NCBI GenBank assembly: GCA_964036195.1
Contig: CAXIWS010000001.1
Span: 94,250 to 158,249, forward strand
Direction: 5' to 3'
DNA length: 64,000 nucleotides
DNA from: Sphaerolaimus hirsutus
Taxonomy: Eukaryota; Nematoda; Chromadorea; Monhysterida; Sphaerolaimidae
The notes beneath the pieces were generated by a model. That model was not told the origin of the DNA. It searched no databases and worked only from the letters and a program-made list of their open reading frames with translations. Below are positions 1 to 64,000 of this stretch, one piece after another (within the stretch, counting starts at the first letter, position 1; each line of letters opens with the position of its first letter). The position numbers were made by a program, and so were the translations under genes.

Positions 1-747
1 GGCAAATCCCGATCCCGAAATCTCAAAAAACCAATCCCGATCCCGAAAAGTCAATCCCGTTTGAACCCTACCCCCGGGATCTTTTTTGTATATATTCGTA
101 CGATTGCGATAGGGGAGTATCCAGGATTTTGGAGTGGGGGGGCTGCTTGTTTACGGGGGCCGGCGAATGGGGGGCCCCCTAAAATTTTTCCCTCTATAGA
201 GACGGAAAAGCGTTTTTGCGCTAGCGCCATATAAAGGCGCCATTGGCGTTGGCGTCATCGCCAGGAACCGCTTTATATGTATGTAAATAGGCATACATAT
301 ACACGAAATGCGCAAAAAATGTGTTCTTTTCCAAGGATTTTGGTTTAAAGGAGCTGATACGCTGAAAATACAATGCATGGGGAAGAAATTGCGCGCTTGC
401 GCGCAAAATTTTTAGGAAACATCGAAAATATTTAGGAAAATTTGCATTTTCCGGGACTTTTTTGATCTCACCCCGGGAAGGAGGGGGGCTGCAGCCCCCC
501 CCCCCCCTGGATACGTCCTTGGATTGAGATTGTAATTTTTTTGTTATTTCGGAATATGAAATTGGGCAACACACGGGATCGGGATTTTGGTATAGGGATG
601 GTTATTGCAGACTTTCTTGCAATAACCATGCGTAAATGTAAACAGTTTTGGATGGATGCGAGAAAAGTGACATGGAAAATATTCGGAATATGGTCACATT
701 ATCGTGATATTTATTTAAAAATTTTGATTTTGCAATTGTTATTTCAG
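1..747. repeat. Repeat-rich flank upstream of the first host gene
   Basis: No supported coding sequence. Positions 1-60 hold degenerate repeats of 'atcccgatcccgaaa', which recur as 'gggatcgggattttgg' near 575-592. A palindromic stretch rich in GGCGCC-type words (about 220-265) recurs near 5200-5260, 58670-58705 and 59125-59155. Poly-C and poly-G runs flank it. The end (to 747) is probably an intron ending in a TTTCAG acceptor. Confidence 0.4.
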
Positions 748-2966
748 ATTGTTAGCCGGCGATTGCATGGCCGGGTGTACCAAATTCGATTCGAATTCTG
801 CAGCCCTCTGCACAAGCATTTCGAAGATGAATACGGTCGGTGTGCCGGAACAATGGTGGGTGAATTTAAATTATTTTAACTCTGGTGCATGCAGTGTAAA
901 ATCTCTTAAATTTAAAACCACTTTTACTGTCTAGGATGGAATCTAAATACTTTTCACATCTAAATTTTCATGTAGAATTTGTCTTGTCAACATTTCACGT
1001 CACTCACGTGAAACTTTTTACATCAATAATTTAATACGCAGATATATTTTCGCAACGAGTCGGCGTCATTGCCGATAAAGACCTTCGACACGGCCCACTT
1101 CGTGCAACCAGGTGGCACTCCCAAACCCTCCACAGTGTGTAGTGTAAATTGGAAAGGAAAATTCAAAGTAAACTGTCATTTGTCAAAAATTTCCAGATAT
1201 TGTTCAAATTTTTTTTTCAATATTTTAATTTTATGGACAGTTTACTTTGCATTACACTTGCAATTTACACCTTACCTTACAATTCAGAGGGTTTGGGATT
1301 GCCACTAGGCGTTTTGTGGATCAAATTGTGCACCGAATGTGACAAAAGTGGATATCGATGCGGTACGATGGAACAACTCGAAATGATGGAACACTTTTCG
1401 TTCTATGCGCCCATCCCGGAAGGATATGAGGTTATTTACATTTGTAATTTTTTATGAATTTATTTTTTTTCTAACATTATATACCGAAGTATGTTGCTTT
1501 TTGGCGTTAAATATTTTAGTAATATGTAATATTATAAAATAAATTATAAATATGTTCACAATTTTTTTTTCTGTCTGAATTCCGGACTTGGGGAAACAAT
1601 ACCGAAATTGAGAGCAGATACTTGGGAGTATTTTGGGATAGGGATATGGGATTAAATGTTTTCTTGATCTGGTTTTTTTATTTTTAGAGTGCGGTGTCCC
1701 ATTTTGTTTTTCGGGAGGTATCGTGTCTGTCAACTGCCGGAATTTCTCTGAATCACGGATACTAGTATAGATCTATGTTTAAGATATGTTACTTTACATT
1801 ACGATAATCTCATTCATTTATAGGTGACAATTTACGCGGATAGATCGACGGAATTCGTGTCGAAGGACGTCGTCAAGAAAGTCGTAGACACCGCGTACCG
1901 GCTTTGGAACACGGGCAAATTGAAGAAATTAACGTTTTTCGGCTGTGGAACTTTCGAAGACTTGAAGGCTTTCTGCGAGGTATGTTTAACGTTCAAATGT
2001 GCAAAACCAAGATTACACAATTGTACATCTTCCATGTGAAAATTTTTACGTAAAATGTTTGGCGTAAAAAAATGTATGGTTGTTTGGCATGTTTGGGGGG
2101 TTGGGAAGTTTGGCGAGAAAAATTTGACTTGAAAAGTTTAACGTGGAAAGTTTGGCGTGAAAAATCTGACGTGGAAAGTTTGGCGTGGAAAGTTTGGCGT
2201 GAAATATTTGACTTGAAAATGTGACGTGGAAAGTTTGGCGTGAAAAATTAGAATTGAAAGCCAAACTATTCACGTCGGATATTTTACATAATCGGTTTGC
2301 GCCATCATTTTACGCTGATATGTATTTTCACGGTATGAATTTACATTTATATTTCATAATCTTAATTCGAGGGAGAATTTTACATAATCGGTTTGCGCCA
2401 TCATTTTACGCTGATATGTATTTTCACAATATAAATTTACATTTACAATTTATCATCTTAACTCGAGGGAGGTAGTTCATTTTTCGTCACTTTTTCTAGG
2501 TAGTAGTTGTTCAAGGGTGGGGTACAAATATGTCGAATGTTCCCCCCCCCCCCCTAAAATGTTTAGGAAAATGTAACTTCACGGGCACTTATTCGAGTAT
2601 TTACTGTATACATGCCATGTATATATTTATTTACTTTTTTAGTTCAACGTTTACAATTTACAGCCGCTGGACATTGATAACAAGCACTTATATCGCAACG
2701 AATTGGATCGGATGCACGGGGAGCACTTCATCGGCAAGGTGGATTGTCAAAAGTTGTGCGAAATCGAGAACATCGATCAATCGTTTTGTTCACACTGCAT
2801 GGACGATGCATTGCCGCTGTTCCCGTCGTTGCGCCAAAGAGGCCGCCACATTAGGTTAATGGATGAATATCATGAATATGGTATTCACAGTAAAGGGAAG
2901 CAGGAAGGGCACGTGGAAATTGATTATGATGATAGTGGAAAGCGTTCGTTTAAGGCAATTTTGTGA
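748..2966 (+). CDS. Unidentified host gene, five 3'-terminal exons
   Basis: Exons 748-855, 1042-1111, 1309-1430, 1824-1979 and 2664-2966 have GT-AG borders and a single consistent frame ending in TGA at 2966. The 5' end lies upstream of 748 and was not found. The encoded part (about 250 aa) has several Cys pairs (CTECDKSGYRCGT in exon 3, FCSHC in exon 5) and no membrane segment. I do not recognise the family; F-box-associated or similar fast-evolving invertebrate proteins are possible. The third intron shown (1112-1308) is exactly one copy of a MITE. The last intron (1980-2663) carries minisatellite DNA. Confidence 0.6.
1112..1308 (+). mobile_element. MITE acting as an intron (introner-like), copy 1
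   Basis: The 197-bp intron begins GTGGCACTCCCAAACCCT and ends AGGGTTTGGGATTGCCACTAG, so its inverted ends supply the GT and lie next to the AG. Inside are the family's words for sub-terminal TTTACA/TGTAAA arms and a T-rich centre. Removing it joins codon phase 1 exactly between exons 1042-1111 and 1309-1430. Confidence 0.75.
2050..2472. repeat. Intronic minisatellite and 96-bp tandem duplication
   Basis: 2050-2255 is a degenerate array of units like 'gtttggcgtgaaaaattt' and 'gacgtggaaa'. 2281-2376 and 2377-2472 are two tandem copies of a 96-bp unit containing 'ataatcggtttgcgccatca'. All lie in the last intron of the 748-2966 gene. Confidence 0.7.
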
Positions 2967-3977
2967 TTGATTGATTGATTGATTGATTTAATTGTTTCTG
3001 TTCGGTAGTACGGTTCAAACGGCATCAGGAGTGTTATTTTGAACTTTCTAAATCGGTATTGGCGTTCCTGGATCTGTATTGCCTTGTTGACTTTTCAGGG
3101 AAGATATTACAAGATTAGGAGAGATACCGTTTGAATCCGTATTCACAGATAGGGTGTCAAATTTCCGTTTTCCGCAGTCAATTTTATTAAGTTCCGTTTT
3201 CCGGCTGCTGAAATTATTTTTCCGTTTTCCGGCCACCCACTAAATTTTACGTTTCCGGCGTATTTTTAGGTTTTCCGTAGTTTTACCGTTCTCCGGCTCA
3301 ATTTCCACTTTTCAAAAATTTTTCCCATTTTCAATCTTTATTTTATATGTTTCGCCTCATTTTAACTTTTTCTGGCTCAACTTTATGATTTTTGTGAAGC
3401 CAAAATTGTGAACATTAATGCAGATCAACTATGTGAATTTTATCTGTATCCAGCAAAATTCAAAAAAATTTAAACTTGCTTCAAAATTTCAGCAAATTTA
3501 TTCCATTTTCCAGGTAATTTTCGCAAAAAATTACATCTATCCGTTTCCGTTTTTCCGGCCCCTTTTTACTTTTTCCTGCCGCGGATAATTTTCCCCCCCT
3601 TTTCCGTTTTCCGCCAGTGCAATTTTATTTCCCGTTTTCCATGTCCCTTTTCCGTAAAATTTTTTTTTGACGCCCTAATCACAGGTAGCAATCCCAAGTA
3701 AATAGGTTCAAACGATATCGATATAGATAATTGATATTTTTTCAAAATTTTCGATATCGATATCGATATTTGATTTGATATGGAACATATCTATATTCGC
3801 TATTAAAATATGGTCTATATTCGATACTACAAATTTGTCGATATTCCATATATATATATTTCAATATTTTCGATATTTTGCTTTTGGTATAGCCTAGCAA
3901 AGCTGCATATTTTATTGAGATAATATATATGGATGTACAAGTGATTTTAACCAGCAGTATTTGATATCGTTTGAACC
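2967..3977. repeat. Non-coding: TTTTCCG-rich tract and a 270-bp hairpin
   Basis: After a short ATTG run, 3160-3660 is dominated by words like 'ccgttttccgg'. From 3704 to 3977 the ends 'ggttcaaacgatatcgat' and 'gatatcgtttgaacc' are inverted repeats enclosing a GATATC-rich core, so this can fold into one hairpin. No gene seen. Confidence 0.55.
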
Positions 3978-4174
3978 GTAGTCTCAAGCCCTTTCAAGTG
4001 CAAAGTAATGTGTCACATGTAAAGTCAAATGAAAAGTCAACTGTCAATTGTCATGCAAATTTCAGTAATAAAATATTTTTTTTTGTTTTCATTGACACTT
4101 TACTTTGCATGTGACTTTACATTTGACACTTACTTTACCGTTCGCCATTTACCGTATTCACTGCGCGTGCCCCC
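3978..4174. mobile_element. Introner-family MITE, copy 2 (intergenic, degenerate)
   Basis: This 197-bp copy starts GTAGTCTCAAGCCCTTTCAAG, has the same internal words (TGTCAATTGTCATGCAAATTT, TTTCATTGACACTTTACTTT) and ends GCGTGCCCCC. Its right end is decayed and no flanking exons are evident. Confidence 0.55.
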
Positions 4175-4510
4175 AAATATGTCGAAATATCTTGTCATTT
4201 TCTATTGTTTTCAGTTTATTCATTAATGCCGTTAAGTTAATAATGATTGTCGTTATATTAAATTTCTTAAATTTGTTTGTTTTAGCGTAATCGCCCTACA
4301 CACACTACTTTTCACCGTGATCGATGTGAAAACTGAAATGGCGACATGGCTCCATCCAGCCTACTCTTTTTGTATCTATGCTATATGTGCTTTAGTTTTC
4401 TAATTTACAAAGTCTTACTTTCATTAATTTAAACTCAAATTAAATTTAAATAAAATCGTTCAACCGTGTTCTTTCATTTACATGTCTTCACACAAAGCCT
4501 CGGTTAAAAA

Positions 4511-4512
<2 letters not shown>

Positions 4513-4551
<39 letters not shown>
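4513..4551. repeat. (GT)n microsatellite
   Basis: An uninterrupted GT dinucleotide run of about 19 units. Confidence 0.95.
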
Positions 4552-4552
<1 letters not shown>

Positions 4553-5123
4553 GCAAAATATTTTAATAACCTCATTCAAAAAATTAGTTGTACTCACTGC
4601 TGTATTTTCTCTCCCTGGGGGTGATTGCTTCATATTGCTCCCGAGAGGGGGAGTTAAATGAGGGGAGGGGGTCATTATTTCGGTAGAAATTTTTTGAAAT
4701 GCTTCTACAAAATCGTTAAAATACACGAAAAAGTTATAGTTAATATTTTGTAGTAATTACACAAATATTTTATGTACCGTAGTTCATCCAGATACACTCA
4801 GGGGGTTCATTTTTACACACTGAAAATTTAAGGGGGTATAACTTTCTGCATTGTACGTATAAGAACCCAAAACCATTTTTATTTACATTATCTATTACAC
4901 TACATCTAGGGAGAGGGCACGGCTGTATCCAGGGGGGTGGGGGCGGGCGATACAAGAAAGTGACCGAAAAATGCGACTTTTTCAATGTCAGCGTAAAAAA
5001 ATAATTCGCGCAGGCGCGCATTATTCAGCAGACATAAGGTATTATCATCAGATTTGCTCCATGTGGCCGCCGCAAATCTTTATAAATACACACAATGTTT
5101 TGCTCTTCGCTTCTTTGTATGTA

Positions 5124-5157
<34 letters not shown>

Positions 5158-5488
5158 GGTACATACATACATACATAGGTACATACATACATATACCGCG
5201 TTCCATGGCGCTGGCGCCAACGCCCATGGCGCCATGGCATGGCGCCTACTAATGGCGCCAGCGCCATTAAGCCACTATGTAGCTTCAATTGTAGGGGGGG
5301 CTGAGCCCCCTCCCTTGCCGCCTCCGTAAAAAAGCATACCCCCGCTCAAAAATCCTGGATACGTACCTCAGGGGGGGGGGGTATTTAGCGTGGTGCTTTA
5401 TAAGTTCATAGCTGAGAGCGGACAGTATTTCTAAGATATACGGCGCAAATAGATTGAAATGGAATGTAAACTGTCTATTGTCATCGAG
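4552..5488. repeat. Non-coding stretch with (CATA)n tracts and GGCGCC palindromes
   Basis: CATA tetranucleotide tracts run from about 5130 to 5193. 5198-5262 is a dense set of nested palindromes built on ATGGCGCC/GGCGCCAT. The rest shows no gene; several G-runs are present. Confidence 0.6.
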
Positions 5489-5657
5489 GTGGCAATCCCA
5501 AGCCCAGTAAAGTGCCAAATGTAAAGTCAAATGCAAATATAACTGTATGATAACTTTACTAATAAAATCATATTTTTTCGTTTTTATTACAATACTTTGC
5601 ATTCGACTATACATTTAACAGTTTACTTTACACATTACAGGTCTTGGGACTGCCCCC
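5489..5657. mobile_element. Introner-family MITE, copy 3 (intergenic)
   Basis: Starts GTGGCAATCCCAAGCCCAGT and ends GTCTTGGGACTGCCCCC, with internal 'aaagtcaaatgcaaa' and 'tttgcattcgactatacat' arms. It lacks a terminal AG and has no supported exons at its edges, so it is not evidently an intron here. Confidence 0.65.
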
Positions 5658-7701
5658 GGGGGAAACGTTTTTTCATGTATTACGTTGTAAATATGTTCTT
5701 TCGTTTATTTCCGATGTCGTTATTTTTTCTGTAACATATTTCAAAATTAAAATGTAAATATGTTCTTTCGTTTATTTTCGATGTCGTTTTTTTCCTGTCA
5801 GATATTTAAAAATTACATTGTAAATGATCATTTTCACTACTTCATTTTGTAAGTAAATAATGATTTCAATTTTTTTCAGTAAGATAATCAGATATTTCAA
5901 AATAAAAATGTAAATAATCACTTTCACCACTTCATTTTGTAACTATTTAAGATTTTTTCCGTTCCATAATGTGCTATTTTTTTCTAAACATTTCTTTCTT
6001 TTTTTGTAACAATATGTTTAATTAATAAAACGTAGCAGTTGATTTGTCATAATAAATTACAAATAATATAATAGCTATTGGCAAATAATTAGTAAAAATT
6101 AAAGTAAAACAATGAATAAGACCCTTGAATAAGACCCCAGGGGCGTTATTATTTCGTATGACGTTTTGGAGGGGACTTATTCAAGGGGGGTACCATTCAA
6201 GGGGGGGGACTTATTTTTTCCTCAGAACGTCCAGGAAAAATTTCACTTTATTCATTGTTTGTATGCATTCCGTCAACACATCTAATGCAGAAAATGACCA
6301 GTTCAACAAGAACAAAAACAACGTATCCATCCTAAAATTCGTGTTCATCAGCATGGTAGGTATGCATACGCTGCGTACACAAAATGTATCTGCTGTGCCG
6401 TCTCGGCCGTCGGCTAACATTCTTTTGTATTTTTCGTTTCACACACCAAACCCCATTTGCATTCGATGAATCAGCCCAGACATAGCTTTCTTTTTCTGTT
6501 TGTCTCGTTTTCATTTTCGTCTGTTGCTGATCGTTTTACCAAGAGGGGGGACTTATTCAAGGGGGCGGGTATTTTTCGAGGGGGGTATTACTCAAGGATA
6601 TACGGTATATACAAATCTCATATCGAAAAATTTTTCCTTGCTGAAAAAAACAACAACTGAACGGAATGGACAGACAACTGCTATGCTCTGGCTGACATTT
6701 TGGTTTGATGGTGCTTTCGAGATGAAAAAAACAACAAAACAAAACAAAGAAACATTTACAGTATAGTGTATTAATTATTTTCTATCTATCATATCATCAT
6801 TTTCCATCTTGTCCAATCTTTTCACGTCACAAGTCGTTTAGTCGTCGAATCTTTTCACGTCACAAGTCGTTTCGTCATCGAATCTTTTCACGTCACAAGT
6901 CGTTTCGTCGTCAAATCGTTTCCTTCAATCTTTTCACGTCAAGATGTCGTCGGATCTTTCCACGTCACCATGTCGTCGGATCTTTCTGCGTCAGATAGCT
7001 GTAATTCAAAAATCTTTCCACGTCAAAACTTTTTGCGTCAAACATTCCACGTCATCATTTCACGTTACATGCTCGAGCTCTAATTCCGGCTTTACTGTGG
7101 TTACATATCCCACCTGAATAAAGAAACTATTTGTATTACATTACAAGAGTTACATGTATTGACTGTTAAATGCACAAAAGCAATATATCATTACATCTGC
7201 ATTGTGAGAAATGTCTCACATGGAACCCAGACTTTTACTTATTCAATAGTTTTCAAGGCAGATTACAGTGTTAGACGTACACATCCATGTAAAAAAAGTT
7301 TCACACCCTTCAACTATCTGAGACAAAAAGGAAAAAAATTCACTCAAGTTTATCATAGCAGCGTGAGCTTTTTGGTTTTAAACACACACATAGCACAGCT
7401 CACGCAGCTGTGATAAACTTGAGTGAATTTACTTACTTTTGTGCATCCAATATATATTAATGTCCATTTGAGAGACGCACTTCATGTCCATTTGAGAGAC
7501 ACACTTCATCTCTATTTGCTGTGGAGGCAGCGTCCACTTTTTGTTTGGCGTTAGCCATTTTTTTACTGTAACATTTATGCCCAACTTAACTTCAAGTCAC
7601 AAATAGTGATGGCAATCAACAAGAAACAACAAGAAATTGACAACTTCTTGTAATTCTTGCACATTCTCTTGTCAAATGACATTGTGTGGGATTGGCTCCA
7701 G
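5658..7701. repeat. Non-coding: duplicated blocks, TCACGTCA minisatellite, hairpin
   Basis: 5690-5990 holds two or three diverged copies of a block containing 'atgttctttcgtttatttncgatgtcgtt'-type words. 6120-6200 and 6535-6605 carry 'cttattcaagggggg' strings. 6815-7070 is an array around 'aatcttttcacgtcacaagt'. 7338-7432 is a hairpin whose arms contain 'ttcactcaagtttatca' and its complement. No gene supported. Confidence 0.55.
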
Positions 7702-7821
7702 GTTGTGACAAAGAAGCCACGAAACTGATCCGGGAATATTTAATGCAACTGGACCACGGCTACAAAGGATTCGAGTGTCATGGCTTCTTCACGGTTTCCA
7801 GGGCTTTTCTTATCACCGTGG
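7702..7821 (+). CDS. Isolated exon resembling a gustatory-type (7tm_7) receptor C-terminus
   Basis: A 120-bp segment bounded by a CTCCAG acceptor and a GTACCT donor encodes 39 residues that include FECHGFFTVSRAFLITV. This resembles the conserved GFF-(T)-x-R segment before the last helix of arthropod and other protostome gustatory receptors. No partner exons were found within several kb, so it may be a gene remnant or an exon with long introns. The identification is by pattern memory only. Confidence 0.4.
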
Positions 7822-8804
7822 GTACCTATGAGTAAATTGTGATTCAGTAGTTCCATAAACATGGATGGATGGGGTCATAAACAATAAATACTGTATTTTT
7901 TCAAATTATCCCCCATTTGAATTGACCCCCTCCACGCCCCCTCGAAATACCCAGATCTGCAATAATTTACATCATGTATGCACTGTACATGGTATATTAA
8001 TTGCTGCCAATTAGCATCGCAGCTACACATAGACTAGTTTGTCTAGCTACCTACCGTCTCTCCTCGAAATACCTCCCCCCGTGCTGATTGTTTCAGAGTG
8101 AGAATTTTGAGGGGGGGGGGGGGTTAATCGCGGAGGGGTATTGCGAGTGGGGGTATTTCTAGGGGGGGTATTTCGAGGGGAGAAGGCTCATTATTTCGCC
8201 AGAATTTTTTGAAGTACCAGTACCGAACTGTCATCTGTAACGTACGCACATGTAGTAAAATAAAACAATAACCGCAATATGGACTTATATAAGTAAGTAG
8301 ATGGTATAAACACTGTTCGTTGCTTTTAACGTGTGTTTTGCATTGCCCGAATCACAAACCGCTGTTTGGTCATGTACGTTCTCTGTACACTCAATTTTGG
8401 GTGGGGGGGGGGTGTTTCGAGGGGGGCTAATAAATTCATAGTGGCCATTTTGAGGGGGGTATTTCGAGGGGGGTATTTCAAGGAAATACGGTATCTAAAC
8501 TGGTATGACCAAATTTGTCCTCCTTAATGATACAGCAATGTGTTTATTTTCTAAACTTTTTTGTGAACATATGCATGCTGAAGTTGGAACTGGGACCAGA
8601 GGACACTGATACAATTCCATCCTTTGCAGCTTTTTACGGGGGCAGGCAGTCTGCTAGTGATAATGTTGCAGAGCAAATGACTGAACAAATGATACATGGA
8701 TACTTCGGCGATATATTTATTGATAACGTAAATTCTCTAATAATACAACAGTCGTGCTGTATTTGTTATCTTTGTGTTTTCAGCACATTTTTAGGGGTCG
8801 CACT
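7822..8804. repeat. Non-coding stretch with 'cgaaatacccc' repeat family
   Basis: 8055-8185 and 8395-8490 hold strings such as 'gggggtatttcgaggggg' and 'ctcgaaatacctcccccc', a family seen again at 11050-11150, 14996-15205, 25765-25862 and 29145-29285. No gene supported. Confidence 0.5.
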
Positions 8805-9215
8805 GCACTATTGGAGATGTCACATTGGCGCTACACACACTGGATGTCAACTGTTTCGGTGTCTACTCCATTTTTGGTTGCATTTAGGTAGCAGGGCAAT
8901 TTTGAAGGACGCATGCGGCAATGTCAACGAGGAATTTATATTGCCATTGGACACGGTTTCGCAGCCCATAAACTAAAATTTTTTGAAAAACTGTCGGCCC
9001 AGTTGACAGGATGTCAACTGGGCCAACAGTTTTTCATAAATTTTTAGTTTATGGGCCGCGAAACCGTGTTCAAATGCACATGGCAATATAAATTCCTCTT
9101 CGACATTGCCGCATGTGCCTTTAAGAACTGTCCTGCAAGCTACAGTTTCATGAAATCGAGTTGACACTGAAACAGTTGACATCCAGTGTGTGTGGCACCA
9201 ATATTGGAGAGTGGC
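8805..9215. mobile_element. Foldback element of about 400 bp
   Basis: Left arm 8805-9004 and right arm 9012-9215 are diverged reverse complements. Matching words include 'cacactggatgtcaactg', 'aatttatattgcca' and 'cccataaactaaaa'. The centre is 'gttgacaggatgtcaac'. The arms no longer match perfectly, so this copy is older than the two hairpins at 11365 and 58326. Confidence 0.7.
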
Positions 9216-11364
9216 GCATTTTGGTAAAAGGATAGGAAATATTACTGTGAATTTGACATTTCCAGTTTTACAGTATATGGCGATGGCACCTGTCGTATTT
9301 ACCTATGCTTAGGGGTTCGCATGTCTTCATGTATCGTATTGTAAATATTTGAACTGGGGTGGTACCTTTGATGTTAATAAAAGAAAAGAAAAGTGTGTTA
9401 GAAAAAGATGAATAAAAGGGTGAAGTATGCAATAATCATGATTTACTGGACTTTTTCTCTGTGAAATTAGCCATCTTTGTCAAGTAAGAGAAAACGAAAT
9501 ATGTTGCAATTTGTGATGTAATTGCGGTTCCACCACTTCCCCTATGTGGTCGGAGGGGTAAACTGAGCTGCGAGTGAACAAACAATCCGACAAAATCACT
9601 TTATTTCAACGGGGAAAGGAAACATTTTTCCAAACACCCCTAATTTTCCACTGTCCAATGAAATGCATTGCTGTGAACAATAATAGACAGGAAAATCTGT
9701 CTAGGTAATCTGGTTAGGAAACCCCTACTCACGTCATTTTCTACTTACATTATCCCCAACTCCTACATTCAAACAACACTATCCTCCCCTATATTTTGGT
9801 ATTTATAAAAGATACAGGATATTTTTACCTGACTGAATTTTGAGACTGGGCAGTCAGTGTGTGCACAAGAATCATATTCTTCAAATTGTCGGTCAAGATT
9901 AAATATCATTGGGAACTTAAATACTGAATATCAAGTTCTGATGCTGATGGATTTAAATGAAATTAGACACAGGTCAAACAATATTTTCAATTGAAATAGC
10001 ATACAGCAAACAAGCGCCTGCATTTTTATTTGTTGAATTCAGGGACAAATGGTTTTTTGGTCTATTGTACATGAAACACGAATTACAGAATGTAGAGACA
10101 CGAAATCTTCCAGATGTCACAAGTATTACTGTTTGTTACATTGTAATGCAGAAAAAACTATTGGCATCATTTATGATAAACAATTGTTCCTTTTGGCACA
10201 AAAAAAGAAGTGGTAGCCAAGCCTAATTATGGTAAATGAACATAAGTACAAAAATTTGAAGATCTTTTTAAAACATTCTTGATTTGAAGGTCTTTATTTA
10301 TTTGATCATTTTTTATGTGAGAAATGCAAAGTATTATACATGTCACACCACTCTGGTTGTTCACAAAATTGTATATGATGTTGGTGAATCAGGCAAAATT
10401 GGTTCCATTGTATAATAGTTTGAGAAATTCTCCCAAATACACCCCCATAATAAACACCTTCCCGGACAAGTTCACCACCCATTTTTTTATTTCACTTCGA
10501 ACGCAATATCTCCGTCCATGGGGGTGTTATAAGGCTGAAACTTTGTATATATAAAGTTGTAAGACCCCCTTACTCCCCAACAATGGGGGGAGGTGCGGCG
10601 ACTCACTACAGGGTGGGTCGCCCTATATGCAACAATTTTTGTGGCGTTTTTGGTGTCCCAAGCAAGTTCACCACCCACTTGATTAGCTACACTTTGAAGG
10701 CTATATCTCCAGCTGTGAGTAACGATGGCCAAAAAAGATTCAAAAATTCGAAAACATTTTCGAATTTTCGAATTTTTTTCGGAATTTTCGAATTTTTATG
10801 TCACCCCTAGAAAAAACACTTAAAAATCGATTTATTTTTCAAAAAATTCGAAAATTCGAAAATTCGAAAATTCGAAAATAGTTTTCGAATTTTTCAGGCA
10901 ATTCAAGGCAACAAAACACATTCTTAAGTTCAACGTGCCAAATAAAGCGATAATTGATATGTGGCGCGTATGAAAAAGCGAAACGTAACAAAAAAAATTG
11001 AAATGTCATCCGCGGCGGAAGAGACAGACTTTGACACATCCGTTTTTATACCGTATTTCCTTGAAATATCCCCTCCCATCAAAATACCCCCCTCAATATT
11101 TGCCCCATGAATTTATAACCTCCCTCGAAATACCGCCCCCAAATTTGGTGTATAGAGAACGTTTGTGTGGTTTGTTATCTGGGAAACACGTTAAAAACAA
11201 TGACTGTGTTGCGTTAGAACAGTGTTTGTACCGTCTACGTACTTATATAAGTCTATAGAGTCTTATAAATGGCGGTTTTTGTTGCCTTTTTTACATCTGT
11301 GTTACTTACAAAAAAAACAATTTAGCACTGGGATTTCAGAAAAATTTCTGGCAAAGTAGTAGTG
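9216..11364. repeat. Non-coding stretch with TTCGAA palindromes
   Basis: 10735-10890 is an array of AAAATTCGAAAATT words, self-complementary as a whole. 'caagttcaccaccca' occurs twice about 195 bp apart (near 10467 and 10663). An 89-codon open frame at 9957-10226 lacks any feature of a real protein. 11050-11150 carries the 'cgaaatacccc' family. Confidence 0.45.
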
Positions 11365-11620
11365 GGAGTGGGGATTATTTTTTGTCATGCCCTGTCATGA
11401 CATAGAGAAATTTATACTCAGACAAGAACCCTCTAGCGCAAAGTCTACACTGAAATATTACACCCACCGCAATTTACTGAAGGTCGTTTCGCTTTCGCTC
11501 AACGACCTTCAGTTGCGGTGGGTGTAATATTTCAGTGTAGACTTTGCGCTAGAGGGTTCTTGTCTGAGTATAAATTTCTCTATGTCATGACAGGGCATGA
11601 CAAAAAATAATCCCCACTCC
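11365..11620. mobile_element. Foldback element A: conserved ends and core, private arms
   Basis: Structure: 26-bp end (11365-11390, begins GGAGTGGGGATTATTTTTTG), 78-bp arm (11391-11468), 48-bp core (11469-11516), complementary arm (11517-11594) and complementary end (11595-11620). The two arms are perfect reverse complements by eye. The core is itself a hairpin (stem CTGAAGGTCGTT) with a 4-nt TTTA asymmetry on one side. A second element at 58326-58571 has the same ends and core but different arms. A diverged partial core follows at about 11629-11660. Confidence 0.85.
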
Positions 11621-13228
11621 TGTCATTTTACCCCCACCACGTTTTACTGAAGGTCCTTTTTAAATATTGTAGATGTATTCATAGGAATATGAATACGTTC
11701 CAAAAGTTGTTCATGATCAGGGCTCAACACAAAGCATAGATGCATAAGACTGGAACAGGTAACTGAAACGTGAAAAATACGGGTTGAGTGTTTTTGTTTT
11801 TGCAAAGAGCAAATTGAATGAGCGAAATGAACCCGCAAAGTTCATGTCTCGGGCACGTTTGACACTACTTCATTTCCCTTTGAGCTCGTTTTCTTTTTTT
11901 CATTCGTTTTAAGTGTAAATGAATTTAAATTTCTGACCGGATACCAAAAATGGTAACCTTTTATAGGAATTTGGTTAATGTCCATTTGTGCATGTGAAAG
12001 AATATGTGTGTCGCGCTTGTCTGCATGTCCTTTTCAAATGCGTTGGTGTCATACACATTGGCACACTGCTGTCATACACATTTGCGTATATGAAAAATGT
12101 GTGTGCGGTGTGTCAATGTGCATGTGCATTTGAAAGGCACGTGCACACAAGCGTGGGAAATCTTAGAAATTCCACCTGTAAAATTCATGTTTCAGACACT
12201 TTTGACATCAATCTATTTGTCTTTGTGTATGTTTGCTCTTTTTGACTCGTTTCAGGTACGAACGAACTTAATTTCTGACTGGTTACCAAAAATGGTAACC
12301 TAAACGTTTAAAATATGTGAGCAAACTCATATATAGAATCCTCTAGCGATCACTGAACTGTACAATAAGATGCCTACCACAACGGATAAAATTTGATCCA
12401 GTAAAGTGAAACATAGGAAGATAACACTCACCACTGCCAATCGAAATTCGAAAACCCGCAATGTTTTTGTTTCAAGGGTCTTTCATGTATCTCTGTATTG
12501 TTTGATTAGATGCGCTCTATTGTGTAGTAATCCAAATGTCCTCCTAGCGAGGAACAACAATATTTGATTGGGTGGTATTTAACCTATACCACCCTGCATT
12601 TCTTTTTATGATCCAGCATATCAGGGAGCCTTCACGTGGCCTGGATTGAACATTTTGTTAACTTAGCAAAAGTTAGCAACATGACCGATGCCCTGATTCC
12701 ACCTTCCACAGTGAAAATATTTCAACCCGCAAAATTCATGTTTCAATGACTTTTGAGACCCCTCAAACAAAGACACAGTCAGATTTGTACATATTCCCAT
12801 TTGTACAGTATTTATTATACTCCAGAAGGGATATGGCACCCACCTCGAGTTTGAAGGCCACCCTTCAGTATTCGAGGTCATATTTAGAGGGGGTTTTTTA
12901 ATTGAAAAGCCCCACTTCTTGATAGTGAGATTTCATTTCTGAACAATTGGGGGGTATTCTTTTTAAGAGGGGTTCCAATGAAAACCGCTCCTTTTACTCC
13001 ACAAGCATTAGGTCATAAACCAGAACTCCATTTTGATTGTTTTTGATAGCGTTTTATATCCTAATGTGTGTGTTTAGTAGGTTTTAGGTTTTAGGTTTCG
13101 ACGAGACAAGTTATTTTAACCTTTATGTTATTTAAACATTGAAAATCTGAAAATGGTCAGTGTTATGAATTGGCGTCAAACAGAAATTCGTGGTATTTTA
13201 ATTTCACTTTTCTTATTTTTTGTTATAG
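11621..13228. other. Non-coding stretch with a diverged 340-bp direct repeat
   Basis: The motif 'taccaaaaatggtaacct' occurs at about 11941 and 12284, each preceded by similar 'gaattt/acttaatttctgac' text and a similar T-rich block. This suggests an old tandem duplication. No gene supported. Confidence 0.4.
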
Positions 13229-13894
13229 ACATGATATGGTGAAAATATTTGAAGGTGAAATTTACCCACCACATGGGGCGTTGGACGGTGTCTATTTTTA
13301 TGAATGGAAATTTCGTGGGGTTTGGTTTGAGCATTCAATTTTGATGTCTGTTACACTTATACCTGGACAAACGATACCGATGGGGTCATGCATCAAAGTT
13401 CGGCTGCAAATGGTAAATTTTGGGTGTGATGAGAGTTGTATGCTCTGAGGTGGTAGGTATTAGTGTTGTATAAAGTAAAATCTCAAGAGTGAAACTAAAT
13501 TGACACAAAAATTTTACATTTGACATATGGTTGAGGGTTTCACATATTTCCCATATTTGATATATTACAGAATGCCGCAAATGGTCCAATAATTGAATTG
13601 GGTCCGATGACACATTTGAATATGATATCAATGCCTATCGATTGCGCACATTTGGGGAATTTGAAGCCATATCAATCCAGCCTGTTTTATGTCGGAAAGG
13701 TCATGAAATGCGGTATTTTGGTTGGTATAACCAATGAAAGCGAAGATGGTAAAATGTTACATTTCGCAGCTGGTGCACACCTGCGAGATAATATGATTGT
13801 AGTCCCATTTAAATTTAACAGTCTTCAGTCTCATTGTGAACGCCTGGATGAAACTTTATGCCATCGAAAATTGAAACGCCGTTTTTCGGTTTAG
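13229..13894 (+). CDS. Small two-exon protein of the local gene family (member A)
   Basis: Exons 13229-13412 and 13571-13894 join in frame (phase 0) and end at TAG 13892-13894. Using the first ATG in the exon (13236) gives 166 aa; an upstream coding exon is possible because an acceptor (TTATAG) precedes 13229. The protein is beta-rich in appearance, with GVWFEHSILMSVTLIPGQ and GKMLHFAAGAHLRDNMIVVPF, and has no signal peptide or membrane helix. It appears distantly related to its neighbours by length and by an intron following a similar strand-rich segment. Function unknown. Confidence 0.65.
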
Positions 13895-14120
13895 TATGTT
13901 TGGGTACGTCATAAAATTGGAACGTCTCGTTTATGTTTAGGACGTTTTACACACATTTTGTTTTATGTTTTGAAAAAATTTAAGTGTCAATACACTATTA
14001 TATATAGAGTATTTTACGTTTTGATAAGCTTGTGTTCGGTTGTTATGGTTCTATGTTCCAAACGCGCCAAAAAATTCCCATAGTTACAAGTAAAATTTTT
14101 TGTGAGAAAGAAAAATCTTC

Positions 14121-14753
14121 ATGATGTCAGAAAGTAATATTCAACAAGTTACGGCTTCATCATTCGATAAAGTGACAGGGGTATGGCGTTTCTTTGGGAA
14201 ACTGAATGGTTTTTATGTGCATATAGTTCTCCAGTCGATACCGCAAATTGGATTTAATAAAGAAATGATTGGGCGTATAACCACGGTATGCATCCTTAAT
14301 TTTTGGTTAGAAAAATTATATAAATATGTAAAAAAATTTGCGTAGAGTCGTTCTGGAGATTGCATGTTAACAGTCAGTGTGTTGCCATTTGATGTTGGAG
14401 CGGTGAAAAGTGCCAATTTGGAACTTTTGGGTGAAATTAGTGATGAATTGCCACTCACTTTCGGCTTGGGGGAACTGGACAATGCAAAAATAGTAGTGAT
14501 GATTGAATCTATAAAACCTGGAGCATCAATTAAGTTTAGGGGTATTGTTAATTATCGTGTGGGAGATTCATTTTTGGCAATTATGATGCAGTTTGGAAAT
14601 AGACAAAGCATTCAAGATTCAACTATTGACTTAGGTAACTTGCCAATGCACCCAGAAATACTGTCTGTTGTATCTGATTTGGTTGATAAAGTTGTGGATT
14701 CACAAAAAATGCCTTTTGCGACTGTTTACGTAAGGGATGTGTTAAATTCCTAG
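14121..14753 (+). CDS. Small two-exon protein of the local gene family (member B)
   Basis: Exons 14121-14285 and 14346-14753 encode about 190 aa, MMSESNIQQVTASSF to VYVRDVLNS. The intron is 60 bp (GTATGC...GCGTAG). The segment VWRFFGKLNGFYVHIVL at residues 22-38 resembles segments in the genes at 14919 and 31183, and the intron follows at a comparable place. No known domain recognised. Confidence 0.7.
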
Positions 14754-14918
14754 ATTTATTGGTTCCTTAGAAACACTAGTTCCTCTGCTATCAGGTTGAA
14801 AGACATTTACGAGTTTTTCATATCGAAATATTTGGCCCTATTTTATTTCAAAATGAAAAGTGTTTTCTGAGAAAAAGTGCGAAAAATATATAGACAACTA
14901 AATTCTAAAAATATAATA

Positions 14919-15602
14919 ATGGGTGAAAAAGGTATGGCATCTGGAGTGGGGTTCAAGCGAATTGCACATTATCCATTTAGCATTGGTGAGTATCTACCGT
15001 ATTTCCTCGAAATACTTCTGGAGAGATGAATTTGTCTTAGTGTTTTCAGATTGGGTAATAAATAGGGGTTATTAGTTCGCCAGAAATTTTACTTTTTCTC
15101 TTTTATACTCAATTTGGAGTGTTATTTTGAGGTGGGAGTGTTTCATAGTGATCTCGAGAGGGGTGCGACATTGGGGGGTTTCCAGGGTATTTCGAGGAAA
15201 TTCGATGGTGGGGTATTTTTTGTCTTTTTTGATGTAATTTCTGCTGTTATTATTTTAGACGGCGAATTTCGATACAGTGGTGAATTTCTTGGGGTTCATT
15301 TGACAATCGATCTGAAAGCAATCCCACCCCTTCCTGGGAATGATCCACGGAAACGTTTTCATGGTACAATAATTACAGTCAGTTATTTGTTCGATGTTTT
15401 ATTGTCTATCAAAGATTGAAACAAGTACTATATATATATATATATAGCATTTTGGCAGGGTCCGAATGGCTTGTTTCACATAGGAATTTATGATGGGTTA
15501 GGTAATCGCCCAGGAAGGATTTATGCTTCAAATATTCTTCTCTCTGGAGAGCTTTCACACCATGTGCCCTGCTGCTACAGTGTTGCACAGATTAATTTGT
15601 AA
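14919..15602 (+). CDS. Small three-exon protein of the local gene family (member C)
   Basis: ATG at 14919; exons 14919-14985, 15259-15377 and 15459-15602 join in phase and give 109 aa. FRYSGEFLGVHLTIDL parallels the gene-B segment. The first intron is filled by a 'cgaaatac' repeat (14996-15205). The stop at 15600 may be bypassed by splicing to sequence near 15789, but I found no clean acceptor. Confidence 0.6.
14996..15205. mobile_element. MITE-like repeat of the 'cgaaatac' family inside an intron
   Basis: Inverted ends 'accgtatttcctcgaaatac' and 'gggtatttcgagg' lie within the first intron of the 14919 gene. Related ends occur at 8055-8490, 11050-11150, 25765-25862 and 29145-29285. Confidence 0.5.
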
Positions 15603-15788
15603 TTTTTATCAAAAATTTACATATTGGGGATGTCTAAGGACATAACGGATCTACATTATATATTTTGTGGAACTGTATTTTTGGTATTTTGTGCAATTGT
15701 AATTTTTATCAAGAATTTATATATTGGGGATAGCTTAGGATACAGTCAATTTCAATTATATATGTTTGATAAATTTTTATGAATTATT

Positions 15789-16076
15789 TTGTGCAATATT
15801 TTCGGCATTGCCAATATTGGTGGATCGAAAATTTTATTGGGAATATCTGTGAATGGAGATCAATATCTTTATATGAAAGGTATTACTGAGAAAAGTGAAA
15901 GTGGAATGATTAATCATTCCATTCGCTTTAAAGTGAAAGAGGCAGAACCTGGTGATTCTAAGGAAGTGCAAGTAGTTGATAAGGCGATGACATTTTTATA
16001 TGGTGGAAGTTCTTCAACTGGCTTCAACTGGCCAAATCTTCCATCAGATAGTAAGGCTAGTTCGTCTTTGCCCTAA
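15789..16076 (+). CDS. Orphan 3' exon or gene fragment beside member C
   Basis: An open frame of about 95 codons ends at TAA 16074-16076: NIFGIANIGGSKILLGISVNG near the start, then acidic and Ser-rich SSSTGFNWPNLPSDSKASSSLP. No ATG and no AG acceptor sits at a sensible place upstream, where short direct repeats (15600-15735) occur. It could be the true last exon of member C or a broken duplicate. Confidence 0.4.
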   Translation: MCNIFGIANIGGSKILLGISVNGDQYLYMKGITEKSESGMINHSIRFKVKEAEPGDSKEVQVVDKAMTFLYGGSSSTGFNWPNLPSDSKASSSLP

Positions 16077-16199
16077 GAACCATATTTTATATTATATTTT
16101 ATATTATATTATTTAGTATTATTAGTATTTATTTTATTAAAATGGTGGTATTAATTTTTATCACTGAATTAATAAAAAATCTGGGCGAAATAAGAAAAA

Positions 16200-17662
16200 T
16201 CATCCAACCAATTTAATGACAATTTGAATACCTTCATTTTTTATCACATTTTGGAGCACAGATACAGACATCCTATCATTACTGTAATTTGTCAAGCACC
16301 AAGCAATATTTAATCCGCCAATTTTTCCAATGTCCATTGTGCGACCAATTCCCGGTTCCAAATGATTGATAGAATGTTGAGTGGTGCCAGATACAGGTGT
16401 CGGAAAAGGTTGAAACACATCGCACCATACAATTCCGTAGTCACTGTGAACCTATAAAAAAGTTTTCGTCAAAGTTTTAATTTCATTGTTTAATTAGCAA
16501 TATTTATATATATTTAAGGGTGTCAACCTTCTATTTTCCATTTTTCGCTTTCCGTTAGCAATTTTTTCCAATTTTCTGACAACTCCAAAAAGTTTTTCTG
16601 TTTTTATTTTCGTTTTTCCTCCAAGTGCAAAACGTTTCCGCTTTTCTACAAGTAAAAATATTGCTATTTTCCTCGTTCCACGGGCAAATTTTCTCCATGT
16701 TTTCACAGCAAAATAATGGGTGTGTGATGCGGCGAGATCTCGGCTGTAAAGTAAACCCGGCCGTAAAGTAAATCCGGCCGTAATGCATAGTTGCACTAAC
16801 GTATTTAGGTTTACTTGATAAATACGTTTACGTTTCCTCCCCGAAAAAATACCGGTTCTCAGTTACTCTCGTACTTTTTGAAAGTACGCGAGTACAGAAA
16901 ACGAGTATTTACATATTTTCGTTTACTCCCCTTTTACACAGCGTAAAAGTAGTAAATTTTTACTTTACGTTTTCTGTATTCAGGTGTGACTGAAAATAAA
17001 ATAATTTACGTTTACGTTTACTTTGAAAAACGTTCAGTACTTTAAACAACTCTGTCATAATGATGCCCGGCCTAAAATAGCACCCTCTACTTTACGGCCG
17101 GGTTTACTTTACGGCCGGACCATCCCCGTGTGATGCGCGGTGAAGTGTCCTGAAGTGACTTCACACAGACGCGTAATGTCGGTGTGACGACACTTCACTG
17201 CATTCCAGATGATTCATGACACTTCACAAACCATGCAAAGTATGCTGCAAACATTCACGAAGTGCACATCACGAATTTCGGTCTTCGTGAAGCTAGGTGA
17301 AGTGAGTGGAAGACACTTCACCGAAAACTTCGTGAAGTGTGTGGAAGTGAGTGTAAGTGTCTTCACAGAGCGCACTTCCACACACTTCACGAACCCATTT
17401 TTTGCTGTTTTCCATTTTCCGTAAAAATATGTTGAACCCTTAGACATACCCGATTAAATTCAACTGTAGGGAAATATTCCGCCATTTTTACTGGTCCTGT
17501 TTGGTTGGAGAAAAGTATTTTGAACATTATAACACCCCATCCTAATGAACCATTGTATGAATAATTTTTTGGATTTGGCAATAAAGTATCTATAAGGTAA
17601 AAAATTAATATTATATTTAAAAATTGTTTTTGAAATTTTTTATTTGACTTACTTCCAGCCAT
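16200..17662 (-). CDS. Small three-exon protein of the local gene family (member D)
   Basis: Minus strand: exons 17662-17653, 17589-17450 and 16451-16200 join in phase and give 133 aa. The start is a 10-nt first exon (ATGGCTGGAA) with a perfect GTAAGT donor. Segments include LGWGVIMFKILFS and GIGRTMDIGKIGGLNIAWC. The second intron (998 bp) is swollen by repeats: TTTTCCG-like text, GTTTACTTTACGG words and a TGAAGTG palindrome cluster. No known domain. Confidence 0.65.
17128..17395. repeat. TGAAGTG-type palindromic repeat in the member D intron
   Basis: Nested inverted repeats of 'gtgaagtg' and 'cacttcac', with a core including 'ccatgcaaagtatgctgcaa'. The same family fills 29930-30600. Confidence 0.6.
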
Positions 17663-18002
17663 TTTTCCTGTTTTGTATATTTTTGCTCGAGAAAAGTTTG
17701 GCTATTGAAATGATGAAATGCTATATAAAGTTATATAAATTTTATATATCGCTATAAACTCACACGTTCACGTTCACAGCACAGCGGAATTTAATGTTGT
17801 TTACAGAGCACATTAGATGTTTAGTGGGTAAACTGTATTTTGTAAGGGAAAATGGACGAACCTTAGTACCAGTCCCTTGTTATACCTTCTTCATTGCTGG
17901 TTTTATCAATATCCAATTTACCCAAAATTAATTTAGTGTTTCGTAGATTTTGGGGTGGGAACCGGACATTTTCCATTTCACCACAAGTTAGACATCTTAA
18001 AA

Positions 18003-18617
18003 CTAGGATGTGTCTTCGCGGTTCCATGCATTGTCCATGACACCTGGGCATGACATACTACGATCTATTCAGTTATTCACTTTTATGATTGTAAAAAAAT
18101 TACCGTAAATGAAAGAATTTTCCATCAGAAACCGGATAAAGTATTTGAAGTTTTTGTTTTTGGACAGCTGTTCGACATCTTTCTTGTGGAGATAGACAAT
18201 TCATTCCATTTTGAATTGATGTGTGAATGTGAACAAACCGGCCTTCTGGAATTTTGTCTGGAAGGTAATATAAAACATGTATTTATTTATGTATTTTTTA
18301 ATTATTTTAGCTCAAATTACCTTCCATAATTGCGTGGTTTTCCAACTCTTCAGTTTTTTCTTCAATTGCTTGCTTATCGCACCCTAGACGAATTCGATTT
18401 TTGAGAGCGCCACCGTCAAGTTCACTGTGGCTCTAGAGGAGTATTTTTAAAAATTATTTGAGTATTTTATGTTAGTATTTATTCTAAAAATGTTTACCAC
18501 TATGTGCATGGGCGGGAAATGATTTCGCTCGGCCAAAAAAATGTTATAACAGAAATTGCACGAATGTGTTGCATTGATGCCCATGCCACCCAATTCATTA
18601 AAGTGATCATGTGCCAT
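18003..18617 (-). CDS. Small four-exon protein of the local gene family (member E)
   Basis: Minus strand: exons 18617-18498, 18432-18321, 18257-18104 and 18057-18003 join in phase and give 146 aa ending at TAG 18003-18005. Start ATG at 18617; the frame is open further upstream, so a 5' exon is possible. Segments: FNELGGMGINATHSC and GRFVHIHTSIQNGMN. A competing open frame in the last exon (Cys-rich, up to 18051) is out of phase with the splicing and was not used. Function unknown. Confidence 0.6.
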
Positions 18618-18782
18618 TAGCGGATTTGATTTGGCTTTATGCATTTCGTTTTCAGTGTTTCTTCCAGTATTTCTTTCGACAGGTTCTCCATATATTCTGG
18701 CATCTACATATTCTGTGTCGTAGAAATACAAAATGTTTATATAGAGATAAATATTCTTCGAACATTCATATATAGTGTAATT

Positions 18783-20454
18783 CTACATGCCTGGTTCTGC
18801 AGGTGCATAGAAATCTTGTTTAGCTGCAATGACAAAGTTTGCATCTATCTGAGGTGTGGGATGGGAAGTTGAAATGTGTACCCTTCGACCAATTTTGATA
18901 TTTGACTCCCAAATTGCCAACATCCCTGCAGAGAAAGAGATAATAAATTCAATAGTATATCTAAAATAAAAATAATTTTACCTGTTGGATTTACAGTGCT
19001 AATGATTATAGGCACTGTTAAGGGAATAGTTGGTGTAAAATCAGTCTCTTCAGCCCGAAATGTTGGGTACCATGACATTGATTCATTGTTTTCGAGTTTT
19101 TTCCCATCTAGACATTCTTCACTATTTTCCCCATTTTTTCCACTTGGGCATTTTGTGTCATTCATATGAGTGTGGGGGGTATTTTCTGATTCTAGGGGGT
19201 TGACTGAGTTATTTGTTATTTTGAAGCCATTCTCATTTTTCTGTAACAAGATTAAAGTTTGAGGTAGTTTGATCATTGAATAAAATTAAAATATTATAAC
19301 CTCATTCAATTCATTTGCGAGTTGTGTCGAATCTACATTTGGATCATCTTCAGAGAATGGAGATAGCTGAGGTGTGTTTGTTGTAATTGCTTGTCTTTTT
19401 GGAGGCATTGGTATTTTTTTGTGTGATCCTATAAATAGGTATTTTGATTTAAAAATAAATATCTAGTAAAAAAGTATATAAGCGTGAAAAAGTGAATATC
19501 TTTAACCATTTCCATTGTGAGTAATTCCGAGAGTCGCTTTCAGCTCCTCCAAAGAATTTTTATTTGATGCGATTTGTTGAGGTTTTGACATGCCATCGTC
19601 TGAATTACTTTTGTGGGAATTCGATTGGACACCAATTTTCCATAACTCATTGCAGACATACCCACCCCCATTCAAATTTTCTGGAATCGAATGTGGGAAT
19701 CCATGTTCAGTCAAAATCGGTGTTGTGGGTGGTGGAGGTAGCACACCAATGGCTGGATACCGCTATAATGTTGATTTTAAGCGATTTTCATTGATATATG
19801 TAAGTATACAAGAAAAAATTTCAGACCCCGTTATTTGCGAAGGAGTTTTCATTTTCATCTGGGTTTTCAACATCCACGAATTCCTGAAATTTAGGTAGAC
19901 AATTTACTTTAAGAAATTTATTTAAAAGTATTTTTTTCATTTTTTACCAACTTCAGTTGCATTGTCATTCATTTCATTGTTCAAATGTTCCTGAGCACGA
20001 ATGATTTCTTCCATATTTGCAGCAAGAATTAATGCATTCTCATTCTCTGTAAGTGCCACTCCATTTTCAGATTTTGTAATCAAATCCAAGGCTACATTAG
20101 CCACTTTATAACATTCTAAAGCATTTTCAGCCTTTCTTCCAGCTTTATTTGCTTTTTTATTATTTGTTTTTTCATATTTTGAATTTTTCTGGTAAGTTTT
20201 TAATGCGCGGCTTTTTATTTTTCCAAAATGTTGTTTCAGCTCGATTAGAGCTGAAAAGGTTTTATTATTATTTTATAAAAATAAACCAAAATAAAATAGT
20301 TAAACTAAACTTACTTTTTTCGGATTCATGCCTAGTCGGTGTCAATAGCACCCCGGCAAACCTAAATGTATAGAACATTTAAAAAAATTTAAATGTATAA
20401 AACATTTTTCTTTCAAAAATACCTTTCTGATTCTTGTGGTGTCTGAGAGGACAT
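18783..20454 (-). CDS. Eight-exon protein with coiled-coil and low-complexity parts
   Basis: Minus strand, ATG at 20454, stop TAG at 18783-18785. Exons approximately 20454-20423, 20361-20315, 20250-19951, 19891-19829, 19764-19504, 19432-19303, 19264-18983 and 18927-18783. The N-terminal third is Lys/Glu/Ala-rich and helical (KANKAGRKAENALECYKVAN). The middle is Pro/Thr/Ser-rich (LPPPPTTPIL, IPMPPKRQAITTN). The C-terminus has PTFRAEETDFTPTIPLTVPI and GRRVHISTSHP. Exon 3 needs a GTTGGT donor to stay in frame. No family recognised; borders of exons 4-7 were read by eye and may be off by a few bases. Confidence 0.55.
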
Positions 20455-20599
20455 TGCTTTCCTTTTTTCACTTATTGCCTTTGGAATGAACTTGCTGAGG
20501 AGAAAACTTGCTTTTATACCAAAAGCTTTTTCATTGTTTTAAGATTTATGATTATACTTTATTCTATAAAAAGTTTTATCATGCAAGAGGACTTATGAT

Positions 20600-21425
20600 G
20601 TCAGGGAACAAAGTAGCACCTAGACAGTCTGTGTGTCATCAACTAGGACCAAAGTAGTATATGAGATAAAATATTTTATACTCTGACAGGTATCTTCTGG
20701 TACAACTTTCCACAGACTGTCTCAGTGTCAGGCATTGAAGCAGTACCTAGACAGTTTGTGTGCTGTTCTGCTATCTAGCACCAAAATGTGAGGTAATAAA
20801 GTAATACGCAGCCAGTCTGTGGCTGGTTGTACCAAGAGGTGGTGGTCAAGTTATAAAATATTTTATAACCTGAGAGGTACCTTCTGGTAGAACCGCCCAC
20901 AGACAGTCTGACTGTTACTTTATTACCTCACATTTTGCTGCTAGCTAGCAGAACAGCACACAAACTGTCTAGGTACTGCTTCAATGCTTGAACTTCATCC
21001 ACATCCATGATGAAAAATGAGCGTCTCTATCAATTAATTATGGTGTGTGCTCTGCTACTATGTAAGACCAAAAATGTGAGGTAATAAACTAACACTCAGA
21101 CAGTCTGTGGGATGTTGTACCAAGAGCTACCTCTCAGGTTATAAAATATTTTATCACCTTATTACCTCAGATTTTTTGAGGGTCAGGCATTGAAGCAGTA
21201 TCTAGACAGTCTGTGTGCTATTCTGTTAGCTAGCACCAAAATGTGAGGTAATAAAGTAACACTCAGACAGTCTGTGGGGGTTGTACTAGGAGCTACCTTG
21301 CACATGAAGGTTGTACCAGAAGGTACCTGTCAGGCTATAAAATATTTTATTTCATATATCACTTTGGTGCTAGTTGGTGAGACACAGACTGTCTAGGTGC
21401 AACCTAACACCTGACACTGAGACAT
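20600..21425. repeat. Complex of direct and inverted repeats (foldback complex)
   Basis: Units built from 'ctagacagtctgtgtg', 'gtgaggtaataaagtaac', 'ggttataaaatattttat' and 'accaaaatgtgagg' occur several times in both orientations, so the whole block folds on itself. Near its middle is a 50-bp fragment matching the Polinton integrase end. The block separates divergently transcribed genes at 20454 and 21663. Confidence 0.7.
20991..21040 (-). mobile_element. 50-bp fragment of the Polinton right end (integrase start)
   Basis: 49 of 50 bases match 58251-58300 in the same orientation. The fragment covers the integrase ATG, its first six codons and the bases upstream. It ends at AATTAATTA, the same place the similarity ends at 58300, which suggests a terminus of the element. 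Confidence 0.7.
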
Positions 21426-21662
21426 GTTTGGTTGCAGTTTTATTATGTACTTATATATTTTTATTTTTAAATTCTTTTTAAAACCGTAGAAAACATTGCG
21501 CGGGCTGTTAATAACGTTAGTGATAACGCTACTTAAATATAATGTTAAATACAGAAAAACAACATTATAGGTGTTTTATAATTTCTGAGACATTGTTTAC
21601 TTTTTTGAAATATATAAATGGGGGTGTTTTTGTAAATGTTAAATATTTTAACTTAACTAAAA

Positions 21663-21898
21663 ATGGCTAGTGGAAAAATGAACTATTTGGATTTCAAAAA
21701 GCAAAAGGCAATACCAATGGTTTGAAATTATATTGAATTTCATCAGTAAATAGATTACATTGAAAAAAGGTATATTTATAGGTAAATGGGCTTACCGGCA
21801 CATACATTCTAAATCCATATAGTTCTCGAGATGTGGATCGAATTGCCCTAGCTTATTGTCCAGAGTTATTCAAGGATTTTGAAGATGAACAGATTTAA
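21663..21898 (+). CDS. Small two-exon protein, 57 aa
   Basis: Exons 21663-21719 and 21782-21898 (phase 0, GTTTGA donor, TTATAG acceptor) encode MASGKMNYLDFKKQKAIPM followed by a short acidic tail ending DFEDEQI. No known family. The clean start and in-phase intron support it, but its short length keeps confidence moderate. Confidence 0.5.
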
Positions 21899-22061
21899 CT
21901 AAGAAATGTTTATATTTTTAAATTTCCTTTAGGTGTCTCATTAATTATTGAACATGCAATTTCTTGTGAATTTTTTTACGATTTGTGTTCTCTGTTCACT
22001 ACATGTGTTTCTCAAAATATATAATTACTATAAAATAAAATTGTTAGACTGATGAAAAAAG

Positions 22062-23902
22062 ATGTCGGAATTTTTTAGTTTACTTCTATTTACTCTTATT
22101 TTGGATCCAGTAAATTCGGGGTGTTCCAAAATTGGGCTCTTTTGTTGTCTAGAAGCTCATGATTTTAGTGAAGGGTATTGCGATGAGAATGAGCTTATTT
22201 GGCCAGATAATTCTAGCTATACCAGTCCCGAGTTGACAAAAATTGATTTATATGGATGCACAGAGTTGAACTGCAGTGGAATTGAATTGGCGTTTCCAAA
22301 TTTGGAACAAGTGCTTTATGAAAGACCAGGTAGTGATCGCAAACTCTGTAAAATGCTCATGTAAAATGCTGCACATCTCAAAATTTCTCAAATATTTTGT
22401 ATAATTTTTTGATAAATTGCTAGATACTCGCCATTCTACAGGCATTTTACAGAGTTTGTGATTAATCAGATTGCCCGTGTGTGATCCTATGTGGAAAACC
22501 GTTGATTATTACAGGCGCCGAAATTTGTAGTAAGTTTATTTGGACACTTTATAAAGTGCCTGTCATGTACAGGCTTTGTCTTGATCAGATTCTTGTGTCT
22601 TATCCCGGGTCACACATAGATTTTGATCGCGGTATACCCTGTAAAATATCATCTAAAATGACTTACAGTCCATTTTACAGGGTCTACCGGGACTAAAATC
22701 TACATGACTAGTCTCATACTAGTCGGTTCCACTCACTGTAAATCCACTGTAAGATACACAGGGACTGGATGTTACAGTGGATTTAGAGAGCTGGAACAAA
22801 CTGGTACGGGACTACTCACGTAGATTTTAGTCGCGGTACACCCTGTAAAATGGACTGTAAATCATTTTACATGAAGTTTTACAAGGTGTAGGATGACTAA
22901 AATCTACACGACTATTCCCTACGAGTCGGTTCCAGTCCCTGTAAATGCACTGTAAAGTAAAGATTTAGTCCCTGTAAATGCACTTTAACACACACAGTGA
23001 CTGGACGTTTACACTGGATTTAGATGGACTGGAACCAACTCGTACGGGACTATTTACGTAGATTTTAGTTGCTGTATACCCTCCAAAATATCATGTGAAA
23101 TAGTTTACAGTCTATTTTACAGGGTCTACCACGATCAAAATCTACGTGAGTAGTTCCGTACGAGTCGGTTGTTCCAGTCCCTCTAAATCCAGTGTAAACG
23201 TCCAGTCCCTGTGTGTGTTACAGTGCATTTATAGAGAAAAAAGGTTTACTTTACAGTCCATTTACAGGGACAGGGACTGGAACCGCCTCGTACGGGAATG
23301 ATTTACAGTCCATTTTACTTTACACTCCATAGTATATTCTATCTTGTTTTATATCGAAGCGACAACAACTATCGTTCCAACGTCAACAGAAGTTCCGAGC
23401 AATGGGCAATTTGTTACTCGCGGGAATACTTTGGGTATTACTCTGGGAATTTTGGGAGGCTGCATTGGCATTATTGGCCTGGCTTTTGGAATTTTTTATT
23501 GGAAAAGGTATAAAATTTATATATGGTACTTTTTTACTCCAAATCTTCCAAATCTTCAAACATCAAATTTCAATTTATCACCCTCTGCAAAAAATATAAA
23601 TAACTTCTTGAAAAAATTTCGATCAAAATGTTATATTTTTGGCTTCAAAAAATAGTCAAAACTGACATTTCAGATGCCGTGCCTCGGAATGGCGTCTGTG
23701 CTTTCAAAGGCGGGGACATCAGATGGAGGCAGTTGAGAATCCGGTTTTTGGTGCCGGGCAATTGCACGATGCAGAGTTTGATGAAAATTGTTTGTTTCGC
23801 AAACTAAAAATACTTTCATATTTCAACAAATGTCGTTTGCAGTCGTTTTTACGCAGGAGGAACGAAACCTTTTGGACACCTACTTTGAATTTCGATAAAT
23901 GA
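22062..23902 (+). CDS. Type I membrane protein with short ectodomain
   Basis: Exons 22062-22329, 23360-23507 and 23674-23902 join in phase. Residues 1-19 form a signal peptide (MSEFFSLLLFTLILDPVNS). A Cys-containing ectodomain follows with N-glycosylation sites (NSS, NCS) and LTKIDLYGCTEL, faintly leucine-rich-repeat-like. A Thr/Ser stalk (TTTIVPTSTEVPS) leads to a Gly/Ile-rich membrane helix (LGITLGILGGCIGIIGLAFGI) and a basic, then acidic, cytoplasmic tail. The first intron (1030 bp) is filled with inverted repeats. Receptor- or adhesion-like; function unknown. Confidence 0.65.
22330..23359. repeat. Intron filled with GTAAA/TTTAC inverted repeats
   Basis: Repeated words in both orientations: 'ccctgtaaaat', 'tagattttagtcgcggta', 'ggttccagtccctgtaaat' and 'ctcgtacgggac'. 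The block looks like several nested copies of one hairpin element inside the first intron of the 22062 gene. Confidence 0.65.
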
Positions 23903-24087
23903 GATTTTTAGTTACTTTTTTTCTTGTGACAACTGTTTAAGTAATTCAACTGTCCCTTAGTATGTTTTCTCTAATTATATTTTCTACAAGTGGTGCATAA
24001 CTTTTTATGTACTTATCTCTTTGGATTTTCATAATTCGTAATTTTGTTTAATTAAAAAGAAAAAATTTCGAAATTGCACTTGCAGAA

Positions 24088-24186
24088 ATGAAGGTACTAA
24101 TTACTATTTTCTGGGTGTTTATTCGCTTTTCGAATTGTAATGAAGAATGCAGTGTGTTTTGGAGCGACGAGCATAGCGGCCCGTGA
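24088..24186 (+). CDS. Probable first exon or remnant: signal peptide plus short ectodomain
   Basis: ATG at 24088 begins MKVLITIFWVFIRFSNC, a good signal peptide, followed by about 15 residues with a Cys pair, then TGA. The layout resembles the start of the 22062 gene. Downstream exons could be those at 25923-26300, but no intermediate exon was found. Possibly a decayed duplicate. Confidence 0.35.
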   Translation: MKVLITIFWVFIRFSNCNEECSVFWSDEHSGP

Positions 24187-24679
24187 GCTTTTTAATAGCG
24201 AATTTATTATTTGGCACTCTGCCCAAATTTGAATAAATTGTAGATCTTGGGGAAAATAAGTTTATATCAAATTACATTGAAAAATTCTCTAAATAAATAA
24301 ATACAATTGAGAACCAAATACATTTTATAGTTGTTTTCCGGAAATAAACATGTTTAAACATATCTGAAATTTAGGCTCCGCCCATATTTGAAAATAGTGG
24401 GTTTTTATCGCAGAATTGCCTATTGTCCGACACTCCCGACAGATTTTGGGGACTTGCGCCGAAATTTGGTGTTTGTAAAGGTCGCAATTGACGGCTGCAT
24501 TCCACATGAAATCGGCGAGTCGTTTCTGCATGGCATTTGAACGGCGAATCCCCGCTTGGGAATCAACAATATTGAGATTTCTTTATGCGGGTCGACTGAA
24601 GGAAGTGGTTTTCAAGTAACACAGGTGCTTTTTATTTACATTTTGTGATTAGTGTTTGAATGGATGAGTATTTGAAGAG

Positions 24680-25760
24680 ACTATGGCGCTGGGGTTATTT
24701 TTTCCGCTATTTTTATCGGCGTCGGGGCGGGACCATGACCTATTATATCGCATTGACAAAAAATTGTGCTCCAGTAATCTTAGTAGTGATATAATAGCTC
24801 GTGGCGCCGACGGGAGTAAAAAATGACGCAAAAAATGACCCCAGAAAAAATGATCCCCAAAAATAAGCCATTATATCGCTTACTCGGGCGACAAAATTGC
24901 GTCGCAGTGACTTTAATACTGGGGCCGTGAAGCTGACGTTATTTTTTCCTATCTACTCAAATGTAGTGAAAAAATGACGTCAGCTTCACGGTCCCAGTAT
25001 TAAAGTCACTGCGACGCAATTTTGTCGCCGAGTAAGCGATATAATGGGTTATTTTTGGGGTCATTTTTTCTGTTTAGTGAAAAAATGACGTTAGAGACAT
25101 GGACCCAGTATAAATCTCACTGCGACGCAATTTTGTCGCCAAGTAAGCGATATAATAGCTTATTTTTGGGGTCATTTTTTCTGGGGTCATTTTTGCGACA
25201 TTTTTACTGGCGTTGGCGCCACGATCTATTATATCACTACTAGGAACAATGGGACGCAATTTTTGTCGTCGAATTAGCGATATAATGAGGGGGTCATTTT
25301 TGCGCCATTTTTACTGACGTCGACCCCACCACCAATTATTTAACTGTTAGTATCACTGGGACACAATTTTTTCTCGCCGAATTATTTATATAATGAGTTA
25401 TGTGACTGGGACCATTTTTCAGACTCTATGACTAGCACAAAAATGGTCCCAGTGCCATAACTCATTATATCGCTAATTCGGGGACAAAATTGCATCCCAT
25501 GGGGTCATTTTTGCGCCATTTTTACTGGCCTCGGGGCCACAACCTATTATTTCACTAGTATCCAATTTTTCTCGCCGAATTATTGATATAATGAGTTATG
25601 GCGCTGCGACCATTTTTCACACTCTATCACTAGTGCAAAACATGGTTCCAGCACCTTAACTCATTATATCGATAATTCGGCGACAAAAATTGGGTACTAG
25701 TGAAATAATGGGTTGTGGCGCCCACCCCAGTAAAAAATAGCGCAAAAATGACAACAGTCA
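24680..25760. repeat. Array of nested hairpins ('cgatataatg/cattatatcg' family)
   Basis: 'attatatcgcttactcgg' and its complement, 'gtcactgcgacgcaattttg' and 'gggtcattttt' recur in both orientations. The cleanest palindrome is centred near 24955 with arms of about 140 bp. No gene in it. Confidence 0.7.
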
Positions 25761-25922
25761 ATCTGGGGTGGTATTTTGAGGGAGGAGTGTTTCATAGTGA
25801 TCTTTGAGAGCGAGCTCAACAGCGGGGGGTTAGAGGGGTATTTCGAGGAAAATCGATGTGGGGTATTCTCACTGTGTTCTGTTTAAATTCCAATTTTTAT
25901 TCCTGTTTTTTTTGCATTCTAG

Positions 25923-26300
25923 CCCGCCCCAAGATTTGACCCGGCCCAAGTTTTTTTGACAACAGAACGACCATCTGACATTTCTGAAGTGCCAATCAAC
26001 GATGAAAATGTTTTTCATGATGCGCCATCCATTAGCGAAACGCCCAGACACCCAGAACATCAGGTAATCAAGGTTTATTCAGTTTTGACTGATTTGCCAC
26101 AAGCTTTGATGTCTATTGGAACTGAAGAGATGGTGTGTCTATTGAAGATTTACATAGAGTTGTTAAAGGAAATTATAATATAAATTTTTTTGCAGTTGAT
26201 TCCAAGCGTACGGCATTTGATCCAATGTGAAAAAATATATTTCCAAAACAGAGATTGTCAAGTTTATTATGCTCAAAATAAACTTTATCAAGAGTGCTAG
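25923..26300 (+). CDS. Two 3' exons of an unidentified protein
   Basis: Exons 25923-26063 and 26196-26300 (stop TAG 26298-26300) join in phase 0 and give 81 residues without a start. The sequence is Pro/Glu-rich (LTTERPSDISEVPIND) then Tyr/Gln/Cys-rich. By position it could be the cytoplasmic tail of a gene starting at 24088. Not recognised. Confidence 0.4.
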
Positions 26301-26475
26301 TTTGAAAATTTTTTAAAAATATTTATTTATATTTTCTTCAAAACTTGAAAAAAATAGAATAAATTTAATAAAAAGATTTGGAATAAATATATATATAGAT
26401 AAATATTTTCAATGTTTTTCTACTGGTATGTTATTGCTAAAGCAAGATTCTATGATCAAATTCTACTTTTTCTAG

Positions 26476-29114
26476 ACAACCAGCGGACCGTCACTGAGTA
26501 GTGTGATTTCTCAAATACCAACTACTTACCTGAGTGAAATTAATTATTCTCTTGAATTGAATCAATGTGAAAGCAGGAAATTGTTGCTGTGGGGAAATTA
26601 TCTCAAATTGAATTCTACTGTGCAAAATTTGCATTTGGAAATTGCACAAATCAATACCTCATATCAAACCTGTTTGCAAACTGCCAATTCAAAAGATACA
26701 GGTCAATTTATTTATTTATATGATATATATATATATATATTATATATATTATGCAAAAATTTCAGATTTGCGCAATTTGAATGCGAGTTTAACTGCCTGT
26801 AATACTAATCTCCCTTTGTTCACTGCCAAAATTAATATGGGGAAATATAACCTATCTCGGTGCTTGGATGAGAAACAAATATTAACAGCTAACATTACCC
26901 ATATTTATAATCAATACAAATTAACACTGGAGGCTAATGATGGGTTGAATCACTCAATAATTCACTGCACAGAGGAAATGGGAGATTATAAAAAAGGTGT
27001 TATGAATTTTAAATATTCTCTGAGAATTTTAATCCACTCGTTTTCCAACTCTTTCAGAATATGTGATGGCAAAAAATGTGTTGCAAATTTGTATCGGAAA
27101 TTTGACTAATTCGCAACAATTGTTGGAGATGCTGAATCTGAATCTCAGCTCATGTGTGACGGAAAATCAAAAGTTGAAATATTTAGATGATATATTGAAT
27201 AGTACAAAAGAGGAACTAAAGTCTTGTTTGACAACGACTCAAACATTAAATGTTCTAAATGCTACTAAGCAACAATGTCTTACAGAAATCAACTTATGCA
27301 ATGAAGGTAATTCTACCCCTTTTTATAATATTATTCAAAATAACTGTATTTCAAAAATATGAATATTCTCAGATTTAGGAGAAGTGAAATTGCTCTTGGA
27401 GGGATGCAAAAGAAATGTGCGCCAGTGCTCTGGTGCCAGTTCAAACACTATAGAAAGTGGGAATATTAATTCTCAATTGGGTTAAAATGACATGGTGGGT
27501 ATAGAGTTCATTTTTACTTGAGAAAAAATGAGGTCTACTCTATGACTACAATCTCATTTTAATCTAGTTGACAATTAATTTTGTCAGTTCTATACTGTTG
27601 AACTGTCTCCTGGTGAGCTGGAAAATGAGAGAAAAAATTACACTAGATGTGAAAATGAAAAGGCCATTTTCTGGGCTAATTTATCACACTTTTATCCACA
27701 GTACAAGCAGCTGCTTATTCAAGTTCTTGAATATAAACTGAATATTACTTATTGTCAAAATAAATTGAGGGAATTTGAAATAGCTGGGAACACACAGAGC
27801 ATCCAGTATTCAGAAATGGTTGAAATCCACAATGGAACCCTAAATAGCTGTTTTTCCGAAAAAGCTACTGCTGAAGCCCAGTTAATTGCCTGGTGACTGT
27901 CCCAAGCCCTGTAAAGTGTAAAGTAAAATGTCAAGTGTTAAGTCAAATGCAAAATAAACTCTCAATTGAGATGCAAATTTTAGTAATAAAATATTTTCTT
28001 TTTTGTCTTGATTGGCACTTACTTTGCATTTGACTTTACATTTGACACTTTTACTTTACATTTTACAGGGCTTGGGAGTGCCCCCAGTACTGCAAATTTA
28101 TCTTTGGGATTTTCAAATTTTTCAAATCTCTCAAATTTTTGGGAACAAAAATGGTTATTATTGAATGATTCAACTCTCACCTCCGACATAATTAATTGCA
28201 CGGTGTGTCGTTACACTATTTTTCATTTTTTTCTGTTCTTTTAATCAACTAACAATTTTTCAGCAAGTAGAAAGTGATTATTGGTTTGGCCCCATTAAAA
28301 TGGAATTGAGATGGGAGAAGATGCCAGGTAAATACAAAGTTTTCATACACAATTTCATGTAACTGATAAAATGAAATGTTTATTAAAATAAATAATATTT
28401 TTTATTTATGTATTACAGATTTTATCCTCCGGCTGATTGGCATATTATGGGTGATTACAGCTCTGATTCTAAATCCGGCTATCAAAGTGTGTGATGAAAC
28501 ACTTCAGAAAACGTCCTTAAACGACTCCCGGATTCAGAAAACTTTCCACAGTTTTGGAGAACTAAGTTTGAGCAGACTTATTGAAAATGCAATTGTTGGT
28601 TTATACAAAGTTTTTTATTTTCGATAGAAAAACTTCTAAAATAATATTTTGTGAAATTTTATTTTAATCGATTTCTATCAACATGATATATAGAAAAATG
28701 TTCGATGTTAATAAAAAAGAATTTTTCAAGACTCCCCCAGGGTCCTATTTCAAAGTAAAAATATCGTAAATACCTTATTTCAGGTGACTACAATTTTGAA
28801 CGTTGGTCATTGGGTGGGAAAGAGATGCAAAAAGTCAGAACAGAGAAATTTGGTTGATTTTGAAAATGCAGTTTCGACCCCAACATCTGAAAATCAACCA
28901 GGGGGAGAAATTTTCCAAGAAATGATGGGGCTGTCGACTATTTTTCCGACCACATCAACCAATTTTCCAGCTCACTCTACTCCAAGTAAAATATTGACTT
29001 AGATTTTGGGGTAAATTTTTACGTATAGTTCTAATCTTTACATATATTTCAGATGTGCCTACAAGCTCAAAAAAAATCTGTTTTGGGCGGAGTGTTTCAT
29101 TTTCTGATGCCTGA
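26476..29114 (+). CDS. Cys- and N-glycan-rich coiled-coil membrane protein (one gene or two)
   Basis: First part: exons 26476-26701, 26766-26996, 27058-27306 and 27373-27485 join in phase and read to a TAA. Second part: exons 27588-27892, 28088-28202, 28264-28327, 28419-28594, 28784-28985 and 29053-29114 also join in phase. Both halves share a pattern of Cys spaced by 15-30 helical residues with many N-x-S/T sites (NLSSC, NATKQQC, NGTLNSC). The second half ends with a membrane helix (FILRLIGILWVITALILN) and a Ser/Thr tail. The junction between the halves fails by phase, so the gene may be broken or two tandem relatives. No start ATG was settled. One intron (27893-28087) is a MITE. Confidence 0.55.
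27893..28087 (+). mobile_element. MITE acting as an intron (introner-like), copy 4
   Basis: The 195-bp intron starts GTGACTGTCCCAAGCCCTGT and ends CAGGGCTTGGGAGTGCCCCCAG. Joining 27588-27892 to 28088-28202 restores phase 2 exactly (a Cys codon). Internal arms 'taaagtcaaatgcaaa...tttgcatttgacttta' match copies 2 and 3. Confidence 0.8.
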
Positions 29115-29704
29115 TTAATACTTTTATGTTTATCGGCGATAACTGTATTTTCCTTGAAATACCCCCCTTGAAACGGTCAAAATCTACATGAATTTGTGGT
29201 CTGTTGGGAAATGCATAACAGACATTCAAAACACTTACAAAAAATTGCACTCTGAAAAATTGACCCCGGGTAATTCGAGGAAATATGATAACTTTTTTAT
29301 TTTCCTTGAATATCCGAGTTTTAATCGATTTATTTAATTCTTAAAAAATATTTATCTAAAAATTGTGAGTTTCAACATTTTACATTCACATGCATTTAAC
29401 GTTCAGATTAAGAATTGGCGGAGTATTGTCAAATTGATATTCCTTGAATAAATTCTTTGTGGTTATTTTCAATGAAAATATTGTGAATGAGGATGTGCAT
29501 GTAAAATGTAGTTTTACTAAAGTTTACTTATTCAGTGGGTTTTAATATTGAGTCTACTTATCCAGTGGGTTTTATGGTAAATCCGAGCGTAATGTATAAT
29601 GCTAGAAGCGTATTTACATTTACTTTACGATTGGTACATCCCAGATTTTAATATCGAGTAAAATACATCAAATACAAATCTGCAGAATAAAGAAATTTAT
29701 CAAA
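29115..29704. repeat. Non-coding with one 'cgaaatac' family repeat
   Basis: 29145-29285 carries 'gtattttccttgaaatacccccc' and a complementary end. No gene seen otherwise. Confidence 0.4.
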
Positions 29705-31183
29705 CTAGGCAAATGAAATGTCTAAAGTATATGCATTTTCTAAGCTTTCGATCAAAAACAACACACGTGCATTGGGAAGTTGGTTAGCGTTGAGGCAGAG
29801 TCCAACATGTATTTCTGGAGCAAAAGTAATATCGGGGATGTCGGGGTTCGGAGTTTCATCAATTTCCTTATTTCCTGGCAAATTTTCTTCCTGCAATGAG
29901 ATAAAATGGTGTCTGATGTGTGATTAAGTCACGCAGACGCATAATCTCAACTTAAAGACACTTCACTAGACACAGATGTTTCACAAAATTCCACGAACTT
30001 TTTGAAGGATACTTTGTATAGTTAGTGGAATGTCGTGAAACATCTGGGATTAGTAAAGTGTCTTTAAGCTGACATCTGCGTGAAGGGATTTAAATACTTT
30101 AAAAAACCGCTTACTGGAATCTGCTATCACAGAAAAAATAGGTCTGTGATGCGCAATGAAGTGTCCTGAAAGTTCCTTCACGCAGAGGCGCAATGTCAGC
30201 GTGAAGACACCTTCGCTAGACCCCAAATGCTTCACGACACTCCATGAAGGTTTGCAGGATACTTTGTATGGTTTGTAAAGTGTTCTGAAGCATCTGGGTC
30301 TAGTGAAAGTCCCTTCACGCTGACATTACACATCTCCGTGAAGTGGCGCGCGGGGCGTGAAGGTATTGAAGTGTGATGAAGTGTTCTGAAGTCCCTTCAC
30401 CTAGACGCGCAATGTCAGCGTGAAGGCACTTCACTAGACCCCAAATGGTTCGCGACACACCATGAATTGGGGGTCTAGTGAAGTGCCTTCACGCTGACAT
30501 TGCGCGTCTCCGTGAAGAATTGGGGGTCTAGTGAAGTCCCTTCACGCTGACATTGCGCGTCTCCGTGAAGTGACTTCAGAACACTTCATCACGCATCACA
30601 CATCTATTTTTTCTGTATACCTCATAAACCACTCAAAACCCCCAGGAGTGATAAATCATACCAAAATTTCCGGTAATTGTTCCTGAGAGCAATGAATCTT
30701 GCATTGAGCATGGGAGACAAGTTCGATTTCAACTCTGGAGGAAATTCCACTCTTTGAAAACGAGAAAATGTGGTTTCTGTATAGAAGGTAATGATAGATA
30801 AGAATAAATATTCTGTAATTTAGTGTTCTTTCGTGTAAAATTTTGGCTCACCGTGGGGATTTTAGATGGAGTTCATTAATTTCGCCAATTTGATTTACAG
30901 TTTCGGCAACGTTCAAATCATGTACTCCCAAAGCATGTCAAATTCACTTTAAAATATAAAAAATGTCGTAAATACAATGACTTTTTATATTTATGGTATT
31001 TTTTATATCTTATAGTGTATTTTTACAGGTTTTGGGATTGACACCTGCTGTAGAAAAATGTAGAACAATATTTTTTAAACTGGGATAACGGCGTAAGACT
31101 ATTTCTTTTGTTAATATGAAGTCACCATAAAAACGAATAATTGCACAATGGGAAAAAATTGTCTCTGAAGTTGAGGGATCCAT
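29705..31183 (-). CDS. Four-exon small protein of the local gene family (member F)
   Basis: Minus strand: exons 31183-31045, 30924-30852, 30776-30662 and 29890-29705 sum to 513 bp with every phase matching and give 170 aa. ATG at 31183 (MDPSTSETIF), stop TAG 29705-29707. IIRFYGDFILTKEIVL parallels segments in members B and C. The C-terminal exon contains EIHVGLCLNANQLPNARVLFL. The first intron (31044-30925) is a MITE of the introner family; the third holds the TGAAGTG palindromes. Function unknown. Confidence 0.7.
29930..30600. repeat. TGAAGTG-type foldback cluster inside an intron
   Basis: Multiple nested inverted repeats of 'ttcacgctgacattgcgcgtct', 'gaagtgttctgaagt' and 'ctagaccccaaatg', including a tandem repeat of 'aattgggggtctagtgaagt'. 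The cluster lies in the third intron of the 29705-31183 gene. Same family as 17128-17395. Confidence 0.7.
30925..31044 (-). mobile_element. MITE acting as an intron (introner-like), copy 5
   Basis: On the minus strand it runs GTGTCAATCCCAAAACCTGT...GCTTTGGGAG, 120 bp, shorter than other copies. The acceptor AG is the GGGAG within the family's end. It joins phase 1 of exon 31183-31045 to exon 30924-30852 exactly. Confidence 0.7.
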
Positions 31184-32282
31184 TTTTCAATATTTTTCAT
31201 AAATTTCAAGAGTGATCAATAATCTATAAGCGTTAACTTTTTTCCTACAGAATTCCTAATAGAATTACATGCATCCAAAAAATTAATGATGCGTCAATAA
31301 TGACCATAGGTGTATGCATCATAAATATTTTTCAAGACTTTTGGCTTGTTTTTATGTTTTTGTATACACCAAAAAATTTCACTCCTGGGGGACTTATTCA
31401 AGTAGATCGAACTCGATTTATCACGGGATATGAAATTTTATTTATCTGGGGGACACTCTCAATTTTTTAAATCTCAGTTTTTGTCAATTGAGATAAACAT
31501 GGAAACTGCTTGGAGTTTTTATTGGTGACATCCTCAGACCCTTTAACATATTATCCATAACATTTTGACATTGGAAAGGGACTGAGAGCGTTACCAGACA
31601 GAATTCACTCTCATATCCCGTGAAACTCTCACCACTCTCACTCAACCGCTGTATTAAATGCCATCACAATACTTTGGGCTTTATCTGATAGGGGATAATC
31701 AAAAGTTGAATGTTTTTGAAGTCATTTTTTCTGTGAAGTAACAACCTGGAAAATAACAACCTGGAAAATGACGACCTGCGAAGTGACTACCTGCGAAGTG
31801 ACTACCTGCGAAATGACTACCTGGGAAGTGAGTACCTGGAAAGTTTGAAAATCATGAAAATGGTAAAATATTACTTGATAATTTTTACAAGGGCTTCTAC
31901 TGTCAATCTTTTACTATATTGTCCAGGGCATTTTCGAAAGTTCTTGCACTTTGTGGGGAGAATCTAATGTCAAATTTTTTGTTTTATTACTCCATCTAAA
32001 AAAGCCTGCGAATCTGCGAAGTACAATCTCTGGAACAGTCTTACACCCTCTAAAAATGCATTTAAAATGCATGAGAAGTGTCAAAAATCCACTGAAAAAT
32101 AGTAACTTAAGCAGGGTATTAGTCATTTTACTGTACACAAAGCCAGTAAAATGTTCGATTCTGGCCGCGAGAAGGCTCCCTGCATTCAGAATCATCTAAA
32201 ATGAATTATTTTTCACATGAGAGACCAGTTCCAACCATGGCATTTATATATGATACTTCCAGACATGAGAGTATAAATTAAA
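31184..32282. other. Non-coding stretch before the Polinton, with a 16-bp minisatellite
   Basis: 31738-31830 holds about six units like 'aagtgactacctgcg'. No gene supported. The left end of the Polinton should lie in or near this stretch, but no sequence matching the right end (near 58300) in inverted orientation was found. Confidence 0.4.
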
Positions 32283-32470
32283 GTCTAGACCTGGCATTCT
32301 ATGCATCGGAGTCTAGACAAAAGTCTAGACATGGTAGTCTAGACATAATTGAATGAATCATTTGTTTATTGATTTTGTGGGTGACATGAGAGTCTAGACT
32401 ATTCTTGTTGATTTTGTGGGTTGGAATGCTCATAAAAAGAAGTGATAAGAGCTGCCGGGTCAGTATAAAA
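32283..32470 (+). promoter_or_regulatory. Promoter with five GTCTAGAC palindromes and a TATA box
   Basis: The 8-bp palindrome GTCTAGAC occurs at 32283, 32311, 32323, 32337 and 32392. A TATA box (TATAAAAG) lies at 32463-32470, 56 bp before the ATG at 32526. The clustering suggests binding sites for a dimeric regulator of the rightward Polinton genes. Confidence 0.6.
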
Positions 32471-32525
32471 GCAATGCATTTTTCTCTCACTCCTCATTCC
32501 ATTCTCAGAAAAGGAAAACCAAACC

Positions 32526-33635
32526 ATGGACAACCTGAAGAAGAAGTCTAGGAAATTGAACCCGCTGGTTTCTATCGAACACCAGGAAGAAATCGAAGAA
32601 GATTACAAAACAGAAAGTGAATTGGAAGAGGAAGATAACACCCCTCAACCACCAAAACCTCGCAAGAATTTGTCAAAGAAAGAAACTGTCCCCAAATTAA
32701 AACGTATGAAAGCGTTTGTGTTAGATGGTATGTGTTTCTCAAATCGTATATTGCATTACTTTGGGCTATGCATTTGTTGCACTCAAAATTGATTAAAATT
32801 CCTATATTTCATTATTATTGTGACTACTACTAGTGCTATAAAATAAACGTGAAATAAATTTTAAAAAAATAAAAAATTGAAAATCATTTTGGTCACTCCT
32901 TTCAGATGATGTCCATTATCCAGTAACAAAAGGTGTTTTTGGTCACAGATATGAATACTGGTGTACGTAATCTCCGCCACTTTCTTATGGTTCTCACTTA
33001 TTACCTTCTATTGTATCCCTTTATTATTATCAGATATGCCGCCAAATAATGCTGAAAATGATGATATTGAAGCTCAATATCAACAAGAGTTTGAAGAAAA
33101 GCAAACCAAGCAAAAAGAAGAGATCAAGAACAATCTAATTGCTTCAGAATTATTCTGGCTCTCAAAGAAAAATAAAACTGAAGCTTTTCGTATCATATTT
33201 AAGGATTTTGTTCCATATTTACAGGTATAGAGTTTTTAAAGGATTTCAAATGAAAAATTAGAAAATTTATTAATTTACACTACTCTACCCAGATTGGAAG
33301 TTTTGAATATGATAGGATTACAACAACCTTTCGCCCTTCAAGGTCATCTCCATGGGCAAATGCAAACACCCAATTTAAATCTGTAGCTGAGGCAAGTTGA
33401 ATATAAATTTATATAATAATAAGATTTGTTATATAAATTTTATTTCCAGATCCCGCTTGGTGACAGTCTGATATTTGACCTATTCAGGGGGAAATTTGAA
33501 GATTTCTTCACAATCGCTCTAAAACAAGCGCAAACAAAAAAGAAAGAATATGAGGCCAAGTTAATAACACAACAGCAAAAATATCAACAATCTCGTTTTG
33601 GGAATCAAAAATTCAATGTCAATTCTTACACTTGA
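32526..33635 (+). CDS. Polinton rightward gene of unknown function, 244 aa
   Basis: Exons 32526-32727, 32906-32962, 33034-33224, 33293-33391 and 33450-33635 join in phase and total 735 bp. The fourth intron has a GC-AG border (GAG|GCAAGT). The N-terminus is Lys/Glu-rich and basic (LKKKSRKLNPL). The middle and C-terminus are helical and charged (QYQQEFEEKQTKQKEEIKNN, QAQTKKKEYEAKLITQQQ), separated by FRPSRSSPWANANTQF. It is preceded by the TATA promoter and followed 292 bp later by the polymerase gene. I do not recognise it; a DNA-binding or scaffold role is conceivable. Confidence 0.65.
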
Positions 33636-33927
33636 GCATTATTATTGTTCAGTTTTTTTGTGATTTGGTGATACATTTTTTCACAATTTGGTGATTTTTA
33701 TTTATTTAATTTTTTACAAATGTATTTTATGTTATATGTTATGTTTTGATTACAATAAACTAATACTTTTACTTTTATTTTGATTTTCTTGACTCTTTGA
33801 ATGGGTTTTCAACCCCTAGAGCTTACAAAAAAAGCTGATACTTTTAGAACCAATTAAAAGAATATTATCAATTGGTTTCTATTCTCCAGTGAAAATTCCT
33901 TTTTAATTTATTTCAGGATTTAACAAC

Positions 33928-36900
33928 ATGGTGACATATTTATGTGAAGTTTGTGGTGAGAAATTTCATGTTCTAAATATGATATTTCGACATATGGAAA
34001 AATCTCATGAGACAAAAAAGAATAATATATCTTGTGATAAAACTGATCCTTTAATCTTCAAATATAAACCGGTGAGTACTAAATAACAAAAATATCAATA
34101 ATAAATATATATAAATTACTTGCTTATGCCCCCTTGCAGTCATTTTTTCTAACCGCAAACAGTGTCCCATACTTGAATTTCAATTACCGTTTGTATCCAC
34201 AGAAACCCAATGAACAAAGAGAAAATAAAAATTCAAAAAATGAGACATTGATTATTCTTGAAGAATTATTGGAACGTACAAATGCTGTTGAAAGGATGGT
34301 ATGGATAGTATGATTGATTTGATTTTTGTTTTAATATTTTATGAAAATATAACTCAACAGGCTGAGGAAATTTTGATGAAACAAAAACACCTAGAAGAAA
34401 TAGTATATGACACCAAAAAGCATCAGAAATCAGAAATCGCTATGGTGTGTTTATTAAAGTTTTAAATTGATCAAATGGTATCATATTTATCATATTTTTT
34501 ATTTTACAGCAATCGAATGACCCCTCAAGTCAAGTTGCGTCCGGTTCCAATGAAACATTACAAGCTCAAAAACATCTTCCTGCCAAAAAAATGAAAAAAC
34601 GATCACATGAAAGCAGTGATGGTTTCAATGATAGTGATATTGAAAGTAAGTTACCTCAAATATCACCAAAAATTTTGAATAAAATAGGATATGGGTTGCC
34701 AACTCCTCAGTTAGCTAAAAAATTTATAACAAACAAAGTTGATAATTCGGGGTATTATGGTCAAAATGCATTTTTAAAACAACTTTATGAAACTGAATAC
34801 AAAGCTCGACTTCTATTATTTAGAAACGGAACTCGTATAGAATATAGATTCCCCATATTTATGCGCAGCAAACTAAGAAGTCTACTAAACACTGAGATGC
34901 AGAATTTACTACATGAATATCCAAAAATTTACAGAATAAAGGCCCAACTAAGCTTTCTTCTTGTTGAAATAGACAATCCTGAAAATAATCGTTACTTTAG
35001 ACAGAGTTATAATACTCAAATTTTTGATGGTGTGATTAATGAGAATTTTTACAGCAATTTTAACACTGAAATAAATGCACTTATTGATGGTGAAGTTGAA
35101 TCTTACTGTACCTATATTAATGATATGTTTAGTTCTGGTATGGCATATAAAAGTATACCGTTTTCAGTCAGTTATATTGGTCTTGTACTATAATGTAACA
35201 CACATTTTTCAGCTGCTACCATTTTCAGTGGTGTGAAATCATTTTTACGAATATTTGGTCGAATGAATTTTGGAAAAGAGATACAATTGGAGATAACAAC
35301 TTTGTTATGTTTAACCTTTGCAACTCATCAAAAAATGAATAAAAAAGAAATTTAAAAAAAATACGATTTATCAGGGCAAAGGAAATTTTCAAAAGAATAT
35401 TTAATATGGTGCGCAAAAAAATTTAACTGTGCGCTAAAAGTGTTTAATGGAGGATTCGATGAAAAAATATTTTTCGAATCAAACACTAAAGATATGACTC
35501 AAAAGAATAATGTGTTTTTATTATTTTTAAAAAATAAAGCCGAATGTCAGCTAATTAAACATTTTCAAAATTTCCGTTCCATCTTTCAATGTAAAAACTG
35601 TAATCAAATTCTAACAACACAAAACTCATATTATAAGCACAATAAAACTTTTTGTCCATTATCAAAACTCAAATTAAAAACATTAAAAGCTAATGAGAAA
35701 GTGGTCGAAATGAATGAAAATGGACAAAAACGGATTGTAATTCATTCTTTTCGTGAGGGTAGATGGAAAATGAAACCATCTCTAATTGACAAACTTACTG
35801 ATTATTTAGGCATTGCTTTACCAATCATAGAGAGTGAAAATACCGGAGTTGAAAAAATAAATCCAATTGTGAAAGCTTTATTAAATCTAGAATGTTTTTG
35901 TACCTTCGACATTGAAACCTCATCTTGTATGACTAATTTACCATCAGACACAAAAAATATGAAATTTTTAGGTCGTCATATACCTTTAATTATTACTGTT
36001 GCTCGAGCAGATACATCTGAAGTTACAGGATTTTTTATTCAATCTCATACAGAAATTAAGCGTGTATTAAAAGATTTCATTTTATATTGCTTGGAAATTG
36101 TTGAAAGTTTTACCATTATAAAAGCAAAAGCCTTAGCTCCAATTTTTGGGCGTATTGAAGAAGATTTGAAAAATACAACAAATGGGTTTGAACGTCAAAA
36201 AATATTCGCCCTGAAACAAAAATTACATGAGCATTGCATTGTAACACCAATCTTTGGTTACAACAGTGGTCGTTATGATCTGAAAGTGCTTTGTAATGCT
36301 GGGTTAATCGAGACTTTATATGAGTGTGATCTTGATACCAATGGAAGAAATATTATGCCCACAACGATAAAAAAAATGGAGAGATATTTAATCTTGCGAA
36401 GCCCCCATTTGCTCTTCACAGACTGCTTAAATTTTGAGGGGGCGGCTGCTAAGTTATCGGATTTATTAGAACAAACATTCCCTAATGATAATAGCCTTAG
36501 AAAATTGCATTTGCCGTATCAAGTTTTGAAACAAGGTTATGACTGTTTTAAAGCGAAAATTCCGCAGTATGAAGATTTTGAGGATGAAATGTGTTACACA
36601 AATTCATTAAATATTGAATATTCTGAATATGAAAAATGTATAAGTGATGGTATGACAGAAAGCGAAACTTTAGAACACTTGAAAATGAAACAGAAGCCCA
36701 AAACAGGAAGAGAAAATATAATGATATTAAAGAGTATTGGAGAAATAGAAATTTCAAAACATTTGGTATGATATTATAATTTATATTTTAAGAAAAAGTT
36801 TTATATACAATACAGTATTTATCTTACAGGTGACATACTCTGGGATTATTGCGTTGCTGATGTGCGACCCCTAATAAAATTTTTGCAAAAAAGAATTATT

Positions 36901-39192
36901 TCATATTATATGATTGGAAATCAGTATTTACACAGCTTTATTAGCATTAGCTCATTCGCATTTTACTTGAGTTATAAACAAGTAATGCAACAACCAGATG
37001 AGTTATTCTACATACCAGGGGAAAAATTATACAATCAAATTCGAGAGGCGATATGTGGCAGTATGGTTCTTGTTGTGACAAAACATGTCGAACTTGGGGT
37101 TACAAAACTTAGAGAATACAAATATCATGAAAACTCCAAAACAGCGAAGCTTATATGCGCATTTGATGCTAACAGTCAATATCCCAGCATGATGGTGATT
37201 AGTCTTTTTTCACGATAATTTTTTTAAACTAAATGTATAAATAATGATATCCACAAAATTCAGATACAAGACATGATGATTGGCCCCCCCATTTATCGCT
37301 GTGCTGCAGTTAGTAAGAATTATAATTATAAATATAATTACAGAATACACATTTGAACATATTTCAGGATGGTTTTAAATCAGACTTCATCAAAAGACAC
37401 AAAATACAACCCTTACGATTTGTCGAATATATCCGTGTCCAAGAAAATGCTATTTTTATGCACACCCTTGCAAATAAAGGAGAAATAAGTATATTTTTAC
37501 CAGAAATTGGTGAAGTATACTATTTGGATGGATATGGATTGAAAAATGAAAATGGGAAAAAAGTTAGAATTGTTGTGGAATACATGGAGGTATATTTTAA
37601 TTTATTTTTAAAATTATATATAAAACCCAATAGATACTGTTATATACAGTGCATGGGCTCACATGGTATTTGTTACACAAAAGTTTGTTTGAATAAAAAA
37701 CACTGGCATGACAAGAAAAAAGTCTTTGTTAATGGACTAACAATGGAAGAAAACAGAAATAATACAATGATAAGAATTAGAAATTTGGAGCAGATGTATG
37801 GCGGTAATTTTAAATGGATTTGGGGATGCGAATGGATCCAGTTAGAAAAAACTGATCCACTTGCAAAAGGAATTGTCAAGTATTACAGTATCGGACCAGC
37901 GTTTTCACCTGAAAAAACATATACAGAGAGAGAAATTTTAGCTGAAATTTTAGATCATAACTTAGATGGTTTTGTACTAACATCTGCTGTAGTAAGAGCT
38001 CGATCACGTGAGAAGTTTCAAGATTATCCACCAATAGTGAAAAGAGCTGAAATTAGATTTGACATGCTAAGTCCAAAAATGAAAGAATATGTAAGTAAAT
38101 ACAAATTGATGGAAGGCAGTAAAAAGCGTCTCATTAACGTTGCTGGTTATTTTGTTGAATCTCGATTGTTTACAACAGAAGAAATGCGTGAGCTTTCAAC
38201 AAAATACGACACGAAATTTTATAATATAATTGAAATGTATCAATTTAAAATGAGTCCAGTCTTAAAACCAATCATGGAACAACTATACAATAGAAGGAAA
38301 GAAGCTAAGGTAAATACTTATATAATTTTTACCAGCATAAAATAGAATACTAATCAACATTATTTTTTTGCAGGCTAGTGGTCAACCCAGTTTAAGTTTA
38401 ACTTGCAAAACTCTAATGAACAGCATCTTTGGTAAAAGTTTGCAAAAAAAGACAGCCTACAAAAACACTCAGTTTATTGACACTTCAAGAAGTGACGTCA
38501 ATGGAAAATTGAGTAGAATTCTTTGTAGTCCTCATTTTGCTGATGAAAAGCAAATAAGCAAATCTATATGTGAAATTACTATGCGAAAGATGAAAGTTAC
38601 ATTTGATTTACCAATTTCGCTGGCATATTTCATTCTACTACATTCGAAGCGTCAAACACAAAACTTTGCTCATGATTTTATTGGAAAATACATTCACCCA
38701 AGAGACTTTCAAATTTTAATGTCGGACACCGATTCAATTTTTGTTTCATTTGGAGAAACATCAATGGATAAATGCGTTGATCAGCCTTTATTAAGTGAAT
38801 ATAAAAAAGATAAAAAAAAGCTGTTCCATGATGACTTAGCAGGATGGAAATGCGAAATTGAAGTTGTTGGAAACGGGGGTTTCTGCGCACCCACCGAAAA
38901 AATATACGGTGTATATAAAATGAGTAAAACTGGTAAATATTATCGCTCAAAGTTTGCATCAAAAGGAATATCATTAACAAACACCGAAAATAAAAAACTT
39001 TTTGAATATGACAACTTAAAAGGAATTGTTTTTGGATACATAGAACCACCATTTACTCGTTCTACTTCATTTCGTACTGTCAACTCTGGTATAATTACAA
39101 CTGAAATGACGAAACGTGCTATGACATCACTATCGTTTAAACGTTACCTCTTAGATGATGGATTTAATACTATTCCATTTCCTGATCTATAA
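33928..39192 (+). CDS. Protein-primed family B DNA polymerase (Polinton pPolB), one in-frame stop
   Basis: Ten exons: 33928-34071, 34140-34298, 34361-34444, 34510-35152, 35213-36733, 36830-37194, 37264-37308, 37368-37589, 37650-38309 and 38374-39192. They total 4662 bp (1553 codons plus stop) with all phases consistent. Residues 6-27 form a C2H2 finger (CEVCGEKF...HMEKSH), then a charged helical part. Exon 5 has a second Cys/His pair (CKNCNQ) and exonuclease motif I (FDIETSS). Polymerase motif A is FDANSQYPSMM (end of exon 6), motif B KTLMNSIFGKS, motif C MSDTDSIF (both last exon). A TAA at 35353-35355 interrupts exon 5 in frame, upstream of all catalytic motifs. Unless read through or removed by unseen splicing, the gene is inactive. 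Confidence 0.85.
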
Positions 39193-39333
39193 CTGATAAT
39201 TTTTTACTTACTTGTGTGAAATTAACATATTTATCTGCTGATACAAGTACTTTTTATTTTTTATAAAATGATCGTACTTTTAAATTTGGAATATTTTTTG
39301 AATCATTAATATTAAAATCGTGCATACTTAATA
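39193..39333. other. Tail-to-tail junction, holds the end of the distal leftward gene
   Basis: The polymerase ends at 39192. The last 26 codons of the leftward distal gene, cut off by the retroelement, lie on the minus strand at 39333-39254, so the two gene blocks converge 61 bp apart. Confidence 0.65.
39329..39333. repeat. Target-site duplication TAATA (left copy)
   Basis: TAATA abuts the first base of the 5' LTR; the identical TAATA follows the 3' LTR at 51901-51905. Five bases fit BEL/Pao integration. Confidence 0.9.
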
Positions 39334-40630
39334 TGTGCTGACCGTGGCAAAATGGATGGATAAAGAAATACAGAGAATTGATAATTAGGCTCATATTCGC
39401 ACATTTACTTATTTGCACTAATTTACTTTTCATGCACTATATTTATTTACCACGCAAGATATCAAATTATATTTCCTGCACTATATTATTTATCCATGGA
39501 GAATATTTAATTAGGAAAGTGTTTTATGATTAATAGATATGTTTATGTGAAATATTTAGGTTAAAAAGTCAAATAAGTTATTATTAGGTGTATTAATATG
39601 AAATTAGGCTCATTCAACTCGCCGTAATTTTCTGATTATTATTATATATACATTTACATGGTTTACTTGCAATTTGAGAAAGTCAAAACTTGTAAATATT
39701 TATGTTCTGCGTAATTATCTAGGCCAGCGTCCTAACAGAGAAATGGTGCCCTGTGTGTAACTAGCATTTACTGTACAAAGCCCTTCGCATAGGCATAATT
39801 GTCATAACCTCGCTCACAACTATTCATATTTACTTAATAATTATAATACCCCGCTCAATCAAATATATTAAAGACTCTGCTCAATTACAATACCCATTTA
39901 CTCCAAATAAGTCCCAATTTGTTAATTATGAAATATACGTTTTCAGGAAGTGATTATTATTGTTGTGTTGAATATACCATGTTTTATTTACGTCATTAGG
40001 AACATTTGCACCACTAATTATAATTTCCTAACCCTATCATATTGGTTCCAATGTGCGTCAATGTTTTCTGACAAATTGAACCAAATTAGTAAATCGGCCG
40101 AGTTTGCCGACTTCGCGCCTCTCAAGATTAATAGTTTTCTATTAGCCCAATTTGTACCTGGTATTTCTTTACCATAATTATTTGAATGTATGCACGCGCA
40201 GTATAAGGCAACTGTTTCGGCTAGATGTGTTTATTTGTTGCATTTATGTCTTATTTGTGCATTTGTATTAGGAAATTACTGTAGCTGTTTTTCTATACGT
40301 GATTTCCGTGTCTTAGCTACTTTGAGAGTTTTTACTTCAGTCTGCGGACCCCAAGCTTCTGAACGAAAATAAGCTAGCGATAGAAACTTCGACTAGGAAG
40401 CTCACTAGGCTTTGCGCTTTTATATTTGGCTGTATCTGATCAAATAAAGTACCTGAAACAATTTCGAACCCCTTTCAACACGCAACCACGAAATAAACTC
40501 AACTTGGCTGTCGACAAGTGGACGTTCGGCTACAACGGGAAATCAACCACTCTAAAGGCCGTTTCTCACTACGGTCTTGGAGCTGCTGGATTCGGTGGTA
40601 GAAGACGCTGACTTCGGTGGCTTCATCACA
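39334..40630 (+). repeat. 5' long terminal repeat
   Basis: TGTGCTGACC...CTTCATCACA. AATAAA signals lie at about 40443 and 40492, in the right-hand third. Confidence 0.95.
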
Positions 40631-40647
40631 TGGCGCAGCGAGCAGGG
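40631..40647 (+). promoter_or_regulatory. Probable tRNA primer-binding site
   Basis: TGGCGCAGCGAGCAGGG starts on the base after the 5' LTR. TGG complements a tRNA 3' CCA. The tRNA species was not identified. Confidence 0.7.
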
Positions 40648-41858
40648 TGATTGCATGATATTGTGCTATCACCAAGCCGGAACAAACATTGTGCGGCAGT
40701 TGGCAGAACTTCAAAAGTCCTGCTGAACATCAATTTGGCTTTGGCTGAGCGTTGGCTGTTGATTTGCAGACAGCATTGTGCCAAAGTCACGGCACTCCTG
40801 TCTACATCCTGGGAGCGGTTCTACGCTCACGCGCGGAGGACACTGGAGTTCTGACAAGCCTGTCAGGATTTCAGGCAGCTTTCACCAGTGATCTGGCAAG
40901 GTGCTAGACGCTGGGCGGCACCGGCATTTGACAAGGAGTCATTGTCGGACGGTGGTCAAACTTTCGCTAGACGTTCCTGGACATCTGGACGCCAGTGACC
41001 GCTCGCACGTCCTTCCTATGCCAAGGGAGGGTGACCTGACGGAGACAGGATCGCCACAGAGCCACGCTAGTCAAAGGGCTGTTTTTGGGCATTCGCGGAG
41101 GTCCCTCGCTCCACTGGGTAAGAGTGGACTCATACCTCGGAAGTGCAAAAGTAGGGGTATCAGTGTACAGAGGGCTGTAGCTGACAGAGGGCTGTAGCTG
41201 ACAGAGAGTGGATTTGAAAACCAAGTATTAGGATACTTGGTAGCGTGTAGGGGCTTTGCGGAGCTCCCATCAAATATACACGCTGTGCCTGCTCGGTACC
41301 ATCAGATCAGACAGCACAAAAGTGCCAGAATTCTGCATTGCACAGGCGCAATTGCAGAGCAGTGAACAGAAACACTGCCCAGAATCAGAAAGTGCACCAG
41401 AGTGCACAGAAACGTGTCACGGGCGACACGGCAAGCGCAGCACTGCGCACAGCGGCACAGGAGCCGCTCAGGAAGCAAGTGGCCGGCGTGGTCACAAGGC
41501 ACACAGGCGTGCCAGAAAGAGCGCCAGAGCGCTCAGGAAGAGTGTGTATGGACCCTCTTTGGGCGCACACTGCTGGGCAAATAAATTGTTTATTGTCCAG
41601 GTGGATTTGACCGGTGTGTTGAAGTCAACGCGTGTAAACAATCACGTCAGGGGCTTTAGGAACACACCTGGTGCCAGTGCAGTAAAGGTCAACGCGTGAG
41701 AACACGTCAGAGGCCTGTAGGACTGCATTGGTATTGTGCGTGGCACAACAAATCCGTGGTGCACAGAGCACTGCACAAAAAGACGCAGAGAAGCGTCACA
41801 AGCGTCACAGGAGACGCACTATAAAGGAGAAACAGTGAAGGAAAATTCATCAGCAAAA
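40648..41858 (+). other. Long retroelement leader
   Basis: About 1.2 kb between primer site and the chosen gag start, G+C richer than the host. It contains a 17-bp tandem repeat ('agagggctgtagctgac' twice near 41168-41205) and no convincing gene. Packaging signals would be expected here, but none can be read directly. Confidence 0.5.
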
Positions 41859-44800
41859 ATGGTTTCGCCAACGGGTCACATCAGAAAGACCTTGGGGCCA
41901 GCAAAGCACAGGGTGGAAAGTAGATTGGCAAGAGAATTTGCCAAATATGACCTGGAACTATTTGCGGAAGCATCAAAGGATGAAAAGAGAACAGAAATGA
42001 GAAGAGTGATTGCATCTGTCAAACAGGAGGGTGCAAAATTGGAAAGTGCAATGACTGCAGTGAGAACTCAATTTGACGCATGGAGGGATGTCGTCAAAGA
42101 CATTGACGAGCCCGACCAAATGGAACAAGAACAGAAGATATACCAAGACTCATATGAGGAATATGCAAATATGTCAGACTTGGTGACACAGAAAGTTGTA
42201 GCCATGAATGTATACATCGAAGAGTTGCAAGACATGATCCAGCAACAGAGCGGAAATACCATGTATGAAGTCAATACAGCATTCATACAGCAGATGGCTG
42301 CACAGATGGCTCTGACAGCTCAGGGAGCTGCTCCGGGAGCCAGTTCAACCAATGCAACCACAGCAAAGAGCGTCAAATTGCAAAAACTGGAAGTGGAACA
42401 GTTTACTGGGGAAATTGTCAAATTTCGATCATGGTGGCAAATGTTCGAATCCCACATTCACAATCGGACAGATTTGGAGGACATTTCCAAGTTCTCATAC
42501 TTGAGGAGCTTGCTGAAAGGCTCAGCATTTGGCATGATCAGTGGATTGAGTGTGACCGCAGAAAATTATGCACCCGCAATTGCAATGCTCAAAAAGAGAT
42601 ATGACCAGCCAGTTGTGGTCAGGAACACGCTGATGAGTAATATCATGAAGCTGCGACAGGCCAGAAATACCTGTCAGGATATGAGAATTTTGTTCGATGC
42701 AATTGAAAGGCTGCTCCAGCAGTTGGAGTCACTGGGTGAATCAGTGGAACATCCAATGCTGTTGAGCCAGCTACAACAGAAAGTGCCACCCGAGGTTCTC
42801 AGAGAAATCCAGAAGGAACAGGGAACTGAGGAAGCCTTGACGGTGGAAAAGTTCAGAAAGCTGTTTGGCCAGCAGCTAGCGCTCAGTGAGGCTGTACAGC
42901 ACGCACAGCAAACTGAGGCACCAGTGCAGCAATCGCGCCAAGGATTTGGGAATAATCCCCGCGCACAGCAATTCAATAATCGATTCCAAGGCAATGGGAA
43001 TCGATTCAGAGGGCCAGAGAACCCAAGGACCAGCACAGGGAGCATGTCTGTGATCCAGAATGGTCAGAGTGCACCACAGGCTGGATTTATGAATCCTGGG
43101 AGACCGTGTGTGTTCTGCAATGACACACAGCAATTACACTTTAATGATAAGTGTCCAAAGTTCAAAACTGCCAGAGAAAGGAGAGTGATTTTGTCAAAGG
43201 CAGAGCGATGCCTGAGATGCCTGCAGAAAGGGCATTACATGAATCAATGTCAATTCACGAGAAATTGCTTCTATTGCAAGTCCAATAGGCACCACACTGC
43301 GGTGTGCCCAGAGAAATTTGGTGACAACAGCAATGGAAACGCTGGACGGCAAATTCCAGCATTCAAAGCAAATGGTCAACAGAATGGCCAGCAATCAGCA
43401 AACAATGGCAGAAAGTCTGTGCCGACGGCCGGTCGACCAGCACAGAGCCAACAGAGAAAGGCCACAGTGAATTGTGTCACTGTGGAAGAAGCTGGACCAG
43501 AAGTGGTAGAGACAGAAACTATATCCAGCACAGTGGTTACAGAACCAAATACAAAGCAACAGAATACGTCAGTGAACCTGTCAGTAAACAGAAATATGTC
43601 AATGCTGATGACAGCCAGAACCGTGATTGAGGCTTCAGAAATGGATACAGAGATGGAGCCTGAACAGCCACCACTACAGATTCAAGCGTTCTTGGACACA
43701 GGATCCCAGGGAACGTACATGTCAGAGAAAGTGGCCAAGAAACTCAATTTGAAGAGTACAGGTGAACACCACATCCAGGTGTACACATTCGGAAATGAAA
43801 AGCCGCACTATAAAGTAGTACAGCAAGTGGAATTCAGAATGCGGCTTAGAAATGGCCAGAAAGTGGAAATGGTGGCAGATGTGGTCCCGACGTTGACCAC
43901 AGAACAAGTCAAAGTGCCTGTATCAGAACAGGACGAAAAGTACCTGCAGAAGTACTTCCCGGATGAGAGTTACTTTGCAGACAGAATTCCCAAGGAAAAA
44001 GGGACAGAGTGCAAGTTCAAGCCAGACATTATAGTGGGCTTGAATTATTTCTGGGACTTGATGTCCAGAAACACCAGCACCACCAGACTTCCGTCAGGAT
44101 TGTATGTCATTCCATCAGAATTGGGATTGCTGATGGGAGGTGGGCAGCTGACAAGCAACAGAAATCAATGGACCACGGATGGCGCATATCCGGTGGTGGT
44201 CAACACAATTGTGCATCAAATTCAGAGAGAAAAGTGGTACGAGGAAGCACCGTTGTCAATTGCTCCTGTACCAAATGTCAAAGACATGGACAGACTGGAT
44301 ACCATTGGCATAATGGACCAGCCAGACCTCGTCGAGGATGATGAGGCCATCAAGCAATTCAATGAGAGTGTACAGAGAAACCCAGATGGACGGTACTCTG
44401 TAAAGTTCATGAACAAACCGAATTTGCATGAACTCCCAGACAATAAAGCAATGGCGTTCAAGAGGTTCAGGTACCTCACCAACAGGCTCAAGAGAGACCC
44501 AGAATTATTGGAGAAAATTCAGACAATCATGAAAGCACAAGAGGAGCAAGGAGTGATTGAGAAAGTTCAAGAGGATATTATGGATGGCAGAAAGTTCCAT
44601 ATATTGCCTCATCAACCAGTGATAACGCCAGAGAAAACTACCACAAAGGTCAGAGAGGTATATGACGCCTCAGCAAAACCGCCAGGCATGCCAAGCTTGA
44701 ACGAGTGCATGTACCGCGGTCCAGTGATACTACCACAGCTGGTAGGAATGCTGATGCGATTCCGGTTGCATGGAATCGCCCTGGTCGCAGACATAGAGAA

Positions 44801-47800
44801 AGCGTTTCTGCAGATCAGTCTGCAAGACAGTGACAGAGACGTGACAAGATTTCTGTGGTACAAGGATCCCACGAAACCATCCATGGAGGATAACATTCAG
44901 ATTTATAGATTTGCCAGAGTACCATTTGGTATAATTTGCAGCCCAGCGCTGCTGGCGCTGACAGTCAGATACCACCTAAATCAAGCTGGCACAGAGAATG
45001 CAAAATTGATCGATGAAAATCTGTATGTGGATAATTTGATCCTCAGTGTGGACACAGAGCAGAAAGCAATTGAACTGTACCAGGAATCCAAAGTGCTGTT
45101 CACAGAAGCACAGATGAATCTGAGAGAATGGAACAGCAACAACAAGAGCTTTACTTGGCAATTAGCAGAGTCAGATGTGGCCAAGGAAATTGTCACAACA
45201 GTCCTAGGAATGAAATGGGACACAGAAAGCGACCAGATGTGGCTGAAAACGCCAAAGACAGTTCAGCAATCACAATTATCAGAAACTGACCAGAAAATCA
45301 AACTTCCCACGAAAAGGACAGTTGCAAAAGTGACTGCGGGATGTTTTGATCCAATGGGACTCGTCAGTCCTGTCCTACTGCCAGCAAAGAGATTTTTGCA
45401 AACGTTATGGCATTCAGGACCAAGTGCCAAAGAGTGGGATACTCCCCTGTCTGAGGAACAGACAGCAATTTGGCAGCAATTGGAGACAGAATTGCTCAAG
45501 GTTGGACAGATCAAGTTCAACAGAAATCTGAATTATCAGAGTGGTGCAGATGCACAACTGCACATCTTCGTCGATGCCTCAGCAATGGCATACAGCGCAG
45601 CGGCATACATATGCCAGAAAACAGAAAATGACAGCGGCACGTCAAGCCTGCTGTACTCCAGATTGAGACTCGCTCCAAAGAAACCAGAAGTGACAATTCC
45701 ACGGCTGGAATTGTTAGCAATGTTGATCGGCAGCAGAATGTCGAAATTCATTCACAAGGAGCTCAAGGACGTCAAATTCAGTCAAACAGTTGTATGGTCA
45801 GATTCAACCTGTTGTCTGAAGTGGCTAACAACAGCGAAGCCACTGGCATGTTTTGTCAAGAACAGATTGGATGAAATCAGGAAAATTCAGAGTGAGACAG
45901 AGAACATGCACATCAGACACATCGCAGGACTGGAGAACCCAGCTGACATGGCCACAAGAGGCATGAATATGTCAGAGTTGGAAGGCAGTAACCTGTGGTG
46001 GAAGGGACCAGAATGGCTAATGACTGGAGAATGGCCAGAGCCAAAAGTGGAGCCAGTCACGCCAGAAGTAATGGCAGAAATCAAGAAAGAAGAGCTCAAA
46101 TTCCCAAAAGCCAGTCCAATTTACCTGGGCGCCACACAGCAGGTGGTCAGTGACCCAGATGCCAGCAATGTGCAAGCTGATGAAAGCAAGCAAAGCAACC
46201 CATTGGGAATTGAGATTCAGAGATTCTCATCACTGACAAAGTTACTGGATGCAACAGTATACGTGATGAGATTTGTGCGACAGATGCACAAAAAGCGCAG
46301 CAAAAATGACAGTCAGAATGGATTGTCAGAAATCATGAAAAGTATCTGTGGTACAATAAAACCACAGGGAATTATCAGTATTGAAGAGAGAGAGATTGCG
46401 TTGAAATATTGGATCAAAGTGACGCAACAGAATCATTACAAAGGAGTGGTAGAGATTCTGGCAACAGGCCACAGTAAAGGCAGCCAGAATGGCAAGAAAG
46501 CAGCTGCAGACCAGCAGTTGATCAAATGGCTCAATGTGCAAATGCATCAGGATGGAATCCTGAAGTGCCACGGCAGAATGGAGCATACAGACCCACAGGA
46601 GGTCACAGTGCCACTCATACTGTTGCCAGCAACGGCTACAGTGACTCAGCTGATTGTCAGAGACCAGCATGAGAAATTGATGCACGCAGGAGTGCAACAT
46701 ACATTGGCAGCGATCAGACAAAAGTACTGGATTACACAGGGCAGACGGGTAATCTACAATGTGACGAGAACCTGCCCAACCTGTAAGAAATTGGGAGCGA
46801 AGCCGTACCAGCTTCCACCAATGCCAGATTTACCAGAAACCAGAGTTCAGAGAGCCAGACCGTTCCAGTACACGGGTTTGGATTATTTGGGACCAGTTTG
46901 GTACAAAGTGGACAAAGATCACAGGAAAATGTGGATTTGTTTGTTCACATGTATGGTGACACGTGCAGTTCACCTGGAAAGTGTGCTGGATATGACAGCA
47001 CAAGAATTCCTGAACGCAGTCAGGAGATTCATCGCCAGGCGCGGAAAGCCTGAGGCAGTGATTTCAGACAATGCAACGCAATTCAGATTGACAGAGAAAG
47101 TGCTCAGCACAAGCACTGACAAGGCCATTAACACTGGGAAAGAATGGTCAGAAATGGTCAAAAGTGGAGCAGTACAGACTTACTGCTCACAGCAACAAAT
47201 CCAATGGAACATGACTACTCCTATGGCACCATGGCAGGGAGGAGTTTATGAGAGAATGGTGGGCATCACCAAGAAACATTTCAAGGCAGCTGTGGGGCAC
47301 AGAATGTTAACCCTGCAAGAATTGTTGACACTTCTGCCAGAAGTCGAGGCAGTGATCAACAGCAGGCCAATCTCTTACATCTATGGTGATGTAAAGAGCC
47401 TCAGAGTGCTGACGCCAAAAGACTTCCTGACAGGGGAAGGTCAGATTGGAGCACCACAGTTTGATGCAGACAAAGATGGAGAATTTGTGCCCAGAATGGA
47501 TAACGCAGCGAAACTGCAGAAATATTGGGAGACAACCCAGCAAACTTTGGATAAGTTCTGGGACTTATGGCATCAAGAGTACATTCCGAGCTTGAGGGAA
47601 AGAACTCAGGTGACGCACAAACATGGCAGATTGACAGCGACTCAAGAACCCAAAGTAAATGAAGTTGTGCTGATTTATGAAGAGAACATGCCCAGAGGTG
47701 CATGGAAGATGGGTCGCATCGAGCAGTTAGAGCCCAGCAAAGATGGTCAGATTCGCTCAGCAAAAATCAGAACTGCCAACAGAAATGTGGTTAGCAGACC

Positions 47801-50561
47801 ACTCAATCAATTGTATCCGCTGGAAATCAATTCAAAGACAATGGATATCCCAGAGACAGCAGTGACAGTTAAAGTGGATTTACTGGACCCAGCCATTGTC
47901 CAGAAGCATGTCAGAAATCAGAGCTCAAACAGAGACTCTGTACAAAATCCTGCTCAGAGGAACTCAACATCGGATAGAGTCCTGAGGAGTGCAACAGGGA
48001 AAGCCACAGCAACTACCAGCAGTCTGGTGATTGGAATACTGTGCATGGTGTTGATGCTGACAGGCATGTCAGAGTCAGCAACGCTGAGAGAAGCCGGCAA
48101 AGCTTACAGCGAAGTATTTTCCAGAACATACGTTCTAGAAACCTCGACAGTAAGGCCACCATCATTGGCAGCGCATCATGGATTGCCGCCTTTGCCTTCA
48201 GAATGGCCACCAAAATCTGTCAGAGAAATGCAGACTTATGAGAGATTCAAGGATGCAATTAAGGATCATCCTGTGGAACAAGTGATCAGCTCACAAAGCC
48301 AGAAGTATCAAATTTGCACCAGTGGAAGGCATGGACATGCGCTTACAGTTCCTGAAGAAGTGCAGTGCCATATCCCACCAAGGAATTTTGTCAAGGCAAT
48401 GAAAGTTACACTTTATGCACAGAGACAGATTCCACAGAAAGAGAAAGCATACAGATGCTACATCAGAATCAAAGAAATCATCACACACACCAGTTTCTGG
48501 GGAGCAAAAGGCATTACAGGCAATTTTGAGAAATACCAACAAGTTGGCGTGGTAGCCTGTAACTATGCAAGAATTCACAAGATGTTCAGAGGAACACCTT
48601 TGGTGGAAATGGAACCCAGAGTGTGGACAACCAATCAAACCTTGAATGTGGAATATTCATGGTGTTGTCATGACAAAGAAAATGTCGTTAGTAACTTCTA
48701 CATGGAAGAAGGAACCGTGGCTTCACTCGATGGAAAGACTGTAATCAGCGACTTGCAAGATTTCAGCCAGTGCAGAGCCATGATGGGACATTGCAGAGAC
48801 CACAATTATGGAATCACAGTGTGGGATACAGAGAACTTCAAGCATCAATGTGCATATGAGAGAATTGGCAGATTCAAATCAGAAATATCTGGCCAGACAA
48901 TTATTGTGTCAAAATTGCAAGCAGCATACTCCCACAGCAACAAGACAAAGAGACCAATTGGCTCAGAATGTGTTCCAGGAGACACATACTACACCGATCA
49001 AGGAGGTGTATTCATCCAGTTTGACAGAAGAGAAGATGTGCCTGTGGAATGGGCAATGCCAGGAAAGATAGTGGAGGCAAGAGAGTCGACAATCAGTGGA
49101 ACATTGTATGCCAGATTGGACGACAGAAACTCCAAGTTTCAGTTCCTGCAACATGTGGTCAGAGAGATGACTCAAGCACAATTTGCGATTGTATGGCATC
49201 AGCTATGTCAACTTCGCAAGAACCAGCTGGACATGTTGACTCAGCTTTTCCGCATCGATCCAACATTGGGGATTCGAGCCATGCTGGGAAGACAGGATGT
49301 TCATGCAGAATGGGCTGGAGAAGCAATTATGTTTTGGGAATGCAAGGAAGTGCAGCCATACATAGTTTATCAGACAGGAAAAGTGGGAGAGACATGCTAC
49401 AAATACACACCAATGAGATTGGACAAAGACGGGCCCTTATGGTTCAAAAGCCCAGGCAGCAGAGACTTGGTGGAGAAATCACCAGAAGAGGACTGCAGCC
49501 ACACTACACCGCACCTGTACAGAAATGAGCATGGACAATGGAAGTCCGCACATGGAATGGTGCATGTCACAGAGACGCCAATTGAAATGACATGGAAAGG
49601 ACAGTGGCAGGCCTTCACGTTTGACGCGCCTCACCTGTTCACCAACATTGTCAACAGAGCGACCAATTTCATGGATGTCAGAGGCCAAATTCAGAGACTA
49701 CAGAACTTAGAGCATGTGCAAAACCAGTTGATCGATTACACAGCAGACATGTCATTGGATCCCAGAGTGATCAGAAATTCAATAGAAGGCATTGGAGCTG
49801 GAATTGGACAAACAGCAGCAGGAATCGACAAAGCGTATGGTCACTATATATCTGGAGTGTCAAAAGGGTACACCAACTTTATGGGAGGAATGCTGAAAGG
49901 ACCCTTTCAAGTGATTATCAACACAATCGCAATGCTGCTGGGAATCACAATCCTGATAGCCGGAATCGTAGCTGCAGGATACCTATGGTACAATTGGAGA
50001 ATTGCCACAGGGAAACCAGTGATTCCACCATGCGTATACACATGCATATGGAAATGCATAGTGTGCCCGTTCAAATGCATATGGCTATGCTTCAGAGCCA
50101 TCAGATATACTATCAAGAAATCAACTCAGAAAGAGACCAATTATCCACAAAGGAAAGTGCGCAAGACAGAGTTGAGACCAGCAATCAAGAGGAGAGCCAG
50201 ATCCAACTCAACACAGTCCGTCAGATTTGCCAGGAGAGCAGAAACAGAGGACAGAATGGCAAAGTCACTATCAGCATACGTTCAGCCAGATGAAAGTTCA
50301 GCTGATGAGGGACAAGTCAGAGCCAGGAACAGAGACAGTGTTCACATGCCTGATATCCGCAAATTCACCACACGCGAACGCGCAGGAAGCGACACGGGCA
50401 ACTACCTGCTTCATCATCAGGCTAGGTCGGCGTTGGCATCACCAGCAACCGGACCTGCAACTTCACGCACGCCCACGACTTCGCGCACGACCACGTTCAC
50501 CACCGAGGCGACTGTGGAAACGCCACTCATCACTTTGGCGCCCACCACCACCAGCATGTGA
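41859..50561 (+). CDS. BEL/Pao Gag-Pol-Env-like polyprotein in one open frame
   Basis: The frame is open from 41736 to the stop at 50559-50561. I start at ATG 41859, where the Gag-like part begins after an AAA context. Residues are numbered from 41736. Two CCHC zinc knuckles (residues 492 and 511); aspartic protease LDTGS (D654); reverse transcriptase with ADIEKAF (D1019) and YVDN (1097-1100); RNase H IFVDAS (D1280). The integrase has an HHCC finger (H1650 on) and catalytic D1716, D1778 and E1839. From about residue 2090 there is a signal-peptide-like helix, a Cys-rich ectodomain and a membrane helix near 2726-2752, then a basic tail. No stop separates pol from the env-like part, so proteolysis or a spliced env mRNA must release it. 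Confidence 0.9.
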   Translation: MVSPTGHIRKTLGPAKHRVESRLAREFAKYDLELFAEASKDEKRTEMRRVIASVKQEGAKLESAMTAVRTQFDAWRDVVKDIDEPDQMEQEQKIYQDSYEEYANMSDLVTQKVVAMNVYIEELQDMIQQQSGNTMYEVNTAFIQQMAAQMALTAQGAAPGASSTNATTAKSVKLQKLEVEQFTGEIVKFRSWWQMFESHIHNRTDLEDISKFSYLRSLLKGSAFGMISGLSVTAENYAPAIAMLKKRYDQPVVVRNTLMSNIMKLRQARNTCQDMRILFDAIERLLQQLESLGESVEHPMLLSQLQQKVPPEVLREIQKEQGTEEALTVEKFRKLFGQQLALSEAVQHAQQTEAPVQQSRQGFGNNPRAQQFNNRFQGNGNRFRGPENPRTSTGSMSVIQNGQSAPQAGFMNPGRPCVFCNDTQQLHFNDKCPKFKTARERRVILSKAERCLRCLQKGHYMNQCQFTRNCFYCKSNRHHTAVCPEKFGDNSNGNAGRQIPAFKANGQQNGQQSANNGRKSVPTAGRPAQSQQRKATVNCVTVEEAGPEVVETETISSTVVTEPNTKQQNTSVNLSVNRNMSMLMTARTVIEASEMDTEMEPEQPPLQIQAFLDTGSQGTYMSEKVAKKLNLKSTGEHHIQVYTFGNEKPHYKVVQQVEFRMRLRNGQKVEMVADVVPTLTTEQVKVPVSEQDEKYLQKYFPDESYFADRIPKEKGTECKFKPDIIVGLNYFWDLMSRNTSTTRLPSGLYVIPSELGLLMGGGQLTSNRNQWTTDGAYPVVVNTIVHQIQREKWYEEAPLSIAPVPNVKDMDRLDTIGIMDQPDLVEDDEAIKQFNESVQRNPDGRYSVKFMNKPNLHELPDNKAMAFKRFRYLTNRLKRDPELLEKIQTIMKAQEEQGVIEKVQEDIMDGRKFHILPHQPVITPEKTTTKVREVYDASAKPPGMPSLNECMYRGPVILPQLVGMLMRFRLHGIALVADIEKAFLQISLQDSDRDVTRFLWYKDPTKPSMEDNIQIYRFARVPFGIICSPALLALTVRYHLNQAGTENAKLIDENLYVDNLILSVDTEQKAIELYQESKVLFTEAQMNLREWNSNNKSFTWQLAESDVAKEIVTTVLGMKWDTESDQMWLKTPKTVQQSQLSETDQKIKLPTKRTVAKVTAGCFDPMGLVSPVLLPAKRFLQTLWHSGPSAKEWDTPLSEEQTAIWQQLETELLKVGQIKFNRNLNYQSGADAQLHIFVDASAMAYSAAAYICQKTENDSGTSSLLYSRLRLAPKKPEVTIPRLELLAMLIGSRMSKFIHKELKDVKFSQTVVWSDSTCCLKWLTTAKPLACFVKNRLDEIRKIQSETENMHIRHIAGLENPADMATRGMNMSELEGSNLWWKGPEWLMTGEWPEPKVEPVTPEVMAEIKKEELKFPKASPIYLGATQQVVSDPDASNVQADESKQSNPLGIEIQRFSSLTKLLDATVYVMRFVRQMHKKRSKNDSQNGLSEIMKSICGTIKPQGIISIEEREIALKYWIKVTQQNHYKGVVEILATGHSKGSQNGKKAAADQQLIKWLNVQMHQDGILKCHGRMEHTDPQEVTVPLILLPATATVTQLIVRDQHEKLMHAGVQHTLAAIRQKYWITQGRRVIYNVTRTCPTCKKLGAKPYQLPPMPDLPETRVQRARPFQYTGLDYLGPVWYKVDKDHRKMWICLFTCMVTRAVHLESVLDMTAQEFLNAVRRFIARRGKPEAVISDNATQFRLTEKVLSTSTDKAINTGKEWSEMVKSGAVQTYCSQQQIQWNMTTPMAPWQGGVYERMVGITKKHFKAAVGHRMLTLQELLTLLPEVEAVINSRPISYIYGDVKSLRVLTPKDFLTGEGQIGAPQFDADKDGEFVPRMDNAAKLQKYWETTQQTLDKFWDLWHQEYIPSLRERTQVTHKHGRLTATQEPKVNEVVLIYEENMPRGAWKMGRIEQLEPSKDGQIRSAKIRTANRNVVSRPLNQLYPLEINSKTMDIPETAVTVKVDLLDPAIVQKHVRNQSSNRDSVQNPAQRNSTSDRVLRSATGKATATTSSLVIGILCMVLMLTGMSESATLREAGKAYSEVFSRTYVLETSTVRPPSLAAHHGLPPLPSEWPPKSVREMQTYERFKDAIKDHPVEQVISSQSQKYQICTSGRHGHALTVPEEVQCHIPPRNFVKAMKVTLYAQRQIPQKEKAYRCYIRIKEIITHTSFWGAKGITGNFEKYQQVGVVACNYARIHKMFRGTPLVEMEPRVWTTNQTLNVEYSWCCHDKENVVSNFYMEEGTVASLDGKTVISDLQDFSQCRAMMGHCRDHNYGITVWDTENFKHQCAYERIGRFKSEISGQTIIVSKLQAAYSHSNKTKRPIGSECVPGDTYYTDQGGVFIQFDRREDVPVEWAMPGKIVEARESTISGTLYARLDDRNSKFQFLQHVVREMTQAQFAIVWHQLCQLRKNQLDMLTQLFRIDPTLGIRAMLGRQDVHAEWAGEAIMFWECKEVQPYIVYQTGKVGETCYKYTPMRLDKDGPLWFKSPGSRDLVEKSPEEDCSHTTPHLYRNEHGQWKSAHGMVHVTETPIEMTWKGQWQAFTFDAPHLFTNIVNRATNFMDVRGQIQRLQNLEHVQNQLIDYTADMSLDPRVIRNSIEGIGAGIGQTAAGIDKAYGHYISGVSKGYTNFMGGMLKGPFQVIINTIAMLLGITILIAGIVAAGYLWYNWRIATGKPVIPPCVYTCIWKCIVCPFKCIWLCFRAIRYTIKKSTQKETNYPQRKVRKTELRPAIKRRARSNSTQSVRFARRAETEDRMAKSLSAYVQPDESSADEGQVRARNRDSVHMPDIRKFTTRERAGSDTGNYLLHHQARSALASPATGPATSRTPTTSRTTTFTTEATVETPLITLAPTTTSM
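48018..50561 (+). other. Env-like segment of the retroelement polyprotein
   Basis: The segment opens with a hydrophobic stretch (LVIGILCMVLMLTGMSESA) that reads as a signal peptide with a cleavage site. The ectodomain of about 600 residues has paired Cys, including YSWCCHD and the run CRAMMGHCRDH. Near the membrane there is a Gly/Ala-rich helix pair, then a membrane helix (49911-49990) and a Cys-rich, basic tail of about 180 residues. The layout is that of a type I fusion glycoprotein; similar captured glycoproteins are known in BEL/Pao elements. Which viral family donated it cannot be told by eye. Confidence 0.6.
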
Positions 50562-50603
50562 CGTTGCTGCAACAAAGGGGTGCAGCAACTCTTCCGCCCG
50601 GAG

Positions 50604-51900
50604 TGTGCTGACCGTGGCAAAATGGATGGATAAAGAAATACAGAGAATTGATAATTAGGCTCATATTCGCACATTTACTTATTTGCACTAATTTACTTTT
50701 CATGCACTATATTTATTTACCACGCAAGATATCAAATTATATTTCCTGCACTATATTATTTATCCATGGAGAATATTTAATTAGGAAAGTGTTTTATGAT
50801 TAATAGATATGTTTATGTGAAATATTTAGGTTAAAAAGTCAAATAAGTTATTATTAGGTGTATTAATATGAAATTAGGCTCATTCAACTCGCCGTAATTT
50901 TCTGATTATTATTATATATACATTTACATGGTTTACTTGCAATTTGAGAAAGTCAAAACTTGTAAATATTTATGTTCTGCGTAATTATCTAGGCCAGCGT
51001 CCTAACAGAGAAATGGTGCCCTGTGTGTAACTAGCATTTACTGTACAAAGCCCTTCGCATAGGCATAATTGTCATAACCTCGCTCACAACTATTCATATT
51101 TACTTAATAATTATAATACCCCGCTCAATCAAATATATTAAAGACTCTGCTCAATTACAATACCCATTTACTCCAAATAAGTCCCAATTTGTTAATTATG
51201 AAATATACGTTTTCAGGAAGTGATTATTATTGTTGTGTTGAATATACCATGTTTTATTTACGTCATTAGGAACATTTGCACCACTAATTATAATTTCCTA
51301 ACCCTATCATATTGGTTCCAATGTGCGTCAATGTTTTCTGACAAATTGAACCAAATTAGTAAATCGGCCGAGTTTGCCGACTTCGCGCCTCTCAAGATTA
51401 ATAGTTTTCTATTAGCCCAATTTGTACCTGGTATTTCTTTACCATAATTATTTGAATGTATGCACGCGCAGTATAAGGCAACTGTTTCGGCTAGATGTGT
51501 TTATTTGTTGCATTTATGTCTTATTTGTGCATTTGTATTAGGAAATTACTGTAGCTGTTTTTCTATACGTGATTTCCGTGTCTTAGCTACTTTGAGAGTT
51601 TTTACTTCAGTCTGCGGACCCCAAGCTTCTGAACGAAAATAAGCTAGCGATAGAAACTTCGACTAGGAAGCTCGCTAGGCTTTGCGCTTTTATATTTGGC
51701 TGTATCTGATCAAATAAAGTACCTGAAACAATTTCGAACCCCTTTCAACACGCAACCACGAAATAAACTCAACTTGGCTGTCGACAAGTGGACGTTCGGC
51801 TACAACGGGAAATCAACCACTCTAAAGGCCGTTTCTCACTACGGTCTTGGAGCTGCTGGATTCGGTGGTAGAAGACGCTGACTTCGGTGGCTTCATCACA
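50604..51900 (+). repeat. 3' long terminal repeat
   Basis: Matches the 5' LTR over 1297 bp with one difference seen. A purine-rich run (CAAAGGGGTG, about 50571) lies some 25 bp before it and may be the polypurine tract. Confidence 0.95.
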
Positions 51901-51905
51901 TAATA
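51901..51905. repeat. Target-site duplication TAATA (right copy)
   Basis: Identical to 39329-39333. Confidence 0.9.
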
Positions 51906-52262
51906 AATGTAAAAAAGTTTTTAGACCTTCAACTGCACTCAAATTTTCCTTTCCTATCTTTCTCTTCCTTTTATATATTATTTCAAGTATTTTATTTAAA
52001 TTTATTGTTTTACCTAATATTTTGAGTTCTCCACTTTTATCTAACTCACATCCTTTCCCTAAACTTTGAGTCAATATATCATAAATCTTTGTTGCAGATT
52101 TCGTAATTGCTGGGTCATCAATGTAAGATTGAAAATCCTTTCTTATTATTTCAACATTGTTATTTTCATTCATCTCAGAATTAAATCCGTTTCCTGTTCT
52201 TTCCATTTCAGTTTTACTGAGTTTTGGCGGCTGGACATCTTCATGTGGTTCTTCAAGTTTCT

Positions 52263-52552
52263 CTGTATATAAAGGTAAGTTTCAATAGTATAATATATGT
52301 GTCTTACAGTTCAGCAGGTAAGATAACTGACACTGAGTTGGTGGTATGTGTGGTGAGTTGTGTTCGATTTTCTTTATCAATTTTCTTTGCATTAACAACA
52401 CAGGAATACACTGTTTTTAATTATCAATTTCTATACAATTTTCTTTATATTAACAACACAGGAATTTCCAGGGCTAATTTAAAAAAGTTAAATATATGTT
52501 AAAATCTTCAAAAATATGGTTTAAAAAAGACACAAATTTTTTGTAAACTAAC
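52263..52552 (-). other. Intron of the distal gene with a 60-odd-bp tandem duplication
   Basis: Two copies of a unit with 'attaacaacacaggaat' lie at about 52374-52410 and 52436-52475 on the plus strand, making this intron longer than the other Polinton introns (60-96 bp). Confidence 0.5.
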
Positions 52553-52710
52553 GTTCTGTTGACTCAATAATATTATCCTTATTATCACTTGTTGCATGAG
52601 AAACTTGATTGTTTCGGACTTTATTTTCAAAAATTTTCAATCTATCTAATAATTTTTGATAATCATTAGCTTTAATTAAAACCATTCCATTTATTTCATA
52701 CTTCATTTTT

Positions 52711-53523
52711 TCAGGCATAGCTAGTATCAATCGAGAAAAAAATTGGTGGTTTTTCAAGTGAAGTAGAGGTTATACCACTTCGAACCTTATATTTTAAATC
52801 TGAAAATGTGTTGACTGAACAAACAAGGTAACCATATTTATAGCGAGCAAAAGCTAATTGACAAATATTGTGTAAAACACCACCCAATCCACTAAAAAAT
52901 CGCTTTTGTAATTCTGTTAATATACTTGTACCTAAAGTCATACTTGACAAAAATAAGTATGTTGAATTATCAATAATCGGCGTTAAAGAATTTTTTATAC
53001 TACCAGTACCATTAGTACTTTGCAGTGTGAGTATACAAGATAATTCATCATGATGACTAATTCGCTCAAAAATGTCACGAATTGATGTATGCACCTCTTT
53101 TGAGCTCCTCAATAAAGATGCCATATCTTCAATTACACACAATACATCCTCAGACTGATTTCTAGTTACAGCCCAGGAGTAATCACTGAGTTTCCAATCT
53201 ACATTATAACCTATCTCAGAAGAAAAATTTATTGATAATGAATGAAGTAGTTTTTGATATTTGTCTGTTGTTTGCTCATCCTGCGCAAAAAGTATCACAC
53301 CGAGAAGTTCTCTTCCAGGACGAACCATAGACCAATTTTCAATGAAATTCAATATTGTGGTGGATTTTCCACTACTACTCGAACCCAAAAAAATTCCAGT
53401 AAAATAACTCTTGCCATTATTAGAAAGGCTCATAGCTTTTACTAAATCAGATGTATCATCCTGTCTTTGTTTATCTTCTTCGGTATCAAAAAAACTTTTC
53501 ATTTTTTTTATTTCATTTTCCAT
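52711..53523 (-). CDS. FtsK/HerA-type genome-packaging ATPase (Polinton ATP)
   Basis: Uninterrupted 270-aa frame. Walker A is GSSSSGKST at about residues 47-55; a hydrophobic strand ending in acidic residues (VLCVIEDMASLL) fits Walker B. CILTLQSTNGTGS fits the following sensor strand. The length and position beside the capsid and protease genes match the A32-like packaging ATPases of Polintons. The start ATG overlaps the protease stop by 11 nt, and the stop overlaps the next ATG by 8 nt. No frameshift seen. Confidence 0.85.
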   Translation of the reverse strand: MENEIKKMKSFFDTEEDKQRQDDTSDLVKAMSLSNNGKSYFTGIFLGSSSSGKSTTILNFIENWSMVRPGRELLGVILFAQDEQTTDKYQKLLHSLSINFSSEIGYNVDWKLSDYSWAVTRNQSEDVLCVIEDMASLLRSSKEVHTSIRDIFERISHHDELSCILTLQSTNGTGSIKNSLTPIIDNSTYLFLSSMTLGTSILTELQKRFFSGLGGVLHNICQLAFARYKYGYLVCSVNTFSDLKYKVRSGITSTSLEKPPIFFSIDTSYA

Positions 53524-53980
53524 TTTTTATTTTTCCAAAATAAGTTTCAAACCACTTGGTAAAACTATCCTCATTTAATGAAACATTTCGTGTGAACAAT
53601 GTCTTTATATACCCCCAATCAGGATTTTTCAAATAATGGTAAATAAAAAACAAACAAAATTGTGCGCAAATACTGCTATTTTTAGATTGTACTGGATATG
53701 AGAAGAAATTAACATCCCCATACATCTGAAAAAATTCTGATAAAAATGGGGTCCTGAACAAATTACCACCTAAACTATCAAAAAAAATTATAACATTTTT
53801 TGAAGTTGTATAATCAATTATTCCAGCGGTGAAATGGTTATGATCAATAATGAAAAAAAAATTTTTTTCATTTAAATTTAAAACAATTTTTTTGCCAAGA
53901 TCATATTGAGAGTAAATTCCTCGATAAAATTTAACCATCTTTGAATTAATCACAAGATGATGTAATTGACGAACTTCCAT
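53513..53980 (-). CDS. Adenain-like cysteine protease (Polinton PRO)
   Basis: 155 aa from ATG 53980; the frame stays open upstream to 54100, so the start is a choice and an upstream exon ending at a TTTTTCAG acceptor near 54023 is possible. Catalytic features: His in IDHNHFTAGIID, Asp in IFFDSLGG, and VQSKNSSICAQFC, which aligns with the Gln-to-Cys segment of adenovirus proteases. The enzyme would mature capsid proteins. Overlaps the ATPase start by 11 nt. Confidence 0.8.
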   Translation of the reverse strand: MEVRQLHHLVINSKMVKFYRGIYSQYDLGKKIVLNLNEKNFFFIIDHNHFTAGIIDYTTSKNVIIFFDSLGGNLFRTPFLSEFFQMYGDVNFFSYPVQSKNSSICAQFCLFFIYHYLKNPDWGYIKTLFTRNVSLNEDSFTKWFETYFGKIKNGK

Positions 53981-54062
53981 TTTAAGTCCCTTGGGCCAAA
54001 AGACTCGATTGATGTATATTTCTGAAAAAATATAAAAAATGAAACAAATTAAATAAAAATAA

Positions 54063-55716
54063 TTAAATAAAATATATCGCCCATGACCTGTGTATATCAA
54101 CCGTCAGGATCTGTGACTGTATACAAATACAATACATATGGTACGTCCTTTTCAGCGGCTCCTTTAATTCTATTTTAACTCTCGTATTTCCTGAATATAG
54201 AATAAATAAAGGGGGCTTTTAACAGGAATGAGAAAAATATGAAATAATAACCTGTGTCTGTTGGGACATTAGCACTAGCGTTATTTATCCCATGAGCCTG
54301 AAAAATAAACGGCAACACCGTTGCATTTTTCCCAAAGTCCTTAAATGTTACAATTGAGGAAACATTATTATTGTATGCTCCTTGCAACTCCAGCAGTTTC
54401 CCATACATTTGTTGTAAAATTGCTGGGTCACCTTCTGATTTTGGCATAGTTGTTAGATAAGGATTTGTAGGTACCCTATCAATTGCCTCAAATGATGCCT
54501 GACTGGAAACTATCCCCAAATTTGAATATTTATGAGGAGATTTATTATATTCTCCCCGATCACGATCCGATTCAACAAAAAAAATAGCCATAGCATCCGG
54601 TCTGACACCGCTCACAACTTGAGTATCAATTTGCGATATACCAGATGAAAATGACATTGGTCCAAATATCTTTAAACCTTTGTATGAATAATTAACAACA
54701 TTAGTGTTGTTATATTTTAAAAAAATTGCATCAGCTAATTCCGGTTGTAGACTGTAACGTTCTATCAGTAAGTCTGACTCCAAAATTTTTATTTTAGGTG
54801 TAAGAGTAGTGTCACTAGTCTGAATAATCCGACGATCGTTTGCCCACCTAATTTCTACGCTTATCTTTAGACCGGGGACAAGCAATTTTCTCTGAAATGT
54901 CATTGGCCAAAACAGACGTGATATACATTCTGTCTCCTTTGAACCTTCCCCATTGAAAACGATGGAATGTCGATACTTGAAACCAGGATTCAAATCATCT
55001 GGAAACATATTTGTGGGTATTTTCTATAAAAATATATACATCCAAGGTTTAATCCTACCATTCAAATCATAATTATCTCCATCCATCTGATAAAGACCAG
55101 TTTCTTTCTGAAAATTTTCCAAATTTTCCTTCGAGTGTCCAAATGTCGTAGCAAAATAACCCAATTGGGAATAAGCCCCATCATATCCACAAACAATTCG
55201 ATCAGAAACCTTCACAATTAAATCTGCAATAGCAGACTGTGGGAATGCATTCGCGATTGCCACTTTTTTACCTGTAATTTATTCCATTATATTATTCAAA
55301 GAAAAAACTGAAATAAAATACAGTAATCAAACCTGGGGGTAATTTTACACCTGTTGGGTCAACTAATTGGAATTTAAAATACAACAAAAAGTTGGGGCTG
55401 GTGAACAACGTATGACTCTAGAAGGGTGGGGTGAAATTGGAATTAATTATTATTGATTAAATTATTAATTCTAATCATATTCATCAAATCACTAACGACA
55501 GGAATATCGAATGTAACAAATGTTGGAGTTACAACATTCGGTTTTATTGTATAATCAAGCTTCTCACTGACTTCATAAATTGTAGGTATTTCAGCAAACA
55601 AATCACATCTGGAAAAAATATGTATAAAAAATAAAGAAAAATATTTTAAATAGTAAATAACTTTACCGGCTGTCCAATAAATTAGGTGTCTGTTTTGGAA
55701 TAATTCTAGTATCCAT
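54063..55716 (-). CDS. Double-jelly-roll major capsid protein (Polinton MCP)
   Basis: Six exons: 55716-55667, 55608-55497, 55417-55333, 55271-55059, 54998-54252 and 54190-54063, 1335 bp, about 444 aa. Recognisable segments: TPTFVTFDIP, LFTSPNFLLYFKFQLVDPTG, CISRLFWPMTFQRKLLVPG and FQAHGINNASANVPTD. Introns are 58-79 bp; one donor is GTTAGT. The ATG shares one base with the stop of the preceding gene (TAATG). In the last exon the frame as read gives an atypical tail. The other frame downstream of about 54165 gives a strand-like end, so a 1-base deletion near 54165 is suspected. Coordinates follow the frame as read. Confidence 0.8.
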
Positions 55717-56241
55717 TATTTTTTAGTTTTACGCTTTTTTTTATCTGGAGAAACTTCTGTTTTATCAATACTAGGAACTTCACCAACACTTGAAAAACTT
55801 TCATCAAGTGTTTTAGAAATACTAGAATCTTCTGGTTTATATACAACATCACTTGGAGCTTTACGTTTACGGGGTGCACGACTCTTCCTGTTTACATATG
55901 AATCACCACGAAATGTAATCACATCCTTTGAATCTACTTTACCTGGTTTCATTTGCCCACTGATTAATCCTCGCAGGGTATGTACCCCGGTAACATTTTG
56001 TCCATAAATCGTATCAGCAGTATAATTCCTGTAAACAAACAAAATATTTGTTTAGTTAAAATTAGAAACATAATTAGTTAACTTACCTTGCTTGTATCTT
56101 TGAAACCTCCATTCTTGAGTCGTTATACCAAGGAGCAACATGCAACCCAAAACGATCAGCTGGGGAAGCCATCAAACTTATTAAACCCGGTTGAGAGGGT
56201 TCCAAAAAGGCTGGATTGAGTATGTAATCTTGATCAGACAT
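55716..56241 (-). CDS. Small basic Polinton protein, probable minor virion protein
   Basis: Two exons, 56241-56087 and 56028-55716, 155 aa. The N-terminal half is uncharged with LHVAPWYNDSRM. The middle has TADTIYGQNVTG and TLRGLISGQ. The C-terminus is strongly basic (RKSRAPRKRK, PDKKKRKTKK), like a nuclear signal or DNA-binding tail. It sits between penton-like and capsid genes, where Polintons carry small structural proteins of adenovirus pVI/pX-like type. That name is an inference from position and charge only. Confidence 0.65.
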
Positions 56242-56250
56242 TTTATCAAT

Positions 56251-57213
56251 TTATTTTCTTTTAAATTCCAAAATGATATATCCAATAGGTGGCGTTTTAT
56301 ATATAGCCTGTCGACTATCCAAAGAAACAGCTCTGTTAAGCTCAGAAAAAAAGTCAAAAGACAATGCATATAGGGGCAATGCGCGTGTATCTAAATACCT
56401 AACCCCATCAGGAAGAATATAATCACGTGACTCAAAACCCACAATTTTTTCTGTAGAAAGTAAATCAATCACACCTGGTTTACCAGTGCTATCAATTTTT
56501 GATACTGAACCACGTATTATAGACCCCAAAGCATTTGATACAATACGAGGAATAATTGCAAACAATCGTTCATATGAATTATGAACTCTAACACTTTCAC
56601 ATATATTTGATTGAATTTTTATCCAATGATAACCATAATCTATATCCGGATTAGGAATTGAATATACCTCATTATGACCTTCTTTGTAACCCTCCCAATC
56701 GAATACAATACGTTTCATGAACCCCATTTTTTGAGCTAAAACTGGACTAAAACCAAAGACCATACGTAATCCCCTTTGTAGTGGTCTTCTCTCCAATTCC
56801 GGAGCCCGGAGATAAAAATGTACACCATCATTACTCCATTTTATATCACAATAACAGGTAATCTTGGAACTTTCTGGTCCTAGTTGCCAATAGTATTGGG
56901 TAAACTCAGGTGTATTGAAAATTGCATTCATATTATTTCTAAAATCATCCATTGAAAAAACTGACATATTTGGAAATGGAAATCGTTTAACATCCTTTAT
57001 AATTAATTGATCGTAAAGTGTTAGAGTAAAATAAGCATCAGATTTATGTAATATAGAAAAGTAGGGGGAAAAATAAAAGTGTTTTATCGCCACCTGCCAT
57101 GGAACACTTGTATCAAGTATAAATGGAGGTGATAAATTGAACTTGCATGAAGCCCCACCATTTTCCCAACTACATTGAGACAAATCTACAATTAGTTCAT
57201 GTGAATCACTCAT
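56251..57213 (-). CDS. Minor capsid (penton-like) protein of the Polinton
   Basis: Single 320-aa frame, MSDSHELIVDLSQCS to ILEFKRK. The opening (a strand, then CKFNLSPPFILD, then WQVAIKHFYF) is typical of Polinton penton-type single-jelly-roll proteins, and GLRMVFGFSP fits their mid-region. The start overlaps the integrase stop by 8 nt (ATGAGTGA); 9 nt separate its stop from the next ATG. Would occupy capsid vertices. Confidence 0.75.
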   Translation of the reverse strand: MSDSHELIVDLSQCSWENGGASCKFNLSPPFILDTSVPWQVAIKHFYFSPYFSILHKSDAYFTLTLYDQLIIKDVKRFPFPNMSVFSMDDFRNNMNAIFNTPEFTQYYWQLGPESSKITCYCDIKWSNDGVHFYLRAPELERRPLQRGLRMVFGFSPVLAQKMGFMKRIVFDWEGYKEGHNEVYSIPNPDIDYGYHWIKIQSNICESVRVHNSYERLFAIIPRIVSNALGSIIRGSVSKIDSTGKPGVIDLLSTEKIVGFESRDYILPDGVRYLDTRALPLYALSFDFFSELNRAVSLDSRQAIYKTPPIGYIILEFKRK

Positions 57214-58268
57214 AATTTATATCTGTAGCGGGTATTAATCTATTTTCTTGAAAACTACCCAAAATGGTCAAGCCACTCGTTACACTCTTAAGCTCGTAAC
57301 TATGAAAAGGTTCGGTATCGATTACTTTCACCACAAGACATGGATCTCTAATATATCGAGACTCCCCAATTTTTCGAAATTTATTTGCAGCCAAATTTTC
57401 TCTTATATAAACTTTATCTCCAACCGCATATTTTGGTGGGTAATAATTATTGGGTAAGTTTTTAGTATCTCTAATCTGCTTTGAAACAGCAAAAGCCTCC
57501 TGAACTCTCAAATAATTGTATTTTGTTACCTGTAAGAATGAAAAATATATTATCTGCAATCTGTAAGCTAAAAATATCAAAGTAAACAACCTCGGATGGA
57601 CTAATAAATCCGAGTGACGGTTGCCTTTCAAGGTTATAGGATTGTACCACCTTATTTATAGCATCTAACAATGATGTATTGTTATATGTATTGAGATATC
57701 TAGACACACGTAGGCGTATAATGCGAATCATTTTCTCAGCCTGAACAGTCTTATGTTGAGAATAAAGACTCGTAAAACTGTGCTTCAATCGTAATTCCCC
57801 AAGCCCTGTATCGAATGCTCCCAGAAACTCTTTCCCATTGTCAGTAAGTATTGTGTACACAGGTGTTTTATATTCAACTATACCTTTCTGAAACGCTCTA
57901 AAAACATTTGCTGCCGTAATATTTTTTAATGCTATCACAATAGTATAACCTGTCAAACATTCAACCATTACTAACATATACTTAAAAGGAGCCCCTTTAA
58001 AAAATTGAGTTAAATACATAATATCACATGCTACAGTTCCTACAGATGGGAACAGGTGTCTAGAACTAATACCAGGTTTGATTGGTTTCTCTGATATTGC
58101 TTTGTTAAGTAAATATCCATGTTGTTTACTTAACCATTTCTGAATATATGGTAATGAAATATTGTAACCGTCGTCTTTCAACACTCTCCACAAATTCCTT
58201 CCGCTTGAATAAGCACCGGCCTGCCCAGCATTGTTCCAATATTTTTTCAAAACTTCATCCACATCCAT
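57206..58268 (-). CDS. Retroviral-type integrase (Polinton INT)
   Basis: Exons 58268-57591 and 57529-57206 (61-bp intron, GTTGTT donor) give 333 aa. Start MDVDEVLKKYWNN. DDE catalytic residues: D in ACDIMYL, D in LTDNGKEF, E in QAEKMIR, about 35 residues after the second D. The C-terminal exon has KYAVGDKVYIRE and an SH3/chromo-like strand pattern ending LIPATDINYE. It would insert the element. No stop or frameshift seen. The 32 bp upstream of ATG plus the first codons recur at 20991-21040. Confidence 0.85.
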
Positions 58269-58325
58269 GATGAAAAATGAGTGTCTCTATCAATTAATTA
58301 CAACCATTATATTCTAAAATTCTGG

Positions 58326-58571
58326 GGAGTGGGGATTATTTTTTGTCATGCATAGATACATATACACAAAAAATGCTAAATCTGTTTGCGCACCACAAGT
58401 GCACATTTAAAAGTGACGCCCCCCGCAACTGAAGCTCGTTGAGCGTGAGCGAAACGAGCTTCAGTAAATTGCGGGGGGCGTCACTTTTAAATGTGCACTT
58501 GTGGTGTGCAAACAGATTTAGCATTTTTTGTGTATATGTATCTATGCATGACAAAAAATAATCCCCACTCC
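58326..58571. mobile_element. Foldback element B: same ends and core as A, different arms
   Basis: 26-bp ends (58326-58351, 58546-58571) identical to element A. The core 58425-58472 matches A's core in the opposite orientation with few changes, keeping the TTTA/TAAA asymmetry. Arms 58352-58424 and 58473-58545 (73 bp) are reverse complements with one mismatch seen (GCGC versus GCAC) and bear no resemblance to A's arms. It lies 25 bp outside the Polinton right end. Confidence 0.85.
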
Positions 58572-60150
58572 CACTACTATTGCATTAGAAAAGTGTCCAA
58601 CAGTGCCAAAAGCGGACCTAGTACCATATATACATAGGTATAAATAGATACCTATATGGTAGACGTTGGCACCAACGCCAATACTGCCATGGCGCTGGCG
58701 CCCAGGGGTGTTTTTAATTTCGACCCTCTGAGTGGTTGGATTGACAGCAAATCGCTCCTCCAGAGGGATAGATAGCTGAAAATTTTTCTTGGGGGTTGGG
58801 GGGGTTAGGGGGGGTTGTGGTGGTTCTATATATAGGCTTTTTCAGGGCATAGAAGGAAGAAAAGGGAGAAAATTGTTAAAAGTAGGTGTAAAAAAGCTCA
58901 AAAATGGTAGACAAGAGCATTTAGTACTAAAAATAGCCGAAAATAGGCAAATAGGAACCAGAATTATGATTTTGGAAGTGAAAATCTATCAAAAGGTATG
59001 AAAAATAGCGATTTTGAGCGAAAATTGGGGTATAGTTTCTCAAAAATCGCTCCAGATAGGTAGATAGCTGGGCGATTTGGGGGGGTAACCCACCCCCAAC
59101 CCCCCCCCATTAGAGATCCCTGCTGGCGCCTACAAATGGCGCCAGTGCCATGGCTCCATTCCTTTACTCTAGGCCCAAATTTGACGGGGGTGCCACAACA
59201 CCATTTGCCGGGCTCCGTATCCAATCCGCCCAGCTATCTATCTATCCCGGAGGCCGCTCAGCTATCTATCTATCCCGGAGGCCGCTCAGCTATCTATCTA
59301 TCCCGGAGGCAAAATTTTTCGATTTTTTATAAACTATACCCAAATTTTCGCTCCAAATCAAGGGCGTATGCAGGGGGGGGGCGGGGGAGCGGCCGCCCCC
59401 CCCGTTCCCGGGCCGGGCAGAAAAATTTGACTGAAATTACATTTTTCTGAGGCGGTACTTGTGGGCACTTTAATTTTTAACCACTGTGCGCAAACAGCAC
59501 CCCATTTTATAATATGTATTTTCAGGTGTCAAATGGCATTAGAAAAGTGTCAAAAATGGTATACAAGAGCATTTAGTACTAAAAATAGCTGAAAAAAGGC
59601 TAATAGGAACCAGAACTATGATTTTAGAAGTGAAAATCTATAAAAAGGTATGAAACATAGCGATTTTGAGTGAAAATTCTCAGAGGGGTATAGTTTCTCA
59701 AAAATCGCTCCAGATAGGTAGATAGCTGGGCGATTTGGGGGGGGGGTGGGGTTACCCCCCCCCCAATTAGAGACCCCTGCTGGCGCCTACAAATGGCGCC
59801 AGCGCCATGGCTCCATTCCTTTACTATAGGCCATAATTTGAGGGGGGGTGCCACCACCCCATTCGCCAAGCTCCGTATACAATCCGCCCCCCCCTGCTCA
59901 AAAATCATGCGTACGTCCCTGCTCCAAATCGCTATTTTTCATACCTTTTTATAGATTTTCACCTCCAAAATACTAGTTTTTGTTCCTATTTACCTATTTT
60001 CAGCTATTTTTTATATTTACTATATGCTCTTGTATACCCATTTTGAGATATTTTACACCTACTTTTAGCGATTTGTCTCCCTTTTTCTTCCTTCTACACC
60101 CTGCAATAGTCCATATATCGAACCACCAGAACCCCAACTAGAGTGGCAGA
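58572..60150. repeat. Large direct and inverted repeats
   Basis: A block at about 58904-59225 is repeated directly at 59551-59889 (shared 'gagcatttagtactaaaaat', 'atcgctccagataggtagat', 'ggcgcctacaaatggcgcca'). A third copy, inverted, lies at about 59915-60140. Between them 'cagctatctatctatcccgg' occurs three times (59228-59305). No gene; short open frames here are repeat-derived. Confidence 0.75.
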
Positions 60151-61021
60151 CGGTACGGCCTTGCGGTAAACCGTACGGTACGGTAAATTTACTATTTTGC
60201 GGTAAACAGTACGGTAAATCTGTAAAGTGCGGTATGCGGTACGGTACGGTACGGTAAGTTTCCGATTGTCAGAACTGTATCAGTGCCGGACTACAGAGAA
60301 CTTTTACTTCATAAATTGACACCAAATTCAGTGACACTTTGATAAATGGACTTAAGAACACAATAACAGTATGATGACATAAAATTCCATTACCCACAAT
60401 GTAGGGGTTCAAAATATAGGTTGATTCAAGGTGTAGAAGGAAGAAAATGAAGAAAAATTACTAAAAGTGGGTGAAAAATTGGTAAAAGTAAGTGAAATTT
60501 ACACCTTAAAAGTGTGTTGAAGCACATGGCTTGATTTTATAAACACATTATACTAATGTAAATCATGACTTATATCACTGAAATGAAAGGGCTCCAAATC
60601 AGGAAAACAGTGCTGTGAAATTTGCGCGCTTGCGCGCAAAAAAAAATTCAAAACACCGCGTTAATTGTCATCAATAAATTGGCATATTTAATGTCAATCT
60701 GAGTAAAATTTACCGCATTTTCTGCGGTAAATGAGTGCGGTACATGGTACGGTATGGTAAATTTTGGAAAATTTGGTACGCGGTACGGTAAGGTAAATTT
60801 CTAAAAGTGTGGTAAACGGTACAGTACGGTATGGTAAATTTCCCAAAAATGCGGTATGGTACGGTATGGTATGGTAAATTCTGCCACCCTACCCCCAACC
60901 CCCCCCAAAAAAAAATTTTTTCAAGCTATCTATCTATCCCGAAGGCCGCTCAGCTATCTATCCGGAGGATATCTCGGAGGGTCAAAATTCAAGATACCCC
61001 TGCAGATGATCAAATGACAAG
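60151..61021. repeat. GGTAC-rich degenerate array
   Basis: 'cggtacggtacggtaaattt' type text at 60155-60260 and 60705-60890, in one orientation, enclosing a unique stretch with GCGCGCTTGCGCGC (also at about 393-406). 60920-60985 repeats the 'agctatctatctatcccg' motif. No gene. Confidence 0.6.
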
Positions 61022-61381
61022 TTGAATTTTAAGTGATAAGTGAAAATGAGAAAAATCATTATTGAATGTTCCATTATACAAATATCTACCGGAATTCTCA
61101 GTGATCTTTTGCTTGCCTGCTAAGCACGTCACATTATCCATCCATCACTCAAAAGTAACAAAAATTTTCAATGCCCATAACACAGCCAAGTGTTGTGACT
61201 TGACACTTACGACTGAACATACCACGCTTTTGAAATTTTACATGACATTTGTAAAATTTGTAAAATATTTCATACTTTTCTTTAAATTTTCCAGTGTGCG
61301 GGACTGGTGACACCATGTAATGTCAATTATTTATTTTGTCACCTTTTACATTCACTCAAAAACTTTTTTGCCCATTTTACA

Positions 61382-61471
61382 GGCAGAATTGGTGCGCACA
61401 TACGAAGCTGGGAAAGATGACCTGAGTGAACATTTTGCATGCAATGCACTTGAAAATGAACATGCTGCAGC
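61382..61471 (+). CDS. Possible isolated exon
   Basis: A 90-bp segment between a TTTTACAG acceptor and a GTAAGA donor encodes AELVRTYEAGKDDLSEHFAC and ten more helical residues. No neighbouring exon could be joined in phase, so this may be chance. Confidence 0.25.
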
Positions 61472-63004
61472 GGTAAGAAAATGGTCCAAAGGTTTAAGGC
61501 AGTGTTTACAGGAAAAATGAGTGATGACAAAAACATTTATGTTTCATATTTCAATGAAAACTAATATGTTGATTTGAAGACTCAACCAATAAAAACAAAC
61601 ACCAATGGACCACTCCAAACTTTACCTGAGGTTAACAAAAAAAACTTTTAAAACAACCCAGCCTTCCCTAGTTCCTTTAACATGTTTTAGGACATAAAAG
61701 ATACCTAGTTATTCACATCTTCAACAGTAAAAAAACAATGCGTTTTATGTTACATTTTCTTCTGACTCAAAAGCAGTTTTGTGTTTTCTGTATAAACAAT
61801 CCAAACTTTTTATTTCTGTCAGTTCTTCCAGTGCAAAACAATATTTACTTAAAATCAGTCAAAACTTAAAACAATCAGTAATTTCTAAACACATCACCTT
61901 TAGTTACACTACAGTGTCAGTTCAGTTCAGTTTAGTGTTTCAAACCCACACGAACCCACTCACAGACACCCCCCGCACAACAAAGGGTTACACTGGGTAT
62001 CCTGCAACGGCACTCAACATTCTCGCTGTCGTCCAGGTGTGCTGGCACTGTGCCAACTGCACAGACACACCACAGAAACGCAGTGGGGCCAGCGCCAGAA
62101 GTTGGCAAGGTGCCAGGTGCCAGTAGGGCAAGCCAGACCATGTTGTCAGTGCCGCAGCAACACAGGGTCAATGGGTTCGCGGCTGACAATGGCAATGTTT
62201 TGGGCGTGCTAAAATTGGATAAAGTTGGTTTCTTTTTATTTCAATATGGATCCCGTTCTGTATTCTGAAAACATGCGTGTGGAAATGAAACATGTATTCT
62301 GAAAAAAATATGCATGGATATGAAATATAAATATGTATTCTGAAAACAAATGAAATGCACTGGCAGGTATCAAGTAACCATCTCACACAAATTTAGAAAT
62401 TCATATTTGATTAACTGCGGTGGAAAGTTTCAAATGATGCGTTTCAAATGATGTCAGCAGGTGTAGCCAATGTATAATTTATACCAAGTATTATTAAAAC
62501 CAAAAAGGTAGTACGCTTTGGACTAAACTTGACTGATCTATGTTGAATAATCTTAGTAAATCCGTCCGACAAAAGATTCGATTCGAGACATAAGTATAAG
62601 AATCTAACTTGTACAAAACGACAAAAACACGTGACACGTTTCACTACGAATGGCAAGCGATTTAACAAAAATAACAGCACCTGATCCGATCTTTTGAAGG
62701 AAAAAGAACAACAATTTTTTTAAATAAAATCGGGCAGTTAAAAAAATGACAATTCTTAAACACCGCGCAGAAACTGCACTGTAGCAATTCCGTTGACGAT
62801 GTTATGCACATCGTAGACACCACGGATGGAGATTTACTAGTGCTCGCTCAACTTTCGCATGATGTTTCATTGGATAGATCGCTCAAATCTGACAACAACA
62901 ATGGCAATCAGGTGCCACTCAGAGACCCCGTAAAATGCCCTGCAAAATGTCAAATGTCACGCAAAACACCCTGGAAAATGGCAACCTTCAACATGACTCT
63001 CGGC
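61472..63004. other. Stretch without a recognised gene
   Basis: 61930-62200 is G+C richer and lacks stops on one strand, but shows no domain. 62255-62350 repeats 'tgtattctgaaaa'. 62950-63004 begins the 'caaatgtcac/tgcaaaat' text that continues as the terminal satellite. Confidence 0.35.
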
Positions 63005-63540
63005 TAGGGATGGCCAAGGGTTTTTTAAAGGTTTTTTCAAATAAAAAACGTTTTATTTTTTTTTTTAAACCCGACCATCGAAACCGTTTTTTTTTTAAAC
63101 CTTGGCCAAAATTTTTAGTACTAAGCACTAGGGATTTTGCAATTTTTGCCCCCACATACTTGTACAGTGTGAAACACCACTGTTAATGTGGTAGCCTGCT
63201 CTTATATCCTTTTTTAAGCACTTTTCCACACCCAACATCACTTGAACTCACGAATGTTCGACAAAAGGGATATCCGTAATAAGTCGACATAAAACCTATA
63301 TTTTTGACAGAAATCACCACTTATAATGCTATCCAATGGCTCTAAAGCCATTCTATGGCTATATAAATATAACATCACAAAGTACTGTCACCTGTCTGAT
63401 TTACCTGTATCTGTTGACTCATGACCATATCTGGGAGCTTTTGAAAAAAATGATTTTATTTTAAAATAGAACCCTGTTTTTGAAAAAAAACGTTGTTTTT
63501 TAAAACCCTGTCATTGAAAAACTTTTTTTGGCCATCCCTA
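63005..63540. mobile_element. Nonautonomous hAT-type element with 8-bp target duplication
   Basis: Ends TAGGGATGGCCAA and TTGGCCATCCCTA are inverted repeats. The flanks carry the 8-bp duplication CTCTCGGC at 62997-63004 and 63541-63548. An 8-bp duplication and a (C/T)AGGG-type end fit the hAT superfamily. The 536-bp interior has A/T-rich arms and no transposase. Confidence 0.75.
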
Positions 63541-63548
63541 CTCTCGGC

Positions 63549-64000
63549 ACTTCCTAGGACATTTTCCATGACTTTAGACACTTTGCAGGACATTTGGCAC
63601 TTTGCACAACATCTTCCATGACTTTTTAGACCTTGAATGACATTTGACACTTTCCAGGGCATTTTACATGACTTTTTACACTTTACATGACATTTGACAC
63701 TTCCCAAGGCATTTTACATGACTTTTTACACTTTACATGACAATTGGCACTTTGCATGACATTTCACACTTTCCAGGTCATTTTACATGACTTTTTACAC
63801 TTTACATGACATTTGACACTTTGCATGACCTTTGACACTTCCCAGGGTATTTTACATGACTTTTTACACTTTGCATGACATTTGACACTTCCCAGGTCAT
63901 TTTACATGACTTTCTACACTTTACATGACATTTGACACTTTGCATGACATTTGACACTTTCCAGGTCATTTTACATGACTTTTTACACTTTGCATGGTAT
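63549..64000. repeat. Tandem satellite of about 50 bp units, running off the end
   Basis: Units alternate 'catttgacactttccaggtc', 'attttacatgactttttaca' and 'ctttacatga' with small insertions of 'catttgacactttgcatga'. Units are degenerate and contiguous without spacers. The array extends past position 64000. Confidence 0.85.

Follow-up and report, generated by a model that had tools for sequence, protein, structure and literature searches.

Hairpin elements in DNA of Sphaerolaimus hirsutus are a probable introner-like MITE family

Results

Hairpin elements and their host genes

The window (the whole stretch of 64,000 nucleotides of Sphaerolaimus hirsutus DNA analysed in this work) contains several short hairpin elements, some of which coincide with modelled introns. 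Copy A (1112..1305, + strand) carries the inverted repeats GTGGCACTCCCAAACCCTC and GAGGGTTTGGGATTGCCAC, is flanked by CAG and TAG, and lies between exons W2 and W3 of gene W (748..2966, + strand; exons 748-855, 1042-1111, 1309 (or 1288)-1430, 1824-1979 and 2643-2966). Exon-like, in-phase sequence touches it on both sides, and as the gene is drawn no host intron is left over. Copy B (27893..28084, + strand; flanks CTG and CAG) lies between exons Y5 and Y6 of gene Y (26476..28598, + strand), which may be two adjacent genes, because Y4 ends in a stop. Gene Y has an internal repeat (Y5-Y8 versus Y1-Y4, E-value 5e-8); since the alignment stops about 10 residues short of the junction, it was not used to argue for absence of intron B from the paralogous stretch. 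Copy C (30920..31044, - strand) is a short hairpin with family-like ends in gene Z (29705..31183, - strand; exons 31183-31045 (weak), 30924-30852, 30776-30662 and 29890-29705), and its putative acceptor GCTTTGGGAG at 30925 falls within its right repeat.

Copies D (3978..4174, + strand, with eroded ends) and E (5489..5656, + strand, flanks GAG and CGG) are situated outside modelled genes. A short fragment (5457-5484) that resembles the family interior adjoins copy E. An earlier note had reported five elements with these ends, and all of them were located as described (1112-1308, 27893-28087, 31044-30925 on the minus strand, 3978-4174 and 5489-5657), including the placement of two outside genes.

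To these copies we added hairpin X (22330..22469, + strand), an intronic element with family-like ends, whose first base provides the predicted donor CAG|GTAGTG. It is flanked by the first two exons of gene X (22062-22329 and 22470-22631; 22062..22631, + strand). A possible left end only, designated F (62912..62983, + strand; 18/27 or 19/27 matches to the end consensus, profile E-value 0.036), directly follows an exon-like open frame (62771-62911, frame P 0.005) that ends in CAG|GT; a right end of F was not seen.

Family membership

Copies A, B, D and E form a family. Each was found with a profile built from the other four of the five copies A-E (E-values 2e-17, 2e-36, 3.2e-27 and 6.3e-25, respectively), by which chance likeness is rejected for these four; the best match in 20 dinucleotide-shuffled windows, searched with a six-copy profile, had an E-value of 0.07. 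Copy D shares 84.6% identity with B over 162 nt, and copy E 75% over 164 nt. All four are short (~170-200 bp), dispersed, bounded by terminal inverted repeats and too short to encode a transposase, i.e. they are MITEs. In A, B and E the two arms pair over their full length, and so do those of D, apart from its eroded ends. A search of the window with the profile of all five copies (matches listed down to an E-value of ~0.5) gave E-values from 2.5e-10 to 2.4e-51 for the copies, partly by construction, since this profile contains all five.

The relationship of copies C and X to the family appears to run through their ends only, and the leave-one-out profiles do not reject chance for either. The profile of A, B, D and E did not recover copy C (E-value 9.6, 43rd among the 55 matches listed), and the whole of X was not found with the profile of A-E, one part of it matching with an E-value of 1. 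The left end of C matches a consensus built without C at 19/27 positions, which places it in the top eight of 127,946 positions, tied with 62912. The position at which the donor of X begins is the eighth best of 127,946 against the end consensus, while against the consensus without C its left end scores 18/27, tied with two other places. The end search also returned unrelated places at 17-18/27 (23283, 36691, 31525 and others), so that the right end of X (17) and the end at 62912 (18-19) are near noise. That one family occurs in three genes is well established for A and B, and is weaker for C, which is linked to it by its ends.

The end consensus is GTGGCAATCCCAAGCCC; 5 of the 7 ends used start with GTG and the remaining 2 (the right ends of B and E) with GGG. 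CTGTAAAR in one arm and its reverse complement YTTTACAG in the other occur in B and X and partly in C and E, and are absent from A.

Relatives of the elements were sought by pattern in viral and genome contigs. A 17-base end pattern matched 36 stretches of viral contigs, roughly the number we estimate to be expected by chance, and among these the profile gave a single match (E-value 0.63). A 25-base core pattern had no matches in viral_contigs, nor did a 24-base form of it in genome_contigs. A search with a Maverick protein returned two stretches by pattern, neither a relative, and protein searches with host genes W and Z found no homologue. The relatives of a retroelement give a hint of a nematode host.

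Intron ends and RNA hairpins

In 4 of the 16 modelled introns (A, B, C and X), the splice sites as drawn are no more than 10 nt away from inverted-repeat ends, a result matched by none of 500 block shuffles; the other 12 introns have no such ends (p from 0.116 to 1.0). The count of 16 omits F and intron X2 (from 22632), each of which has an uncertain border. The RNA hairpins of A, B, C and X have z-scores of -9.7, -14.1, -7.5 and -8.0, versus -0.6, +0.9 and -0.3 for three of the ordinary introns. Similarity between introns A and B reaches near both splice sites, provided that the drawn borders hold, while C and X share only ends.

Inverted-repeat ends could also be a property of hairpin introns, spread by gene conversion or exon shuffling and not by a mobile element. 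The first 33 kb of the window do contain 197 inverted-repeat pairs, the longest of them mostly unrelated to this MITE family; however, copies D and E belong to the same family and lie outside modelled genes, and comparison of the host proteins with one another gave no match at an E-value of 0.1. We regard this explanation as very improbable.

Splice sites and the choice of junctions

The predicted splice sites were scored with matrices for which the 12 ordinary introns served as training set; some of these introns adjoin exons beside the elements. A gene finder was run in three settings, with the flanking exons withheld from the training of its codon model. At A, the best-scoring intron (1112..1287, + strand) uses the terminal GT of the element as its donor (CAG|GTGGCA) and the motif TTACAATTCAG within the right arm as its acceptor. 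This acceptor ranks at the 97th percentile of the + strand AGs of positions 1-33000, whereas the outer one proposed previously (1308) ranks at the 4th. In all three settings the gene finder chose acceptor 1287, which falls 21 nt short of the end claimed earlier, and in two of them it took the first base of the element as the donor. At B, the border-to-border intron (27893-28087) scores 5.5 bits below the best one (27850..28068, + strand; acceptor ACATTTTACAG within the right arm), and its outer acceptor 28087 ranks at the 8th percentile among the same set of AGs. Acceptor 28068 was selected in 3/3 settings and is the only site of the element used by the gene finder. The same holds for acceptor 30925 at C (3/3 settings; only element site used), which as the outer acceptor ranks at the 35th percentile. 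For X, all three settings placed the donor at the first base of the element.

With respect to the introns drawn in the earlier note, phases 1, 2 and 1 were confirmed, as all three preserve the frame and the surrounding exons are in phase. Their exact junctions are not fixed by this, for stop-free junctions that keep the frame number 27 at A, 5 at B and 4 at C (all four with acceptor 30925), and the outer acceptors score poorly. The statement that the element ends double as splice sites applies to the GT at the left end in A and in X; in A and B a better-scoring acceptor lies inside the right arm.

Taken together, copy A is the best-supported case of an introner, which is the best single explanation for an element whose both ends are touched by exon-like sequence and whose likely splice sites are both internal. 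At B and C the acceptor is in the element and the donor may be the host's, while at X the donor is in the element and the acceptor may be the host's. The last three cases invite a different explanation, namely that the elements inserted in or at the edge of pre-existing introns, each capturing one splice site while the host supplied the other, so that introns were lengthened or reshaped and not created. The best intron at B starts 43 nt before the element; the frame-keeping acceptors for X are ATCAG at the outer end (22469) and TTATTACAG 45 nt further (22514); the two best donors of C nearly tie (-4.6 and -4.9), one outside the element and one inside; and other hairpin arrays are located within larger introns. 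However, gene W as drawn has no host intron left to either side of A, and since all 12 ordinary introns are at least 60 nt long, an old intron there would need to have been lost almost completely. Moreover, this route would hardly yield four introns whose splice sites both lie close to inverted-repeat ends. On balance, we find such reshaping of old introns rather unlikely. It is more doubtful still that some gene models are wrong (pseudogenes, non-coding frames or skipped exons) and that the elements merely reside in ordinary non-coding DNA or larger introns, although the frame at A is also kept when W2 and W3 are both skipped.

Target duplication and transposon class

Among A, B, C, X and E, the best common register for a 3-bp duplication coincides with the exact element borders (9 of 15 positions). 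In this register the flank pairs are CAG/TAG (A), CTG/CAG (B), CAG/CAG (X), GAG/CGG (E) and ATC/CTG (C), i.e. the putative duplication is exact only in X, and C fails. At A, B, X and E every flank differs from CAG in at most one position, which is not so at the right end of C, with the caveat that splicing itself biases intron copies toward CAG. Such weak, CAG-like 3-bp duplications would fit a scheme in which GT comes from the repeat and AG from the duplication. In the scan for a common register, the fraction of matching positions was higher for a 2-bp match located 5 nt into the repeats (0.70) than for the 3-bp border match (0.60), which we attribute to the repeats themselves.

A hAT origin (8-bp duplication, with CAG within the repeat) was considered and rejected for the same five elements: no exact duplication of 5-9 bp was found near their ends, nor one of 8-9 bp with one mismatch, small shifts being allowed. 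The NuwaI group (PIF/Harbinger-like, PHIS superfamily), as characterized in PMC4482050, has 3-bp CWG target duplications and repeats that usually start with GGG, and is reported in animals. The elements described here resemble it in putative duplications of CWG-like type (imperfect here), in G-initial repeats and in their animal occurrence, but differ from it in the GTG start of most ends.

Discussion

In our view the hairpin elements are probably a MITE family of introner-like kind, for which A is the clearest case. Our tentatively preferred scenario, to which we give slightly less than an even chance, is that almost fully palindromic non-autonomous MITEs (~120-200 bp) inserted into coding exons and are removed as a spliceosomal intron, or as most of one. 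A GT-initial inverted repeat landing after CAG would create a CAG|GT donor. The acceptor could have one of two sources: a 3-bp CAG-like target duplication, whose second copy adjoins the far end of the element, or a TTCAG or TTTTACAG motif within the right arm. If the inner acceptor were used, the outer part of the repeat would be retained in the mRNA and add a few codons, seven in the case of A. That the inner motif outscores the outer border as an acceptor at A and B suggests a route to splicing before the ends become ideal. The earlier interpretation as introners is partly supported, best at A, and is qualified by the possible host donors at B and C and host acceptor at X.

A bolder version of this scenario would posit, in a nematode-like animal, an orientation-free palindromic introner that makes about a quarter of the introns here (the above 4 of 16 modelled) and in some cases leaves repeat-derived codons in the protein. 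It is suggested by the reverse-complementary CTGTAAAR/YTTTACAG arms together with the mostly GT-initial ends, which could provide donor and acceptor in either orientation; as a whole we think it improbable.

The origin of new introns is a long-standing question, to which introners are among the clearest answers. Introners of DNA-transposon type were reportedly described by Huff et al. in 2016. In the tunicate Fritillaria, Henriet et al. (2019) are said to have proposed that introns derive from MITEs; the likeness consists in animal introns proposed to arise from inverted-repeat elements, whereas the splice sites in Fritillaria are reportedly non-canonical.

The survey of Gozashti et al. 2022 (PMC9860276) describes introners of DNA-transposon type as short non-autonomous elements that make up entire introns, some of them bearing inverted repeats. 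It includes families whose elements bring one splice site along and take the other from the target duplication, and families in which codons are added. The elements reported here would share all of these features: short non-autonomous elements forming whole introns, one site from the target duplication, and added codons. Unlike those introners, they are palindromic over their whole length, and they are known as a few copies in one window, not as a genome-wide count. The introner elements of Amoebophrya, as presented in PMC7789003, are similar in that inverted repeats join the two ends of the intron, direct repeats of 3-5 nt span the borders with the exons, and stem-loops are predicted, but they belong to a dinoflagellate and are described mostly among non-canonical introns, while those modelled here are GT-AG.

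Conclusions

The family described here is a candidate case of transposons generating new introns. Animals with introners are few: passages of the survey give just two groups, naming copepods, and the string 'nematod' is absent from its main text (PMC9860276). If the present family does represent another animal lineage, its copies inside and outside genes, found side by side, would make the birth of introns datable and the choice of splice sites measurable copy by copy.

Results and Discussion

Family membership of the hairpin copies

The terminal sequences described in the earlier note were recovered in the window at all five places, i.e. in the intronic copies A (1112-1308), B (27893-28087) and C (31044-30925, minus strand) and in copies D (3978-4174) and E (5489-5657), located outside the modelled genes. 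The grouping of all five into one family held for A, B, D and E, each of which was detected when the profile was built from the remaining four copies (E-value 2e-17, 2e-36, 3.2e-27 and 6.3e-25, respectively), but not for C, which is tied to the others by its ends alone: compared with the profile of A, B, D and E it obtained an E-value of 9.6 (rank 43 among the 55 matches listed), and BLAST aligned it with the other copies over 17-23 nt at its ends (E-value 0.24 or weaker). The E-values of the five-copy profile (2.4e-51 to 2.5e-10) are partly due to construction, because it was built from all five copies. Sequence identity to B is 84.6% for D (162 nt), 75% for E (164 nt) and 67% for A (194 nt). 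Together with the leave-one-out recovery, these values therefore identify A, B, D and E as a firm and fairly old family. The 27-base end consensus was derived from seven family ends and scanned over 127,946 positions on both strands; the left end of C matches a version built without C at 19/27 bases, within the top eight positions. A, B, D, E and also C match their own opposite strand, which indicates that they are close to full-length palindromes; the RNA folding z-scores are -9.7 for A, -14.1 for B and -7.5 for C.

X is a hairpin (22330-22469, z-score -8.0) in the intron starting at 22330 of a gene that begins at 22062. Its left end (19/27) is the eighth best of the 127,946 positions, right behind the seven ends from which the consensus was derived; against the consensus without C it scores 18/27, tied with two other places. 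Its right end is one of 16 positions scoring at least 17/27, a level also reached by unrelated places. BLAST alignments of X to B, C and E are in register (best E-value 0.004), while the A-E profile matched just an inner part of it (E-value 1). X is a possible diverged member of the family. Another possible left end at 62912 (18-19/27) lies directly 3' of 62771-62911, a frame that is exon-like (P 0.005) and ends in CAG|GT; no right end partner was found for it in the window. Downstream, a hAT-like insertion (63005-63540) with the ends TAGGGATGGCC / GGCCATCCCTA is bounded on both sides by an 8-bp direct repeat, CTCTCGGC. A minisatellite of CATTTGACACTTT-like units (63549-64000) resembles the arms of the family (profile E-value 0.0003 to 0.01) and is perhaps the family interior amplified in tandem.

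Element ends and splice sites

For 16 modelled introns, the terminal 60 nt on each side (half of the intron if shorter) were compared for inverted repeats against 500 two-base-block shuffles, using for A, B and C the borders from the earlier note. At A, B, C and X none of the 500 shuffles reached the observed score, and the distance between arm start and drawn splice site is 0-10 nt; the remaining 12 introns gave p-values of 0.116 to 1.0. Other long-hairpin arrays (arms of 50-140 nt) occur at 20613-21403, 8824-9202, 24759-25736, 22613-23277 and 29944-30598, the last two within introns as modelled.

The exact junctions previously claimed for A, B and C were too strong a statement: each has several frame-keeping alternatives. 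When every GT and AG in the vicinity of the element is admitted, there are 27, 5, 4 and 8 frame-keeping, stop-free junctions at A, B, C and X, respectively (29 at A by a looser count of frame-keeping junctions). A small gene finder was run at three settings, after the eight flanking exons had been withheld from the training of its codon model; its splice matrices came from the 12 ordinary introns. At A it selected donor 1112 in two settings, acceptor 1287 in all three and acceptor 1308 in none; at B, acceptor 28068 in all and the border donor 27893 in none; at C, acceptor 30925 in all and donor 31044 in none; at X, donor 22330 in all, the inner acceptor 22452 in one and the outer acceptor 22469 in none. 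Therefore, at least one predicted splice site falls inside the element in all four genes (both at A, in two of three settings), and the border-to-border intron was selected in no setting at A, B, C or X. Ranked by total junction score, the border model does not come first at either A or B; at C it is narrowly second (-4.9 vs -4.6).

In the most likely mechanism, insertion after CAG of an end starting with GT, as 5 of the 7 family ends used do, would create a CAG|GT donor. The right arm contains CAATTCAG in A and CATTTTACAG in B and X, which is like the acceptors of the window's ordinary introns, themselves similar in appearance to nematode acceptors; the inner acceptor motif of X is absent from its 8 frame-keeping junctions. 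The far flank offers a second candidate AG, as TAG at A and as CAG at B and X. If the inner acceptor were used, a few repeat codons (seven at A) would remain, while an element together with one copy of a target duplication would be removable tracelessly, the same as described for introners. In a scan for 3-bp duplications the best common register coincides with the exact element borders (9/15 positions), with the flanks CAG/TAG, CTG/CAG, CAG/CAG and GAG/CGG; C fails. Because CAG is expected at both sites of intron copies anyway, E (GAG/CGG) is the only complete copy with usable ends that is free of this bias, and its duplication is inexact; we therefore only hypothesize a 3-bp target duplication at the borders.

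Comparison with known introners

According to the available part of an introner survey (PMC9860276), inverted repeats, added codons and one splice site supplied by the target duplication all occur among introner families, and introners are found in two groups of animals only; its main text does not mention nematodes. The available parts of PMC9169325 and PMC13326754 report no nematode introners either. In the NuwaI group, as described in the accessible portion of PMC4482050, 3-bp CWG duplications are typical and the repeats usually begin with GGG, in contrast to the mostly GT-starting ends of the hairpin family (5/7), for which reason we did not place the family in NuwaI. Rfam returned no family above threshold within the window.

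Other elements and genes

A Maverick/Polinton-like element (32469-58286) is interrupted by a BEL/Pao retroelement. The former encodes an integrase core domain (frame 58286-57471, Pfam E-value 1.2e-8), and its frames at 34471-39192 we take, by motif, to be B-type DNA polymerase-like; a Pfam scan of two of these frames gave no polymerase match. The BEL/Pao element (39932-51881) has a single unbroken frame of 2946 aa, which contains a fusion glycoprotein domain of Monjiviricetes type (Pfam E-value 5e-15), and the identical pairs of short frames at 39932-40611 and 51202-51881 suggest that its terminal repeats are young. Its best organism-named relative among the matches listed is the nematode Plectus sambesii (3 among the best 120 listed, 44-48% identity), with sponges, corals and molluscs among the named ones at lower ranks. 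Gene Y (26476-28598) contains a low-identity internal repeat (28% over 101 aa, E-value 5e-8) and may be two tandem genes.

Conclusions

The family is probably introner-like, a behaviour best shown at one gene, that of A; for B it is likely, and for C and X possible. The leave-one-out profile result lowered our estimates. That a MITE family inserted into coding exons is spliced out as an intron, or as the greater part of one, went from an even balance to slightly below it. That the palindromic MITE would act as an orientation-free introner in a nematode-like animal, as the source of about a quarter of the modelled introns (4/16), was unlikely before and has become a little more so.
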